Of a stretch of 64,000 bases of DNA, positions 1-64,000 are shown in pieces (position 1 is the first letter of the stretch; each line of letters starts with the position of its first letter). A model generated the notes under the pieces. The model did no database searches and had not been told where the DNA came from. It was given only the letters and a program-made list of their open reading frames with translations. The stretch covers positions 1 to 64,000 of the forward strand of contig CALSRZ010000001.1 of the NCBI GenBank assembly GCA_943788895.1, read 5' to 3'. This DNA is from an uncultured Pseudomonadales bacterium. Its GTDB lineage: Bacteria > Pseudomonadota > Gammaproteobacteria > Pseudomonadales > Porticoccaceae. A program made the position numbers and the translations under genes.

Positions 1-47
1 CAAAATGTACCAATAAACTCTGCGCCTAATTTTTTTGATAATGTCAT
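1..47 (-). CDS. aqpZ: aquaporin Z-like channel, N-terminal fragment
   Basis: Reading leftward off the window edge, an ATG at 47-45 opens a frame beginning MTLSKKLGAEFIGTF. This matches the start of bacterial aquaporin Z proteins (short basic stretch, then L-A-A-E-x-x-G-T-F at the first membrane helix). A good ribosome-binding site (GGAG, about 7 bases upstream) supports the start. Only about 15 residues are inside the window, so the identification is tentative. The family forms tetrameric inner-membrane water channels. The gene is divergent from the oxidoreductase at 330. The 282 bases between them hold no feature I recognise beyond what must be the two promoters. Confidence 0.55.
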   Translation of the reverse strand, partial: MTLSKKLGAEFIGTF

Positions 48-329
48 TTTTGTCTCCTAGTGAAAGTAGATATTTCTATTTGCTTTAAGAGCCTAACTGC
101 CAGTTAAAAAGGCCTTTTGTCTTATGGCGATCAGCCCGATAATCCGTTGTTATTCATAAAGATAGTCCCAATAAAAAGCCGGCGATGATTATTTTTAGAG
201 TGCTTTCTAAATTCTGCGCACTTGAAATTAAAAGCATCAACAGCCACTTCCCCTAAACGGTGATACTATTTACCAAAATATAAATCTCTCTAAGACCCCT
301 ATAAATATCGCGGAACAAGACTCACGCCT

Positions 330-1337
330 ATGAGCCAATATACTTCTACTGTTAATACTCCAAATACCCCTATCCGCTGGGGCATTATTGGCGCTGGCCA
401 TATCGCCAGAACCTTCGCCACAGATATTGCCTACGCACCCCATGCGACACTGACCGCAGTTGCCTCGCGAGAATTATCCCGCGCCCAGGCCTTTGCCGAT
501 GACTTTTCTATACCTACAGCCTACGGCAGTTATGAAGAGATTCTTGCCGATCCGAATATAGACGCAATCTATATAGCCACGCCCCACACCCATCATAAGC
601 AGCAGTCCATTGACGCCTTGCGTGCCGGCAAACATGTACTCTGCGAAAAGCCGGCCACAGTCACACCCGCCGAACTGGAAGAGGTGATTGCCGTGGCTGA
701 GCAGGAGCAGCGCTATTTTATGGAGGGGATGTGGACGTACTTTATGCCGGTGATTCAAAAGGCTAGGGAGTGGGTGGATGCTGGACGGATTGGCAAGCTC
801 TGCCATGTAAAAGCTGAGTTTGGTTTTCCAATGCCCTATGATCCGGATTCCCGGGTATACAGCAATCGCCTTGGTGGCGGTTGTCTGCTGGATATGGGTA
901 TCTACCCGATTGCGATGGCCTGGCTGTTTCTGCAGCAGGATCCGGATAGCCAGACGGTCTGGCATCATAAGGCGGATAATGGGGTTGAGGATGATGTGGT
1001 TATTCTTAATACCTATATTGATAGCCAGAGTAATAGTGAAGCGACCGCGCAGCTGACGACATCCTTTCGCAGTAAGTTGAATAATTATCTGACCCTGATT
1101 GGTGATCGCGGCACCCTGACCATTGCTGATTACTGGGCAGCTCGGGAAGTGAAACTCTATCAGGGCCCTGACTGTATTGATCGCTTTGCGGTAGAGCGGC
1201 CCCAGCAAGGTTTTAATCATCAAATCGAACAGGTAAGCTGTGACCTATTGGCTGGAAAGCTGCAGTCTGATGTCGTTAGCTGGGATGATAGTCGCGCTTT
1301 TCAGCGGCAGATGGCGAAAATAAAACAGCAGTTTTAA
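330..1337 (+). CDS. Gfo/Idh/MocA family NAD(P)-dependent oxidoreductase
   Basis: A 335-residue oxidoreductase of the Gfo/Idh/MocA family, probably acting on a sugar, polyol or dihydrodiol in the cytoplasm. The N-terminal Rossmann fold shows the dinucleotide motif GIIGAGHI (residues 18-25). The family's E-K-P lysine motif is at residues 106-108. The C-terminal alpha/beta domain carries the GGGCLLDMGIYPI stretch near residue 185. Overall it looks closest to the dihydrodiol dehydrogenase-like subgroup; the substrate cannot be read from sequence. A sugar porter gene follows 51 bases downstream on the same strand, so sugar uptake and oxidation is a fair inference. The long antisense frame inside it is a shadow. 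Confidence 0.88.
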   Translation: MSQYTSTVNTPNTPIRWGIIGAGHIARTFATDIAYAPHATLTAVASRELSRAQAFADDFSIPTAYGSYEEILADPNIDAIYIATPHTHHKQQSIDALRAGKHVLCEKPATVTPAELEEVIAVAEQEQRYFMEGMWTYFMPVIQKAREWVDAGRIGKLCHVKAEFGFPMPYDPDSRVYSNRLGGGCLLDMGIYPIAMAWLFLQQDPDSQTVWHHKADNGVEDDVVILNTYIDSQSNSEATAQLTTSFRSKLNNYLTLIGDRGTLTIADYWAAREVKLYQGPDCIDRFAVERPQQGFNHQIEQVSCDLLAGKLQSDVVSWDDSRAFQRQMAKIKQQF

Positions 1338-1388
1338 AAAAAATAATAAACCCCACTTTTAATAACAATAATTATTACTGGAATTTTC

Positions 1389-2972
1389 ATGGACCACCGT
1401 ATCTCTTACGCACTTTACTGCGCGGTTATCGTGTCGCTTGGCGGCTTTGTTTTTGGCTTTGACGCCGCTGTTATCTCCGGCGTGGTAGGCGCTGTTACTG
1501 TCGAGTTCGACCTGACACCTATTCAGTCCGGTTTTGTGGTTGCTGCCCCGACGCTCTCGGGGGTGTTTGGCACTCTGGTGATAGGTCCCTTAAGTGATGC
1601 TCTGGGGCGTAAAAAGGTTTTAATTATTATTGCCTTTCTCTATCTTTTATCCGCAGTCGCCTCGGCCTTTGCCACCTCTTATATGATGCTGGTGGTTGCC
1701 CGAGCTATTGGTGGTCTGGCCTTTACCTCGCTGATGATTGCGCCTATGTATATTGCTGAAATCGCACCAGCAAAACTGCGCGGCAAGCTGGTTTCAATTA
1801 ACCAGCTGAATATTGTGATCGGTCTCTCTGCGGCTTATTTTGCTAACTACTTTATTATCAATGCCAGTACCTCTGGTGCTGAATGGGTGGCTGCCTGGGG
1901 TGTTGATGCGAACACTTGGCGCTGGATGCTGGGTGTTGAAATTATTCCGGCGACAATCTTTTTCCTTGGTCTGTTTATGATTCCCGATAGCCCGCGCTGG
2001 TTGACCAATAATGGCCGTGAGCAGGAAGCCCGTGTGGTCTTGGCGAAGTTAATGCCCAGCGACCAGGTCGATAGCGAAATTGAGGTTATTAAAAATAGCT
2101 ACGACAGCGAAAATGGTGCCCTGTGGATGCGGATTAAGAGTGTGCTGGGTCCCAAGATGCGTCTGGCGCTAATAGTCGGCATTATTGTTGGTGTGGTGCA
2201 ACAGATTACCGGTATCAATGCGATCTTCTTCTATGCGCCGACAATTTTTGAACAGAGTGGTATTGGCACTGATGCGGCTTTTGCTCAGGCGGTGCTGGTG
2301 GGTCTGGTCAATGTGCTGTTTACCCTGGTAGCTATCGCTCTGATCGACCGCTGGGGACGCCGACCGCTATTGCTGGTTGGCCTTAGTGGTATTGCCATTA
2401 GTATGGCGCTCTGTACCTATGGTTTCTCGCAGGCTACCTATGAGTTAAATGCTGAGGGCATTGTGCAGATTGAGCAGGTCGAGGGGATTCAGCAGACTGT
2501 TGATACCAGTGCCCTTAACAGTATGGTGGGTACGGTCTATCAGAGTGATATTGAATTTAAAGCGGCACTGGCAGAGACCATTGGTGCCGACGCGGCCCGT
2601 GATTATGAAAGCGAGTTTATTAAAACCGCGACCAATATTAATGCGATGCTGATTCTGGTGGGTATTCTGGGTTTTGTGGCTTCCTTTGCCATGTCTCTGG
2701 GGCCGGTTATGTGGGCTCTGTTTGCGGAGATATTCCCCAATCAGCTGCGTGGTGTGGCGATTTCCTGTGTGGGTATGATCAATAGCATGGTGAGTTTCTG
2801 TGTGCAGCTGTTCTTCCCCTGGGAGTTAAGTACTTTCGGCGCAGCACTAACATTCTTTTCCTACGGTGTATTTGCGGTTATTGGGTTGGTTTTAGTGGCT
2901 TGGTTGCTGCCGGAAACTAAGGGCAAGTCGTTAGAAGAAATCGAGTTACTTTTTTCTAAAAAGACAGCTTAA
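1389..2972 (+). CDS. sugar porter family MFS transporter
   Basis: A 527-residue inner-membrane transporter of the major facilitator superfamily, sugar porter branch, with about 12 hydrophobic segments. Diagnostic motifs are in order: GPLSDALGRKK after helix 2, DSPRWL at the end of the first half, QQITGINAIFFYAP in helix 7, RWGRRPLLL after helix 8, and PETKGKSLEEIE at the C-terminus. An unusually long insert of about 75 residues lies between helices 9 and 10, which makes it longer than the usual 450-480 residues. It probably imports a monosaccharide by proton or sodium symport. It sits directly behind the Gfo/Idh oxidoreductase and is likely cotranscribed with it. Confidence 0.9.
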   Translation: MDHRISYALYCAVIVSLGGFVFGFDAAVISGVVGAVTVEFDLTPIQSGFVVAAPTLSGVFGTLVIGPLSDALGRKKVLIIIAFLYLLSAVASAFATSYMMLVVARAIGGLAFTSLMIAPMYIAEIAPAKLRGKLVSINQLNIVIGLSAAYFANYFIINASTSGAEWVAAWGVDANTWRWMLGVEIIPATIFFLGLFMIPDSPRWLTNNGREQEARVVLAKLMPSDQVDSEIEVIKNSYDSENGALWMRIKSVLGPKMRLALIVGIIVGVVQQITGINAIFFYAPTIFEQSGIGTDAAFAQAVLVGLVNVLFTLVAIALIDRWGRRPLLLVGLSGIAISMALCTYGFSQATYELNAEGIVQIEQVEGIQQTVDTSALNSMVGTVYQSDIEFKAALAETIGADAARDYESEFIKTATNINAMLILVGILGFVASFAMSLGPVMWALFAEIFPNQLRGVAISCVGMINSMVSFCVQLFFPWELSTFGAALTFFSYGVFAVIGLVLVAWLLPETKGKSLEEIELLFSKKTA

Positions 2973-3004
2973 ATAAGTTATTACAGCGCAGGCGAAAATC
3001 TGGA

Positions 3005-4199
3005 ATGCTAAAAAAACAACCTTTGCAGCGGCTGATTATGCTGGGCTTTACTCTCGCTACTGCCAGCCTGCATGTGCAGAGCAGCCCTGAGTTAGTTGGC
3101 AGCCCTGAGCTTATTAACAGCCCTGAGCTTAGTAGCAGCCTTGAGCCTATTAACAGCCCTGAGCTGATCAAAGGCCCTGAGCTAGTTAACAGCCTTGAGC
3201 CTAATTAACAGCCTTGAGCGCCATTACAGCCCTGATTTCGATAGCGCCCCAAGAGATAATAAGGGGCGCTTTACCAATCAAGGGGGTGATATTTCCCATG
3301 GTTCACTGCCGGTAAGACTGGGATTTTATCTGCGTCGTTTCGGCACGCTATTTCGCAGTGATAACGGTGCTCCCAAGTCCGTTGCCAACGAAGGATCCTT
3401 CTTACGCGATAACAGCACCACACCCACCGTTACCTGGATAGGTCATGCCACCCTGTTAGTGCAGATGGAAGGGGTCAACTTCTTAACCGACCCAATCTGG
3501 TCTCAGACGCCCAGTCCGGTGCCCCCGATTGGCCCGAGTCGTTGGGTCGATCCGGGAATGGCGCTTGAGGATTTGCCGACTATCGACTTTGTGGTGATTT
3601 CCCATAATCACTTCGATCATTTAGATCTACCCACATTGCGTAAGTTGGCCGCGCGCAATTCCGACACAGTCTTTTTTGTCCCTCTAGGCAATGCTGATCT
3701 GTTGCTTAAAAATGGCATTACTCAGGTGCAGGAACTGGATTGGGGAGAGACTGTCAGCTACAAAAATACCCAGATTCACTGCCTGCCCACTCAGCACTGG
3801 AGCAAGCGCAAACTTTCAGATACCAGAAAATCCCTCTGGGCATCTTGGGCAGTAATCGGAAGCGAAAGACGTTTCTATTTTGCCGGTGATACTGGCTACT
3901 TTGCCGGGTTTAAACAGATCGGTGACAAACTTGGGCCCTTTGATCTGGCGGCAGTGCCAATTGGCGCCTACGAACCCCATGCGATGATGGCTGAAACCCA
4001 TATGAATCCCGAAGAGGCGGTGCAGGCGGCTTTAGATGTGCAGGCGGAGTCTGCAGTGGCGATTCACTTTGGCACCTTTGATCTATCGGATGAACCCCTC
4101 GCTGAGCCGCCGTTGCGTTTTAAAGCTGCGGCCAAGGAGACAATATTGGGTGCTGATAATAGCTGGGTATTGGATATTGGTGAGACCCGCCAGTTTTAA
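3005..4199 (+). CDS. secreted metallo-beta-lactamase-fold hydrolase with N-terminal repeat tract (frameshifted)
   Basis: Two overlapping frames make one gene. Frame 1 (3005-3208) encodes a signal peptide (about 27 residues) and hexapeptide repeats of the SPELIN type. Frame 2 continues the repeats (NSLERHYSPDFDS) and then holds an MBL-fold domain of the NAPE-PLD/UlaG-like group: SHNHFDHLD metal motif, THMNPEE, FAGDTGYF and HFGTFDLSDEP. The break lies in repeat unit 7 (3191-3209), which is 19 bases long instead of 18 (an extra A at about 3203-3204). Removing it gives one 397-residue exported protein. Without correction, the MBL domain could still be made from a TTG at 3195, but it would lose its signal peptide. 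The substrate is unknown; relatives hydrolyse phosphodiester or lactone bonds. Confidence 0.75.
3083..3245 (+). repeat. 18-bp coding tandem repeat, about 9 units
   Basis: Nine head-to-tail units, most starting AGCCCTGAG or AGCCTTGAG. All are 18 bases long except unit 7 (19 bases). They encode the hexapeptide S-P-E-L-x-N with variants, placed between the signal peptide and the catalytic domain of the MBL-fold protein. Units 1-6 keep the first frame; the extra base in unit 7 moves translation to the frame of the enzyme. The last units are degenerate. Copy number probably varies by slippage without changing the frame. Confidence 0.9.
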
Positions 4200-4232
4200 A
4201 GGCAGGTCTGCCCATTGAGGATATAGCTCGAG

Positions 4233-4700
4233 CTACTTAATTTTTTGCCTGTAGCGCTTTTCCATCCCATCGAGAAAGTTACGCAGCACCTGATCCAGAC
4301 ACTCGCGGTAGTTCTTATGATCTGGGCGACGAAATAGGGCGCTCAATTCATGCTTACTTAATTCCAGATCATTGAGTTTAAGTATCTCGAGAATATCGTC
4401 GGCCTGAAGGTTCAGGGCGATTTTCAGTTTGCGCAATACGCTGTTATTGCTGACACGTTTTTCTGGCTGAGGGATACCATCTTCTCTGGGGCCTCGATTC
4501 TTGATAATCAGCCCATTCAGGAAGCGCGCAAGATTGATATCTTCACAGAGCACATAGTCGGGCTCGCCTTCCCGTGCCAGCCAGGTTTTAAGCTCAGCTC
4601 TGCTGCCTTCATAGCCGCCGAGCTTAAAGATAGAGAGCATTAGCGGGTCGCTAAAATCAAACACATAGCGCACACGGCGCAAGATATCGTTATTGTCGAT
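4233..4700 (-). CDS. yehS: DUF1456 family protein YehS
   Basis: About 155 residues, matching E. coli YehS (156) along its length: NNDILRRVRY at the start, FLNGLIIKNRG in the middle, then a second copy of the domain (NNSVLRKLKIAL...) ending PDHKNYRECLDQVLRNF. The function of the family is not known. The start is odd. Homology and a perfect AGGAGG (4713-4708), 7 bases upstream, point to ATC at 4700-4698 as the first codon, exactly where YehS has its methionine. The only in-frame ATG (4742) adds 14 unrelated residues and lies inside the upstream gene. The gene starts 2 bases after the stop of the DUF6172 gene, so the pair is an operon. Confidence 0.82.
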   Translation of the reverse strand: MDNNDILRRVRYVFDFSDPLMLSIFKLGGYEGSRAELKTWLAREGEPDYVLCEDINLARFLNGLIIKNRGPREDGIPQPEKRVSNNSVLRKLKIALNLQADDILEILKLNDLELSKHELSALFRRPDHKNYRECLDQVLRNFLDGMEKRYRQKIK

Positions 4701-4702
4701 GA

Positions 4703-5170
4703 CTAGTCCTCCTGTGAGGATTTTAAGGACTGAGTGGGCCATATTGGCTTTGCTGCCTTAGGAGCTGGCGGAGGAGTCGTCTCAGCGGCTTTTCTTCTGG
4801 CTGCTGCTCTTCTGTCTTGGCGAAGGCTTTCTGTCTCTGGCGAAGGCTCTTCAACCTCTGGAGACTCTTGTGGCGTCTCGACAGCCGGAGTTCCACCACC
4901 CTCAAGGGCTTTGGCGGTGATCTCCACAAAAATAGTCATACTATTTTTTTCTACCAGCGCATCGATACTCTTTGTCAGCGATGGCAGTTGCACCTCAACG
5001 GCGGTCTCTTCAGATGCGCCAAGTTTGCAATCAAAACCCCAATATTTAGCCCCAGCGGGCAGGGTATTTTTGCGTTCCTTTTTGAGGTATTTTTTAATGT
5101 CGTGCTTTACCGAGTCTACGACGCGGGGCACTTTAATTTTAGGGTGCTCTAACTTAAAGGTCTTTTTCAT
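4703..5170 (-). CDS. DUF6172 family protein
   Basis: A 155-residue cytoplasmic protein. Residues 1-90 match the small conserved DUF6172 family (MKKTFKLEHPKIKVPR..., YWGFDCKLGA...). This copy has an extra C-terminal tail of about 60 residues rich in Pro, Glu and Ala (repeated PETES/AAARRKAAETTPPPAP-like stretches) that looks disordered. The internal ATG at 5170 is chosen because the family begins there and AGGA lies upstream; the longer frame to 5197 adds nine non-conserved residues. Its stop overlaps the ribosome-binding region of yehS downstream, suggesting translational coupling. No function is known to me. Confidence 0.8.
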   Translation of the reverse strand: MKKTFKLEHPKIKVPRVVDSVKHDIKKYLKKERKNTLPAGAKYWGFDCKLGASEETAVEVQLPSLTKSIDALVEKNSMTIFVEITAKALEGGGTPAVETPQESPEVEEPSPETESLRQDRRAAARRKAAETTPPPAPKAAKPIWPTQSLKSSQED

Positions 5171-5324
5171 TGGAATCCTGCTGGAGTGGAAAGCCACTGT
5201 CTGCGTGAGGGTTTCTGATGGCGTGCAGTGTAATGTTTATGGAGGAATTCTTCCATGCCTTAAAATTAAGCTTAGGTAAATTGGGATCAGGTGAAGGTTT
5301 TACTCTAATTGTGCAATTTCTCTT

Positions 5325-5354
5325 CCGTCATTCCCGCCTTCGCGGGAATGACGG
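5325..5354. repeat. perfect intergenic palindrome (CCGTCATTCCCGC family)
   Basis: Two 13-base perfect inverted arms, CCGTCATTCCCGC (5325-5337) and its complement (5342-5354), around a 4-base loop. It lies in the 288-base gap between the DUF6172 gene and the HEPN-like gene. The sequence resembles the dispersed CGTCATTCCCGCGAAGGCGGGAATGACG-type repeats found between genes in many proteobacteria. It marks the left border of the AT-rich islet. There is no T-run beside it, so it is a weak terminator candidate. Confidence 0.85.
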
Positions 5355-5458
5355 GACATTTAGAATGTTTATGGGAGGATTCGAAATTAGGCTTATGGTG
5401 AGGGTACAGAGAATTTAAGTCTAGAATTCGAGTCTGATCATAAATTTTCTTAATTCTA

Positions 5459-6140
5459 TTAAAGCAGATCCCCAATATTTTTGTTCAATATAGCTATTTC
5501 TTGGTGGCAGTGAGTAAGGAAGGGTACGATTTCCAATTTTTTCCCATGAAACATAATTTTATTATCAATCGTGATAATAGTTGTCCCGGAATGCTTAGTA
5601 ACACTAACCTCACCACTTCCATCAATAAATACATCGTCTTGGCGAACACCATTATAGTAATTGTTAGACATCACCACATTTCTTGCGCCCCTAATACGGG
5701 CAAATCCTTCTTGCTCTACTAGGGTGCTCTTATGGGACTCAGTTTTGGAAAGATTGTTATGTTTTGCATCATTTGTAAGAAAACACAAATCTACAACCCA
5801 ATTATTTTTAGATTTAAATGGCTGAATATTTTCTAACAATTCATATATTTCTGGCTCATCTTGCATTAAGGGGGGGCAAGTTCCTACTGATGCTATTTTT
5901 AAAATGATTCTCTTTCTGTCCATATGGAAAATATATTTTTTCAGGTAGAGTTCGGTTTTTGGGGTTAGATTTTAACTTTATTAATATATCCTTTGCCAAA
6001 TAGTCCAATACACTTCTCAAGTTTTCCAAAGTATTCTTTACCGATATTTTATTTACTTCACCTTCATTAATCGATTTTCCGATGCTCTGTATTTCGGCTT
6101 CACTATGTTCTAGAAGATGCCTTATATCATCATTTTTCAT
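5459..6140 (-). CDS. HEPN-like hypothetical protein (frameshifted in a C7 run)
   Basis: Two overlapping frames (6140-5856 and 5923-5459) join into one 226-residue protein if the run of seven C (plus-strand G7, 5870-5876) is shortened by one. The N-terminal part is helical, with ENLRSVLDYLAKDIL. It is followed by YFPYGQKENHFKNSI..LPPL, then QPFKSKNNWVVDLCFLTNDAKHNNL. A helical region ending in N-x-x-K-H is typical of HEPN-like proteins found in islands; the assignment is inference. The C-terminal 90 residues look beta-rich and unlike anything I know. AT-rich codon use differs from its neighbours, suggesting transfer. The ATG at 6140 is chosen because AAGG lies 8 bases upstream. Confidence 0.55.
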
Positions 6141-6170
6141 AGCTGACACCTTACAAATTCCAGTATGAGA

Positions 6171-6356
6171 TTAATTTTTTCTGTCATCTTTGAAAATTAT
6201 ATTTTCTTTGTTACAAGAAACTATTTTTCCGCACTTCGAACAATTGATAAAATTATTTGTAAGTATTGCGCTTTCAAATGATTTTCTATCTCCGAAGCTT
6301 ATTGGGGATTTGAATGTAGATTTGCAGTTTGGACAGATGACTAATGTTTCTGTCAT
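6171..6356 (-). CDS. small zinc-ribbon protein
   Basis: 61 residues with two Cys pairs, CPNCK near residue 8 and CSKCG near residue 39, spaced as in a zinc ribbon. The rest is Lys/Asn/Ile-rich. It lies just upstream of the HEPN-like gene on the same strand, with a gap of about 30 bases, and shares its low GC content, so the two probably moved together. Function is unknown; proteins of this type are usually nucleic-acid or protein-binding accessory factors. Confidence 0.6.
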   Translation of the reverse strand: MTETLVICPNCKSTFKSPISFGDRKSFESAILTNNFINCSKCGKIVSCNKENIIFKDDRKN

Positions 6357-6692
6357 GTATTCACCTTTTAGTTTGATTGGTCTCTTTCTATTTAGAAAAA
6401 CTTTCCGATTTTTTCTTGCATGCTATAAATATTGATCTGAAATATGACCGTAAATATTTGTAAGTATGTTTCCTTGTACGCGGCACGTTTTTAGCGTGCA
6501 CGCTCGACTTTAAAGTTGACTATAACGAGATCAAGAAATTTAAGTATTCTTAATGATCAATATCATTAAGAAATTAACTCTGGAATATTTGTCTTCCCAT
6601 CTTTCTTATCTACACCACAAATAAAATAAACGCTTGGAATAAAGAGTTAGTGATACAATTTTCAATTATCTACAGCAAAGCCCTTATAGCCA
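6357..6692. other. AT-rich intergenic region
   Basis: 336 bases between the divergent zinc-ribbon and YkgJ genes. It contains a 10-base palindrome ACTTTAAAGT near 6509-6518 and a GC-rich patch (GCGTGCACGC near 6497-6506), but I see no convincing open frame, RNA gene or strong promoter. It forms the right border of the AT-rich islet. Confidence 0.5.
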
Positions 6693-7085
6693 ATGAAAGA
6701 CTGTAACCAATGCGGAAAATGCTGCATCAAATACGGCGATGGCGCGCTCTCTGCAACAGCGCAAGAAATCGAGCTATGGGAGCTATTCCAGCCGCATATT
6801 TACAAATATGTAAAAGATAATGAAATTTGGTTTTGTCCGGATACCGGCGTACAACTTAGCCGCTGTCCTTTTCTCGAAATAGAGCCCGGTCAGGGCAAAG
6901 AAAAATATACTTGCTCTATCTACCTAAGCAGACCCGAAGACTGCAGGCACTATCCAACCAGTATTGCGGAAATGGTTCGCGATGAGTGCGAGATGATTGA
7001 GGTTAAAGATTTGGAGAATATTAAAAAAGCCCAATCTGAATTGGATAAGTTGATGGAAGATAGTCGGCCGCGAAAGCGTCCATAA
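6693..7085 (+). CDS. YkgJ family cysteine cluster protein
   Basis: 130 residues with the YkgJ-type metal-binding pattern: CNQCGKCC at residues 4-11, a CPFLE motif near residue 69, and CSIYLSRPEDCRHYP near residue 86, seven cysteines in all. The family (UPF0153/CxxCxxCC) is thought to bind zinc or an Fe-S cluster; its role is not established. It is transcribed alone and convergent with yaeQ, 11 bases away. Base composition is intermediate between the islet and the rest of the window. Confidence 0.85.
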   Translation: MKDCNQCGKCCIKYGDGALSATAQEIELWELFQPHIYKYVKDNEIWFCPDTGVQLSRCPFLEIEPGQGKEKYTCSIYLSRPEDCRHYPTSIAEMVRDECEMIEVKDLENIKKAQSELDKLMEDSRPRKRP

Positions 7086-7096
7086 AATATAATTTT

Positions 7097-7633
7097 CTAA
7101 TATAGCCGCTCTGGCGTAAAGCTTAAGTTTTTATCCCCAGAGTCCCAGCTAATTTCCTCATCCTGAATACTCACCTGCACATCGAGATTGCGCTGCATTA
7201 ATCCCGCCAGTGCCTGAGTCGTATCCGGGTCTATATGCCGGATAGTTAAATTCTTAAATCGGCTGACCTGCGACTGCATCTGTTTCCACCACATATCCGC
7301 ACCGCCGGTCCCGTAAGTATAAACAATCACCTGCTGAGATCGCCCGCAGGCCTTTTTTAAACGCTTTTCACTGGGCAATCCCAACTCTATCCATAGCTCA
7401 ATATCATCGCTAAGGCTTTTCTGCCAGAGATCCGGTTCATCATCGGTGCTTAGGCCTTTGGTAAAGCTTAGTGATTCACTGGCATGCAGGGCAAAGGCCA
7501 GTAGTCGCACCATTAGACGCTCATCGGTTTCCGAGGGATGCTGGGCCAGGGTCAGGCTGTGCTGCTGGTAATAATGGCGATCCATATCGATTACATTGAG
7601 TTCTGCTTTGCAGATAGTTGCACTTAGAGCCAT
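7097..7633 (-). CDS. yaeQ: YaeQ family protein
   Basis: 178 residues matching YaeQ over its full length (E. coli 181): MALSATICKAELNVIDMDR at the start, HPSETDERLMVRLLAFAL, then DEPDLWQKSL and a C-terminal WDSGDKNLSF. The fold resembles PD-(D/E)XK nucleases: the family keeps D and E-x-W/K positions near DDEPDLWQK and ELGLPSEKRLKKA. A role in suppressing haemolysin defects was reported for E. coli YaeQ, but the biochemistry is unclear. Confidence 0.9.
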   Translation of the reverse strand: MALSATICKAELNVIDMDRHYYQQHSLTLAQHPSETDERLMVRLLAFALHASESLSFTKGLSTDDEPDLWQKSLSDDIELWIELGLPSEKRLKKACGRSQQVIVYTYGTGGADMWWKQMQSQVSRFKNLTIRHIDPDTTQALAGLMQRNLDVQVSIQDEEISWDSGDKNLSFTPERLY

Positions 7634-7728
7634 TTGGGTTTGAGCCTTTTACGCTGGACGAATTGGGGTGAATGATTTTTATGCTGGCAATAGTACAGGA
7701 GTTAATGGCTATTTAGCGGCAGGGATTA

Positions 7729-7917
7729 TTAAAAGCCGAGATCTTCTTGGGTGACTTCGACACTGACTTCATCACCATAGACTTCGGTTTGAATCAGTAT
7801 GGGTCGACAGCAGACGAAGCAGTCTTCGGTATAGGTTTGCGACTCGGAGGGGTCGACCAAGATGGTGATGCTCTCCCAGCAAAATGGGCAGGTGATCTGT
7901 TTTTCGTGAAGATGCAT
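7729..7917 (-). CDS. CPXCG motif-containing cysteine-rich protein
   Basis: 62 residues with a conserved small-protein pattern: [17 protein letters not shown], then [14 protein letters not shown] and an acidic C-terminus. Here the first Cys pair is CPFC and the second CFVC. It probably binds zinc. It lies 10 bases downstream of the acyl-CoA hydrolase gene on the same strand, likely cotranscribed. Function unknown. Confidence 0.82.
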
Positions 7918-7927
7918 ATTCGACTAC

Positions 7928-9022
7928 TTATTTTAGACTGCTCAGAGGGTGCTGGTTTTCGGGCCAGGGGCTTATAAAGAAGGGGTCGACCATCTCTGGG
8001 GTAATATCTTCAATACGCGCTGGGTTCCACTTCGGATTCTGGTCTTTATCCACTGCCAGAGCGCGGATACCTTCGACGGTTTCGCTGCTGCTGCCACTGC
8101 GCCCCAGATGTTGGGTTTTAAAGCAGTGTTGCACCAGAATTCGTTCCAGACGCAGATCATCGGCAATACACAGGCTTCGACCTCGACGAATATGTTCGAG
8201 TGAGACATGCAGCATTAGCGGTGAGCGCTGACGAATGATTTTTAGGGTCTCTCTTGCCCAGTGATTATTGGCATTTTCCAGGGCCTGAATAATCTCCATC
8301 AGGGTTGGCAGGCTAAAAATAGCGTCGATCTGCCTATCCAGCCACTGGGGTTCTTGCGCTGTTTTGGTCAGTTGCTTTTGCAGCTGTTCTAAACGCTCTG
8401 TGGGGCTGAGTTGAAGGTTTTCGGTGAGGCTATTCCACAGCTCGGGCAGGGTTTCACTCGGCGCTATTGCATCGGCAAGCCCCAGAGTCAGTGCATCGCC
8501 GCCAATTAGCATCTGTCCGGTTAATGCCAGATATTCGCCACTGGCACCGGGGCAGCGGCTAAGAAAATAACCACCACCAGCATCGGTAAATAGACCGATC
8601 TTGGTTTCCGGCATAGCCATTCTGGTGCGCTCGCTGACAATGCGCAGATCTGCACCCTGTGAGAGGCCCATACCACCGCCCATAACAACACCGTCCATAA
8701 AGGCGATAACCGGTTTGGGGTAGCTGTAGACAAGGTGATTAAGGCTGTATTCGACGTTAAAAAAATCTTCCACAGCTGGATCATTGTTGATCGCTGCATG
8801 GTGTAAAGCGCGGATATCACCACCGGCGCAGAAGGCGCCAAAGTTACCCTGTTTGCTGTTACCGCGAATGGCGACGATGTCCACTTCGGGGTTTTCAATC
8901 CAGCCACTGAGTACGCTGCTGAGATGGTTAACCATCTGCAGGGTCAGCGCATTTAGTGCTTCGGGACGGTTTAGGGTAATCATTCCGACGCCGGCGACGA
9001 TGTCGGTTTGAATATGGCTCAC
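7928..9022 (-). CDS. 3-hydroxyisobutyryl-CoA hydrolase-like enoyl-CoA hydratase family protein
   Basis: 364 residues of the crotonase superfamily, in the long-form subgroup of 3-hydroxyisobutyryl-CoA hydrolases (valine breakdown). Visible are GMITLNRPEALNAL at the N-terminus, the oxyanion-hole segment FCAGGDIRALH, and GGGMGLSQGADLRIV with the following PETKIGLFTDAGGGYFL that is typical of the hydrolase group. The C-terminal RMMF-like region ends with FFISPWPE. GTG at 9022 is chosen as start (GGAG 9 bases upstream; family proteins begin there). It could instead be a general enoyl-CoA hydratase. Confidence 0.82.
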   Translation of the reverse strand: MSHIQTDIVAGVGMITLNRPEALNALTLQMVNHLSSVLSGWIENPEVDIVAIRGNSKQGNFGAFCAGGDIRALHHAAINNDPAVEDFFNVEYSLNHLVYSYPKPVIAFMDGVVMGGGMGLSQGADLRIVSERTRMAMPETKIGLFTDAGGGYFLSRCPGASGEYLALTGQMLIGGDALTLGLADAIAPSETLPELWNSLTENLQLSPTERLEQLQKQLTKTAQEPQWLDRQIDAIFSLPTLMEIIQALENANNHWARETLKIIRQRSPLMLHVSLEHIRRGRSLCIADDLRLERILVQHCFKTQHLGRSGSSSETVEGIRALAVDKDQNPKWNPARIEDITPEMVDPFFISPWPENQHPLSSLK

Positions 9023-9059
9023 TAGTTTTACTCCGCAGCGCATTCGCGACCGGTTATGT

Positions 9060-9653
9060 TTACGACAGACTAGCGAAATCCTTTATCAGTGTCGACTTCA
9101 CTGGATCGTCAATGGTGATTATATTGGGCTGCAGCAGGTCGTTGTCGATACCCAGTTTTAATAAGCCGCCATCTCTGAGCGCCTGAATGGCTTCGTCGGA
9201 AAATTCAAAGCGCATAAAGTGTACGCTTGAGGTTTTCTCTGCGGTTTCGCGCTCGAGATCTTCGTCGCAGATCGGCACAATTTTTGGCAGGTCGTTGACT
9301 TGCACCCACACCTGTCGTTCTACGCCGATAAGCTTTTGCAGCATTATCTTGCGCTCGTCGATATCGCTGTATTCGAGCATAAAGGTGGCTTTAAGATTTT
9401 TACCATCGGGTATCAGCGGGTTGTAGGCGTCGAGTTCTTCCTGAATTTCCGCACTTTCAAAAATCTTTTCAACGCGGAGGATTTCCTGAATCTGATAGCG
9501 AATAGTGGTCAGGTCTTCAAAGCAAAAGCGCGCGCTGTCGGCAATGGTGACTTGGCGATTTTTTTTGTAGGCCATTACCTGTTTGCGGAATTGAGGGCGC
9601 TCTATTGAATACTGTTCGAGTGACCATAGGTCGTTGCGGGTTAAATAAGTCAT
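9060..9653 (-). CDS. DUF3501 family protein
   Basis: 197 residues, full-length match to the DUF3501 family (LTRNDLWSLEQYSIERPQFR..., DLTTIRYQIQEILRVEKIF...). It is the last gene of a three-gene run with the Fe-S protein (9 bases upstream) and rubrerythrin. This association recurs in many proteobacteria and suggests a part in peroxide or oxidative-stress defence, but no biochemical activity is known. No signal peptide or membrane segment. Confidence 0.88.
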   Translation of the reverse strand: MTYLTRNDLWSLEQYSIERPQFRKQVMAYKKNRQVTIADSARFCFEDLTTIRYQIQEILRVEKIFESAEIQEELDAYNPLIPDGKNLKATFMLEYSDIDERKIMLQKLIGVERQVWVQVNDLPKIVPICDEDLERETAEKTSSVHFMRFEFSDEAIQALRDGGLLKLGIDNDLLQPNIITIDDPVKSTLIKDFASLS

Positions 9654-9662
9654 ATTATTTGC

Positions 9663-11000
9663 TTAAACTCCATATGCTTTGCGCAGTAATGTCATTGGAT
9701 GTTCTGGTTTATCTACCCTCTCGGATAGATCGCCAATATGGGCCGCTGCCATCGGGCAGTCGCTGGTAAAGTGCTGTGCGTCCTGATCATTGACCTTGCG
9801 TACCACGGGTCGGGCAATTTTGACTGACTTGTCGTGGGTCTCGGTTTTTACCGCATAGGTACCGTCGTGGCCGGAGCAGCGTTCGATGGCATTGACGTTG
9901 GTATCCGGTACCAGATTGAGAATGTCGCGGGTTTTTATACCAATATTCTGGACGCGCAGATGGCAGGCAACCTGATAGCTAATATCCCCCAGCGACTCTT
10001 TAAAGTCGGTTTTTAGTGCGCCCTGCTTGTGGCGTAAAAACAGGTATTCAAAAGGGTCGTAAAAGGCTTTTTGCACTTTTAATACCTCTTCATCATCCGG
10101 GAACATCAGCGGCAGTTCCTGTTTGTACATCAGTACACAGGAGGGAATGGGTGCGATCAGGTCGTAGCCCTGGTCAACCAGTTTTGCCAGCAGCGGAATA
10201 TTGGCTTGTTTAAGTTTGGCAACCGCCTGCAGGTCTCCCAGTTCGAGTTTTGGCATGCCGCAGCACTGTTCTTTGGGAACCAGGTCGATTTGAATACTGT
10301 TGTGCTGAAACACATGGTAAAAATCTTCACCTAGATGCGGGCTGTTGTAGTTGCCGTAGCAGGTGACATAGAGGGCAACTTTGCCGGTGGTTTCGCCCGC
10401 AGCTACGGCTTCGATACCCTGCGACTTTTCTTCTAGTGGCGCGACGCGCTTGCGCATGGTTTTGCTGTGGTACTCGGGGACAACGGCCTGATGGTGAACA
10501 CCAAAACCTTTGTCCAACGCTTTGCGGAAGGTGTTATTTTTATTCAGGGCATTGACGGTGATATCGACGAGCGGAATGGTGGCTAATTTTCCGACGGTGT
10601 CGGTGCTGGTAAGCACTTTATCGCGCAGCGATGCGCCTTTTTGGGTAAATTTTACCGCTTTGGCGCGCAGCATCAGATGCGGAAAGTCGACATTCCAATC
10701 GTGGGGTGGCGTATAGGGGCATTTGGTCATATAGCAGAGGTCGCAGAGGTAGCATTGGTCTGAGACTTTGCTGTAGTCGGCTTTGTCTACGCCATCGACT
10801 TCCATGGTCGGTGATTCATCAACCAGGTCAAAGAGCGTTGGGAATGAGTCGCAGAGGCTGACGCAGCGGCGGCAGCCGTGACAGATATCAAAGACTCGTT
10901 CGAGTTCATTGTTGAGGTCGTCCTGATCGTAAAATGACTCGGATTTCCAATCCAGGGGGTGGCGGGTTGGCGCCTCCAGATTTCCCTCGCGTTGAGCCAT
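9663..11000 (-). CDS. heterodisulfide reductase-related Fe-S protein (GlpC-like)
   Basis: 445 residues. Two ferredoxin-type 4Fe-4S motifs are visible: CHGCRRCVSLC near residue 39 and CYLCDLCYMTKCP near residue 83. They are followed by two CCG-type cysteine-rich domains: CYGNYNSPH with EQCCGMPKLE, and ACHLRVQ with ERCSGHDGTYA. This is the architecture of the GlpC/HdrD electron-transfer subunits. The likely role is passing electrons to rubrerythrin in the same operon. It is soluble, so a membrane-bound partner would be elsewhere. Confidence 0.88.
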   Translation of the reverse strand: MAQREGNLEAPTRHPLDWKSESFYDQDDLNNELERVFDICHGCRRCVSLCDSFPTLFDLVDESPTMEVDGVDKADYSKVSDQCYLCDLCYMTKCPYTPPHDWNVDFPHLMLRAKAVKFTQKGASLRDKVLTSTDTVGKLATIPLVDITVNALNKNNTFRKALDKGFGVHHQAVVPEYHSKTMRKRVAPLEEKSQGIEAVAAGETTGKVALYVTCYGNYNSPHLGEDFYHVFQHNSIQIDLVPKEQCCGMPKLELGDLQAVAKLKQANIPLLAKLVDQGYDLIAPIPSCVLMYKQELPLMFPDDEEVLKVQKAFYDPFEYLFLRHKQGALKTDFKESLGDISYQVACHLRVQNIGIKTRDILNLVPDTNVNAIERCSGHDGTYAVKTETHDKSVKIARPVVRKVNDQDAQHFTSDCPMAAAHIGDLSERVDKPEHPMTLLRKAYGV

Positions 11001-11039
11001 GCGGTCTCTCCTGCACTACTTTTTCGAATAGTTAAACAG

Positions 11040-11059
11040 CTGGGGCGCTTGCGCCCCAG
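11040..11059 (-). terminator. GC-rich hairpin between rubrerythrin and Fe-S genes
   Basis: Perfect 9-base stem CTGGGGCGC / GCGCCCCAG with a 2-base loop, 20 bases below the rubrerythrin stop. There is no U-run after it in the direction of transcription. It is therefore more likely a processing or partial attenuation structure that sets rubrerythrin above the two downstream genes than a full terminator. Confidence 0.55.
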
Positions 11060-11078
11060 TGTTTGGTGGGTTGCTGTA

Positions 11079-11498
11079 TTAAGCGTCCAGCTGATCCAGC
11101 GCTTTCTGGAAGCGGTTGGCGTGACTGCGTTCAGCTTTGGCCAGGGTTTCAAACCAATCGGCAATTTCATCGAAGCCTTCATCACGGGCATCTTTTGCCA
11201 TACCTGGATACATATCGGTATATTCGTGAGTCTCGCCGGCGATGGCGCTTTCAAGGTTTTCTTTGGTGCCGCCGAAAGGCATGCCGGTGGCTGGATCGCC
11301 AGTCTCTTCGAGATATTCGAGGTGACCATGGGCGTGTCCTGTCTCACCTTCTGCGGTTGAGCGGAATACTGTGGCAACGTCGTTGTAGCCTTCGATATCG
11401 GCTTTGGCGGCGAAGTACAGGTAGCGGCGATTGGCTTGGGATTCACCGGCAAATGCGGCTTTCAAGCTTTCCTCTGTTTTGGATCCTTTAAGTGACAT
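11079..11498 (-). CDS. rubrerythrin (ferritin-like domain only)
   Basis: 139 residues with a diiron ferritin-like four-helix bundle: [47 protein letters not shown] and [13 protein letters not shown] supply the Glu and His ligands. The C-terminal rubredoxin domain (CxxC pairs) of classical rubrerythrin is absent, so the downstream Fe-S protein may be the electron donor. It reduces hydrogen peroxide in the cytoplasm. First gene of the rubrerythrin / Fe-S protein / DUF3501 operon, with GAGGAAA just upstream of the ATG. Confidence 0.93.
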
Positions 11499-11853
11499 AT
11501 CAATTTCCTCTAAATTCAGGTTTCTTTAGGTTCATTGCAATGACAATGGATTCGCTGAATTGTCGCGATTCTCCAGAGTAGTATTTAGTTTATGGCAGGG
11601 TTCGGCGATAGGGCCAATTGATTTAATTGATAGGTTTAATGTGTATTGGCGATAAGCAGTGGCTGTGGGGGTTGTGGCGCAGTTGGTTGTTAGCTGGGGC
11701 GGATAAAAAAAATATTTGGCTAGGGGAGGGGGTATAAGTAGTCGGGATAAGTAGCGGGGATAAGTAGCGCCACAGCACCAGGAAGTGCCGAGTAGCAGTA
11801 AGGCACCTTGAAAAGATGCCTTGCTTTTGGTGCTGGATTCTAGCGCTAAATCC
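11499..11853. other. intergenic region without supported gene
   Basis: 355 bases between rubrerythrin and the first small membrane protein. A 114-residue minus-strand frame crosses it but has Pro/Thr/Leu-rich, non-conserved composition and overlaps the neighbouring gene, so I do not support it. The region contains a 13-bp tandem repeat and a weak AAGGCA/TGCCTT hairpin near 11800-11825 that may end the miniprotein transcript. Confidence 0.5.
11734..11769. repeat. 13-bp tandem repeat, 2.8 copies
   Basis: Units ATAAGTAGTCGGG (11734-11746), ATAAGTAGCGGGG (11747-11759) and ATAAGTAGCG (11760-11769). It lies in the rubrerythrin upstream region. No function is visible. Similar 13-14 bp triplets occur at 13996 and 36133. 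Confidence 0.85.
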
Positions 11854-12084
11854 TTAAGATCGGTCTTTCCAGACAATCAGGATAATGATTATCGCAACAA
11901 TCAGGCCGAGACCATCTGAGCCCAATGCCGTAACTACACCCTGAACATTAGCGAGTATGCCGCCAAAAAATGGCACATCTGGACCAAACAGTGTGGAAAC
12001 TAGAATGGCAACAGCCAATATTAAGCCCAAGAGGGTGCTTGTTTCCCAGAGTAGTTTTTTTAGTTTTTCGAATAATTCTGACAT
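11854..12084 (-). CDS. small two-helix membrane protein A (paralogue of the next gene)
   Basis: 76 residues: a short charged N-terminus (MSELFEKLKKLLWE), a hydrophobic helix (about 18-35), a glycine-rich turn (FGPDVPFFGGILANVQGVV), and a second helix (about 52-71) ending in K-D-R. It aligns with the neighbouring small protein: both have F-G-x-VPF-G-x-L-x-N, then V-T-x-LG-x-x-GL. I do not recognise the family. Holin-like, bacteriocin-like or membrane-stress roles are all possible and unproven. It sits behind its own start, separated from the paralogue by a terminator. Confidence 0.7.
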   Translation of the reverse strand: MSELFEKLKKLLWETSTLLGLILAVAILVSTLFGPDVPFFGGILANVQGVVTALGSDGLGLIVAIIIILIVWKDRS

Positions 12085-12164
12085 ACCAGTACCCCAGTTA
12101 AGGTCTTGATTTTTAACTCTTGATTAAAAGCCTTGGTTTTAAAAAATTATTAAAGGCCTTTAGG

Positions 12165-12194
12165 AAAAAAGGGGATCCTAAGACCCCCTTTTTT
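12165..12194. terminator. rho-independent terminator, A-run/GGGG stem/T-run
   Basis: AAAAAAGGGG (12165-12174) pairs with CCCCTTTTTT (12185-12194) across a 10-base loop, giving U-runs on both strands. It stands 23 bases past the stop of the second miniprotein and upstream of the first, so the two paralogues appear to be separate transcripts. Confidence 0.75.
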
Positions 12195-12216
12195 TAGCTA
12201 GCTAATTAGTGACTGA

Positions 12217-12432
12217 TTACTCAGCAACACTCATTAACCAACCAGCAACAAGCAGTCCTACCAGACCGCTTTCGCCCAGGCTTGTAACGAAAGCAACCAA
12301 GTTGCCCAGTACGTCGCCTACAAATGGAACGCTACCAAAAACGATGCCAGCAGCAACGCCAAAGGCAATCAGAGCCATAGCTAGAGAAGTTAGTGAACTT
12401 ACAACACCTTTGAGATTGTTTAATGCATTCAT
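12217..12432 (-). CDS. small two-helix membrane protein B (paralogue)
   Basis: 71 residues from ATG 12432 (AAAGGG 8 bases upstream; the frame extends three codons to a GTG). Two hydrophobic helices flank the shared FGSVPFVGDVLGN...FVTSLGESGL region. It lacks the charged ends of its paralogue and finishes WLMSVAE. It contains no cysteine and no signal-peptidase site, so it probably stays in the inner membrane. Family unknown. A strong terminator follows, and a palindromic site precedes it. Confidence 0.7.
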   Translation of the reverse strand: MNALNNLKGVVSSLTSLAMALIAFGVAAGIVFGSVPFVGDVLGNLVAFVTSLGESGLVGLLVAGWLMSVAE

Positions 12433-12466
12433 CTTATACACCCTTTATTTTTATAGTTTTTTTTTA

Positions 12467-12476
12467 GCGTATACGC
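12467..12476. promoter_or_regulatory. palindrome GCGTATACGC upstream of miniprotein B
   Basis: Perfect 10-base palindrome 35 bases upstream of the chosen ATG, next to an A-rich tract (T-run on the plus strand). Its position fits an operator overlapping a promoter; no regulator can be named. Confidence 0.35.
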
Positions 12477-12619
12477 GCATACCGGAAGGCAGACACTCTA
12501 CGCTTCTAGGATAGCTATTCCAGAACCACACTCGTAAAAAGTTACTTAAACGCAATCTGGAAGGTCTAAAGTATCGTTTTTAACAACTAAGTGCAAGAAG
12601 TAGGTTATTTTAAGCAAAA

Positions 12620-12647
12620 TTGAGGTTTTTCCCTATACTGGTATATA
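12620..12647 (+). promoter_or_regulatory. candidate sigma-70 promoter of the serine hydrolase gene
   Basis: TTGAGG (12620-12625), a 16-base spacer, then TATATA (12642-12647) preceded by TG one base earlier (extended -10). It would give a leader of about 100 bases before the GTG start at 12755. Prediction by eye only. Confidence 0.35.
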
Positions 12648-12754
12648 AGTGTATAAGCTACTTTTTACAGGTGCTATTAGCGCGGGCTGTGAAACTATTT
12701 GTGGTCTATGATCGTAAGAGAATAAAGAGTTTTATAAATATAGAGGGGGATCGG

Positions 12755-13963
12755 GTGAGTAAAATAAATCCAATTTTGGCATCGCTGTTTTTAGTGGTCG
12801 GCTTTTCTATCCACGGGGCTGCCGCTGTGGCACTTGAGTACCCCGGCGAACAGTGGCAACAGAAAAGTGCCCAATCCCTGGGTATCGAACAGGACAAAAT
12901 CGACAGGCTGTTTGATCTCTCCTTTGAGGACAAAGCCACCCAGGCGGTGGTATTAATTAAAGACGGATTTCTTGTCGGTGAACGCTATGCAAATGGCTAT
13001 GATCGGGCTTCTTACGGCACTTCCTGGTCGATGGCGAAAAGCTTCTACGCTTCGCTAATCGGCATTTCGATTGATCGTGGTGAGATTGGTAGCCTTGATG
13101 ATCGGGTTGGTCTTTACCTCGACTATTTTAACGATCAGCGTTCGGAAATTACCATTCGTGACCTTTTGGATATGACCAGCGGTCTTGAAATGCCCGACCA
13201 TGAACATGAAAAAATGTTCTTCACCAGCGACCATCTTGAATATGCGCGCGCAGTTGGTTATGAGCAACCGGCGGGAAAAGTTTTTCAGTACAACAACGTT
13301 AATTCCATGTTGTTGGCGGATCTTTTGCTGCAGGCAACTGGCATAGCTGCCGATCAATTGCTGGCGGATCGAGTGCTGAATAAAATCGGTCTTACCGACG
13401 TGACTCTGTGGCGTGATGCCGCTGGGAATCCTTTAACTTATTGCTGTATTGATACCACTGCGCGGCAGTATTCGCGCTTTGGGCTGCTGTTTTCTCGCGA
13501 TGGAAAATGGAATGGTGAACAGATTATCTCTGCCAACTATGTGGATGAAACTTTCTCGATGGTGTGGAGTAGTTTAAACAGTCTGACTATTGATCAGCAG
13601 CGGGGATATTCTCTGCACTGGTGGAATTCTCGCCATGATGATGAGTCGGTTATTTTTAATACCAGCGGCAAGTTTGGTCAGTATATTTTTGTCGATCGCG
13701 AAAATGATTTGGTATTTACCCGAATTACAAAATATCATTCAACTGGCGGTTCGGTTCAGAAGTGGGGCCCGCTAAGCTATATCAATTGGCTCGGGTCAGT
13801 TGATTTTCGTCGTCGCGCTGCGGAGTTTCTCGACTCTATGGGGATTATAAAAATTCGTGGCAATGTGAAAACGCCGGTGACCTTTGATGATGGTATCTCT
13901 AAGGAGTTCTTCAGTAATTACAGTGCAATTATGGATGCGCTGGTAGAGGTTTCTGAAAAGTAA
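12755..13963 (+). CDS. exported serine hydrolase, beta-lactamase/class C-like family
   Basis: 402 residues starting at GTG 12755, with GAGGGGGA upstream. The first 25 residues form a signal peptide (ILASLFLVVGFSIHGAAAVA), so it acts in the periplasm or outside. The catalytic SxxK motif is SMAK, in TSWSMAKSFYASLIG. The second motif Y-N-N is in FQYNNVNSML, with the GL-E-M region before it (DMTSGLEMPDHEH). The third motif is not clear, as in many esterase-type members. It looks more like an esterase or peptidase of the 6-aminohexanoate-hydrolase/EstB type than a resistance enzyme. A longer frame from 12620 has no ribosome-binding site. Confidence 0.82.
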   Translation: MSKINPILASLFLVVGFSIHGAAAVALEYPGEQWQQKSAQSLGIEQDKIDRLFDLSFEDKATQAVVLIKDGFLVGERYANGYDRASYGTSWSMAKSFYASLIGISIDRGEIGSLDDRVGLYLDYFNDQRSEITIRDLLDMTSGLEMPDHEHEKMFFTSDHLEYARAVGYEQPAGKVFQYNNVNSMLLADLLLQATGIAADQLLADRVLNKIGLTDVTLWRDAAGNPLTYCCIDTTARQYSRFGLLFSRDGKWNGEQIISANYVDETFSMVWSSLNSLTIDQQRGYSLHWWNSRHDDESVIFNTSGKFGQYIFVDRENDLVFTRITKYHSTGGSVQKWGPLSYINWLGSVDFRRRAAEFLDSMGIIKIRGNVKTPVTFDDGISKEFFSNYSAIMDALVEVSEK

Positions 13964-13995
13964 TTTCTCTACCAGCTTTTGTTTATAAGTTGCTC

Positions 13996-14033
13996 TTTAC
14001 AGGCTTTCCTCTACAGGCTTCCCTCTACAGGCT
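13996..14033. repeat. 14-bp tandem repeat over the photolyase stop codon
   Basis: Units TTTACAGGCTTTCC (13996-14009), TCTACAGGCTTCCC (14010-14023) and TCTACAGGCT (14024-14033). The last unit contains the stop codon of the photolyase gene (14027-14025), so the 3' end of that gene has been duplicated outward, with TAG or TAA repeated in each unit. Confidence 0.85.
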
Positions 14034-15575
14034 CTCTATATTGGCCAGGCAGTACTCGGCTCTTAAGAGTAGTGACTTCTTAACCTCTGTATCCATTTTA
14101 TCCCAGCTGCGATAGGCCATCGCAGTGCGTGGATTTCTTGCAAACCTATCGCCATGACGTTGCATAAAGTGCCAGTAGAGGCTGTTAAACGGGCAGGCAT
14201 TTTCTGTAAAGCGCTCTTTGACGCTGTAATGGCAACCTTTGCAGTAATCACTCATCTTATTGATATAGCTGCCGCTGGCTGCATAGGGTTTGGTGGCGAT
14301 TAATCCACCGTCGGCAAATTGACTCATACCGCGGGTATTGGGCATCTCTACCCATTCGATAGCGTCTATATAGATACCCAGATACCAGTTATCCATTTGA
14401 TCGGGATCTATACCCGCGAGCATGGCAAAGTTTCCGGTGACCATTAGGCGCTGGATATGGTGGGCGTAGGAATATTCCAGGGACTGATCAATCGCCTGTT
14501 TCATACAGGACATTTTGGTTTTTCCGGTCCAAAAATACTCTGGCAGATCATTCTCTGCGCCGAGGGCGTTGCGTTCGGCATAGCCGGGCATATTGCTCCA
14601 GTACACCGCGCGCACATATTCTCGCCAGCCGATAATCTGACGAATAAAGCCCTCTACCTGGGCTATATCTACAGGGCTATCTTTTTCCTCAAAGCGTCTT
14701 AAAGCTGCTTCGACAACCTCCATTGGCTGAAGTATTTTGCTATTTAGAGCAAAGGAAATTCGCGAGTGATAGAGGCTCCAGCGTTTGTCGGTCTGCGCGG
14801 TCATGGCATCTTGAAAGCGGCCAAAATTCGGCAGGCAGTAGTCACAGAAAAATTGCAGTAATTCGAGTGACTGCTGGCGATTGACTGGCCACAATAATGA
14901 ATCTGTAGCCGTGCCTATGGTGGCAATATTATGGGCTTTTATACGCTGTAATATTTTGCTTACCGGATTGGCAAATAGCAGTGGTTCTGGCAGTGCCGCT
15001 ATATCTGCGGGTTTGAGTTTTTGGCGATTTTCACCGTCGAAATTCCAGCGTCCACCACGCGGCTGATCACTGTCCATCAGCAGGTTAAAGCGCAGGCGCA
15101 TCTTTCGATAGAAGGATTCCATACGGTTGTGCTTGTCGGGCTTTATATACTCACTGATCTCTTCTTTGGGCAGAAGAAAATGCTCTGAATCACAGCAGCT
15201 AATATCCACTGCAGGAAGGGATAAGTTTTGCAGCTGTTGGGCAAGGCGATATTCATCTGGTTGCTGATAGTCGAAGTTTTTAATTTTATGCTGCTGGCAA
15301 AGCTGGCTAATCAAATCGCAGAGGTCTGTGTATTCTTTGCTGTTATCGAGCGTTAAATAATTAACCTGATGGCCGGCGGATTGTAGTGTGCTGGCAAAGT
15401 TTTCCATCGCCGCAAAAAAGGCCGCAATTTTTTGAATATGATGTTTAACGTAGCTGGCTTCCTGATGCAGTTCGGCTATTAAATAGAGCACGCCATTATC
15501 GACACTGCGATACCAGGAATGGTTGCTGTTGAGTTGGTCGCCAAGAATTAAGCGTAGAGTATGAAATTTCTGCAT
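14025..15575 (-). CDS. Fe-S bacterial cryptochrome/(6-4) photolyase, PhrB type
   Basis: 516 residues of the prokaryotic (6-4) photolyase group (FeS-BCP), which repair UV (6-4) photoproducts using blue light and FAD. The N-terminal antenna domain begins LRLILGDQLNSNHSW. Four cysteines at 357, 445, 448 and 461 have exactly the spacing of the [4Fe-4S] ligands in Agrobacterium PhrB (350, 438, 441, 454, from memory). The FAD region includes IDAIEWVEMPNTRGMSQFADGG. It is followed by the DASH cryptochrome gene on the same strand (43 bases upstream). The full length matches the family, so no frameshift here. Confidence 0.94.
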   Translation of the reverse strand: MQKFHTLRLILGDQLNSNHSWYRSVDNGVLYLIAELHQEASYVKHHIQKIAAFFAAMENFASTLQSAGHQVNYLTLDNSKEYTDLCDLISQLCQQHKIKNFDYQQPDEYRLAQQLQNLSLPAVDISCCDSEHFLLPKEEISEYIKPDKHNRMESFYRKMRLRFNLLMDSDQPRGGRWNFDGENRQKLKPADIAALPEPLLFANPVSKILQRIKAHNIATIGTATDSLLWPVNRQQSLELLQFFCDYCLPNFGRFQDAMTAQTDKRWSLYHSRISFALNSKILQPMEVVEAALRRFEEKDSPVDIAQVEGFIRQIIGWREYVRAVYWSNMPGYAERNALGAENDLPEYFWTGKTKMSCMKQAIDQSLEYSYAHHIQRLMVTGNFAMLAGIDPDQMDNWYLGIYIDAIEWVEMPNTRGMSQFADGGLIATKPYAASGSYINKMSDYCKGCHYSVKERFTENACPFNSLYWHFMQRHGDRFARNPRTAMAYRSWDKMDTEVKKSLLLRAEYCLANIESL

Positions 15576-15618
15576 AGTTTTTTATTGTAGTTGTCGGAGT
15601 TATTGCTGCGCCGAAAAT

Positions 15619-16960
15619 TTAAATTGGCCAGTCTACCGTATCTCTGGAATCGAGCTGTTCAAGATGCTGATCGCCGCCCCAGCGTTTTATAAATAATCTA
15701 TCGGGATCGTAGATTTGTGTCTGTTTCTCCAGATCAAAACGTCGGTGACCTCGAGGGTCTGCACCAACCCCGGCAAGGTATTGCCAGTTGCCCCAGTTGG
15801 AGGCGACATCATAGTCGATAAGCTGTTGCTCCATATAGGCGGCACCGTAGCGCCAGTCGAGGTTTAACTCGTGAACAAAGCAGCTGGCGACCAGCTGTCT
15901 GCCACGATTGGACATGTAGCCGGTGGCATTTAGCTGTTTCATGCAGGCATTGACTATGGGGTAGGGGGTATTGCCCTGACACCATTTCTGGAAGCGTTCC
16001 GGATAAAAGCTGGTTGTCGGATTGGTGTTTTTAATGCCATTAAATTTGAACAATTTTCCTCTGTAGCTCTGGGCATACCATTGAAAATACTCTCGCCATA
16101 AAAGCTCAAAGTAGATCCAGTAGGTAGACTCATTGGATTCAATCTTTGATTCGTACTGATGCAGGTCATCAATAATTTGTCGGGCAGAAATGCTGCCATT
16201 GCTCAGCCAGGGTGAAAATTTGGTTGAGTAATCCATTCCATCGAGCCCGTTGCGAGTTTCTTTATAGGTGCTGGCATTCTTAGTTTGAAAGTAGCTGCGT
16301 AGATGTTGCTTGCCGGCCCGAGAGCCTCCCTTAAATAGCTGACCTTCGCCGAGTTGAGAGTGGAGAGACTGCGCGTTCCAGACGGCCTGCCAATTCTGTT
16401 TGCTGGTTAAGCAGCTGTTTGGTAGCTGGGGTGGTTTCCCCAGCGGTGCTCTTATAGAAATATCTGAAACCATTCGTCGGAATTTGGAAAAGCTGTCCGG
16501 CAGTTTATCGAGAGTAAATGGCAGCTGTGATTTATCAAATAAGGTGTGAGTGTCGATCTGATTAAACTGGATCATGCTGTAGCGTTTGCTCAGGGTGTCC
16601 CAGATTTTTCGCTTGTATTCGCTAGCACTATTACTGCGGTAAATATGCGAAATATTATATTGGGTAATCAATTCGGGAATTAGGCTCCGCAGGGGATTTA
16701 AATTCGACTAACAGCTGTTGTCCCTGCTCGGCCAGTGACTTTTCTAAATCGACCAAGCTATCAAATAAAAACTGCTGGCGGTTTGGTGATAGCTTGCTGG
16801 GTGCCTGTTGATCGGAAAAGGTAGATTTTGGGCGAACGCAGTAGAGGCAAATAAGTGTGTCGACTTCACTTGCCGCTTTGTGAAGGGCTGGGTTGTCATC
16901 AATGCGCAAGTCATTGGTAAACCAAAATAGTCCGGTTTTTTTAACTTGATCCAATGCCAT
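15619..16960 (-). CDS. DASH-type cryptochrome/photolyase (frameshifted)
   Basis: Two overlapping frames, 16960-16655 and 16671-15619, encode the halves of one 446-residue DASH cryptochrome: GLFWFTNDLRIDDNPAL at the N-terminus (antenna domain), then GGSRAGKQHLRSYF, WIYFELLWREYFQWYA and MSNRGRQLVASCFVHEL with WRYGAAYMEQQLIDYD for FAD binding. A single extra base around 16681-16690 breaks the frame; removing it reads A-E-L-I-P-E-L-I-T-Q smoothly across. DASH proteins bind FAD and a folate and repair cyclobutane dimers in single-stranded DNA or act as blue-light sensors. ATG 16960 is chosen for AGGGAG upstream. Confidence 0.85.
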
Positions 16961-17026
16961 AGTTAGCTGCTCCCTAATATTATTTTGCCCTGTATACACA
17001 ATATATTTACGCTGTAGCTGCTATTT

Positions 17027-17072
17027 TGGATTGGCTGTTAACCCTCTGTTTTAGGGTTTTACCGGCAATCCA
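17027..17072. repeat. nested inverted repeat in the divergent cryptochrome/DUF3429 promoter region
   Basis: Outer arms TGGATTG (17027-17033) and CAATCCA (17066-17072) enclose inner arms AACCCT (17040-17045) and AGGGTT (17053-17058). It lies in the 164-base gap between the divergent starts of the DASH gene and the DUF3429 gene. TGTATACA (16991-16998) lies nearby, 31 bases from the cryptochrome ATG. Either may be an operator; no regulator gene is in the window. Confidence 0.5.
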
Positions 17073-17124
17073 ATCAAGGCTTTATCTCGTAAAAATAGAA
17101 ATAACAATTTCAGTGTAAAAGAAA

Positions 17125-17658
17125 ATGAATATACTCAGCCCGGAACGCTCTGCTTTCGGAATAGCGAAAGTATTAGGATTTGCTGGTTTGATCCCTTTCT
17201 TATTGCCAGTCCTGCTAATGATTCAGGGGACATTGTCCGCCAAAGGGTTTGAGAGTGCGTCACTGTTTGGTTTCTATGCACCCTATGTGTTTGTTACTTA
17301 CAGCGCGATTATTCTCAGCTTTTTATGTGGCGCGCTATGGGGCAAAGCGGTCTCTGGGGATTGCCGGCAGTCAGCCAATGCAGTGTTGATATTCAGTAAC
17401 CTGATTGCCCTTAGTGCCTGGAGCTGTACTCTGCTTATCTATCTGGCGCCGATTATGTCGATCTTTGCGCTGGCATTGTTACTGGCCGGGTTTTTAGCCG
17501 TGCTGTTCTGCGAGCGTGAGTTTGAGCAGATAAGAGGCCAGCAGGGCTCTGAAAAAGATTTCCGGGAATCAGGCTATTGGAAAATGCGCGTGCAACTCAC
17601 GGCGCTTGTCTGCCTTTTACACCTTATAGTTATCACCTTAATGATTCAGGAGTTTTGA
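17125..17658 (+). CDS. DUF3429 family membrane protein
   Basis: 177 residues with five hydrophobic helices (about 15-33, 48-68, 87-106, 108-128, 152-173), typical of the DUF3429 family (GLIPFLLPVL..., FLCGALWG). It is an inner-membrane protein of unknown function that often occurs near photolyase genes. Divergent from the DASH cryptochrome and 3 bases ahead of the DCC protein gene; the three plus-strand genes to 18797 form an operon. Confidence 0.85.
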   Translation: MNILSPERSAFGIAKVLGFAGLIPFLLPVLLMIQGTLSAKGFESASLFGFYAPYVFVTYSAIILSFLCGALWGKAVSGDCRQSANAVLIFSNLIALSAWSCTLLIYLAPIMSIFALALLLAGFLAVLFCEREFEQIRGQQGSEKDFRESGYWKMRVQLTALVCLLHLIVITLMIQEF

Positions 17659-17661
17659 TCT

Positions 17662-18060
17662 GTGGCTGAACTGATTATTTTTTACGATGGCGGCTGTCCA
17701 CTCTGTGTTTCAGAGATGCGTCATCTATCCAAGCTTGATATCGAGGGCAAGATCAGTCTGGAAAATATCTACGCTGATAACTTTAGCGAGCGCTTTCCCC
17801 ATATAGATCAGCAGCGCGCCGATCAAATACTTCACGGCCAGCTCGCCAATGGTGAAGTGATCTATGCATTGGATGTGACTTACAACGCCTGGGCGCTGGT
17901 GGGTAAGCGTCATTGGGTAGCCATACTGCGCTGGCCGATCATCAAGCAGATTGCCGATTATAGCTATCTGTTTTTTGCCAAATACCGCTCGACAATTTCC
18001 AGACTGCTGACCGGTAGCGAGCGCTGTGAAATGTGCGTGATCAACAGAGAGCAGTCATGA
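17662..18060 (+). CDS. DCC family (DUF393) thiol-disulfide oxidoreductase-like protein
   Basis: 132 residues, starting at GTG 17662 (AGGAG 9 bases before). The N-terminal DGGCPLCVSEM gives the D-x-x-C-P-x-C family signature, with a thioredoxin-like active site. The end contains CEMCV. Members are predicted to be thiol-disulfide oxidoreductases. Its stop TGA overlaps the ATG of the SDR gene (ATGA at 18057-18060), which indicates translational coupling. Confidence 0.85.
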   Translation: MAELIIFYDGGCPLCVSEMRHLSKLDIEGKISLENIYADNFSERFPHIDQQRADQILHGQLANGEVIYALDVTYNAWALVGKRHWVAILRWPIIKQIADYSYLFFAKYRSTISRLLTGSERCEMCVINREQS

Positions 18061-18797
18061 TGCCAGCAGAGAAAACTAATGCACTGGTTCTCGGTGCCAG
18101 CGGTGGTTTGGCTCAGGCTTTAATTGCAGGATTTTTAGCCGATCAAAATATCGAGACTGTCATTGCGGTAAGCAGTAAGCCAGCCGCTGACTCTGTTCAG
18201 GCTGAAAGCGGACTGCTGTGGATTCAGACGGAGTATGCGGAGCCGGCTATGGCTGAGGTGGTTGAGCAGCTGAAAGACTACAGCGGCAGCATAAGCAGGG
18301 TCTGTATCTGTCATGGTCTGTTGCATACGGATAGCCTCTGGCCTGAAAAGCGTCTTGAAGATATTAAGCCGGAAGCTTTGCATGAAATATTTCAAGCCAA
18401 TGCTGTGGTGCCTGCGCTGTGGTTAAAACTTTTGCACAGGGTGCTTAAAGCGAAGCAGCCGACAATTGTGGCGGCGTTAAGTGCCAGAGTGGGTAGTATT
18501 AGTGATAACCGTCTGGGTGGCTGGTATGCCTATCGCAGTTCGAAATCTGCGCTGAATATGCTGTTGAAAAATATCGCTATTGAGTATGCGCGACGGGTGA
18601 AAAATGTAAAGCTGATTTCTTTCCATCCCGGGACTACGGATACTGATTTATCAAAACCATTTCAGGCAGCTGTTCCCGAGGGCAAGCTGTTTACGCCGGA
18701 ATTTGTTGCCGAGCGTTTAATCGGGATTATGGATAATGCTGTGGTTGATGGGCAGCTGTCTTATCTGGATTGGGATAATAAGACGATCCCCTATTAA
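18057..18797 (+). CDS. short-chain dehydrogenase/reductase, CsgA-like
   Basis: 246 residues, Rossmann fold. NALVLGASGGLAQAL is the glycine-rich cofactor loop, CHGLLH replaces the NAG motif, and the catalytic S..Y-x-x-x-K is read as SARVGS...GWYAYRSSKSALN. The C-terminal FHPGTTDTDLSKPF is typical of the C-factor subgroup. The substrate is unknown. The ATG at 18057 fits the family length; the upstream TTG/GTG extension overlaps the previous gene. It ends exactly where the convergent YceI lipoprotein gene ends. Confidence 0.88.
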   Translation: MMPAEKTNALVLGASGGLAQALIAGFLADQNIETVIAVSSKPAADSVQAESGLLWIQTEYAEPAMAEVVEQLKDYSGSISRVCICHGLLHTDSLWPEKRLEDIKPEALHEIFQANAVVPALWLKLLHRVLKAKQPTIVAALSARVGSISDNRLGGWYAYRSSKSALNMLLKNIAIEYARRVKNVKLISFHPGTTDTDLSKPFQAAVPEGKLFTPEFVAERLIGIMDNAVVDGQLSYLDWDNKTIPY

Positions 18798-19514
18798 TTA
18801 TTTTTGCGCCACTATTCTAAAATCCAGCTCCAACCTATCTTCGACTTTAATTAGGCCATTCATAATCGAGAATGGCTGAATACCAAAGTCAGTTTGCAGG
18901 ATTGAAAATTTTCCGCTGAGAATAAGCTCGCTGTCGCTGACTTCCTCTATCTCGATAGCTATTTTTTGCTTTTGATTGACGCCATGAATGGTCAGCAGTA
19001 CTTCAGTCTGGTCCCCTGAGAGGGCTGACAGACAGTCACTGCTATGTAAGCGGGCAAAGGGAAAATTCTCAGCATCAATACTTTTCAGCATATTGCTGGT
19101 GGTGCCAGCGATGTCATTTTGCGAGGGGCTGGAGAGTAACCCCGCCTCTGAACGCAGCTGGGCATTATCGACTTCAAGATTGGCGAGTTGAGCATAGAAG
19201 TCTGCCCGACAGTTGGGGTTCTGGAGGCTGTCTCTGTCGAGCAAAATAAACCCCTGAAGATCATGGCTGGCGACAATATGGTCATGTCCCAGGCTGGCCA
19301 TCATACCGCCCCGTCGAACGGTGATTAAAATTCTTGAGGCAGGGCTGTCGACTTTATAGATAGAGTCGCTTTCTTGGTCTGTATAGATGGAAGTGGGAAA
19401 ATCGGCTGGTGCTTTTTTCGAGGAAGAAAGCTCTTGCTGGGTGGCACAGCCGCCTAGCAGTAACCAAGCTAGTAGGGGGATGGCCGCATTTCTAAGTAGG
19501 CTATTCCGACGCAT
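18798..19514 (-). CDS. YceI-like domain lipoprotein
   Basis: 238 residues. The signal peptide ends in a lipobox, LLLGGC (Cys about 23), so it is predicted to be lipid-anchored in the periplasm. Residues about 50-236 look like a YceI-type beta-barrel: SRILITVRRGGMMASLGHDHIV..., ILSGKFSILQTDFGIQPFSI. YceI proteins bind isoprenoid-type lipids. It overlaps the second YceI gene by 14 bases in one operon with cytochrome b561. Confidence 0.85.
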   Translation of the reverse strand: MRRNSLLRNAAIPLLAWLLLGGCATQQELSSSKKAPADFPTSIYTDQESDSIYKVDSPASRILITVRRGGMMASLGHDHIVASHDLQGFILLDRDSLQNPNCRADFYAQLANLEVDNAQLRSEAGLLSSPSQNDIAGTTSNMLKSIDAENFPFARLHSSDCLSALSGDQTEVLLTIHGVNQKQKIAIEIEEVSDSELILSGKFSILQTDFGIQPFSIMNGLIKVEDRLELDFRIVAQK

Positions 19515-20082
19515 GTTTTAGCATCTTTACAGCAAAGCTGACATCGACATCTATCCCAATCTGATCGCCACTGGCCCACTCTGGACTACCAATTGCAAAG
19601 TCGCTGCGGCTCAGGGTTAATTTTCCACTCATGGATACGCTGTCGGCTGAGGGCTGCCAGCTAAAAGGGACATTAACAGGCTGGCTAATACCTTTAAGCT
19701 GCAGCTTGCCTTTGGCAAGAAACTCAGTGTCGCTAACCACTTTAATTTCATCGCTGAAAAATACCGCCTGGCTATGGCTTTTAATATCAAACCAATCGAC
19801 ATCGCGAATCGCCTGATTAATATCTGAGTTGCCCATATCGACACTGGTGATATCCACAACAACCCGCAGCTGTTGCTGGGCGATATAGTCCACAGTGAAT
19901 GCTTTGAATTGGCCATTGATCGGCAGCTGTTCAAAATTGACCGAATAGCTTAGCTCGCTCTGAGCAGGGTCAGACTGCCATTTAGAAGCCCTTTGCAAAT
20001 CAGAAGCCCTTTGCAATTCGGCCGCGCTGGTAAGCTGGCAAAATAAATAGGCTGTCAGGATAAGATATTTTATAGTTTGCAT
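19501..20082 (-). CDS. YceI family periplasmic protein
   Basis: 193 residues: signal peptide (about 1-20, cleaved near TSA-A), then a YceI barrel (SELSYSVNFEQLPINGQFKAF..., GKLTLSRSDFAIGSPEWASGDQIGIDVDV). It probably carries a polyisoprenoid such as a quinone-related lipid. The pairing with cytochrome b561 immediately upstream is a well-known YceI context. A duplicated hexapeptide (LQRASD/LQRASK) follows the cleavage site. Confidence 0.92.
   Translation of the reverse strand: MQTIKYLILTAYLFCQLTSAAELQRASDLQRASKWQSDPAQSELSYSVNFEQLPINGQFKAFTVDYIAQQQLRVVVDITSVDMGNSDINQAIRDVDWFDIKSHSQAVFFSDEIKVVSDTEFLAKGKLQLKGISQPVNVPFSWQPSADSVSMSGKLTLSRSDFAIGSPEWASGDQIGIDVDVSFAVKMLKHASE
19984..20019. repeat. 18-bp in-frame tandem duplication in yceI
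   Basis: Two units, AGAAGCCCTTTGCAAATC and AGAAGCCCTTTGCAATTC (19984-20001 and 20002-20019), differ at one base and encode LQRASK and LQRASD just after the signal peptide. It is another case of an 18-bp duplication behind an export signal, as in the MBL-fold protein at 3.0 kb. Confidence 0.85.
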
Positions 20083-20091
20083 TAAATAGTT

Positions 20092-20629
20092 TTAAAACCA
20101 CATACGTTTAAGAATACTGTCGCGCAATTTAAAGTGGTGGTATAGCGCCGCACCTATATGCACAAGCAGAATAATAATCAGCATTATTACACAGACTTCA
20201 TGGACTTCTGCGGCCAGATTTTTAAGCGCTTCGTCGGGACCGGTAATGGCCGGCAACTCAATCAGCCAGAAAAGCTTGGTGGGAATATTGGCCGCGGAGG
20301 TGGTTATCCAGCCACTAATTGGCAGGGCAAGCATTAGTCCGTAGAGCAGGGCATGGGCCAGTTGTGCCAGTCGCCGCTGGATTGGGTTGTTGTCGAGGGG
20401 CTTGGGGATTGTGCCGGTTATACGCCAGAGTAGCCGTTCAATGGCGAGTAGTAGAATTAGCATGCCAATGGATTTATGCCAGACAAATAGATCCAGTTTT
20501 AACGGGAGATAGCTTGAGTTCTTCGGCGTAAAAGCCCAGTGGGATCTGAATTAAAATCAATACGGCAGTTAGCCAGTGCAGCAGCTTGCTCAGCCATCCC
20601 CAGTGATTTTCTGTATTGCGCATTGTCAT
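20092..20629 (-). CDS. cytochrome b561 (frameshifted)
   Basis: A 178-residue di-haem b561 once one base is removed from the A4 run at 20497-20500. The N-terminal frame (ATG 20629, AGGAG upstream) reads MTMRNTENHWGWLSKLLHWLT, continuing to LSPVK. The C-terminal frame resumes with LDLFVWHKSIG and holds the rest (AHALLYGLMLALPISGWI, VHEVCVIMLIIILLVHIGAAL). Four helices; haem ligand candidates are His in LLHWL, WHKS, AHALL and VHIGAALYHH. It oxidises quinol in the inner membrane and is commonly found with YceI proteins. Confidence 0.85.
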
Positions 20630-20763
20630 TAAAAGCTCCTTCTTTTAAGCAGTTTTCAAGTTGCCTATCATGCCTGAGCGAGGGGCTGTAAAACAATCAA
20701 AAGCGATGCCGCTGATCTGCTAATATACGCGCCCTAAAATTGCCGATAAAAAAAGAGACTTCT

Positions 20764-22087
20764 ATGTCCGATAACAGCCGATTAATTTGCGAGATTGTCG
20801 ACCTTATTCACGATGGTCGAGGGGTTGGCCGTCCGGATGGAAAAACCTGTTTTATCGAGGGTGCGCTACCCGGGGAGACTGTGGAGTTTCGCCGTCACAA
20901 TCAAAAGCGCAACTATGATGAAGCCCATGTGCTGGAGGTTATCTCTGCCTCTGAAAGCCGTATCCAGCCGCAGTGTAAGCACTTCCCGCGCTGCGGTGGC
21001 TGCACGGTGCAGCATCTCGAGCACGGCGCTCAGGTTAGCTTTAAAGAGAAGCAGCTTTTAGACAGTTTAGAGCGCAGCGGTATGCAGCCGAAAACTCTAC
21101 TGCCTGCGTTAAGCGGCCCGCAGTGGGCCTATCGCCGTCGCGCGCGATTGGCGGTGCAGCGCGCTAAAGATGGCAATGTACTGGTGGGTTTTCACAATCC
21201 CGGCAGTCGTCGAATTGAGCCTATAACTGAATGTCATGTGTTGGCTAGAACCTCTCGCGGCTATTGTGGTGGCACTGCCTGAATGGCTGACTGCGTTCCC
21301 GCCGGGTATTCGTCTTTTTGAGGTTGAGCTGTTGAGTGCTGACAATGGCTTGGCGATTGCCGTCGAAGCTAGCAGGGCACCGTCGGCGACTGAGCTTGAG
21401 CAGATGTTGGCGAGCATGAAAATGTTCACGACGAGTTCTGCCCAGCTGTGGTGGAAGACCAGCAGTCAGTCAAAATTTGTTCGTCTCGATACCGGTGGCG
21501 AGTCCCTTGAGTTGGCTCTGACTGATGATGTTCGACTGCAAGTTCAGCCGGGACAGTTTGTTCAGGTGAATGGCGAGATTAATCGCCAGATGATTGATCA
21601 GGTTTTATCTCTGGTACGTAAAACTGGAACGGATAAAACTGCCTCTAGTAAAAAAGGTTTGGCAGTGGATCTGTTTTGCGGCAGTGGAAATTTCTCCCTA
21701 CCACTGGCAGCCCATTTTGATCGAGTAATTGGTATTGAGGGTCTTGAGGGTCTGGTACGCAGTGCTGAGGCCAATGCTCAGCGCAATAATCTGACCAATA
21801 TCGAGTTTATGGTTTCCGATCTCAATGATTGGTCGGGTATGCGCAAGCTCAAAGAAAAGATCGATCTGGTATTGCTCGATCCGCCGAGAAATGGTGCGGC
21901 TGGCGCTATGCCTTGGATTGCAAAGGCTAAGCCCAAGCAGATTATTTATATCTCCTGTCACCCCTCGACCATGGTCAGGGATGCCAAATTATTGACTGAG
22001 GCGGGCTACAGTTTAAGTGCTGCGGGGGTTATGGATATGTTTCCTCACACGGCTCATGTAGAGGCGATTGCGCTGTTCGAAAAATAG
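20764..22087 (+). CDS. rlmD: 23S rRNA (uracil-C5)-methyltransferase RlmD (frameshifted)
   Basis: 440 residues if one extra base near 21240-21246 is removed, close to the 433 of E. coli RlmD. The first frame holds a TRAM domain and the Fe-S cysteines (CKHFPRCGGCTVQHL). The second frame resumes at LEPLAAIVVAL and contains the SAM site (VDLFCGSGNFSLPLA) and the catalytic region LLDPPRNGA...IYISCHPSTMVRD. The enzyme makes m5U1939 in 23S rRNA. ATG 20764 (MSDNSRL...) is preferred over the longer frame. It is transcribed towards glyA. Confidence 0.88.
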
Positions 22088-22198
22088 GCAATTTTTCACT
22101 TATATTACTGTCAGCAGAATACGCTTTCGGGTAAACTGCGCGACTTCTTCAGTTCCGAAAATTTAATTATTAACACAACCTTTGGGAATGCTCTAACT

Positions 22199-23458
22199 AT
22201 GTTTGATAAAAACCAGACTATTGAGAATTTTGATGCCGAAGTATGGGAATCCATGCAGCTCGAGAGCCAGCGTCAAGAACAACATATTGAATTGATTGCC
22301 TCTGAGAATTACACCAGCCCCGCAGTGATGGCGGCCCAGGGCAGCAAGTTGACTAACAAGTACGCCGAAGGCTATCCCGGTAAGCGTTACTACGGTGGTT
22401 GTGAATATGTTGATGTCAGCGAACAGCTGGCAATTGATCGTCTGAAAAGTCTCTATGGTGCGGAATATGCCAATGTGCAGCCACACTCCGGATCTCAGGC
22501 TAACAGTGCAGTATTCCTCGCGTTGATCAAGGGCGGCGACACAATTTTGGGTATGAGCCTGGCCGACGGTGGTCACCTGACTCACGGTGCCAAGCCAAAC
22601 TTCTCTGGCAAACTCTACAACCCAATCCAGTACGGCTTAAACGCCGAGACTGGTCTGGTGGATTACGATCAGGTTGAAGCTCTGGCGATCGAACACAAGC
22701 CGGCAATGATTATCGCTGGTTTCTCAGCTTACTCCGGCATTATGGACTGGGCCCGTTTCCGCGAAATCGCAGACAAAGTGGGCGCTTACTTAATGGTTGA
22801 TATGGCCCACGTATCTGGTCTGGTTGCCGCTGGTGTTTATCCAAACCCGGTTCCCCATGCCCATGTTGTGACTTCAACGACGCACAAAACTCTGCGTGGT
22901 CCCCGCGGTGGATTTATTATCACCAACGATGAAACAGTGGCTAAAAAATGTAACTCGGCAGTCTTTCCTGGTGGTCAGGGCGGCCCGTTGTGTCATGTGA
23001 TTGCAGCTAAGGCAATTGCCTTTAAAGAAGCGGCCAGCGATGAGTTTGTCACTTACCAGAAGCAAGTGGTTGCCAATGCTCAGGCAATGGCGGCGACCTT
23101 TATCGAGCGCGGCATTAATATTGTTTCCAATGGCACCGAGAACCACCTGATGCTGGTTAGCCTGATCGGTAAAGAGTACACAGGTACTGATGCTGATCGC
23201 GCCATGGGCGAAGCGTTTATCACGGTTAACAAAAACGCTGTACCCAACGATCCACGCTCACCCTTTGTGACCTCTGGATTGCGTGTAGGTACACCGGCGA
23301 TCACTACGCGTGGTTTCGGCATCGATGAGACAGTTCAGCTGACTCACTGGATGTGCGATATCCTCGATAGCCTTGAGAATGGAACCTCTGAGCAGGTGAT
23401 TGCAGATGTTAAAGCCAAGGTGCTGGATATCTGTGCACGCTTCCCGGTTTACGGCTGA
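22199..23458 (+). CDS. glyA: serine hydroxymethyltransferase
   Basis: 419 residues, full length. A PLP enzyme that converts serine and tetrahydrofolate to glycine and methylene-THF. The PLP lysine is in [15 protein letters not shown]. Other marks are [15 protein letters not shown] at the N-terminus and [15 protein letters not shown] near the C-terminus. It heads the glyA-nrdR-rib gene order typical of Pseudomonas relatives but is closed off by its own strong terminator. Confidence 0.98.
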
Positions 23459-23477
23459 GTTTAGGCGTCGATTGCTA

Positions 23478-23507
23478 AAAAGCCCTGTTTTTAACAGGGC
23501 TTTTTTT
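23478..23507 (+). terminator. rho-independent terminator of glyA
   Basis: AAAAAGCCCTGTT (23478-23490) pairs with AACAGGGCTTTTT (starting 23494) around a TTT loop and runs into eight T, 20 bases after the glyA stop. Confidence 0.92.
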
Positions 23508-23614
23508 TGCCCGTTATTTATGTGCAAAATCCAGCTCTGCCGGGGAATGCCAAATTGTCTTAAAAGACCGCATCCTGTGTTAGAATGGCGGCCCATTTTT
23601 TTCGATCTTTTGCT

Positions 23615-24088
23615 ATGTATTGTCCATTTTGTAATGCCGATGACACCAAGGTTATCGATTCTCGTCTAGTAGCCGATGGCGGACAAGTTCGTCGTCGTCG
23701 CGAGTGCGTTGCCTGTACTGAGCGATTTACCACCTATGAGATGGCCGAGCTGGTGATGCCGCGGGTAATTAAAACCGATGGTACGCGGGAAGTTTTTGAT
23801 GAAGAGAAGCTGCGTGCAGGTCTTCAGCGAGCATTGGAAAAACGTCCGGTATCCATAGAGCAGATCGAAGTCGCTCTCACCCAAATTAAACATTTTCTCC
23901 AGGTTACCGGTGAGCGTGAAGTCTCGTCGAGAATGATCGGTGAAGAGGTAATGACCAAATTGCGTGAATTGGATGAGGTTGCCTATGTGCGTTTTGCCTC
24001 GGTCTATCGCAGCTTCCAGGACTTAAGCGAATTTCAGGACGAGTTAAATCGTTTGAATGCGCTAAAACCCGTCGCGGAAAATAAGTAA
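23615..24088 (+). CDS. nrdR: transcriptional repressor NrdR
   Basis: 157 residues from ATG 23615 (MYCPFC), the conserved start of the family. Zinc ribbon CPFC...CVAC (residues 3-34), then an ATP-cone domain ([20 protein letters not shown]...). NrdR senses ATP/dATP and represses ribonucleotide reductase genes. Its TAA overlaps the ATG of ribD by one base (24088), so the two are coupled. Confidence 0.97.
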
Positions 24089-25209
24089 TGAGCTTTTCAG
24101 TTATTGATCGCGAGATGATGTCGCGGGCGTTGCAGTTGGCGGCCAAAGGTCGTTATACCACCAGCCCAAATCCTGCAGTCGGCTGCGTTATTGTTGCTGA
24201 TGGCGAGATTGTCGGTGAAGGTTATACCCGGCCCGCCGGGGGCAATCACGCTGAAATAGAAGCGTTGCAGTCAGTTGCAGATGCTCAGGGCAGTACCGCT
24301 TACGTGACTCTGGAGCCATGCAGTCACAGTGGCAAGACTGGTCCCTGTGCCAGTGCACTTATTGATGCAGCTGTGGCTCGGGTGGTGATTGCCTGTGAAG
24401 ATCCCAACCCTGAGGTGGCTGGTAAGGGCATTAAATTATTACAGGATGCAGGTATAGAAGTGGCCTGCGGTCTGTTTGAAGATCAAGCTAGAGATTTGAA
24501 TAAAGGTTTTATCAAGCGCCATGAGCAGGGCCTGCCCTGGGTGTTGGTCAAGATGGCCGCGAGTCTCGATGGTCGCACAGCTATGGCCAGTGGCCAGAGC
24601 CAGTGGATTACCACGCCGGCGGCGCGCAAAGATGTGCAGCGACTGCGTGCGGCAAGCTGTGCAATTATTACTGGTATAGGCACACAGTTAATGGACGATC
24701 CGTCCCTGACCGTGCGTATAACCAATGAAGATGTTGGTGTCGAGGATAGTCTTCGCCAGCCACTGCGTGTGGTGGTTGATAGTAAGTTACAGATGAGCCC
24801 TGAGGCGCGGATGTTTGCGCAGCCGGGTAGTGTATTGGTAGCCACAATAGATGGCGACGAGCAGCGCAATAAAGCTGAGGCTTTAAAGCAGGCTGGTGCC
24901 GATATTGTGTTTTTACCTGCCCGCGATGGCCATGTGGATTTGCATGCGCTGTTGGTTGAGCTGGCAGAGCGCGAGTGTAACAGCGTGATGGTTGAGGCCG
25001 GTGCTGGTCTGGCCGGTGCTTTTGTCGCTGAAGGGCTGCTCGATGAGCTGGTCTGTTACTGGGCGCCAAAGTTATTTGGCAGTGATGCGCGGCCGATGTT
25101 TGGTTTGCCGATCAAGACTATTGATGCCCATTTGGCGCTGTCAGTTCAGGATATTCGCCAGATTGGTGAGGATATTAGGGTGACTCTGTATCCGGATAAG
25201 GATTACTAA
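24088..25209 (+). CDS. ribD: bifunctional riboflavin deaminase/reductase RibD
   Basis: 373 residues. The N-terminal deaminase domain has the zinc site HAEIEAL and EPCSHSGKTGPC; the C-terminal reductase domain starts near LPWVLVKMAASLDGRTA. It performs two consecutive steps of riboflavin synthesis from the RibA product. A 299-base gap with repeat-like sequence separates it from ribE, which is unusual for this operon. Confidence 0.97.
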   Translation: MSFSVIDREMMSRALQLAAKGRYTTSPNPAVGCVIVADGEIVGEGYTRPAGGNHAEIEALQSVADAQGSTAYVTLEPCSHSGKTGPCASALIDAAVARVVIACEDPNPEVAGKGIKLLQDAGIEVACGLFEDQARDLNKGFIKRHEQGLPWVLVKMAASLDGRTAMASGQSQWITTPAARKDVQRLRAASCAIITGIGTQLMDDPSLTVRITNEDVGVEDSLRQPLRVVVDSKLQMSPEARMFAQPGSVLVATIDGDEQRNKAEALKQAGADIVFLPARDGHVDLHALLVELAERECNSVMVEAGAGLAGAFVAEGLLDELVCYWAPKLFGSDARPMFGLPIKTIDAHLALSVQDIRQIGEDIRVTLYPDKDY

Positions 25210-25508
25210 AAACAGCACTGCTGTCGTCCTGAGCGAAGGCGAAGGATCGCCATCAGGTTATTGTGAATTTGGCTATTGGAACAGAGTGGGTTTTGAGTAT
25301 GAAGCGGTTGCGAACGGGCATATGACCTCTGCGACACGCCGTGAATACATCCCTGTAGGCTCAACGGCAGCATCCATGCTGCCGATGGTCTCAGAGATCA
25401 TATCCCCGCTCACAGCTGATAGACCGTGCGATGATTTAGTGTTTTTTGGTTATGCCGGTGACGGCTAGACAGTTAGAAAAGACAGGATTTTAAAAAGGTT
25501 ACGAGATT
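25210..25508. repeat. non-coding repeat-like insert between ribD and ribE
   Basis: 299 bases without a supported gene (a 60-residue frame inside looks non-conserved). Three parts are visible: a GTCCTGAGCGAAGGCGAAGG segment near 25224-25245, resembling a widespread dispersed intergenic repeat; ACGCCGTGAATACATCCCTG (25336-25355), also reminiscent of dispersed repeats; and a perfect palindrome CGGCAGCATCCATGCTGCCG (25365-25384). No FMN-riboswitch core is seen. Likely a small non-autonomous repeat element inserted in the operon; resemblance is from memory, not a search. Confidence 0.55.
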
Positions 25509-26126
25509 ATGTTTACAGGAATTATCAGCGCCATCGGTTATATTGCCAACCTCGAACAGCGGGGCGGCGATGTACGTTTAACTATTCGCACCGGCAATCT
25601 TGGGCTCGCGGATGTGCAGCTGGGTGATAGCATTGCCTGTAATGGTGCCTGCCTGACCGCGGTTGAGCTTACCGGCGAGGGTTTTGTTGCCGATGTCTCG
25701 GTTGAGACTCTCAACCTGACAACTATTGGCCACTGGCAGCAGGGTTCGCGGATCAATCTGGAAAAGGCTATGCAGGCCAGCGATCGCTTTGGCGGTCATA
25801 TTGTCTCTGGGCATGTGGATGGGATTGGCGAAGTTGTCTCTCTGCACGAAGATGCTCGCTCTTGGCGTTTTCGGATGCGGGCTCCGGCGGAGCTGGCAAA
25901 ATATATTGCCCATAAAGGCTCAATCACTGTCGATGGCACCAGCCTGACGGTGAATATTGTCGACGGCTGCGAATTTGAATTAAATATTGTGCCTCACACC
26001 ATGACTCACACGGTGATGGGTGATTACCAGGTGGGTACAAAAGTAAATCTTGAAGTCGATCTGGTGGCTCGTTACCTGGAGCGTTTACTGCTCGGTGACA
26101 AGGCTGCAGAGACGCAGAATAAATAA
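25509..26126 (+). CDS. ribE: riboflavin synthase alpha subunit
   Basis: 205 residues with two lumazine-binding domains in tandem: MFTGIISAIGYI...CNGACLTAVEL, and GGHIVSGHVDGIGEV...TSLTVN. It converts two 6,7-dimethyl-8-ribityllumazine into riboflavin plus the pyrimidine substrate. Cytoplasmic homotrimer. It is 28 bases ahead of ribBA. Confidence 0.97.
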   Translation: MFTGIISAIGYIANLEQRGGDVRLTIRTGNLGLADVQLGDSIACNGACLTAVELTGEGFVADVSVETLNLTTIGHWQQGSRINLEKAMQASDRFGGHIVSGHVDGIGEVVSLHEDARSWRFRMRAPAELAKYIAHKGSITVDGTSLTVNIVDGCEFELNIVPHTMTHTVMGDYQVGTKVNLEVDLVARYLERLLLGDKAAETQNK

Positions 26127-26154
26127 CCTTTAACCATTGATTGGAAAAGACTAA

Positions 26155-27273
26155 ATGGTACTCAACACAATTGAAGAGCTAATTGAAGATATCCGTCAGG
26201 GCAAGATGGTTATTCTGATGGATGACGAAGATCGCGAGAATGAAGGCGATCTGGTGATGGCGGCACCAATGGTGCGCGCTGAGGATATTAATTTTATGGC
26301 GACCAATGCCAGAGGATTGATCTGCCTGACGCTGCATGAAGATCGCTGCAAACAGTTGGATCTGGCGATGATGGTTAATGCCGATAGCAATAATTCCAGC
26401 CACAGCACACCTTTTACCCTATCGATTGAAGCTGCGGAGGGTGTTACCACCGGTATCTCTGCCGCTGACCGCGCACGCACGGTTCAGGCTGCGGTTGCCA
26501 GCAGTGCGCGGCCTGCAGATATAGTTCAGCCGGGCCATATCTTCCCGTTGAAGGCGCAACCTGGCGGTGTACTTAGTCGTGCTGGTCACACTGAAGCTGG
26601 CTGTGATCTGGCCAAGATGGCGGGCTTTGAGCCGGCGGCAGTTATTGTTGAGATTATGAATGACGACGGCACTATGGCGCGTCGTGATGATTTGGAAGTG
26701 TTTGCTGAAAAACACGATATTAAGATCGGTACTATTGCCGACCTGATTCATCACCGTCTGGTGACCGAAAAGACTGCACAGTGCGTTAATGAGAGAAAAG
26801 TGAATACTAGCTTCGGTGAGTTCACGCTTAAAACCTACTTTGACAGTATTCTCAATGAAAAACATTTCGCGTTGGTTAAGGGCGATGTCAGTGGTGGTGA
26901 GCCGCCGCTGGTGCGTGTGCATACCAACCGTTCGGCCCGTGATCTGTTGGCCATTGAAGACCCCAGCGAATTTAAGAGCTGGTCATTTCACAAGGCGCTG
27001 GAGCGGGTTGCCGCCGAAGGCCGCGGTGTTGTGGTCTTGCTCTACTATCCCGAGTCTTCGGAAGATATTGATCGCAGTATCGAGCAGATACTCAATCCCA
27101 ACCAGGCGCGCTCGCAGCTTGCCAGCGATGTGGTCTACCAGCAGGTTGGCACCGGCTCGCAGATATTGCGCGATCTGGGTATTCATCAGATGCGTCTGAT
27201 GAGCGCACCGTTTAAATTTACCGGCATCTCCGGCTTTGATCTCGAAGTTGTAGAACACGTCGACTGCGAATAA
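26155..27273 (+). CDS. ribBA: 3,4-dihydroxy-2-butanone 4-phosphate synthase with degenerate RibA domain
   Basis: 372 residues. The first 200 are an intact RibB domain: MDDEDRENEGDLVMAA acidic loop, ATNARGLICL, and the HTEAGCDLAKMAGF metal/His site. The C-terminal 165 residues align with GTP cyclohydrolase II but lack the zinc cysteines (no HSECLTGD-type motif), so that activity is probably lost. This RibBX-like form is common in gammaproteobacteria, and the separate ribA at 29848 supplies the missing step. Confidence 0.95.
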   Translation: MVLNTIEELIEDIRQGKMVILMDDEDRENEGDLVMAAPMVRAEDINFMATNARGLICLTLHEDRCKQLDLAMMVNADSNNSSHSTPFTLSIEAAEGVTTGISAADRARTVQAAVASSARPADIVQPGHIFPLKAQPGGVLSRAGHTEAGCDLAKMAGFEPAAVIVEIMNDDGTMARRDDLEVFAEKHDIKIGTIADLIHHRLVTEKTAQCVNERKVNTSFGEFTLKTYFDSILNEKHFALVKGDVSGGEPPLVRVHTNRSARDLLAIEDPSEFKSWSFHKALERVAAEGRGVVVLLYYPESSEDIDRSIEQILNPNQARSQLASDVVYQQVGTGSQILRDLGIHQMRLMSAPFKFTGISGFDLEVVEHVDCE

Positions 27274-27287
27274 AACAGGAACAGTCC

Positions 27288-27770
27288 ATGAGCGAATATA
27301 GACCCGAAGAGGGTAACTTTAATGTTGGTAATGCACGTGTCGCAGTGATCGCGGCGCGCTGGAATGCCGAAATCACCGATGGCCTGCTCGACGGTGCAGT
27401 GCGCGCATTTGCCCGTCACGGTATCGAGGGTGATGCCGTGGAAGTGTTTCGTGTGCCCGGCGCATTTGAGCTGCCACTGGCCAGCCAGCGCGCAGCAATT
27501 ACCGGTCGCTTCGACGCAGTTGTGGCGCTGGGCTGTGTTATCCGCGGCGATACGCCGCACTTTGACTATGTCTGTTCAGAGACTACCAGAGGAATTGGTG
27601 AGGTTGCCCTGAATGAAAATCTGCCGGTGGCCTTTGGTCTGCTAACCACCGACAACCTCCAGCAGTCGCTGGATCGCTCTGGTGACAACAGTGAAAATAA
27701 AGGCGAAGAAGCGGCGCTGACGATTCTTGAATTACTTACCGTGTTTAAACAAATCCAGGGCGCCGAATAA
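27288..27770 (+). CDS. ribH: 6,7-dimethyl-8-ribityllumazine synthase
   Basis: 160 residues: AARWNAEITDGLLDGAV at the substrate site, VPGAFELPL, and GCVIRGDTPHFDYVCSE with the catalytic His. It condenses the RibB product with the pyrimidine to give the riboflavin synthase substrate, usually as a 60-mer or decamer. Its stop is immediately followed by the nusB ATG. Confidence 0.97.
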   Translation: MSEYRPEEGNFNVGNARVAVIAARWNAEITDGLLDGAVRAFARHGIEGDAVEVFRVPGAFELPLASQRAAITGRFDAVVALGCVIRGDTPHFDYVCSETTRGIGEVALNENLPVAFGLLTTDNLQQSLDRSGDNSENKGEEAALTILELLTVFKQIQGAE

Positions 27771-28211
27771 ATGTCAAAACCTAAAATGCGTCAAAAAGCA
27801 CGCAGATTGCTAGCTCAAGCCCTTTACTCCTGGGATATGGGCGGTACGGATCTGGTCAGTATCGAAGCTGAATTTCACACCGATAATAATATGGCCACTG
27901 TGGATACTGAGCTGTTTCACGAGGTACTGCATGCCGTGCCGAAAAATCTCGGTGAGATTGATGCCGCCTATCAGCCGCATTTAGACCGTAATGAAGAGCA
28001 GCTCGATCCGGTATCGCGCGCGATTTTGCGTCTATCTACCTATGAGATGATTTTCCGTATCGATGTGCCCTATAAGGTTGTGATCAACGAAGGCGTAAAC
28101 CTGGCGAAAACCTTTGGTCCCACCGATGCGTTTAAATATATCAACGGTATTCTCGACCGCGTCGCCGCGGAAAAGCGCGCTGTAGAAGTGGCGGCTAATA
28201 AGCGCAGATAA
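27771..28211 (+). CDS. nusB: transcription antitermination protein NusB
   Basis: 146 residues, an all-helical RNA-binding factor (RRLLAQALYSWDM..., LDPVSRAILRLSTYEMIF, VINEGVNLAKTFG). With NusE/S10 it binds boxA of rRNA leaders and promotes antitermination. It is adjacent to ribH with no gap, as in many proteobacteria. Confidence 0.97.
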   Translation: MSKPKMRQKARRLLAQALYSWDMGGTDLVSIEAEFHTDNNMATVDTELFHEVLHAVPKNLGEIDAAYQPHLDRNEEQLDPVSRAILRLSTYEMIFRIDVPYKVVINEGVNLAKTFGPTDAFKYINGILDRVAAEKRAVEVAANKRR

Positions 28212-28244
28212 GTTGACCGCTAATCACTGAGAGAGGACAACCCC

Positions 28245-29240
28245 CTGTCTGATCAAAAGCATCATCAACCCAGCGAATTCGAACTGATCGCCAGCCACTT
28301 TGTTGGCCTTACCGGTCAGCGCGGCGTTGCATTGGGTATTGGTGATGATGGGGCGCTTATCAATCCCAGTGATAACCAACAGCTAGTGGTCGCCAGTGAT
28401 ACTTTAGTTGAAGACGTACATTTTCCCGCCGCCGCTACAGGCAGACAGGTCGCTACCCGAGCGCTCTGTGTAAATCTCAGTGATATGGCTGCTATGGGTG
28501 CGCAACCGCGCTGGTTTACTCTGGCGCTTACTCTTCCTGAAGAAAGAGCGAATAGTGCATGGCTGGCAGATTTTAGCGCCGGTATTGCCGAGATTGCCAA
28601 GCAGTTTGATATTGCGTTGGTGGGTGGCGATACCACCAGCGGCCCACTGACAGTTTCCATCACAATGTTAGGTGAAGTGCCTCCGGCAGAGAGTTTACAG
28701 CGCAGTGGTGCGGCTGTTGGAGATTCAGTCTTTGTGACCGGCTATTTGGGTGATGGTGCGGCAGGCCTAAAATCTATTTCTAGTATAAATAATAGCTGTA
28801 TTAACAGTGATCGCTTACTTCAAAGGTTCTATGCACCTCAGCCGCAGATCAAAACAGCTATTCAGTTGCGCGGCATAGCCAGTGCCTGTATCGATATTTC
28901 CGATGGATTGGTCGCTGATTTGGGGCATATTTGCCAGGCCAGCGCTGTGGCTGCAACTGTTTATACACAGCAGTTACCCATAGCAGAAGATGTTAGGAAG
29001 CTTTCCCCGAATAACTGTATTGATTGGGCGCTGTTTGGCGGTGATGATTACCAGCTGTGCTTTACGGTCAGTGCCGATAAAATCGATAAGCTTGAACAGT
29101 TGATTGACGGCGGCGAGTTAAATGCCTGTAAAATCGGCACTATTCAGATAGCGGCTGATGGGGGTTGTCCAGTGACTGTTCTCGACTCGAACAACAGCCC
29201 AATCGCCTTAAACAAACAGGGGTACGATCACTTTGGTTGA
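28245..29240 (+). CDS. thiL: thiamine-monophosphate kinase (CTG start)
   Basis: 331 residues if translation starts at CTG 28245, which has GAGAGGA ending 7 bases upstream and gives the conserved N-terminus (SEFELIASHF). The only canonical alternative found, TTG 28332, begins inside the motif LGIGDDGAL and would remove about 29 residues, including family-conserved ones. The rest is normal: NLSDMAAMGA, LVGGDTTSGPL, DISDGLVADLGHI, FGGDDYQL. The enzyme makes thiamine diphosphate from the monophosphate. It overlaps pgpA by 8 bases. Confidence 0.9.
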   Translation: MSDQKHHQPSEFELIASHFVGLTGQRGVALGIGDDGALINPSDNQQLVVASDTLVEDVHFPAAATGRQVATRALCVNLSDMAAMGAQPRWFTLALTLPEERANSAWLADFSAGIAEIAKQFDIALVGGDTTSGPLTVSITMLGEVPPAESLQRSGAAVGDSVFVTGYLGDGAAGLKSISSINNSCINSDRLLQRFYAPQPQIKTAIQLRGIASACIDISDGLVADLGHICQASAVAATVYTQQLPIAEDVRKLSPNNCIDWALFGGDDYQLCFTVSADKIDKLEQLIDGGELNACKIGTIQIAADGGCPVTVLDSNNSPIALNKQGYDHFG

Positions 29241-29733
29241 TAGCATAGCTAACACTAACCCAACTTTTAAGCAGTTATTGCGCTCGCCGACACTGTTGCT
29301 GGCCTTTGGTTTTGGCAGCGGTCTTTCACCAAAAGCACCGGGCACGGTGGGCACATTGGCGGCTATCCCGCTCTGGTGGCTGCTCGCTCAACTGCCGCTG
29401 GCTGGTTATTTAAGCGTGGTTTTAATCAGCGCTATTGTCGGTATCTATATCTGTGATCAGGCAGCTAAAACCATGGGTGTACACGACCATGGCGGGATTG
29501 TCTGGGATGAATTTGTCGGCTTTTGGATCGCTATGGCGGCACTGCCTGTAACCTGGTCATCCCTGCTGCTTGGCTTTGTGCTGTTTCGCCTGTTTGATAT
29601 CTTAAAGCCATGGCCAATTAGCTGGCTGGACAAAAAAGTTTCCGGCGGGTTTGGCATTATGGTTGATGATGTTATTGCCGGTTTAGCCGCCGCTGCGGTA
29701 ATCGCTCTGTTAGGCGCGGCTGGTCTTATTTAA
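29233..29733 (+). CDS. pgpA: phosphatidylglycerophosphatase A
   Basis: 166 residues starting at TTG 29233 inside the end of thiL. Family motifs GLSPKAPGTVGTLAAIPLWW and DHGGIVWDEFVGFW are present, along with about four membrane helices. It dephosphorylates phosphatidylglycerophosphate at the inner membrane to make phosphatidylglycerol. Confidence 0.93.
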   Translation: MVDSIANTNPTFKQLLRSPTLLLAFGFGSGLSPKAPGTVGTLAAIPLWWLLAQLPLAGYLSVVLISAIVGIYICDQAAKTMGVHDHGGIVWDEFVGFWIAMAALPVTWSSLLLGFVLFRLFDILKPWPISWLDKKVSGGFGIMVDDVIAGLAAAAVIALLGAAGLI

Positions 29734-29847
29734 ACCCTTTACTGGTCGACTGTTGAAGCTACAATACGCGACCGAATAAAACTTTCGCCTGTTGCATTAA
29801 GATAGTGCGATCAATTAATTCGATTAATAAATACTTTGGAGAAAACT

Positions 29848-30452
29848 GTGGCGCTTCGCTTTATCGAATCATCAAAATTACCCACTCGCTGGGGCACTTT
29901 TGATATTCACGGTTTTGAAGATCCATTTAAAGGTAAGGAGCATATCGCCATTACTATGGGTGACTGTGCTACTGAAGAGCAAGAGCCGCTGTTGATAAGA
30001 ATTCACTCTGAGTGCCTGACCGGCGATGCACTGGGCAGTATGCGCTGCGACTGTGGAGAACAGTTGCAGGAAGCTATGAAGCGTATTTCTGAGCAGGGCC
30101 GCGGGGCTATTTTATATCTCCGTCAGGAGGGGCGTGGCATAGGTCTGGTCAATAAGATTCGCGCCTACAATCTGCAGGATCAGGGTGCCGACACTGTTGA
30201 AGCCAATGAGCGCCTAGGGTTTGGCGCTGATATGCGCGATTACTCTATCTGTGTGCCTATGCTTGAGCATCTGGGTGCCAAGCAGGTTGTGCTTGATGAC
30301 CAATAACCCGCGCAAGATCGCTGCCCTGAAAGAGCTGGGTATCAGATGTGGTCGACCGTGAGCCGATTCAGGCGGATAGCAATCCCCATAATGTTCAATA
30401 TCTATCGACTAAAGCTGGCAAGCTTGGTCATCTGTTTAAGGAAGAGAAATGA
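29848..30452 (+). CDS. ribA: GTP cyclohydrolase II (two frameshifts)
   Basis: 200 residues after removing two inserted bases; E. coli RibA has 196. From GTG 29848 (GGAG before it) the frame is intact through the zinc motif [20 protein letters not shown] and [21 protein letters not shown]. It then breaks near 30295 (LMTNNPRK expected) and again at 30343-30346 ([12 protein letters not shown] expected), and ends LFKEEK. It opens the riboflavin pathway from GTP. Its stop overlaps the hisF ATG (ATGA), so the genes are coupled. Confidence 0.9.
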
Positions 30453-31220
30453 GTCTGGCTAAACGTATTATTCCCTGTCTCGATGTCGATAAAGGCCGTG
30501 TGGTTAAGGGCGTACAGTTTGTCGATATTCGCGATGCTGGCGATCCAGTTGAAGTTGCCCGCCGCTATAACGAGCAGGGTGCTGATGAGATTACCTTTCT
30601 GGATATTACTGCCAGCCATGAGGCGCGGGATACTACTTTGCACACGGTTGAGCGTATGGCGGGCGAAGTGTTTATTCCCTTGACTGTAGGCGGCGGTGTT
30701 CGTGAGTTACAGGATATTCGCAATCTGCTTAATGCCGGTGCCGACAAAGTAGCGATCAATTCAGCGGCGATTCACAATCCGGAATTTGTTCGTGAAGCGG
30801 CGCAGCGTTTTGGCTCGCAGTGCATTGTTGTGGCTATTGATGCCAAGCAGGTAGAGCAGGGTGATGCAGCCACGCTGGGAGATATTTACCCACGGTGGCC
30901 GCAAGCCAACCGGTATCGATGCGATTCAGTGGGCGGAGAAGATGACCGGCTACGGTGCTGGTGAAATTCTGCTGACCAGTATGGATCGCGATGGCACTAA
31001 AAATGGTTTTGATCTCGATCTTACCTCGCGCATCAGTGATGCGGTAACTGTGCCGGTAATCGCTTCTGGTGGTGTGGGTAATCTGCAGCATCTGGTTGAT
31101 GGGATTGTTGAAGGTAAGGCCGATGCGGTTTTGGCGGCGAGTATTTTTCACTTTGGTGAGCATACGGTGCCTGAGGCTAAGAAGTATATGGCTGAGCGTG
31201 GCGTAACTGTCCGTCTCTAG
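30449..31220 (+). CDS. hisF: imidazole glycerol phosphate synthase subunit HisF (frameshifted)
   Basis: 256 residues if one C is removed at 30870-30871 (E. coli 258). The first frame covers the N-terminal half-barrel ([17 protein letters not shown], catalytic Asp, [11 protein letters not shown]). The second frame gives [33 protein letters not shown] and VIASGGVGN. With HisH it makes the imidazole ring of histidine and AICAR. It is here next to ribA rather than other his genes. Confidence 0.9.
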
Positions 31221-31230
31221 ACAGTTACGC
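31201..31230 (+). terminator. perfect hairpin spanning the hisF stop codon
   Basis: GCGTAACTGTC (31201-31211) and GACAGTTACGC (31220-31230) form an 11-base perfect stem with an 8-base loop that contains most of the stop codon. Followed by only scattered T, so terminator function is uncertain. It stands between the convergent hisF and saccharopine dehydrogenase-like genes. Confidence 0.5.
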
Positions 31231-31245
31231 ATCGCAATTAAGATT

Positions 31246-32489
31246 TTATAGTTGCGTAAATTTTAATCCCGCATGATCCTCAAGACGTTTAACCAGAGCA
31301 GTACCCATAGCTGTTGAAGGGGTTAGGAAACCGCCGGCCTGATCTTCCTTTTTAATATCCATCGCCAGACAGAGACCCGCCTGTGCAAGCATCTTGGCGG
31401 TTGAGCCATAACCTGGATCGCGGTCACCAGTCACTTTTACCATCAGGTGATTGCCCTCGTTATCGCCACCATACAGGCGCAGATCAAAGAATCCCTTTAG
31501 CTGTGCCTCTGGGCTGGGGCCTTCGCCCGGTGCTGGAAGCACAAACTTTTCCAACAGTGCGCGCAGCGGGCTAAAAAACAAGCCCAAACCTAGTGCGCCA
31601 AAACCAAGAGTCGACATAACAGCGCCATACGACCTTTAATGCCCGGCCCAGTCAGCACGCCTTCGCTGTAGGTAAAGTCCTTGCCATAGGCCATGTCCAT
31701 CAGCGCATTGGAGCGCAGAACTATTCGCGAGTTGATCGCTTCCATAATAAAAGGCGCAATCCAGGAATTAAATTCCTTATCAAACATTGGTCCTTTAACA
31801 CTGTGGGCTTTCTGCTGATACTGATGATCTTTACCACAGAGTAGATAGGGATTGCCCATCTGGCGGCGAACTTTAGGATCGGCTTTGGCGGCTTTAATCG
31901 CTTCGATCATACTGGCTACAGTGCCGCCGGAAGCGCCACCTTTAATCGCTTTAACCCGCAGTTTGGTGTGGGGCATTGGGTGATTAAACTGTTCGTTGGC
32001 CTGTTGCTGAAGCGTGAACATACCCATATCTGATGGGATAGAGTCAAAACCACAGCTATTAACAATACGCGCGCCGCTGTCTTGTGCGGCCTGCTGATAC
32101 TTGTCCTGCATCTGCTTAATCCACTGGGCTTCACCGGTCAGGTCGGTGTAGTCAGTGCCAGTTTCGGCGCAGGTTTTAACCAGTAATTCGCCGTAGAGTG
32201 CGTAGGGTCCAACTGTGGAAATAATCACTCTGGCCTGACTGCACATGGCTTGCAGTGACGCTTCATCGTGGGAGTCGGCAATAATCATTGGCAGTTGACT
32301 GGCGCTATCACCGTAGGAGTCGCGCAGTTCGGTTAACTTGGCTGTTGAGCGTGCGGCGATGGCCCAGGAAATATCACTATTAGTGCCTAAGTGTTCAATC
32401 AGATAGGTGGTTAAAATTTGACCAACAAAACTGGTGGCGCCAAAAACGACCAGATCATACTGCTTATTAGATGCTTCATTAATTGACAT
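31246..32489 (-). CDS. saccharopine dehydrogenase-like trans-acting enoyl reductase (frameshifted)
   Basis: 414 residues if one missing base is restored near 31618-31626. The N-terminal frame has a Rossmann motif, VVFGATSFVGQILTTYL, followed by GEAQWIKQM and NSCGFDSIPSDMG. The C-terminal frame starts around MSTLGFGALG and has KFVLPAPGEGPSPEAQ and the GDRDPGYGSTAKML segment conserved in the family. Relatives include mycobacterial trans-acting enoyl reductases and mammalian saccharopine dehydrogenase-like oxidoreductase; the substrate is probably a lipid. This is one of only two deletions among the 13 indels found. Confidence 0.82.
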
Positions 32490-32551
32490 AAATTATTCTT
32501 CTTTTTGTTAGAGTTGTCGTTTTATTTAACCCGCGGAGCGGATTTCCCCCA

Positions 32552-33196
32552 ATGTTACCTGTGCTTTATTCTTTTCGGCGCTGCCCCTATGCAATGCGCG
32601 CGCGGATGGCTCTGTTATATTCGAGTATAAACCTTGAACTCCGTGAAGTCCTGCTCAAGGATAAGCCATCCTCAATGCTGGCCATTTCCGCCAAGGGAAC
32701 TGTGCCAGTATTGCTGCTGCCCGATTCTCAAGTGCTGGATCAGAGTCGCGATATTATGCATTGGGCGCTGGCTATTGATGATCCGCAGCAGTGGTTAAAC
32801 GAAGAGCTGCTGGATTCTATTAACCGGCTAATTGATTACAACGATAACCAGTTTAAAACCCATCTCGATCAGTATAAGTACTGGGAGCGCTATCCGGCGG
32901 AGTCGCAAGAATTCTATCGCGCTCAGGGCGAAGTATTTTTAGCTTTGCTGGAAGAGCATTTAGATCGCCAGAGCTATCTGCTGGCAGACAGAATTAGCAT
33001 GGCTGATATTGCACTGTTCCCGTTTATTCGGCAGTTCGCCTTTGTCGACAAGAATTGGTTTGATCAGGCACCCTATCCAAAGCTGCAAATCTGGTTGCAG
33101 GGATTTCTCGAATCACCGTTATTCTTGGCGACAATGAAAAAGCTGCCGCCATGGCAGGAAGGCGATTCTCCGATTGCGTTCGGTTGGCAAATGTAA
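32552..33196 (+). CDS. glutathione S-transferase family protein
   Basis: 214 residues: thioredoxin-like N-terminal domain (YSFRRCPYAMRARMAL, then VPVLLL and DSQVLDQSRDIMHWA) and a helical C-terminal domain (SMADIALFPFIRQFAFVD). The C-P-Y-A site resembles the GrxB/omega-class glutaredoxin-like GSTs, so a thiol-transfer activity is likely. It is divergent from the enoyl reductase-like gene. Confidence 0.85.
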   Translation: MLPVLYSFRRCPYAMRARMALLYSSINLELREVLLKDKPSSMLAISAKGTVPVLLLPDSQVLDQSRDIMHWALAIDDPQQWLNEELLDSINRLIDYNDNQFKTHLDQYKYWERYPAESQEFYRAQGEVFLALLEEHLDRQSYLLADRISMADIALFPFIRQFAFVDKNWFDQAPYPKLQIWLQGFLESPLFLATMKKLPPWQEGDSPIAFGWQM

Positions 33197-33231
33197 ATAC
33201 TTACTACCATCTTTATCATATATTATATGAG

Positions 33232-36020
33232 CTATTTATCCCAATCTATAATAACCTTCACCTCGGCGTCACCCGGCGCTTGGGCGGCCGGTTGGCCGAG
33301 CTTAAAGCGCAATCCCAGCTCGGGAATATTGGCACCGCCAAAGGGAAGCTGGGGATTTAGATAGCGGTTGGGGTGAGCATCTGAGAACTCACTGACTGGC
33401 GCATAGGCCGTGCTCTGTTCGCGAACCAAACTGCTATTCTGGATGCCGTAGATAGAGGTGCCATCGGAAAATGGCTCTAGCGCAAAGGGTGCATCGCCGG
33501 AATGTCGGTTGCGCAGTACGCGATCATAGAGACGATATTCGGTGATGCCATTGCGGATTCGCAGATCAAATAGCGTCGAGACACCTTTGTATTTAAGCCT
33601 ACCGGCACCGGGCAGCAGGTCGTTAATCAATGTATAGCCATACATCAGCTGGCGACCATTCCAGTTTAATGACTCAACCGGCGGCAGGCCGTTGACCAGA
33701 GATTGACTGCAGCGCTGGCGATCTTCCACGCTGACATCACTGGCATAAAATGCAGCGCGGCGCTGGTGGCACATAACGTCGACAAATCCACTGTGCAGCC
33801 AGGGCTGAGCTTCTTGATCAAATTTGTAGAAGGTCCAGCCATCTTTATTCTGCAGATACTTGTCAGGTACGCCGGGTAGATTAAATTCCTGGGGATTGGC
33901 ATCAACTAAAAGAAGAAAGCCATTGCCCGGGCCAAATTGCGCTGGCTCGTTTTGGCTCCAGAGATATTCACCGTTGTAGTACCAGGCTAAAACGCCGGGG
34001 CGGTAGTTGGCAGTAAAGGCTTTCATCTCGCCGGACTGGTCTTTATAGAATGAGAACCCCGGCTTGGTCAAACTGGCATCGTAGTTTTTAACGCTTTTAA
34101 ATTCGGCGTAGGGATCGCGATATTCGAGCAGATAATAATGCGGTACGGCAATACGGTGCTGGCCACCGCTGATGGTGAATCCCTGACTGCTCCAGCCCTG
34201 AATGCTACCGCTTTCAAAATCTTCCAAGTAATTGATCGCTGGCAAGGCGATATTATCGATTAGTGCAGCATCTTCGACGGCGGCGCCATCGGCGAAGTAA
34301 TGGAAGCGAATAGAAACCTGTTTGCCGCGATAGGCTTCAAGATTAAATTTACCCTCAATCCACTGGGCCGTTTCGCAGGCATCCACTGCGCTGCTACCGA
34401 CGCGATCTTCAGCCATAGTTTTATCTATTTCGGGGTCGCAGCCGCTGGATATCTCGACTTTGCCATCGCCGTCCATATCACCGGATCGCCCACTAAATCC
34501 TGGAAGTGAGCCTTCACCTTCATGACCTTTTTTCGAGGGCATGCTGCTCATAGTATCCGCCGCACTGTCTTTGTCAGTGGGCAGCAGGCGCTGGTATTCG
34601 CCGCCATCGTTGCGGCTTCTATATAGAGGTAATCCCAATCCGATTCTATTTTGAACCAGGTATCAAAGGAGAGTATCAGCGGCTGCTCTGGCGCTACTTT
34701 AGTCAGGTCAAAGCTGCGGGTCAGAAAGTGATTGAGGTCATTGCCCTGTCCGGTATAGGCGGCGTATTCGCCCTGCGCCTCACCCAGAGGGCCGAGATTT
34801 AGCTCGCGTATTTTCGGTGGCAGAATCACCATTGTTGAATCGCAAACACCGGGACTGTTGATATCGCCGGCTTTATTCGACCAGCTATTCATGGTTTTCA
34901 GGTACATGGAGTGGCGCTTGTCGCCGCCAAAGCTCGGTGGTCTGACAATGCAGGGTTTCATCCAACCCAAGACCATTCGCGACCAACTGCTCATCTCTTG
35001 AGGTTGCGGCGATGCGGTTGAGGACATAACTTCCCAGGAGGCGGTGGAGTTATTGGTGGCGCGGGCATAGAGATCCGGCAGTCCCAGCGAGTGGCCAAAT
35101 TCGTGAATAAAGGTTGCTATCTCGGTATATTCAGACTGCATATTGTAGTCGTAGAGCCACAGGTCTTTTTCAATCTCCAGACCGCCGCGTCCGTTCACTA
35201 CACCCTCGAGGGTTGGACCCTTGCCGAGATCGCGGTTAATCGAGCTGCGATGAGGCCAGATACGGTCAGCACAGTCGCGCTCTGCTTGCGGCAGGCTGTC
35301 GAAAATTGAGCTGTCGGCATTGCTGGTGAATTTTTCCCCGAGTTTGTAGAGCCCCTGACAGGAGGATTGCCCCTTGCCGGCATAGACAATCACTAGGTGA
35401 TCGAGATAGCCATCGGCTTCAGAGCGATTGCCATCGCCATCAAAATCCTGTGGATCCCAAATATCGTAATCTTTCCATGGGAAGTCGGGATTGTTTTTAT
35501 AGGCTGCGCGCAGGGCATCGGCAACCAGTTCATCGGTGTGGTCATCGTTGCGCCAGCTGCCATCGGCATTTTGTATGGGTCGCCCGTAGTGAGCCAGAGG
35601 TTTGTCGACTTTGGCGATCGGCATAATCTGCCCGGTAATATTGTAGAGCCCCTTGGACTGATGGCGATAGTAGTGGGAGAGAGTGCCGGATTTGGGACGT
35701 TTAATACTGCCAGCAAATAACAGCTTCTGAAAATAGTCGCGGTTTTTGCGGTTCTGTCTTTTATGCCCAGCGAAGCGCTCGTAGCCAATTTCCGGAAACT
35801 CCACCGCAATAACCAGCAGGCGGTGAGGCCGATCTGCGGGCGCGAGAACCGGTTTTATCGAATCGGTTTTAATCTGTGGGCTGCCGAGTTTGTCGAACTG
35901 CAGGTTGGCGAGGTTGTCGATCATACGCTCTGCTTCAAGATCAATAGCGCTGATAGAGGTTGCATTAAAAATGCTCGCTAAAAAGAAAATTTTTACGCAA
36001 ATAGAGCGTTTAAAAATCAT
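33232..36020 (-). CDS. M6 family secreted metalloprotease (frameshifted)
   Basis: 929 residues after restoring one base near 34611-34620. ATG 36020 has AGGAG 6 bases before. A signal peptide covers about residues 1-25. The peptidase domain of the immune-inhibitor-A/M6 type has the zinc site FIHEFGHSLGLPDLY, preceded by DGDGNRSEADGYLDHLVIVYAG. The C-terminal 450 residues are beta-sandwich-like (FESGSIQGWSSQGF..., DMDGDGKVEI...) and may aid binding. Predicted to be secreted for degrading extracellular protein. The ABC exporter next door is divergent, so a link is not implied. Confidence 0.85.
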
Positions 36021-36132
36021 TTGTTTCTCCTGAGAAGGCTCGGATATTGTTATTATGCTCAGCTGAAGCATTGGCGGCGATCACACGCTATATCGCCCTA
36101 CATAAAGTTTATTATAGTACTCATTATCAGGG

Positions 36133-36168
36133 CTTTTTATTAGAGCTCTTTATTAGAGCTTTTATCAG
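36133..36168. repeat. 13-bp tandem repeat before the ABC transporter gene
   Basis: Units CTTTTTATTAGAG (36133-36145), CTCTTTATTAGAG (36146-36158) and CTTTTATCAG (36159-36168), ending within 10 bases of the ATG and overlapping the ribosome-binding region. Copy-number change would alter the spacing of upstream promoter elements. Confidence 0.85.
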
Positions 36169-36176
36169 GATATTAA

Positions 36177-38006
36177 ATGTTTGGCTTTTTTGAACGGCTG
36201 GTTAACCCATTTCCAGCCGAATCCCCCCAGCAGCCACCCCAGGGAATCTATCAGTTCTGCCGTTATTACACACGCGGCATAGAGCGCTGGTTGATTTTGA
36301 TGGCAATTCTTACAGCGATTACAGCGGTCTCCGAAGCGCTGCTATTTGGCATTCTCGGCCAGATAGTCGACTGGCTGGCGACCAGTGATCCGCAAACATT
36401 TTTTGCCGATTCATGGAAAACTCTGGTGGCCATGACGCTGTTTGTGCTGCTGGTTATACCTGTCTCCAGAGCACTGCACTCAATGGTGGTACATCAGACA
36501 TTAATGGGAAATTTCCCCATGACCGTGCGCTGGATGACCCACCGTTACCTGTTGAGCCAAAGCTATGGTTTCTTCCAGAATGAATTTAGCGGGCGCATTG
36601 CCACTAAAGTGATGCAGACATCACTCGCTGTGCGTGACACGGTAATGAAGCTGCTCGATGTTATGCTATTTGTGACTATCTATCTGGTGACCATGCTTAT
36701 ACTGGTTGCCAGTGCTGACCTTAGGCTCTGTGCGCCATTGATAGGCTGGCTATTGGCTTATATTTCCATACAGCGATACTTTGTGCCGAAAATGAAAAAT
36801 ATCGCTATGTTACAGGCCGATGCGCGCTCGCTGATGACCGGTCGGATAGTCGACAGTTACACCAATATTGTCACCCTTAAACTTTTCTCGCGAAGTACTC
36901 GTGAAGCCGCTTATGTCAAAGATGGCATGTCCGAATTTCTCGATACGGTTCACCCGCAGATGCGTCTGGTTACCCTGCTCAATATCTGCCTGTGGGTACT
37001 TAATATGCTGCTGGTGTTTAGCACTGGTGCATTGGGCATTTATCTCTGGACCCAGGGTTCGGTGACACCGGGTGCCATTGCGATTGTCATGAGTCTGTCG
37101 ATTCGCCTGATCAGTATGTCTCACTGGATTATGTGGGAGATCGGCGGTCTGTTTGAAAATATCGGTACGGTGCAGGATGGTATTAATTCAATCTCTATTC
37201 CTCACGGCGTTACCGATAGTAAAACTGCCACGGAACTGGTGGTGGACAGGGGTGAGATCAATTTCGATAAGGTTGATTTTGCCTATAACGAAGATGAGCG
37301 GGTTTTCGATCAGCTCGATCTGACAATTGCCCCGGGAGAAAAGGTCGGTATTGTTGGCCGCAGTGGTGCCGGTAAATCGACATTAGTCAGTCTGCTATTG
37401 CGCTTCTTTGATACTCAGAGCGGTGTATTGACTATTGATAAGCAGAATCTCAAGGAAGTGACCCAAGAGAGTTTGCGCGACAATATTGCCATGGTCACCC
37501 AGGATACGTCGCTGCTGCACAGATCGGTGCGCGAGAATATTATGTTTGGCCGCCCGGATGCCACAGAAGAGCAGATGATAGCCGCCGCCAAACAGGCCCA
37601 GGCTCATGAGTTTATTCTCAACCTGCGCGATAATAAGGGGCGCCGTGGTTACGATGCCCATGTTGGCGAGCGCGGTGTTACCCTCTCAGGTGGTCAGCGC
37701 CAGAGAGTTGCCATTGCCCGGGTGCTGTTAAAGGATGCGCCAATTCTGGTGCTCGATGAGGCGACCTCGGCACTGGATTCCGAAGTTGAGGCAACCATTC
37801 AGCAGAGTCTCAACCAGCTGATGGAAGGTAAAACAGTTATTGCCATTGCCCATCGACTGTCGACAATTGCCGCGTTGGATAAGCTGATTGTCTTTGATCA
37901 GGGGCAGATAGTAGAGCAGGGCAGCCATAAAGAATTGCTCGCCAAAAATGGACTTTATGCCAAATTGTGGAGCCACCAGTCCGGCGGCTTTTTAGGATCT
38001 GAATAA
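36177..38006 (+). CDS. ABC exporter, fused permease and ATPase
   Basis: 609 residues: six membrane helices (about 40-330) and a C-terminal ATPase with Walker A GRSGAGKST, Q-loop VTQDTS, signature LSGGQRQRVAIARVLL, Walker B ILVLDEATSALD and H-loop IAHRLST. This is a half-transporter of the MsbA/multidrug (ABCB) type that would work as a homodimer; the substrate cannot be told. It lies 21 bases ahead of yheS. Confidence 0.93.
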   Translation: MFGFFERLVNPFPAESPQQPPQGIYQFCRYYTRGIERWLILMAILTAITAVSEALLFGILGQIVDWLATSDPQTFFADSWKTLVAMTLFVLLVIPVSRALHSMVVHQTLMGNFPMTVRWMTHRYLLSQSYGFFQNEFSGRIATKVMQTSLAVRDTVMKLLDVMLFVTIYLVTMLILVASADLRLCAPLIGWLLAYISIQRYFVPKMKNIAMLQADARSLMTGRIVDSYTNIVTLKLFSRSTREAAYVKDGMSEFLDTVHPQMRLVTLLNICLWVLNMLLVFSTGALGIYLWTQGSVTPGAIAIVMSLSIRLISMSHWIMWEIGGLFENIGTVQDGINSISIPHGVTDSKTATELVVDRGEINFDKVDFAYNEDERVFDQLDLTIAPGEKVGIVGRSGAGKSTLVSLLLRFFDTQSGVLTIDKQNLKEVTQESLRDNIAMVTQDTSLLHRSVRENIMFGRPDATEEQMIAAAKQAQAHEFILNLRDNKGRRGYDAHVGERGVTLSGGQRQRVAIARVLLKDAPILVLDEATSALDSEVEATIQQSLNQLMEGKTVIAIAHRLSTIAALDKLIVFDQGQIVEQGSHKELLAKNGLYAKLWSHQSGGFLGSE

Positions 38007-38027
38007 AATACTGGTAATAAGTCCAAT

Positions 38028-39953
38028 ATGATTACATTAAGTAATGTCGAACTGCGTCGCGGCATAAAAGTCCTGTTAGAGGATGCCGAGCTGGTGGTTC
38101 ACCCCGGCCAGCATATCGGCATTATCGGTGGCAATGGCACCGGCAAGTCGAGCCTGTTTAAGCTGCTGCTCGGTCAGATTGCCCCGGATGCCGGTGATCT
38201 GTTTATTCCCTCCACCTGGCGCATTGCCCATATGGTTCAGGAATTGGCTAATTCCGAGCACAGCGCGGTCGACTATGTTCTCGATGGCGATCCTCAGGTG
38301 CGAGCCATAGAAAAAGCCATTGCCAAGGCAACTCTGGATGAGGATAACGACCGTCTGGCCCTAGAGTATGAAAAACTCGATGCCGCCAATGGTTTTGATG
38401 CCCACTATCGCGCCGAGCAATTACTCCATGGTTTAGGCTTTACTCAGGCGGAAGTTAACCGCCCGGTAAACAGTTTTTCCGGTGGTTGGCGAATACGTTT
38501 AAACCTTGCTCAGGCGCTGATGAGTCCCTCGGATTTAATGCTGCTTGATGAGCCGACTAACCACCTCGATTTGGATGCTACATTGTGGCTGGAGCAGTGG
38601 TTAAAAACTTATCCAGGAACACTGTTAATAATTTCTCACGATCGGGATTTTATCGACAATGTTGTTGAGCGTATTGTTCATCTTGAACATCAAAAAACCA
38701 ATTGTTACAAAGGCAATTATTCAACCTTTGAAAGAGTCCGTAGTGAGCGTTTAGCACTGCAGCAAGCGAGTTTTGAAAAGCAGCAAAAACGCCGAAAAGA
38801 AGTTGAAGGTTTTATTGCGCGCTTTCGTGCCAAAGCATCAAAAGCTAAACAGGCGCAGAGCCGGGTTAAAGAATTGCAGCGTATGGAAGATATTGCGCCA
38901 GCCCATATTGACTCGCCATTTAATTTTGATTTTCCATCACCCAAAAAAGCTCACAGCGCATTGGTCAATATTAGTCAGGCAGATCTGGGTTATGGCGATA
39001 AAAAAATTCTTAAGCAGGTTAATTTTGATTTGCAGCCGGGTACAAGAATTGGATTGTTAGGTCCAAACGGTGCCGGTAAATCAACCTTGATTGGCAGCTT
39101 AACCGGCGATCTAGATTTGCTCGATGGCAAACGTGTCTACGGTGAAAACATAAAAGTCGGCTACTTTGCTCAACACCAATTGGAAGTTTTAGACTTACAG
39201 GCAAGTGCCTTTCTACATATCCAAAGAATCAGCCCGAAATCAACTGAGCAGGAAATTCGCAATTTTCTCGGCGGCTTTGATTTTCACGGTGATAAAGCGC
39301 TGGAGCCGATCAAGGATTTTTCTGGTGGCGAAAAAGCCCGTGTGGCACTGGCAATTATTGTCTGGCATAAACCTAATCTATTGCTGCTCGATGAGCCTAC
39401 CAACCACCTGGACCTGGAGATGCGCCAGGCATTAACCATGGCACTGCAGGGTTATGAGGGTGCGCTGGTGGTGATCTCTCACGATCGCCATTTGTTGCGC
39501 AATACAGTGGATGAATTTTATCTGGTGGCCAATGGTTCGGTTGATGAATTTGATGGCGATCTCAACGATTATCAGCAGTGGTTGAAAAATTATAATCGGG
39601 TGCCGGATGCTGCTGCACAACCGATTATTGCAGAGACTGCAGTTGAAAATTCTGAAGTTAAAGAGGTGCTTAATAGCGCAGAGAAAAAACTTCAGCGTCA
39701 GCAGTCTGCGGAAGCACGTAAAAAACTTTCGCCGCTGACTAAAAAATCAAAAAAACTCGAAAATGAAATTGAGAAATTTCAAAAACAGCTCGCCGAAATT
39801 GAAGTGCTTTTAGCGGATGTTGAAATATATTCCGACAGCAATAAAGCGCAGCTAAAAGAGCAGTTGGATATTCAGGCAAGCGTTAAAAAATCTATCGCTG
39901 AAAAAGAAGAAACCTGGTTTGATATTCAACAGGAAATCGAGCAGCTGAGTTAA
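38028..39953 (+). CDS. yheS: ABC-F ATPase YheS
   Basis: 641 residues with two ATPase domains: Walker A GGNGTGKSS and GPNGAGKST; signatures SFSGGWRIRL and FSGGEKARV; both Walker B motifs in DEPTNHLDL. No membrane segments. ABC-F proteins act on the ribosome (E-site translation factors). The charged C-terminal coiled coil (about 540-641) matches the YheS subgroup. Confidence 0.93.
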   Translation: MITLSNVELRRGIKVLLEDAELVVHPGQHIGIIGGNGTGKSSLFKLLLGQIAPDAGDLFIPSTWRIAHMVQELANSEHSAVDYVLDGDPQVRAIEKAIAKATLDEDNDRLALEYEKLDAANGFDAHYRAEQLLHGLGFTQAEVNRPVNSFSGGWRIRLNLAQALMSPSDLMLLDEPTNHLDLDATLWLEQWLKTYPGTLLIISHDRDFIDNVVERIVHLEHQKTNCYKGNYSTFERVRSERLALQQASFEKQQKRRKEVEGFIARFRAKASKAKQAQSRVKELQRMEDIAPAHIDSPFNFDFPSPKKAHSALVNISQADLGYGDKKILKQVNFDLQPGTRIGLLGPNGAGKSTLIGSLTGDLDLLDGKRVYGENIKVGYFAQHQLEVLDLQASAFLHIQRISPKSTEQEIRNFLGGFDFHGDKALEPIKDFSGGEKARVALAIIVWHKPNLLLLDEPTNHLDLEMRQALTMALQGYEGALVVISHDRHLLRNTVDEFYLVANGSVDEFDGDLNDYQQWLKNYNRVPDAAAQPIIAETAVENSEVKEVLNSAEKKLQRQQSAEARKKLSPLTKKSKKLENEIEKFQKQLAEIEVLLADVEIYSDSNKAQLKEQLDIQASVKKSIAEKEETWFDIQQEIEQLS

Positions 39954-40068
39954 TTTATTTCTAGTAATTATTGTGCTGCAGGTTTGAAAAATTCCTCTGG
40001 CAGGCTGGATGATTGGTTTTTAACTTGGTAGCATGACCCGGTCTTTAAAGTTTTAACTGGTACTCACT

Positions 40069-40632
40069 ATGTTTGATTTTATAAAAGATGCGGACGGTAA
40101 AAGTTCTGCAGGGAAAAAATCTTCTCTTGGTTTTGGTAAAGAATCTGAGAGCAGCAATACGCCATCATCAGGAGGAAGAGCAATGATAGGTCCAACAGTT
40201 GTTATTGAAGGGAAAATTGTCAGCGGCGAAGATCTGGTTATCGAAGGTAATGTCTCTGGGAGTATCAGCGCTAAAGGCCATGAGGTCACCGTTGGTTCAG
40301 CGGGCAAATTAAAAGCCGATATCTCTGCCAAGGTAGTTCGTGTTGAAGGCAGCGTTGAGGGTGATATTTCCGGTGTCGAAAAAGTGATTATCTCCAAGAC
40401 TGGTAATGTACTGGGTAATATAGATGCGCCTCGCGTCACTCTGGAAGATGGTGCTAAATTCAAAGGCAGTATCGAGATGGATCCAGGTCAGCCAGAAGCT
40501 AAGCAGGAGGCTTCTTCACAGCAACATTCTCCACAGCAACATTCTAAAGACCAGTCAGGTAAAACTGTTGTTAAAGATAGTGCGCCCCTATCTAATGTAG
40601 GGTTTGAATCGGATAAATCCAAAGCTTCTTAA
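40069..40632 (+). CDS. bactofilin family cytoskeletal protein
   Basis: 187 residues: flexible N-terminus, then a right-handed beta-helix (about 45-145: TVVIEGKIVSGEDLVIEGNVSGSISAKG..., KVVRVEGSVEGDISGVEKVIISKTG...), and a Gln/Ser-rich tail with a QQHSP repeat. Bactofilins self-assemble into filaments near the membrane and often shape cells or localise peptidoglycan enzymes. Single gene. Confidence 0.92.
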   Translation: MFDFIKDADGKSSAGKKSSLGFGKESESSNTPSSGGRAMIGPTVVIEGKIVSGEDLVIEGNVSGSISAKGHEVTVGSAGKLKADISAKVVRVEGSVEGDISGVEKVIISKTGNVLGNIDAPRVTLEDGAKFKGSIEMDPGQPEAKQEASSQQHSPQQHSKDQSGKTVVKDSAPLSNVGFESDKSKAS

Positions 40633-40704
40633 TTGAAAGCTTCACGATAATAGCTTCTACTGCGAAGTAGGATTATTTCAGCTTTTTTATTAGGTAGATA
40701 AGGT

Positions 40705-41388
40705 GTGAGGATCAAGCGCGCTGAAAGCAACAGCCAGACCTTTAATGCAGAGTTGCACAGCAACCTTGCACCGCTGCTATTTGAAAGGGTACAGGTCGAC
40801 AAGCAGCTTGTTGTGCTGGATATCGGGCTGGCAACACCGACCACCGTTGAGCTTTTCTCTAACTTTAAGTGCAAGTTGATATTCGCTGATCTCTTCTCTC
40901 TCGAGCAGCTTTTGGGCGATTATCAGGAGAGCCTTGATATCCAAGAGAATCAGGATAATCATCAGCAGCCAAGTCATCAACAGCTGGTCGAGCAATTTAG
41001 CGCTGCTCTCAATCTCAAAGCCGGTACGCAGATCGATATCTGCCTATTCTGGGATTTCTTTAACTATCTCGATGGCACCCTGCTAAAAGCCTTTATTGCT
41101 GCACTGCAGCCCTATATGGCTGATACCACCTGTGGTTATGGACTGGGGGTTCTCAATGGCCGCTGTCAGTTGCCAAATTACCAGTACGGCATAAAAAATC
41201 TCGATAAATTAACTCAATACCCGCGCACTGATAATCAAAAGCCGGTCTACCCTCATTCCCAGCGCGACCTGAATAATCTGTTAGGATACTTTGATATTGA
41301 TAAGAGCCGATTGATGCCTGATGGTCGTGTGGAGTATTTTCTCTCTCAGGGTATTGATGCTAACTTCGTTAAAAAACCGATATTCTGA
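40705..41388 (+). CDS. hypothetical protein, possibly methyltransferase-like
   Basis: 227 residues from GTG 40705. Not recognised. VVLDIGLATPTTVELFSNFKCKLIFADLF looks like the start of a Rossmann methyltransferase fold (D-I-G..., then an acidic D at the end of strand 2). DICLFWDFFNYLD may be the motif IV strand. There is no clear SAM GxGxG loop, so activity may be lost. Its position after bactofilin suggests a structural or cell-envelope link, unproven. Confidence 0.6.
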   Translation: MRIKRAESNSQTFNAELHSNLAPLLFERVQVDKQLVVLDIGLATPTTVELFSNFKCKLIFADLFSLEQLLGDYQESLDIQENQDNHQQPSHQQLVEQFSAALNLKAGTQIDICLFWDFFNYLDGTLLKAFIAALQPYMADTTCGYGLGVLNGRCQLPNYQYGIKNLDKLTQYPRTDNQKPVYPHSQRDLNNLLGYFDIDKSRLMPDGRVEYFLSQGIDANFVKKPIF

Positions 41389-41477
41389 TAAATATATGCG
41401 TACAAATGTGTCTAAAATCGGTTAAATAAAATAAATAGTCCTATTGAGAACGGTTTAGGACACAGTTGGGGGAATCT

Positions 41478-42194
41478 ATGAAACAGGCCATTATTGTCGG
41501 AGCAAGTTCCGGTCTTGGTTGGGAGTTAGCGATCCAGTTAGCCGATAAAGGCTATCAGTTGGGCTTGATGGCCCGCCGTGAAGAGCTGTTGAATGATTTG
41601 TCCGCAGAGCTGCCCGGTAATCACTTTGTACAGGTCACCGATGTTACTCAGGCCGAGCTGGCACAGCAGCAACTTCAGGATTTAATCACCCGAATGGGCG
41701 ATGTTGAGCTAATTGTGCTGAGTTCCGGTGTTGGCCTCTTTGAGAAAAAGCTCGATTGGACCGTTGAGCGGGAGATGATTGACGTTAATGTGCGTGGCTT
41801 TGCGGCACTGGCGATAGTTTCCTATGAGCACTTTGTGCAGCGCGGGGGTGGTCATCTGGCCGGTATCTCCTCGGTAGCATCGCATCTGTTTGGCGGTTTA
41901 ACCCTCACCTATCATGCCACCAAGGCCTTTGTGTCCAATTATCTTGCCGGTATGCGCTCCCGGGCTGCGAGAACCAAACTGCCGATTACTATCACTACAA
42001 TTGAGCCGGGCTTTGTTAAAACTCCGATGGTTCAGGGCAATCCAGTATGGATGGCACCGGTGGAGAAAGGGGTTGAGCAGATGGTTAAAGGGCTTATCAA
42101 GAAAAAGAATCATCTCTATATTACCAAGCGCTGGCGGTTTGTGACTTGGGTGCTATATTTAATGCCTCAGTGGTTGCTGCGCAAGTTTGTCTAA
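41478..42194 (+). CDS. short-chain dehydrogenase/reductase
   Basis: 238 residues: Rossmann loop IIVGASSGLGWELA, the NAG position replaced by LSSGVGLF, and catalytic Ser/Tyr/Lys in ISSVAS...LTYHATKAFV. The C-terminal hydrophobic stretch (WVLYLMPQWLLRKFV) suggests membrane association. ATG 41478 is preferred to an upstream TTG in the same frame. Substrate unknown. Confidence 0.88.
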   Translation: MKQAIIVGASSGLGWELAIQLADKGYQLGLMARREELLNDLSAELPGNHFVQVTDVTQAELAQQQLQDLITRMGDVELIVLSSGVGLFEKKLDWTVEREMIDVNVRGFAALAIVSYEHFVQRGGGHLAGISSVASHLFGGLTLTYHATKAFVSNYLAGMRSRAARTKLPITITTIEPGFVKTPMVQGNPVWMAPVEKGVEQMVKGLIKKKNHLYITKRWRFVTWVLYLMPQWLLRKFV

Positions 42195-42267
42195 GCTCTT
42201 TTGTGCTCTCTTTTGCGCTCACTTTTATGTTTAAATTCTTGTTAAAAAGTAAGCGTTTACTTCTATT

Positions 42268-42972
42268 ATGATCAATTTAAATAAGGGCATTAGAGTTTCC
42301 GTCCGCAAGGGTGTAGTCGATATGCTACCCCTCAGCTTGGCGGTGCTTCCCTGGGGAATTCTATTTGGTTCTATCGCTGTTCAGCGCGGTTTTAGCTGGC
42401 TGGAAGCGCAGATGTTCTCGGCTATTATTTTTGGCGGTGCAGTGCAGATTGTCACTGTCGAGCTGATCGCCGATAACGCCTCTCTGGTAACAGTTTTATT
42501 TACCGCCTTTGTGATTAGCTCAAGACACTTTTTGTATGGCCTTTCTCTGCGCGAAAAACTCAGCCCGCAGCCGTTGCGCTGGAGACTGGGCTTGGGATTT
42601 TTGTTGACCGATGAACTGTTTGCTCTCTCTGGGCACCGCCGCGCCTATCAGGGAAAGTTGCGCCTGATCTATGGGTTGGCCGCCGGAGGCAGTTTTTACC
42701 TGGCTTGGAATCTGTGGACCTTTATTGGCATTGTCGCCGGTGCTTCACTGCCTGATCTTACTGATCTGGGGTTGGACTTTGCGATTGCCGCGACTTTTAT
42801 CGCCCTGGTGGTGCCGGAAATTAAAACATTGGCCACGCTGGCTGCGGTGATTACCGCAGCGATCTTCTCGCTGGTCTTTAGTCTCTGGGAGTTGGAATTG
42901 GGCTTGGTCTTTGCTGCTCTACTGGCAATGGCCGCAGGCTTTACAGTGCAGCAGTTAAGGAGGCCGGCATGA
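42268..42972 (+). CDS. azlC: AzlC family branched-chain amino acid exporter subunit
   Basis: 234 residues with 6-7 membrane helices and the family stretch VLPWGILFGSIAVQRGFSWLEAQ. With AzlD it exports branched-chain amino acids or analogues. Its stop overlaps the azlD ATG (ATGA), so the pair is coupled. Confidence 0.9.
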   Translation: MINLNKGIRVSVRKGVVDMLPLSLAVLPWGILFGSIAVQRGFSWLEAQMFSAIIFGGAVQIVTVELIADNASLVTVLFTAFVISSRHFLYGLSLREKLSPQPLRWRLGLGFLLTDELFALSGHRRAYQGKLRLIYGLAAGGSFYLAWNLWTFIGIVAGASLPDLTDLGLDFAIAATFIALVVPEIKTLATLAAVITAAIFSLVFSLWELELGLVFAALLAMAAGFTVQQLRRPA

Positions 42973-43283
42973 CAGTGCTGACTATTTTACTCTTGGCCTG
43001 TATTACCTTTGGCACGCGCTATCTGTTTCTTGAGGGGCGCTTGCCTGTGCGTCTGGGGTCAAATATTAAACTGTTTCTCAGCTATAGCGGCCCTGCGGTT
43101 TTAACTGCTATCACCATGCCGATTCTGTTTGTACACAAACATCAGCTGGATACTGCGGTGTCCAATCCCTATCTTTGGGGTGCGCTTGCGGCTATTGCTG
43201 CCGCTTACAAAACCGCCAATATATATTGGACAGTCGGGTTGGGTATATTGGCTTTTACTGCGGCTAGCTACCTGAATCTCTAG
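42969..43283 (+). CDS. azlD: AzlD family transporter subunit
   Basis: 104 residues, four hydrophobic helices; TRYLFLEGRLPVRLGSNIKLFLSYSGPAVL is the family core. Partner of AzlC. It is convergent with the aldolase gene 13 bases away; no clear terminator is visible between them. Confidence 0.9.
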   Translation: MTVLTILLLACITFGTRYLFLEGRLPVRLGSNIKLFLSYSGPAVLTAITMPILFVHKHQLDTAVSNPYLWGALAAIAAAYKTANIYWTVGLGILAFTAASYLNL

Positions 43284-43296
43284 TTGTTATAGCTTG

Positions 43297-44031
43297 TTAT
43301 TCTTTAAAGCTGGGATCAATCTTCTCAACAATTCTGGTCAGTGCGGCAAATTCAAGATCACCAATAGGCTGCCCCATGCTCTGCATGGTCATCAGCTGCT
43401 CAGTTCTGGCCAGCACATCGTCGCCGACAGGAATCATCGGCTTGCCGGTCGAGTCGCCAGCCACCTGGACTTCGCAGGCGCGCTGCATCGCCCAGATACT
43501 TTGAAAGGCCTCGGCAATACTGCGGCCACAGGCAAGCAGGCCATGGTTGCGCAGTATTAGCATATTTTTATCCCCCAGATTGGCCACCAGACGCGGCTTC
43601 TCATCATCCATCAGGGTGATGCCTTCAAAGTCATGGTAGGCAACGCGATTGTGTAGCAGTGCTGAGTAGAAGTTATCGTTGCGCAACCCTTCCTCGGAAC
43701 AGGCCACGGCCATGCCGGCATTCGTATGGGTGTGAGCAATACAGACTACATCCGGACGTGCGGCGTGAATGGCGGTATGGATAACAATGCCGGCCGGATT
43801 CACGGCATAGTCGGTATCTTCAACGATATTTCCGTCGATATCCACCTTAACCAGATTGGAGGCTTTGACTTCACTGTAATGCAAGCCGTAGGGGTTGATA
43901 AGAAAGTGATGCTCGTCCCCGGGCAGCTTGACGGTAATATGGTTGTAGATCAGTTCTGTCCAGCCCATATAGTCGAAAATACGATAGCAGGCGGCGAGTT
44001 GAACGCGCAATTCTTGTTCTGTCTGTGCCAT
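43297..44031 (-). CDS. class II aldolase/adducin family protein
   Basis: 244 residues. Zinc-binding His residues are visible in YNHITVK, HTHTNAG and RNHGLLACG, with Glu later. This family includes fuculose-phosphate aldolases and dehydratases, but the short catalytic loops do not fix the substrate. Its ATG overlaps the stop of the PhnA gene by one base, so they form an operon. Confidence 0.88.
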   Translation of the reverse strand: MAQTEQELRVQLAACYRIFDYMGWTELIYNHITVKLPGDEHHFLINPYGLHYSEVKASNLVKVDIDGNIVEDTDYAVNPAGIVIHTAIHAARPDVVCIAHTHTNAGMAVACSEEGLRNDNFYSALLHNRVAYHDFEGITLMDDEKPRLVANLGDKNMLILRNHGLLACGRSIAEAFQSIWAMQRACEVQVAGDSTGKPMIPVGDDVLARTEQLMTMQSMGQPIGDLEFAALTRIVEKIDPSFKE

Positions 44032-44609
44032 TAGTTTGCCCTCTTTACGAATTTTGTCAGTATGACAATCTGTGTGCCGTTTACACGGCCCTCTATATGT
44101 TCCTCATTGCTGGATACCAGCGAGATATTGCGCACTGCGGTGCCGCGCTTGGCGGTAAAGCTGGTGCCTTTTACATTTAAATCTTTGGTCAGGGTGACCG
44201 TATCACCGGCGCTGAGTAGGGCGCCATTGCAATCTTTATGGATAACTGCATCTTCATCGGTTTGACCTTCGCCGGTAGCCTGTGCCCAGGCCAGAGTCTC
44301 TTCATCCAGATAGAGCATATCCAGCAACTCCTGTGGCCAGCCCTCGGCGCTGAGTCTGGTAAGCATTCGCCAGGCCATTACCTGAACCGCTGGTACCTGA
44401 CTCCACATACTGTCACTTAGGCAGCGCCAGTGGTTGATATCGACGCTTTGCGGATTGTTGATTTGATCGGCGCAGCTGTTACAGATCAGTACAGACTGAT
44501 CGGCCGTTTCATCGGAGGGCAGTACGGCAAAAACCTCGAGCTGTTCGCTGCTGGAGCAAAGTTCGCAGATGGAACCGCTGCGAGCCTGTAAGTCTGATTC
44601 TGTGGTCAT
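44031..44609 (-). CDS. PhnA domain protein (YjdM-like)
   Basis: 192 residues: an N-terminal zinc-ribbon-like part (CELCSSSEQL, ICNSCADQI) and a C-terminal PhnA domain (VIHKDCNGALLSAGDTVTLTKDLNVKG..., TKFVKR). Despite the name, most PhnA/YjdM homologues have no proven link to phosphonates. Longer than E. coli YjdM (111 residues) because of an extra N-terminal region. Confidence 0.9.
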   Translation of the reverse strand: MTTESDLQARSGSICELCSSSEQLEVFAVLPSDETADQSVLICNSCADQINNPQSVDINHWRCLSDSMWSQVPAVQVMAWRMLTRLSAEGWPQELLDMLYLDEETLAWAQATGEGQTDEDAVIHKDCNGALLSAGDTVTLTKDLNVKGTSFTAKRGTAVRNISLVSSNEEHIEGRVNGTQIVILTKFVKRAN

Positions 44610-44689
44610 GGTGAAAGGCTGCTTATAAAGTATTATTTGTACTGCATTATAACCAACAGTTTAGGGCAAGTATGGAATGGTCGGGGTGA

Positions 44690-45685
44690 TTAAAGTAGAC
44701 CGGCAAGTGCTGCGGCAGCGGCCCAGCCAGAGACCACGGCACCTTCAACTCTTGGACCATTAAAAGCATCTCCGGCCAGTGCCAGCGGTGGGAGCGATGT
44801 GTCGCTGCTCGCCAGCATGCAGGGTTGAGGGTCGACCACTGTGGGCTTGCTGTAGCGCCAGCCATGCACTTGAAAATCGCTAACGCCGGCACCCAGTAAA
44901 GGCTGTGCAGCATCAATTAATTGTTGGCCGGTGATCTGGCGATCGAGGTCAAAATGCTCGGCGCTAAAATCGCCGCTGCCATGAATCGTAATCGCAGGTA
45001 TCTTTGAAACGCCTTTTTGCTGGTTGTCGCTTATCCAGGCGATAGGGCCATCTTCTAGTGCTATTGCGCCGGGGACGGGAATGCTCGAGGGCCCATCTAA
45101 AACTGCCATCACTGCAATACAGGCTTCATATTCAATAGCTTCTAAGCGCGCCTGATCGGCGGCAGTGAGTTGAATATTACCGCTTGCTAACAGATCAATG
45201 GTCTGTGGAACTGGTGCAGTGATCAACATAGATTTGGCAATTACCTGTTGGCCATTGTCGAGATTTGCCAGCCACTGATTGTCGCGCTGGGCAATATCGA
45301 GCACTCGCACTGAACGAAGGATATTAAGATCGGTCGCCAGGTTTTTAGCGATAGCGGTCATGCTGGGTACGCCGCGGTAGCGGGGGTGACCCTCAGTAGA
45401 GGAGCCGGGCAAGCTGCTGTACCACTCTTCTGCGACACCGGCTGCAATCCAGTCCTGAACTGTCGCCGCAAAGCGTGGGTTGCGGGTGGTCATAAACTGC
45501 GCGCCATGATCAAAGCTGGCATCGCCAATACGTCGCCCCGCCAGACGTCCGCCGAGACCGCGACCCTTATCGACCAGTAGCACATTGTGGCCTGCCTGCT
45601 GAAGGTCAACAGCGGCACTGAGGCCGGAGAGGCCGGCACCAATAATAAGCGTGTCTACGGAGTGCTGGGTTTGATCAGTATGCAT
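44690..45685 (-). CDS. renalase-like FAD-dependent oxidoreductase
   Basis: 331 residues with an FAD-binding Rossmann motif at the N-terminus (LIIGAGLSGLSAA, G16-G21), then DKGRGLGGRLAGRR, DHGAQFMTTRNPRF, and the C-terminal flavin site LAGDAFNGPRVEGAV. It resembles renalase-type amine oxidases. In other bacteria such genes sit next to photolyases; here it is downstream of a DUF2256 gene. Substrate unknown. Confidence 0.9.
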   Translation of the reverse strand: MHTDQTQHSVDTLIIGAGLSGLSAAVDLQQAGHNVLLVDKGRGLGGRLAGRRIGDASFDHGAQFMTTRNPRFAATVQDWIAAGVAEEWYSSLPGSSTEGHPRYRGVPSMTAIAKNLATDLNILRSVRVLDIAQRDNQWLANLDNGQQVIAKSMLITAPVPQTIDLLASGNIQLTAADQARLEAIEYEACIAVMAVLDGPSSIPVPGAIALEDGPIAWISDNQQKGVSKIPAITIHGSGDFSAEHFDLDRQITGQQLIDAAQPLLGAGVSDFQVHGWRYSKPTVVDPQPCMLASSDTSLPPLALAGDAFNGPRVEGAVVSGWAAAAALAGLL

Positions 45686-45735
45686 AGGGCCTGTCTTAAA
45701 GTTGGTCTTTATTTAGTTTTTATTTGAACTGCAGA

Positions 45736-45885
45736 TTATCTTTTTCGCGCATCAGTTCTGCAGCGCTGTGAGCAGAAGCGTACTTGATCCCAGACCTTCT
45801 GCCATTTTTTGCGCCATACAAACGGGCGCTGACAAACTGGGCAGAGCTTGACGGGGAAGTCAGATTTTTTAACGGTTTTTGGCAT
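45736..45885 (-). CDS. DUF2256 small zinc-binding protein
   Basis: 49 residues from ATG 45885: LCPVCQRPFVWRKKW followed by VRFCSQRCRTDARKR, the typical CxxC...CSxxC pattern of the DUF2256 family. I recall the family occurring near photolyase/cryptochrome genes. It is close upstream of the renalase-like gene and reads the same way. Short gene, but the match is strong. Confidence 0.85.
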   Translation of the reverse strand: MPKTVKKSDFPVKLCPVCQRPFVWRKKWQKVWDQVRFCSQRCRTDARKR

Positions 45886-45914
45886 GGATAACAGTCGATT
45901 ATTTGACTGTTATA

Positions 45915-45983
45915 CGGCCGTCCCCACCGCCCAGTTTAATAACCTTTAATAAACTGGGCAGCAGTATAGATGCTGGACGGCCG
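45915..45983. repeat. 69-bp nested inverted repeat
   Basis: Outer arms CGGCCGTCC (45915-45923) and GGACGGCCG (45975-45983) enclose inner arms GCCCAGTTTA (45929-45938) and TAAACTGGGC (45950-45959). A two-tier cruciform or stable RNA hairpin is possible. It is in the gap between DUF2256 and the next minus-strand gene, placed where the latter's terminator would be, but without a U-run. Confidence 0.8.
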
Positions 45984-45993
45984 AATTACTCTG

Positions 45994-46407
45994 TTAGATG
46001 GCTTGGTGGCTTTGAGGTTTCTTGATAAGCGCGCCGACAATTGCACCGGATACACCGGTCTGCACCAGAGCTGCTGCAAACCAGGCTTCTGCCAGTGTTA
46101 GTGGGATTGGCATATAGACATAGCTACCCAAGCCCATCAGTCCATTACCAAGGCCCAGTAGTAGGCCGAACTTAATGCCATTGTGCAGTGATTTCTCACT
46201 GATCAGTAGGTCGTAGATCAGGACAAAGCAGATACTAAAGCCCAGTTTTACGCCGTAGCAAAGGAGTGGATTCATCTCCTCCATGGGCCGCCACAGGTTT
46301 GCAGTTGCCTCGTAGGATGATTGCAGCAACATACCGTGGATTAAATAGTCGAGAATCGACCAGACTACAAATACAGCAATAATTGCTAATAGATTACGTT
46401 TTAACAT
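45994..46407 (-). CDS. DUF1761-like membrane protein
   Basis: 137 residues with four hydrophobic helices (about 7-25, 50-68, 77-98, 107-128) and a tail of polar residues. It resembles small uncharacterised DUF1761-type proteins; similarity by eye only. It follows the LpxO-like gene on the same strand, 53 bases downstream. Confidence 0.65.
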   Translation of the reverse strand: MLKRNLLAIIAVFVVWSILDYLIHGMLLQSSYEATANLWRPMEEMNPLLCYGVKLGFSICFVLIYDLLISEKSLHNGIKFGLLLGLGNGLMGLGSYVYMPIPLTLAEAWFAAALVQTGVSGAIVGALIKKPQSHQAI

Positions 46408-46460
46408 GGTCTTGGTTCCTTTCGTTTTAGCCTTTTTAGGCGGTTATTGGAAGCACTCCC

Positions 46461-47360
46461 TCAGAAAAAAATTAAATAGATAAGCCAGGCATAAAGAGCG
46501 TATTGCAGCAGGTAGTAGAGCCTGCGGTTATAGGCTTTTATTTTTTTACCCAACAGGCGAATTTTATAAATAGATGCGAAGATCCGATTCAAAAATCCAA
46601 TTTTGTCGCCATCAATATTTTTCGTGGCCGAGGCGCCCAATACTATTCGCGAGAACAGTCGGTTGATCCAATCCACGAGAAAAAAGGTCACTGGCCGTTT
46701 GACGTCAATAAATAAAATAATCCGATTTTGATCAGATGTGTTTTCAGCGTAATGAATAAAGGTTTCATCAAACATAACGGCTTCGCCATCACGCCAGGAA
46801 TAGTTCTGTCCATCGACATTGATATAGCAGTCATCTGAATTGGGGGTGACTAGGCCGAGGTGGTAGCGCAGGGATCCTGCATAGGGATCGCGGTGTTTTA
46901 CCAATCGTGCTCCCGGCGGCAGCATGGCAAACATTGCGCCCTTAACTGTGGGAATGCTTTCAAGTAGCGCGACAGTTTTCGGGCAGAGCTCCCTAGCCGA
47001 ATTGAGGCTTGAGCCATACCACTTTAGGTAGAAGCGTTTCCAGCCGGTGCGGAAGAATGAGTTAAAGCCAATATCGTCGAGTTTGTCTGAGGATTTAATC
47101 TGCGCCTGATTATTTAAGGCAATTGCCTCGTCGCGAATCAGTTGCCAGTTATCCTGCAGAATCTGCAGCTGGGGAAAGTCTTCGATGTTTAAATAGGGAC
47201 TGTTAGGGACTTTGGAAAAGCTGTAGAAAAGGCAGTTGATAGGGCCAAAAATATTTGAGTGATCGGTTAATTTGCGGCTCATTTTTTCGTGTTGCACCAG
47301 GCCGCGATGCTGTACATAGATTCCACAAACTACAAATAATGCAAAAACCGCCAAACCCAT
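46461..47360 (-). CDS. lpxO: LpxO-like aspartyl/asparaginyl beta-hydroxylase
   Basis: 299 residues: an N-terminal membrane helix, a 2-oxoglutarate/Fe(II) hydroxylase domain with HRD (LVKHRDPYAGSLRYHLGL) and the second His in DETFIHYAENTS, then a C-terminal hydrophobic tail. This is the layout of LpxO, which adds a 2-hydroxyl to a lipid A acyl chain at the inner membrane. Hydroxylated lipid A is known from related bacteria. It could also act on another lipid. Confidence 0.85.
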   Translation of the reverse strand: MGLAVFALFVVCGIYVQHRGLVQHEKMSRKLTDHSNIFGPINCLFYSFSKVPNSPYLNIEDFPQLQILQDNWQLIRDEAIALNNQAQIKSSDKLDDIGFNSFFRTGWKRFYLKWYGSSLNSARELCPKTVALLESIPTVKGAMFAMLPPGARLVKHRDPYAGSLRYHLGLVTPNSDDCYINVDGQNYSWRDGEAVMFDETFIHYAENTSDQNRIILFIDVKRPVTFFLVDWINRLFSRIVLGASATKNIDGDKIGFLNRIFASIYKIRLLGKKIKAYNRRLYYLLQYALYAWLIYLIFF

Positions 47361-47457
47361 GATCAGTCCTTAATACGGGGAATTATTTATCCTCTATTTT
47401 TAGACTATGGAGAGCAGTTCTGCAAAGGCCTTGGGGTGAAACTTCAATCTGGCCGGC

Positions 47458-47562
47458 TTACTGAATAACTGACAGCAAAACAATAATTATCAGACATAGA
47501 ATAAACGGTATTGATAGCAGGCTTGCGGCAAAATAAATCAAATGGCGGTTAGTCTTTAGCAT
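47458..47562 (-). CDS. possible 34-residue single-helix membrane peptide
   Basis: MLKTNRHLIYFAASLLSIPF begins a short frame with one hydrophobic helix (about 10-33). The ribosome-binding site (AAGGA, about 11 bases upstream) is weak. Found only by reading the sequence; no family known to me. The rest of the 301-base gap around it (47361-47661) shows nothing else. Confidence 0.3.
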   Translation of the reverse strand: MLKTNRHLIYFAASLLSIPFILCLIIIVLLSVIQ

Positions 47563-47661
47563 GGTCGAGTGTTTTCCTTAAAAATAACTGACCCTGATAA
47601 GCTAATGCAGTTGATTAAATCCTGCATTGATCTGCCTCTATAAAAGGGTTGATTGCGCCCC

Positions 47662-48249
47662 TTAGTTTGCTGCCAAAATCTCTTTAATGCGCCTCTGTAT
47701 CAATGGAACCAGTTCAGCCTCAAACCCGGGATTTTTGCGCAGCCAGAGATTATTGCGCGGGCTTGGGTGAGGCAGGGGAATTTGCTTTGGCCAGTATTCA
47801 CGCCAATTTTCTACTAACTGGGTGACGGATTTTTTTGGCTGGGAAAAATGGTAATCCTGGGCGTACTTTCCAATAACCAGACTGCTGTGAATATTAGGCA
47901 ATTGGTTAAATAGTTTTCGGTGCCAGGTCTCTGCGCATTCCGGTCTGGGAGGTAGATCGCCAGATTTTCCGGTTCCCGGAAAACAAAACCCCATAGGCAC
48001 AATAGCAATCTGTTGCGGGTTGTAGAAAACTTCTTTGGAAATACCCATCCAGTCGCGCAGGCGGTCGCCGCTGGGGTCATCGAAGGGTATACCCGAGGCA
48101 TGAACTCTGCGGCCAGGTGCCTGACCGGCAACTAAAATTTTTGCATTCGGGTGCAGCTGTAATACTGGCCTTGCACCATTGGGAAGATCGGGTTCGCAGA
48201 CTGTGCAGGCGCGAACCTCGGAGAGTAGTGCGTTTAGATGGCTCATCAA
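47662..48249 (-). CDS. uracil-DNA glycosylase family protein
   Basis: 195 residues: CTVCEPDLPNGARPVLQLHPNAKILVAGQAPGRRVH, FDDPSGDRLRDWMG, and the final HPSPRN motif. Cysteines (CTVC) may bind a metal. This family resembles UDG but is mostly uncharacterised; some members bind Fe-S clusters. Predicted to remove uracil or related bases from DNA, unproven. Confidence 0.8.
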   Translation of the reverse strand: MMSHLNALLSEVRACTVCEPDLPNGARPVLQLHPNAKILVAGQAPGRRVHASGIPFDDPSGDRLRDWMGISKEVFYNPQQIAIVPMGFCFPGTGKSGDLPPRPECAETWHRKLFNQLPNIHSSLVIGKYAQDYHFSQPKKSVTQLVENWREYWPKQIPLPHPSPRNNLWLRKNPGFEAELVPLIQRRIKEILAAN

Positions 48250-48252
48250 TTT

Positions 48253-48681
48253 TTAGTCTAAGGATTTTAGCGTTAGTTTTATTTCTGCCCGAACCTTGTC
48301 GATCTCAGCAATGGTTTTATCGGTGGCTTCAATATCGTTGGCGATATCCTCCCAGTGGTAGGACCAGATGGATTTAAGTCTTTCAGAGGCTAGGCTTACC
48401 GGCTCGCTGATCAGCATGCTTAAGTCACCAATTAAGCCAATTTTTACCCAGCCCTTTCTCGGGCTGCCGGCAATCACATCTTTGTCGTAATGAGCGGCAT
48501 AAATTATCTGCTCGAGTTCGGCTAGTTCTGAAAGTACCGAAAAAGCTGCTGTGCGAATATTGTTGTTGTCTTCGGTGACTTCCATGCGCCAGGCGTTGTA
48601 GCTAAAACCAACGATGGCGAAAACCACACCCAGTACGGCAGTAATATAGTAAGAATTTAGTTTGCTTGTCAGGTCAGTCAT
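48253..48681 (-). CDS. membrane-anchored hypothetical protein
   Basis: 142 residues with one helix (about 12-31, YYITAVLGVVFAIVGFSYNA) and a helical periplasmic or cytoplasmic part with many Glu and Ile. Not recognised. It reads in the same direction as the UDG-family gene, 3 bases away, so the two are likely one transcript. Confidence 0.65.
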   Translation of the reverse strand: MTDLTSKLNSYYITAVLGVVFAIVGFSYNAWRMEVTEDNNNIRTAAFSVLSELAELEQIIYAAHYDKDVIAGSPRKGWVKIGLIGDLSMLISEPVSLASERLKSIWSYHWEDIANDIEATDKTIAEIDKVRAEIKLTLKSLD

Positions 48682-48764
48682 CGGCGCTGCAACTTTTTGG
48701 AAGATCTGTATAAACGTAGCAGATTGACGGGGATTTTTTAACTATTTGGACTTTCGATAAGATT

Positions 48765-48788
48765 AAAAAAAGGCGCTATTGCAGCGCC
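48765..48788 (-). terminator. rho-independent terminator of the DoxX gene
   Basis: GGCGCT (48783-48788, complement) pairs with AGCGCC (48772-48777, complement) around a short loop and is followed, in the minus direction, by seven U (A-run 48765-48771). It lies 18 bases past the DoxX stop. Confidence 0.85.
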
Positions 48789-48806
48789 CTTTATAATGCT
48801 TTTGAT

Positions 48807-49175
48807 CTACTTGTCGAGGCTCCAAATACCTGGGCCGCGAGCGGCAATAAACAAAAAGGCAAAGCAGAAGAGAGCGGCTAATTCACCACCGTTGAGGATT
48901 GGGAATAGGTGATTCATACCATGGGCCATCCAGTAGGCTACGGCCATGGTGCCACTGCAGATAAAGGCCGCTGGACGGGTAAACAGGCCAATCATTACCA
49001 GTGCGCCACCGATCATCTCTATGCTTCCAGCCGCATACATTAATGGGTTTAGCGGATAGGGAAATTCAGCGGGAAAGTTAATTAGCTTTTGAGTGCCGTG
49101 CCAGATAAATAGAAAGCCGCTGACGATTCTTAGCAGTGCATAGGTTTCTTCTTGATACTTGTCGAGAAAATTCAT
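48807..49175 (-). CDS. DoxX family membrane protein
   Basis: 122 residues, four hydrophobic helices (LRIVSGFLFIWHGTQKLI..., YAAGSIEMIGGALVMIGLFTRPAAFI...). DoxX family members (YphA/YqjF group) are inner-membrane proteins sometimes linked to thiosulfate:quinone oxidation or redox stress; function not fixed here. Single-gene unit with its own terminator. Confidence 0.9.
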   Translation of the reverse strand: MNFLDKYQEETYALLRIVSGFLFIWHGTQKLINFPAEFPYPLNPLMYAAGSIEMIGGALVMIGLFTRPAAFICSGTMAVAYWMAHGMNHLFPILNGGELAALFCFAFLFIAARGPGIWSLDK

Positions 49176-49274
49176 TTTTATTATCCCCTTTTTTATCTAT
49201 AGATTTAATTAATACCTTCTGAGTGTAATTTAATTTTTCAGAAGGAGGGATAATTTTTGCTGCGCTTTGGTGTC

Positions 49275-49296
49275 AGAGCTCCAGAATAGGAGCTCT
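49275..49296 (-). terminator. hairpin downstream of the PA4642 gene
   Basis: Perfect 8-base arms AGAGCTCC (49275-49282) and GGAGCTCT (49289-49296). No U-run follows in the direction of transcription, so it may instead be an mRNA-stabilising structure. Confidence 0.45.
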
Positions 49297-49307
49297 TGTT
49301 GCTCTTG

Positions 49308-49604
49308 CTATTCAGCACCTGCCGCTGTCAGGGCAGTAATATAATCCGCCCCATGACCATGCTCACCGGCAATCTGCTTTAGGGTTTTTCCATCGGGATT
49401 AGTGGCATTGAGGTCGTATCCGGCCTCTTTAAAGAAATTTAAAAAGGTCACAAAGTTATCAATATTCATGCCGCGATAGGCTTTTTCCAGCAGGTGAAAG
49501 TCACTGCTTACCCCATCGGGTGCCTGATAATCTAAAAAGCTTTTTACTCGTTCATCGTCAAATACTTCGCCGAGAACTTTCTGTTTATCTTTCTTTAATG
49601 ACAT
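49308..49604 (-). CDS. PA4642 family protein
   Basis: 98 residues, full match to the small PA4642 family of Pseudomonas relatives (KKDKQKVLGEVFDDERVKSFL..., DFHLLEKAYRGMNIDNFVTFL). Two short helical repeats reminiscent of ankyrin ends. Function unknown. Downstream of gatB on the same strand. Confidence 0.92.
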   Translation of the reverse strand: MSLKKDKQKVLGEVFDDERVKSFLDYQAPDGVSSDFHLLEKAYRGMNIDNFVTFLNFFKEAGYDLNATNPDGKTLKQIAGEHGHGADYITALTAAGAE

Positions 49605-49646
49605 AACTAAGTGATTCCTTTTTGCTTCCTAACTTTTGTTTTCTAG

Positions 49647-51104
49647 CTAAAGAAGCTCGTTGAGCTTCTTGGCTAAAATTTGATTAACCTGCTGAGGGTT
49701 GGCCTGGCCTTTCGACGCTTTCATAATCTGGCCCATAAAGCCGCCGAGCTTTTTCTTGCGCTTGGCTTCATCGGTATTGATATAGTCATCGACCATCGCC
49801 TGATTGGCTGCCAGTACATCGGCCACCATCTGTTCAAGGGCACCGCTATCGGAAACCTGCTTTAAGCCGCGTGCGTCAATGATCTGATCGGCACTGCCTT
49901 CTCCGGCCCAAATGGCTTCAAACACTTCTTTGGCCATTTTGCCGCTGATGCTGTTATCGGCAATGCGCACAATAAGTCCGGCAAGCTGTTCAGCGCTGAC
50001 CGGGCTGTTGGCAATACTTAGGTCTTCGTTATTTAGGCGTGCAGAGAGCTCGCCCATTGTCCAGTTGGCCGCCAGCTTGGCATTGTTACAAGCTGAGGTA
50101 ACAGCTTCAAAGTAGTTGGCCATGGCTGCATCGCTGCTGAGTATGCCGGCGTCATATTCGGACAGTTCATACTGTTTAACAAAGCGTGCCTGACGGGCAT
50201 CGGGTAGTTCTGGCAGTTTGCGGCGCAACTCTTCGACCTGTTCGTCACTAACCACAACTGGCAATAGGTCGGGGCAGGGGAAGTAGCGGTAGTCATTAGC
50301 TTCTTCTTTGCTGCGCATGGAGCGGGCAACTTTGGTTTCACCGTTATACAGGCGTGTTTCTTGAGCGATAGTGCCGCCGTCTTCAATCACGTCGATCTGA
50401 CGAGCCACTTCGCGTTTAATCGCCTCTTCCATAAATTTAAACGAGTTGAGGTTTTTGGTTTCGGTTCTGGTGCCCAGGGTTTCGCTGCCGCTGGGTTTTA
50501 CCGAGACATTGACGTCAAAGCGCATACTGCCCTGTGACATCTCGCCGTCGCAGATGCCAATAGAGGTGACAATGCTGTGAATTTTTTTGGCAAAGGCGAT
50601 CGCTTCTTCGGCACTGGTCATATCCGGCTCGGAGACAATTTCAATCAGCGGTGTGCCGGCGCGATTAAGGTCGATACCTGAGAAGCTGCTGTTAAAGTTA
50701 CCTTCGTGAAGTGATTTGCCGGCATCTTCTTCAAGGTGGGCATGGTGAATGCGGACATTCTTAGTGCTGCCATCGGCGAGCTGAATCTCAACATTGCCAC
50801 GACCGACTATGGGTTTTTCCAGCTGTGTTGTCTGGTAGCCCTTGGGTAGATCCGGATAGAAGTAGTTTTTGCGCTCGAAGGCGGATACCTGACCAATCTC
50901 GGCATCAATCGCCAGACCAAACATAATCGCGTAGTTAACCGCCTGCTTGTTAAGCACTGGCAGTGTTCCAGGCATAGCCAGGTCGATAGCGCAGGCCTGA
51001 GTATTCGGCTCGGCACCATAAGCGGTGCTGGCACCGGAAAAGATTTTTGTTTTAGTGGCTAGCTGAACATGGATTTCCAGCCCGATTACTGTATCCCAAC
51101 TCAT
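49647..51104 (-). CDS. gatB: Asp/Glu-tRNA amidotransferase subunit B
   Basis: 485 residues: N-terminal catalytic domain ([36 protein letters not shown]) and C-terminal YqeY-like tail domain. With GatC and GatA it amidates mischarged Glu-tRNA(Gln) and/or Asp-tRNA(Asn). It overlaps gatA by 4 bases, as expected for translational coupling. Confidence 0.97.
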
Positions 51105-52555
51105 GCGATACCCTCCGGAGCCTTTGTGTGCCAGTCGCTGGCCTGCTGATACTGGTGGGCGACATTTAAGATGCGCGCTTCATCAAAGTAGTTGCCAATA
51201 ATTTGCAGGCCAACCGGCTTGCCTTCAACCATACCGCAGGGCACCGACATGCCGGGCAGTCCGGCGAGATTGGTGGCGATGGTGTAGATATCTTCCAGAT
51301 ACATGGCGACCGGATCGTCTCCTTTAGAGCCAAACTTAAATGCCGGTGAAGGGCAGGTGGGGCCCATAATAAGGTCGACATTTTCAAAGGCGCTGACAAA
51401 GTCCTGTTGAATCAGCTGGCGCACCTGCTGGGATTTACCGTAGTAGGCGTCGTAGTATCCGGCAGACAGGCAGTAGGTGCCGATCAGGATACGTCGCTGC
51501 ACTTCTTCGCCAAAGCCTTCGGCACGGCTGCGGCAGTACATATCCTCGAGATCTTTGGGATTTTCACAGCGGTAGCCATAGCGCGAGCCATCAAAGCGCG
51601 ACAGGTTGGCTGAGGCTTCTGCTGGCGCGATTACATAATAGGCGGGTACCGATAACGCCGAGTTGGGCAGGCTGATTTCAACCAGCTCTGCGCCCTGTGC
51701 TTCCAGGTCGGCCAATGCGGCGCGAACGGCTTCTTCCGTGCCTGGGTGCAGACCCTCGGAGAAGTATTCTTTGGGGACGCCAATACGCAAACCTTTAACC
51801 GAGCTGCTTAATGTGGCGGTGTAGTCCGGCACTTCGCGGTCGATACAGGTGGAGTCTTTGTCGTCATAACTGGCCATGCAGTTAAGCAGCAGTGCGCAGT
51901 CTTCTGCGGTGCGCGCCATTGGGCCGCCCTGATCGAGGCTTGAGGCAAAGGCAATCATGCCCCAGCGCGATACCCGACCATAGGTTGGTTTAATACCGCT
52001 AACGCCACACAGTGCTGCGGGCTGGCGAATAGAGCCGCCGGTATCTGTGGCAGTGGCGCCAGGTGCCAGTCGCGCTGCAACTGCAGCTGCGGAACCGCCG
52101 GATGAGCCGCCGGGCACTGAGTCCGTTGCCCAGGGATTTTTAACCGGGCCATAAAAGCTGGTTTCATTGGAGGAGCCCATGGCGAACTCGTCCATATTGG
52201 TTTTGCCCAGTACTACAGCGCCGGCCTGCTCAAAGTTTTCGACCACGGTGGCGTTGTAGGGGGGAATAAAGTTATCGAGCATTTTTGAACCGCAGCTGGT
52301 GCGCACGCCGTCGGTACAAAAAATATCTTTGTGCAGAATGGGTACGCCACAGAGATCCGGCGCATTGCCGGCGGCCAGTCGCTGGTCAGCGGCGGCGGCA
52401 GCTTGCAGGGCCCGCTCTGCGGTCACTGTGATCACTGCATTGTAGGCAGGGTCAAGGCTGGCTATGCGGTCTAAAAAGTGCTGAGTTAGCTCAACACTGG
52501 TAAATTCTTTGCTCTGCAGCCCTTTTACAAGCTCGGCGATGGTCAGGTTATGCAT
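51101..52555 (-). CDS. gatA: Asp/Glu-tRNA amidotransferase subunit A
   Basis: 484 residues, amidase signature family. The Ser-cisSer-Lys triad shows in PILHKDIF (Lys), [12 protein letters not shown] (Ser) and [13 protein letters not shown] (catalytic Ser). It liberates ammonia from glutamine for GatB. Full length; 11 bases below gatC. Confidence 0.97.
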
Positions 52556-52566
52556 TATTGGCCCGC

Positions 52567-52854
52567 TTATTCTATGACTTTGGGCACTAAAAATAGGCCG
52601 TCTTCGGTTTCTGGCGCTATGGCCTGAAGGGCTTCGCGTCGATTGAGTTCGGTAACTTCATCTTCACGCAGTCGCTGGGTTGCCTGCATGGGGTGAGACA
52701 TGGCTTCAACGCCGTCGGTATTGACCGCCTGCAGCTGGTCGACAAGTTCGAGAACACTGCCCAAACGTTGCGACACTTCGCTGATAGTCTCTTCGTTAAT
52801 GGCGATACGCGATAGCGTGGCCAGCTTTTCAATTTCTCTGCGTTCGATACTCAT
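52567..52854 (-). CDS. gatC: Asp/Glu-tRNA amidotransferase subunit C
   Basis: 95 residues: [19 protein letters not shown] at the start and the conserved [14 protein letters not shown] segment that holds GatA and GatB together. First gene of gatCAB, divergent from mreB. Confidence 0.95.
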
Positions 52855-53152
52855 TAAATTATCCGTTAGCTGTGCTTTAGATGTGCCCAGTGCAAGGTGG
52901 CGTAAGGTACCATAAATGAGCGGATCAGGTTAAGGGGGTGGCGTACTTATAACGCTGATTTTATGCGCTTTTTTACGACTTTTTCTACAGATGACAGCAA
53001 CTTGCGAAAAGATCAGTTAGAATGCTTTAAAAATAACACGAAAGACACAGTGAGTGCTTGCTCTGCTGGGTTGCCGCTGTTAAATTTGCCGATTAAATAC
53101 ACCGTCTGCGTTGTTGTTCAAACAGGGCTGAAAATTAGGGAATATCGAATAG
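52855..53152. other. divergent gatC/mreB control region
   Basis: 298 bases without a supported gene. A TAGAAT -10-like box is at 53018-53023 but no fitting -35 was found. Promoters for both operons must lie here. Confidence 0.5.
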
Positions 53153-54187
53153 ATGTTTAAAAAAATACGCGGGTTCTTTTCAAGTGATCTGTCGATCGAT
53201 CTGGGAACAGCAAATACGCTTATCTATGTGCGTGAAAAAGGCATAGTTCTCAATGAGCCTTCGGTGGTTGCCATTCGCCATCATCTGGGGCAAAAGATTA
53301 TTGAAGCCGTGGGTGTCGATGCAAAGCGAATGCTTGGTCGTACACCGGGTAACATTACCGCGATCCGTCCCCTGAAAGACGGTGTAATTGCAGACTTCCA
53401 GGTTACTGAGAAGATGCTGCAGCATTTTATTAAGAAAGTTCACGCCTCAAGCTTTGTTCCTCCCAGCCCCCGCGTTTTGATCTGTGTGCCCTGTATGGCC
53501 ACCGAGGTTGAGAAGCGCGCGATTAAAGAGTCGGCTTACAGTGCCGGTGCTCGCGAGGTGTTTTTGATTGAAGAGCCAATGGCTGCGGCCATTGGTGCGG
53601 GCCTGCCGGTTGAAGAGGCGGTCGGTTCTATGGTGGTGGATATCGGTGGTGGTACCACTGAAATCGCTATTCTGTCGCTTAATGGCGTGGTGTTCTCCGA
53701 TTCCGTACGTATTGGCGGTGACCGCTTTGATGAGTCAATCGTCAACTTTGTACGTCGCAAGTACGGCAGTGTTATTGGTGATAGCACCGCTGAGCGTATC
53801 AAGATGGAAATTGGCGGTGCCTATCTGTCGAAAGAGGTTCGCGAAATTGATGTTCGCGGCCGCAATCTCGCCGAAGGTGTACCGAAAAGCTTTACCCTCG
53901 ACAGCGATGAAATTCTCGAGTCACTGCAGGAGCCGCTGGCCGGTATTGTGCAGGCAGTTAAGCGCGTACTCGAGCAGTCTCCGCCAGAACTGGCCTCGGA
54001 TATTGCCGAGACCGGTATTGTTCTGACCGGTGGTGGTTCTATGTTGCGCGATCTGGATCGTCTGTTGACTGCTGAGACTGGACTGCCGGTGATTCTCTCT
54101 GAAGACCCTCTCACCTGTGTGGCACGAGGTGGCGGTGAGGCTCTGGAGATGATGGACAATAACAGGATTAATTCTTTAACTTTCTAA
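53153..54187 (+). CDS. mreB: rod shape-determining protein MreB
   Basis: 344 residues, actin-like ATPase: [15 protein letters not shown] phosphate 1, [15 protein letters not shown] phosphate 2, [13 protein letters not shown] adenosine motif. It polymerises along the inner membrane and directs lateral wall synthesis with MreC, MreD and RodZ. First gene of mreBCD; implies a rod-shaped cell. Confidence 0.98.
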
Positions 54188-54246
54188 TGTTGTTGGCCAG
54201 CTGGTAGCCGGTTTTACTCTATCTGCTGGCGATCGGGAGAGGATTT

Positions 54247-55093
54247 ATCAGAAACGTTTTTAGCAAGGCATCCTCTCCGGCGAGAAAATTCCTTATCGTC
54301 GTATTTGTCGCGCTGCTATTTATGATGGTGGATGTTTTTACGCCCTGGTTAAAGCCTGTCTACAGCACTGTCGACAATCTGGTTCGCCCTCTCTACTGGT
54401 TTTCAAATATCCCCCAGCGTGTTCAGGAATGGGGTTCGAGTAATGTCACTTCCCGCTCTGAGCTCGAGAGCGAAAATCTTCGCCTGAGTAAAGAGAGCCT
54501 GATCTATCACGGCCAATTGCAGCGCATGTCTGATCTGGCCGCTGAAAACCTGCGTCTTCGCCGCCTGCTCAATGCCACTGAACTGTTGATGAGACAGTGT
54601 TTTGGTCACTGAGGTCATTGGGGTTTCGGCAAATCCACAGCGCCATACATTGAGTATTGATCGCGGCACGGATGATGGTGTATTTGTCGGTCAGCCGCTG
54701 CTCGATGCAGAGGGGCTGATGGGGCAGATTATTACTGTTCACAAAAATCATAGCTCTGCCTTATTGATCACTGATAGCAGTCACGCACTGCCGGTGCAGG
54801 TATTGCGCAACGGGGTGCGTTCAATTGCTGAAGGCACCTCTGACTACAATCTGCTCAACCTCAAGTTTGTCTCGCCCACTGCAGATATTAAAGAGGGTGA
54901 CAAGCTGATTAGTTCAGGTCTGGGTGGTCTCTATCCGGTGGGCTATCCGGTGGGTACAGTGATTAGTATTGAGCAGGAGCCCGGCGACAGTTTTCTTAAA
55001 ATCAGTGTCGATCCCTCGGCAGAAATAGATCGCAGCCGTCATTTACTGTTGCTCTATAACTCACGCGATGGCGATTTGGATAAGACGCAATAA
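54247..55093 (+). CDS. mreC: rod shape-determining protein MreC (frameshifted)
   Basis: About 281 residues if one extra base near 54588-54593 is removed. The first frame gives a membrane helix (FLIVVFVALLFMMVDVF) and the coiled coil (SRSELESENLRLSKE, AAENLRLRRLLNATELL). The second frame gives the beta domains (VLVTEVIGVSANPQRHTLSIDRG, DFLK-type end). No ATG, GTG or TTG fits the expected start; ATC 54247, 7 bases after GGGAG, gives IRNVFSKASSP, a plausible N-terminus. MreC is a periplasmic scaffold between MreB and wall synthases. It overlaps mreD by one base. Confidence 0.85.
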
Positions 55094-55569
55094 TGGCACC
55101 GGTTAATCACAGTGCTGTGATGTTGTTATCCCTGGTTATTGCTGTGATCTTCAGCGTTATGCCGGTCAGCGGTGACTGGATTGTCTGGAAACCCAATTTT
55201 TTATTACTGGTCACCATGGGCTGGATCTTTCATCGTCCTGTGGAGTTCGGGCTATTCTTTGCCGCTGGGGTCGGCTTGTTAGCAGACTTTCTTTTGCAGA
55301 CAACGCTCGGCCATTCAGTGTTGGTGTTTGCCCTCTGCGGTACTCTGGTGGTTATTGTTAGTCGCTGGGTTAAGTACCTGTCGATTATTCAGCGCACATT
55401 GCTGGTTTATCTGATTATTCTTTTGGTGGGTTTTCTCGAGGCGAGCATTTTAATCTTGTCCGGGCTGCCCATGGCAATGGACCATCTGCTGATGAAAACA
55501 CTGTTTTCTGCATTGATCTGGCCGCTTATCGATAAATTGATTGCCCGAACCTGTTCTGATGAACGCTGA
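55093..55569 (+). CDS. mreD: rod shape-determining protein MreD
   Basis: 158 residues with about five hydrophobic helices (WIFHRPVEFGLFFAAGVGLLADFLLQTTLGHSVL...). Third member of the elongasome scaffold in the inner membrane. Full length. ATG overlaps the mreC stop (TAATG). Confidence 0.93.
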   Translation: MAPVNHSAVMLLSLVIAVIFSVMPVSGDWIVWKPNFLLLVTMGWIFHRPVEFGLFFAAGVGLLADFLLQTTLGHSVLVFALCGTLVVIVSRWVKYLSIIQRTLLVYLIILLVGFLEASILILSGLPMAMDHLLMKTLFSALIWPLIDKLIARTCSDER

Positions 55570-55578
55570 GGATCAACT

Positions 55579-56178
55579 TTGTCTTTAACTACCGCGCAAC
55601 TTTTACTCGCTTCCGCTTCTCCGCGCCGCAGTGACCTCCTGAAACAGATGGAGGTAAGCTTTGAGGTGCTGGCAGTGGATATTGATGAGAGTCGTCGCGG
55701 CGATGAATCACCGCTTGAATATGTCTCGCGTCTGGCGCTGGGAAAAGCTCAGGCGGGTTTTCAGCGTCAGGACGGCCAGCTGCCGAGCCTGGGCGCTGAC
55801 ACTGTTGTGGTTTTTGCAGGGCAGATTTTTGGCAAACCCCGGGATCAGGCGCATGCCGAGGAAATGCTAATGACGCTGTCTGGCAAGGTACACAGTGTTT
55901 TTACTGCGGTGGCCATAGATAATGGTTTGGACACAGCGCTGGCAGTTTCAGAAACCCTGGTTGAGTTTCGCACAATTAGCCAATCTGAGTGTCTGATTTA
56001 CTGGCAGACCGGTGAGCCCAAGGGCAAGGCTGGCGCCTACGCGATTCAGGGTCGCGGTGGTGTTTTTGTTGAAAAGCTTGAAGGTAGTTACAGTGGTGTT
56101 GTCGGTTTGCCGCTGGCAGAGACTGAGCAGCTATTAAATAAGTTTTCTGTACCACTGTGGAATAGCAGTCAGAAATAA
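55579..56178 (+). CDS. maf: Maf-like nucleotide pyrophosphatase
   Basis: 199 residues from TTG 55579 (TGAGGA upstream): LLLASASPRRSDLLKQM, GADTVVVF, QGRGGVFVEKLEGSYSGVVGLPL. Maf hydrolyses dTTP/UTP and modified nucleotides and affects septum formation when overproduced. Classical position behind mreD. Confidence 0.93.
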   Translation: MSLTTAQLLLASASPRRSDLLKQMEVSFEVLAVDIDESRRGDESPLEYVSRLALGKAQAGFQRQDGQLPSLGADTVVVFAGQIFGKPRDQAHAEEMLMTLSGKVHSVFTAVAIDNGLDTALAVSETLVEFRTISQSECLIYWQTGEPKGKAGAYAIQGRGGVFVEKLEGSYSGVVGLPLAETEQLLNKFSVPLWNSSQK

Positions 56179-56199
56179 AAAATAGATTTTGGAAATAGG

Positions 56200-57663
56200 A
56201 TGAGCCAGGAAATACTAATTAATATCACGCCGATGGAAACCCGTGTGGCCCTGGTCGAGAACGGCGTGCCCCAGGAAATCCATGTCGAGCGCAATAATAA
56301 GCGCGGCTTGGTCGGCAATATCTATAAGGGTAAGGTGGTTCGAGTACTGCCCGGTATGCAGGCGGCATTTATTGATATTGGTGAAGCGCGCACGGCATTT
56401 TTACATATCGATGATCTGGTTTCGCGCAATAATAAAAAAACCGATGCACAGCCGGCGGAAATTTCTCATCTGCTCCACGATGGTCAACAGATAGTTGTTC
56501 AGGTAATAAAAGATCCAGTCGGCTCCAAGGGGGCGCGGCTGTCTGCGGAGCTCTCGATAGCATCCTACAATTTAGTTTATATGCCTGATATAGAGCATAT
56601 TGGTATATCCCAGCGCCTTGAGGATGAAGAGGAGCGCGAGCGACTCAAAACAACGCTGACCGCAGTGGTCGATGAGCTGAAAGTCGGCGGCGGCTATATC
56701 TTGCGTACGGTTGCCGAGGGTGCGACAGAAGCAGAGTTGCGCAATGCCGTGGGCTTTCTCAATCGGGTTTGGGATGATCTTCTGGAGCGAAAGACCACTG
56801 CCAAGGCGCCTTGTTGCCTGTATGAAGACCTGCCTCTCTACAAGCGTGTTCTGCGCGATATGGTTCGGCCTGAAGTTGAGAAGATCCGTGTTGATTCCCG
56901 TGAGATTCTCGAAAAGCTGACCTCTTTTGCGAATAAATTTAATCCGGAAATTGTCCGCTTGCTCGAACACTATCCCGGCGAGCGCCCGCTGTTTTATCTG
57001 TATGGTGTCGAGGATGAAATTACCAAGGCGCTGCAGCGCAAGGTTGTTCTCAAGTCTGGCGGCTCTCTGGTGTTTGACCAGACTGAGGCGATGTCGACCA
57101 TCGATGTTAATACCGGTGCCTTTGTCGGGCGTCGCAATCTCGAAGAGACTATCTATAAAACCAATCTTGAAGCGGCAGTGGCAATTGCCCGGCAGATGCG
57201 TATGCGCAATCTGGGCGGTATTATTATTGTTGATTTTATTGATATGCAAAATACTGAACACCGCCGTCAGGTGCTGCGCGCCTTCGAAAAAGCGCTGGCG
57301 CGGGACTCTGTTAGAACAACAATTTCAGGTGTCACTGAACTTGGCTTAGTGCAGACTACACGCAAGCGCACCAGCCAGAGTCTGGGACAGATTATCTGTG
57401 CCGAGTGTCCGACCTGTCAGGGCCGCGGCTATGTTAAATCGCCTGAATCGATCAGCTATGAAATACTGCGTGATATCCTACGTGCAGCTCGCGCCTATGA
57501 GTGTGATAGTTTGCAGGTGTTGGCATCACCCTCGGTGATTGAGCACCTCTTGGATGAGAATTCCAGTCAGGTGGCAGATTTAGAAAAATTTATCGATCGG
57601 ACAATTCAGTTTAGAGTAGAAAGTCTCTATCCTCTCGAACAGTTTGATATTATTCCGGTTTAA
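56200..57663 (+). CDS. rng: ribonuclease G
   Basis: 487 residues: S1 domain (GNIYKGKVVRVLPGMQAAFIDIG), catalytic DNase I-like domain with the metal site TIDVNTGAFVG and VDFIDM, and the zinc link CAECPTCQGRGYV. It processes 16S rRNA 5' ends and degrades mRNA. Short C-terminus distinguishes it from RNase E. Confidence 0.97.
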   Translation: MSQEILINITPMETRVALVENGVPQEIHVERNNKRGLVGNIYKGKVVRVLPGMQAAFIDIGEARTAFLHIDDLVSRNNKKTDAQPAEISHLLHDGQQIVVQVIKDPVGSKGARLSAELSIASYNLVYMPDIEHIGISQRLEDEEERERLKTTLTAVVDELKVGGGYILRTVAEGATEAELRNAVGFLNRVWDDLLERKTTAKAPCCLYEDLPLYKRVLRDMVRPEVEKIRVDSREILEKLTSFANKFNPEIVRLLEHYPGERPLFYLYGVEDEITKALQRKVVLKSGGSLVFDQTEAMSTIDVNTGAFVGRRNLEETIYKTNLEAAVAIARQMRMRNLGGIIIVDFIDMQNTEHRRQVLRAFEKALARDSVRTTISGVTELGLVQTTRKRTSQSLGQIICAECPTCQGRGYVKSPESISYEILRDILRAARAYECDSLQVLASPSVIEHLLDENSSQVADLEKFIDRTIQFRVESLYPLEQFDIIPV

Positions 57664-57671
57664 GCGAATAT

Positions 57672-60600
57672 ATGGCTATGGCGAAGATGGGTAAAGCAAT
57701 CAAAACAGCGATGCGCTGGCTATGGCTGAGCCTTGCCCTGTTGATTATCGGTATGGTGATACTGGTGGTTATCGGTCGCCAGATGATTGCCGGTGTCGAC
57801 AATTACCGGGCGGATATCCAACAAATCATCGAGGATCAAATCGGCCTGCGGGTTGAACTCGGCGAGCTCAATGGTGAGTGGCCGCGATTTGTACCCATTC
57901 TGGATATACAGCGGGCGGCAGTTTTTGCCGAGGACGATTCCCCTGTAGTTGTGATTAATGGCGGCCGTGCTGATCTCGATCTGTTTGAGACTATTGCCCG
58001 CAGAACGCCTATCTGGCGGGAGCTGGTGGTTGATCGCCTGCAACTAACCATGGTTGAAGACGAGGGCGGCAGCTGGGGGCTAAAAGGTTTTAGTGGCAAC
58101 GCCGATGCTGACCTGAGTCTTTTTGTCGATCCACTCTCTTACAGTCAGTTGATCCGGTTTCAGGATGTAGAGGTTGTATTGCAGTTCTTTTCCGGTAAGA
58201 AGATGCTGCTCAGCGGTCGCAATGTGGCGATGGAAAACGCCGATGATTTTCACCGCGCAGAGCTCTCGGTTATTCTCTCTGAGCAGGAAACGCTGCTCAG
58301 TGAGGACAATTCACCGATACAGGATCAAAGCCCGGCCTACTTATTGATTGAAGGTCATGGTGATCTCGCCGATATAGAGAGCTTTTTCGCCGAGGGCTAT
58401 TTCCGCTTTGATGACTTCAATCTCTCCGAGCCGCTGGCCGATTTGGCGCGATCACTGCTACCAAGCCTGTTCGCCAACCTCTCCGATTTTGATGCCAATG
58501 CCAATGGTGAGATATGGTTTGCCGTTCACCCCGGTGGCTCTGCTGATTTTGAAGGCATGCTCTCTATAGGTGAGATTCCATTGGTGTGGCTGGCCGATGT
58601 GCCGCCACTAACTGATATTGAGACCCAGATTACCGGCTGGTTTACCCCGGCCTCGGATTGGGGTCTACGGCTGCAGGGATTTGATCTCAGCTGGTCAGAT
58701 ACCGAGATAAATCCTCTCGATTTAGTCTTTACCCAGCGGTTGGGTTCTCAGTGGCAGGACTTTGATATATCGGTAAATCATTTGGATTTAACATTGATAT
58801 CCGAACTGCTCTCGAGCACGCAGATTGCCGATAAGAAAGTCTTAAATGCCGTGGAAAATTTGCAGCCCCAGGGTGTGATTAATGCGCTGACTCTGGGTCA
58901 GGATCATGTTGGCTACTATGCCTCGGCCAATCTTGAACGGATAGGTATTGCCTCGTGGAAAAAGTCACCCGCTGTTAAGGGGCTGGATGGCTATATAGAA
59001 ATTTACGGCGACCGCGGTCTGTTCTCATTTGCTGACAGCGATGGTTTTGAGGCCTACTTTCCCTCTGCCTATAAAGATTATCTGACCATTGATGAGGCGA
59101 GCGGGTCGATCAATGTAGCCTGGGAGGCGGACGATAAACTGCTGACGGTGCGCAGTAATATTATTCGCACCAAGCTTGATACTGGCAGTTCAAATATCAT
59201 GTTTTCTGTCCAGCAGAGTATTCCCTCTGAGGGCAATCCTCCGGATGTCAGCCTATTGATTGGTGCGCGCAACCTGGATGCTAAACAGCGCAATAAATAT
59301 CTGCCATACAGAATGCCAGAGCAGCTCAACAAGTGGTTGCGGGATTCGATAGTGGATATTGATGTCGAGGAGTTTGGCCTGCTGATACGCAATAGCCCCC
59401 CGAGATTTGATAGCGCTTCACAGACTACCCAGTTGATGATGAAAACCAGTGGTGGGCATATCAATTACGACCCCAGCTGGACTGGTGTTCGCGATGCAAA
59501 CAGCCTGTTATTAGTCGATGATATTTACACCGAAGTGGCATTGACGTCGGGCATGATTGGCAGTGCTGAAATTACTGATGCGACTGTTGTCTATTCTAAA
59601 GACAGTGCCGATAACCAGCCCTATCTATTTATCGATGCCGAGGTTGCCGGTGACCTCTCCGAGGTGATAAATATTCTTGCGAATTCTCCGCTAAAGAACA
59701 ATGTTGCAGGTATCAGCGACTGGGATTACACAGGTAAAACCATCAGTCAGTTGGATCTGGCTATTCCAATGTCAAAGAGGGAAGACGCGGACTCTACAGA
59801 GCCGGAGAGTCAGTGGCTAAGGGGCAAATACAATGTTTCGACAACCATCGATAATGGTTCTATAGGTATTCCCGAGCGACCGATCAGCATGACTGATATT
59901 CAGGGTCAGCTGAATTTTTCTCTACAGGATGGCCTCTATGGCGAGGGCATCAGAGGTAATTTCTGGCAGCGTCCAATGCTGACCAGACTTTACAAAACTG
60001 GTGATGAACAGAAGATTGCCTTTAGCGGTGATCTGCTACCGAAGAGTCTTAATCAACTGGTTGAGTTTCCCTGGCAGAAGGTCATGGTCGGTGCTGTTCC
60101 GGTTGAAGGCTTGATCACTATTCCCACTGTCAGTGAAGATTCCAGCAGGGCTATCACTCTGCAAGTCAGCAGTCAGCTGCAGGGCGTTGGTCTCGAGTTG
60201 CCGGTGCCTCTGGTTAAACCTGCTGAAGAGTCGCAGGCACTGGATATGACCTTCTATTTCACGCCGCAGTTTGAGCGCCTGACCGCGACATTGGCGGGCA
60301 GGGCTAATTCTTCACTGCCAAGTTCTGATCCTACTGCCGCCCTCAATTTTGACCTGCGCTTTAATAATGCTGAATTCAGTGCAGGGCAGATTAGTTATGA
60401 CCGACCTATGGTTGAGCCTAAAGAGAATACGCTGCTGCTATCGGCCTACCTTTCCACCACCGAGTTGGAGATTTGGCAGCCATTGCTAGGACTTTTTGAG
60501 CGCTCAGACACCGAGACAGAGCCCAGCTGGCAAACTGTTTTTGATCTGCGTTTTGACCAGTTGGAACTTGCCTCTTTTCAGCTCCAAGAGATTGCCGCGA

Positions 60601-61724
60601 CAGCCACATTATCAGAGCAGTGGGTGGATATTAATCTGAGTACTGATCTGGTCGACGGACAGCTGTTAATTCCGCTCGTTGAATCAGTGCAGATCCCGAA
60701 GATTAATCTCAGCCGCCTGAGTTTGCCGTCGGCACTGCTTAAAGAAAAGGCCGGTGAATCGGCAATTGATCCGCGTCGTTTTCTCGCACTCGATGTGTCT
60801 ATAGATGAATTAGTGATTGGTGAAAATAACTGGGGTTCACTGTCCTTTGATTTGCGACCGGAAGTTTCCGGCGCGGCCTTTAATCAGATTAAAGGCAACC
60901 TATTTGGTTTAAAACCCGGTGCCTTTGAGAATCAACCGTCGACAGAATTTTTCTGGAAATACGATGGCACAAACTATGCCAGCCGACTTGTTGGCCCGGT
61001 GGCAGTGGAAAATATTGGCGAATTCTTGACCTCAGGACTGGGTACGCCGCAAATTGTTGATAGCGAGTCGGGACGTCTGATTTTTGATCTCGCCTGGCAG
61101 GATCAGCCGTGGAAAATATCCCGTGAAAATATAACCGGCGACTTTGAGATCAAGCTGCAAGAGGGTAGTTTTTATAAGTCTCCGGGCGGTTCTGGTGCGG
61201 TGTTAAAAATGGTCAGCCTGGTTAATTTTGCCAACTGGTTGCGCCGTTTAAAGTTGGATTTCTCCGATGTGGTTGGCCAGAACCTCGCCTATAACAGCCT
61301 CAATGGCACCTTGCATTTTGAGCAGGGTGTTGCCAGTTTTAGAGATCCACTGCGTATGAAGATGCCCTCGGGGCGAATGAGCATGGCCGGTGATTTTGAT
61401 CTGTTGAATGAGCAGGTCGATGGTCGTCTGGTGGCAACGTTGCCGGTGGCGACCAATTTACCCTGGGTAGTGGCCCTGATGGGGGGATTACCCGCTGCTG
61501 CCGGTGTTTATGTCACCAGTAAACTGGTTGAAAAACAGGTCGATAGACTGTCGAGTATCAGTTATAAAATATCCGGCTCTTGGGATGATGTCGATGTTGC
61601 GGTAGACCGTATATTTGCCTCGGATCTCAAGGATAAAGAGCCTCAAAAGCAGAAGGCTGTACAAAAAAGTGAGCCAGCGCAAAAGGATAAGCCAGACAAT
61701 GACGCAGAGAAAAAACAGCAGTAA
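57672..61724 (+). CDS. yhdP: YhdP family AsmA-like transport protein
   Basis: 1350 residues. N-terminal membrane helix (LWLSLALLIIGMVILVVIG, about 17-36), then a long repetitive beta-rich periplasmic body with the YhdP N-terminal signature (GLRVELGELNGEWPRFVPILDI). AsmA-like proteins form bridges for phospholipid transport to the outer membrane; YhdP, TamB and YdbH are redundant in E. coli. The C-terminal 50 residues are Lys/Glu/Gln-rich. Typical position after rng. The next gene starts inside it. Confidence 0.92.
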   Translation: MAMAKMGKAIKTAMRWLWLSLALLIIGMVILVVIGRQMIAGVDNYRADIQQIIEDQIGLRVELGELNGEWPRFVPILDIQRAAVFAEDDSPVVVINGGRADLDLFETIARRTPIWRELVVDRLQLTMVEDEGGSWGLKGFSGNADADLSLFVDPLSYSQLIRFQDVEVVLQFFSGKKMLLSGRNVAMENADDFHRAELSVILSEQETLLSEDNSPIQDQSPAYLLIEGHGDLADIESFFAEGYFRFDDFNLSEPLADLARSLLPSLFANLSDFDANANGEIWFAVHPGGSADFEGMLSIGEIPLVWLADVPPLTDIETQITGWFTPASDWGLRLQGFDLSWSDTEINPLDLVFTQRLGSQWQDFDISVNHLDLTLISELLSSTQIADKKVLNAVENLQPQGVINALTLGQDHVGYYASANLERIGIASWKKSPAVKGLDGYIEIYGDRGLFSFADSDGFEAYFPSAYKDYLTIDEASGSINVAWEADDKLLTVRSNIIRTKLDTGSSNIMFSVQQSIPSEGNPPDVSLLIGARNLDAKQRNKYLPYRMPEQLNKWLRDSIVDIDVEEFGLLIRNSPPRFDSASQTTQLMMKTSGGHINYDPSWTGVRDANSLLLVDDIYTEVALTSGMIGSAEITDATVVYSKDSADNQPYLFIDAEVAGDLSEVINILANSPLKNNVAGISDWDYTGKTISQLDLAIPMSKREDADSTEPESQWLRGKYNVSTTIDNGSIGIPERPISMTDIQGQLNFSLQDGLYGEGIRGNFWQRPMLTRLYKTGDEQKIAFSGDLLPKSLNQLVEFPWQKVMVGAVPVEGLITIPTVSEDSSRAITLQVSSQLQGVGLELPVPLVKPAEESQALDMTFYFTPQFERLTATLAGRANSSLPSSDPTAALNFDLRFNNAEFSAGQISYDRPMVEPKENTLLLSAYLSTTELEIWQPLLGLFERSDTETEPSWQTVFDLRFDQLELASFQLQEIAATATLSEQWVDINLSTDLVDGQLLIPLVESVQIPKINLSRLSLPSALLKEKAGESAIDPRRFLALDVSIDELVIGENNWGSLSFDLRPEVSGAAFNQIKGNLFGLKPGAFENQPSTEFFWKYDGTNYASRLVGPVAVENIGEFLTSGLGTPQIVDSESGRLIFDLAWQDQPWKISRENITGDFEIKLQEGSFYKSPGGSGAVLKMVSLVNFANWLRRLKLDFSDVVGQNLAYNSLNGTLHFEQGVASFRDPLRMKMPSGRMSMAGDFDLLNEQVDGRLVATLPVATNLPWVVALMGGLPAAAGVYVTSKLVEKQVDRLSSISYKISGSWDDVDVAVDRIFASDLKDKEPQKQKAVQKSEPAQKDKPDNDAEKKQQ

Positions 61725-62553
61725 CCGTTTGATTGCCGCAGCAGTTCAGCTGCGTCCCGGTGACTCAATCGAGCACAGCCTCAATAATGCCTCCGCAATG
61801 ATTCAGCGCGCCGTCGATTTGGGTGCAGAATTAGTTGTACTCCCTGAAAACTTCGCGCATCTGGGCTGCGATGATTTCAGCGCTATTGGCCAAGCGGAAT
61901 CAACGCCGCGGGGTTTGGTGCGACAGTTTCTGTCAGATCAGGCGCGCCAACAGGGCATCTGGCTGGTGGCGGGAACATTGCCGATCAGCGACCCCGAACA
62001 GTCAAAACCCTATGCCCGCTCTCTGTTATTTGATCCACAGGGCAATCAGCGCAGCGCTTATGACAAGATTCATCTATTTGATGTGACGCTGGATAAGTCT
62101 GATCTCAGCGATGGTCAGCAGAGCAGCTATCGCGAATCGGATAGTTTTAGCGGTGGTTCTGAGGTTGTGGTGGCACAGACAGATCGTTGCGCTCTGGGTA
62201 TGACTGTCTGTTATGACCTGCGCTTTGCCGAGCTCTACCGTCAGCTGGCGGATTTAGGTGCACAGGTAGTGACTGTACCGGCGGCCTTTACCGCAGCCAC
62301 CGGCAGGGATCACTGGCTGCTATTGCTGCGCGCTCGGGCAGTGGAAAATCAGCTGTTTGTGATTGGTGCTAATATGGTTGACCGCGAACATCCGCGCCGC
62401 GCACTCTGGGGTGGCAGTGCCATTATCGATCCCTGGGGTAATCTGTTGGCAAGTCTCGATGACGAGCCTGGGGTGGCAGTCGCCGAGATTGATTTAACGA
62501 TGATTGATAAAGTTAGAGCCAAGATGCCGGTGAGTTTACACCGCAAGTTGTAA
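61699..62553 (+). CDS. carbon-nitrogen hydrolase (nitrilase superfamily)
   Basis: 284 residues from ATG 61699, overlapping yhdP by 26 bases. Catalytic triad Glu in VVLPENFAHLG, Lys in SAYDKIHLFDV, Cys in GMTVCYDLRFAELYRQL. Nit1/Nit2-like; probably deaminates deaminated glutathione or omega-amides. Usual neighbour of yhdP and tldD in related genomes; tldD is missing here since the next genes are on the other strand. Confidence 0.92.
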   Translation: MTQRKNSSNRLIAAAVQLRPGDSIEHSLNNASAMIQRAVDLGAELVVLPENFAHLGCDDFSAIGQAESTPRGLVRQFLSDQARQQGIWLVAGTLPISDPEQSKPYARSLLFDPQGNQRSAYDKIHLFDVTLDKSDLSDGQQSSYRESDSFSGGSEVVVAQTDRCALGMTVCYDLRFAELYRQLADLGAQVVTVPAAFTAATGRDHWLLLLRARAVENQLFVIGANMVDREHPRRALWGGSAIIDPWGNLLASLDDEPGVAVAEIDLTMIDKVRAKMPVSLHRKL

Positions 62554-62605
62554 TTTGTTTTTTCTCGGCGAGGTCTAATTAAACAGCTCTACTCAGACAG
62601 CTCTC

Positions 62606-63092
62606 TTAAATAAGCAAAAATCTTACGCGCGGCAGTGGGGCTTTTTTCTCTGCCAGTTCGCGGCTTGCTTGACGCTGAAGATTGCGCAGCTGTTGGCGAT
62701 CAGCCTGGGGATACTTTTCAATCAGCGCTTCGATAGCCGTTGGCCCTTCATTGATAATACGATCGCGCCAGTTTTCCAGTTGCTGAAAGTGCTGTCTATA
62801 GGTCTGTGACTGATGATCCATCATATCCAGAGTTCTCTTGAATAAAGCTGATATCGGCGGTGCGCATCAGCTTGCCGATATACTGCAGTTGGCGACGCTT
62901 GCCCTCGCGGTTTTTTAACCGTCGAGCTTCATAGATAGCGTCTTTCAAGTTTTCCGGTAATTCGAATTTGTTCAGCTGACCCTCGGGCATCTCTACCAGT
63001 TGGCTGCCCATATCCTGCAGTGCTTGGCTCTCGCGTTTGAGCTGGGATTTGCTGATCAGCTCTTCATCTTCAAATTCATTATTGTCAGTCAT
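62606..63092 (-). CDS. yjgA: ribosome-associated protein YjgA/DarP (frameshifted)
   Basis: About 161 residues if one A is removed from the run at 62833-62834. The first frame ([20 protein letters not shown]..., [31 protein letters not shown]) and the second ([24 protein letters not shown]..., [14 protein letters not shown]) both match YjgA. It helps late 50S ribosome assembly. Its ATG overlaps the mgtE stop by one base; the mgtE frameshift makes the two look like a single fused frame. Confidence 0.85.
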
Positions 63093-64000
63093 TAGGTATA
63101 GAACACCGTAGCCAGTCCAAGAAAGGAAACAAAACCGACAATATCGGTTACTGTTGTGAGGATAACCGTACCAGCCAGTGCCGGGTCGATCTTTAATGCG
63201 TCGCAGTATAACTGGCAGCAAGGTGCCGGAAATAGCCGCGGCCATCAGGTTGATACACATAGCCAGGCCGATAATCAGGGCGATGGTCCAGTCGCCAAAC
63301 CAGAGTGATACCAGAGCACCCATTACCAGTGCCCAGAGGATGCCGTTGAGGGCGCCGACAACAAACTCTTTACTCAGCAACCATTTGATATTGTCGCGCT
63401 CGATCTGGCCGAGGGCCATACCGCGAACTACAACGGTCAGGGTCTGGCTGCCGGCAACACCGCCCATGCTGGCGACAATCGGCATAAGGATCGCCAGCGC
63501 AACCACCTTATCCAGGGTTGCTTCAAACATACTGATCGCTGTGGAGGCGAGAATTGCGCTGAGCAGATTGAGCCCAAGCCACAGTGCACGACGAGGTGCA
63601 GTTCGGCCAATTGAAGAGAAGGTGTCTTCGGTATCACTCAAGCCGGCCAGTGCCAAAAGGGAGTGATCGGCATCTTCAACAATAACGTCAACCACATCAT
63701 CAATGGTGATTCGACCAACCAGACGGTGCTGGCTGTCGACCACTGGTGCAGATACCAGATCCTGACGCTGGAATAGCTGGGCAACATCGGAGTCTATAAG
63801 ATCGACGGGTATAGCTTCAATCTCGGTATTCATCACTTCTCTAACCGTGGTGCTGGGGCTGGAGGTAAGCATTTTGCTCAGCGACAGATTGCCCAAAAAA
63901 GTATCGGTACGGCTGACCACAAACAGGGTATCGGTGATATCCGGCAGCTCTTCAAAACGTCGCAGGTAACGCAGCACTACATCGATAGTAATATCTGGAC
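63092..64000 (-). CDS. mgtE: magnesium transporter MgtE, C-terminal part (frameshifted, runs off the window)
   Basis: The visible part covers the CBS domains ([21 protein letters not shown]..., [13 protein letters not shown]) and the membrane domain with about five helices ([34 protein letters not shown]). The C-terminus needs removal of one A at 63192-63194 to read [19 protein letters not shown]... and end at 63092; otherwise the frame runs into yjgA. MgtE is a gated Mg2+ channel. The N-terminal domain lies beyond the window. Confidence 0.9.

Follow-up and report, generated by a model that had tools for sequence, protein, structure and literature searches.

The window analysed here, a stretch of 64,000 bases, comprises bases 1-64000 of contig 1 (463,910 bases), i.e. 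the start of that contig, in a draft genome (G000) of 1,954,472 bases in six contigs that is 93.1% complete. Among the named records in the best 80 of 568 confirmed relatives, the RNase G sequences closest to that of G000 belong to Porticoccaceae/Pseudomonadales MAGs and to marine gammaproteobacterium HTCC2207, and on sequence comparison G000 is related to Porticoccaceae/SAR92, as a putative SAR92-like marine gammaproteobacterium. The nearest relative genome compared, G017, is a single contig whose RNase G is 91% identical to that of G000 and which is collinear with contig 1 across 415 kb, with block identities of 68-99%. The comparison is a mosaic, in which blocks of approximately 95-99% identity (1-5272, 85902-116138, 227412-232445, 245577-252744 and 425169-431619) are separated by sequence of approximately 80-88% identity, a pattern that suggests recombination between near species. 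A near search of window bases 1-8000 against plasmids gave no match.

The first-pass annotation had reported that 13 single-base indels break 12 genes of the window. These genes were examined both by nucleotide alignment to G017, scoring a net one-base shift within a long G017 ORF, and by tblastn using intact G017 proteins as queries and the window as target (together "both tests" below). The genes are:

3005..4199, plus strand: MBL-fold hydrolase gene; extra base near 3200; Pfam Lactamase_B_2 on the downstream piece; both tests.
5459..6149, minus strand: gene reported as HEPN-like; two overlapping ORFs, 5459-5923 and 5856-6149; candidate break at 5870-5876.
15619..16999, minus strand: photolyase/cryptochrome gene; extra base near 16681; DNA_photolyase and FAD_binding_7 on two pieces; both tests.
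20092..20644, minus strand: cytochrome b561 gene; extra base near 20503; Pfam match on the G017 copy; both tests.
20740..22087, plus strand: rlmD; extra base near 21246; G017 copy above the TIGR00479 cut-off; both tests.
29836..30449, plus strand: ribA; extra bases near 30293 and 30343; family assigned on the G017 copy; both tests.
30440..31220, plus strand: hisF; extra base near 30866; family assigned on the G017 copy; both tests.
31246..32489, minus strand: saccharopine-dehydrogenase-like gene; missing base near 31627; Pfam Sacchrp_dh_NADP; both tests.
33232..36071, minus strand: M6-type peptidase gene; missing base near 34604; Peptidase_M6 and InhA-like domains (pieces scanned separately); both tests.
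54223..55093, plus strand: mreC; extra base near 54592; single MreC match genome-wide; both tests.
62592..63095, minus strand: yjgA/darP; extra base near 62839 and missing base near 62640; DarP family on the G017 copy.
63095..64000, minus strand: mgtE, truncated by the window edge; extra base near 63198; both tests.

Twelve of the 13 reported breaks, in 11 of the 12 genes, were recovered by G017 alignment and tblastn within about 11 bases of the places originally given: the G017 proteins are intact and the window copies change frame. For 10 of these 11 genes the G017 protein matches the window in differing frames that join at the break. The exception is yjgA, for which the entire G017 protein yields only one match, of 57.6%; queried as two halves, it matches at 94% and 91% in different frames. 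Its final 19 residues match in the first frame again, and a second break (the missing base near 62640, approximately 16 residues from the end) is present that the earlier list did not include. One-frame copies of 8 of the 11 genes exist in a third genome besides G017 (80 kb of G022 and loci L012-L017), G017 being the sole witness for the genes broken at 3200, 31627 and 34604. The gene at 31246..32489, earlier labelled enoyl-reductase-like, is saccharopine-dehydrogenase-like by its Pfam match. Ten of the 12 recovered breaks are extra bases (two-sided binomial p 0.039), so that the insertion bias put forward earlier as 11 of 13 keeps its direction with a revised count. The accompanying warning that annotation would mislead was apt: owing to two breaks, a single false ORF (62796-63977) fuses mgtE with part of yjgA and matches both MgtE and DarP.

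The remaining, HEPN-like region lies in an island (5273-6645) that has no counterpart in the G017 alignment. Neither of its two ORFs has a Pfam match, leaving the name HEPN without support. The piece 5459-5920 matched only itself across 50 genus genomes; it has a weak match in one other of 274 class genomes, and a match of 30.7% in one of 72,556 plasmid records.

Across the whole of contig 1, comparison with G017 (ORFs of at least 100 aa) gave 122 isolated single-base frame breaks, of which 80 were assigned to G000, 30 to G017 and 12 were ambiguous; after reciprocal filtering (413.6 kb aligned) these numbers were 80, 28 and 12, corresponding to 0.193 breaks per kb in G000 and 0.068 in G017. 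This strict set omits two of the 12 window breaks, that near 16681, where the aligner made two gaps, and that near 63198, where an out-of-register ORF spans the site. As a control, identical code was applied to 42 named isolate loci of approximately 12-21 kb (203 pairs, 2,875 kb aligned, 78-98% identity), giving 0.045 breaks per kb per genome, a value in which recurrent sites are counted repeatedly and events are thus not independent. In 73.5 kb of aligned sequence sampled from contig 2, G000 carried 20 breaks and G017 carried 3. When seven SAR92-like comparison sets were paired with each other, with the window and with G017, the window had 8 pairs with an aligned length of 3 kb or more and was the more often broken partner in 7 of them; the counts were 2 in the window vs 1 in L013, and 4 vs 1 in G022. 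L013, L014 and L015 are themselves broken in some pairs, at most two or three times.

These controls bear on the possibility that divergent gene ends or unrelated overlapping ORFs were counted as breaks. That some such events may occur is suggested by the isolate control, with its non-zero rate and many recurrent sites, and by the 12 of 122 contig 1 events that were ambiguous; because the same pipeline gives 0.045 per kb on isolates, a minority of the breaks may reflect true indels or the alignment itself. As the main cause, however, this account is refuted, and we regard it as having a negligible chance of being correct, since contig 1 has roughly fourfold the break density of the control and tblastn shows a frame change in 11 window genes; pipeline effects may contribute a minority share.

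The breaks on contig 1 are also clustered, with variance-to-mean ratios of 2.49, 2.83 and 3.38 in 2-, 5- and 10-kb bins (78 bins at 5 kb), values reached by none of 2000 random placements at any bin size; in places five to six breaks fall within one gene. Uneven coverage, with some stretches thinly covered, would be expected to produce such clustering.

The direction of the breaks on contig 1 is strongly biased, with 59 extra bases vs 21 missing bases (p 2.5e-5), whereas the isolate control shows no insertion bias (121 extra vs 136 missing); in the contig 2 sample the bias is weaker (12 extra vs 8 missing). Most of the extra bases (40 of 59) are single, 16 make up a pair and 3 fall in a run of at least 3, resembling simulated random insertions, for which 357 of 600 were recovered by the pipeline and 61.6% of those recovered stood alone. 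This is therefore not homopolymer slippage, and indel errors of the homopolymer type, a typical residue of CCS or nanopore data, are rejected on these counts. As the extra bases lie mostly outside homopolymers, the sequencing platform cannot be assigned.

Sequence motifs at the extra bases were considered as candidates and rejected, the strongest being AGC (14 vs 5.2 expected, p 4.9e-4, 32 3-mers tested), CAAG (11 vs 3.2, p 2.7e-4, 136 4-mers tested) and CTTGA (6 vs 0.9, p 2.9e-4, 512 5-mers tested), all borderline or non-significant after correction. With respect to codon phase, 30 of the 59 extra bases lie at a codon boundary vs 105 of the 357 simulated insertions (p 0.001), a post hoc and unexplained observation. 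The 9 insertions in the most similar blocks show no such boundary excess (phases 4, 3 and 2), and control pairs are likewise uneven (28, 68 and 25), so that the pipeline does not yield reliable phase counts. In the most similar blocks extra-base gaps are commoner in non-coding than in coding DNA (1.72 vs 0.43 per kb), indicating that real indels are also present; because these dominate non-coding DNA, comparison of coding with non-coding sequence cannot isolate the error part. Extra bases outnumber missing ones by 13 in 48.8 kb of coding DNA and by 2 in 4.65 kb of non-coding DNA, differences too small to be informative.

An insertion bias of this kind, together with the codon-boundary excess, might alternatively be read as programmed or tolerated +1 frameshifting, in which genuine extra bases are skipped by the ribosome. 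The sites, however, share no codon; an immediate zero-frame stop occurs in 3 of 59, close to the approximately 2.8 expected by hand estimate; the breaks are seen in G000 alone, its relatives reading through; and control phases are uneven as well. In addition, 21 of the 80 breaks are missing bases, and five to six breaks can cluster in one gene. We therefore consider +1 frameshifting extremely improbable, and accord equally little credence to its wider form, in which the cell would tolerate hundreds of +1 insertions, including those in essential genes, through a frame-restoring step in translation or transcription.

The identities of the broken genes were examined by an NCBIfam scan of the G017 copies of 20 of the 53 broken ORFs, one of which had no match. 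The genes identified include infB (IF-2), GyrA, polynucleotide phosphorylase (pnp), release factor 3 (prfC), FabB, PriA and ferrochelatase (hemH), in addition to RibA, HisF, MreC and RlmD. G000 contains a single gene above the IF-2 family cut-off, in two frames joining near C1:98975, and a single gene above the GyrA cut-off, in two frames joining near C1:423037. Loss of IF-2 or of gyrase is lethal. A second, GyrA-like gene (G000:C5:392380-394531), probably parC, is likewise in two frames, locus L169 covering its first part. Substitution rates vs G017 at codon positions 1, 2 and 3 are 0.071, 0.036 and 0.233 in broken genes and 0.071, 0.041 and 0.267 in intact genes; the broken genes have thus been under the usual constraint, although very recent loss would look alike. 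Inherited mutations would be expected to become more numerous as divergence increases. No growth is seen over 84-99% identity, density being 0.224 per kb at identities of at least 94% (12 in 53.6 kb) and 0.248 at 84-94% (51 in 205.8 kb), and below 84% it is lower (0.117, or 17 in 145.4 kb, at 80-84%; 0 in 10.4 kb below 80%), perhaps due to lower detection.

These data weigh on the proposal that the breaks are real pseudogenes in a lineage losing genes by true inactivating mutations. The genome is small, at 1.95 Mb, and it is normal for a genome to carry a few breaks, as the isolate control illustrates. Nevertheless, no second copy of infB or of gyrA exceeds the family cut-off, the codon-position constraint of the broken genes equals that of intact genes, density does not rise with divergence, and the direction of the breaks is insertion-biased, unlike the control. 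Genuine gene loss is accordingly very unlikely, if less remote than the alternatives above, and the first-pass reading of a draft-quality signature is supported by the splitting of essential single-copy genes, unrelaxed constraint, clustering, an insertion bias missing in control loci and a density that is level at 84-99% identity.

The signature is present on both contigs compared (1 and 2). Given the breaks observed, how densely and in which direction they occur, how they cluster, and that they hit single-copy essential genes under normal constraint, we assign a probability of about 0.96 to their being single-base consensus errors in the draft genome, which was probably built from long reads and thinly covered in places. 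Where coverage was weak, read errors, extra bases more often than missing ones, would have gone uncorrected into the consensus and shifted the reading frame, such that intact genes appear split or falsely fused with a neighbour; the living cell would lack these breaks, although a few single ones may be real. Points that count against consensus error are that rpoB reads through in a single frame, that 23S rRNA matches end to end and that density is lower below 84% identity, as well as the real non-coding indels, the codon-boundary excess and a mostly non-homopolymer context that is unlike PacBio CCS errors.

Insertions dominate PacBio raw errors. False pseudogenes from assembly error are already documented (PMC11017572, PMC12007338, PMC8103633). 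Cooley and Wright 2024 (PMC11017572) report that assembly-introduced frameshifts make intact genes look like pseudogenes, naming assembler, platform and coverage as causes; G000 shows the same kind of false pseudogene, but that study drew on 126,564 public genomes together with read-based reassembly, whereas the present case is a single draft assembly. In the work on Kastor (PMC12007338), PacBio CCS errors are mostly homopolymer indels. As here, single-base indels fragment genes and are detected against references, and its insertions are described as tied to no particular homopolymer; its deletions, however, come after long homopolymers and the majority of its errors are linked to homopolymers, whereas the extra bases in G000 lie mostly outside homopolymers. 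Errors of PacBio RS are described as unbiased by homopolymers (PMC4719071). Indel frameshifts in long-read MAGs (PMC8103633) offer a further likeness, although the data there are Nanopore and for G000 we only infer the read type.

The broken genes are thus almost certainly sequencing or assembly mistakes, a quality warning and no new biology. By hand extrapolation from the measured rate and the recovery of 357 of 600 simulated insertions, approximately 600 breaks would be present across the 1.95 Mb. Any annotation of this draft would contain spurious pseudogenes and short proteins, as well as at least one spurious fusion ORF, that of mgtE with yjgA, and studies of gene loss, completeness or selection that use this genome should allow for false breaks.
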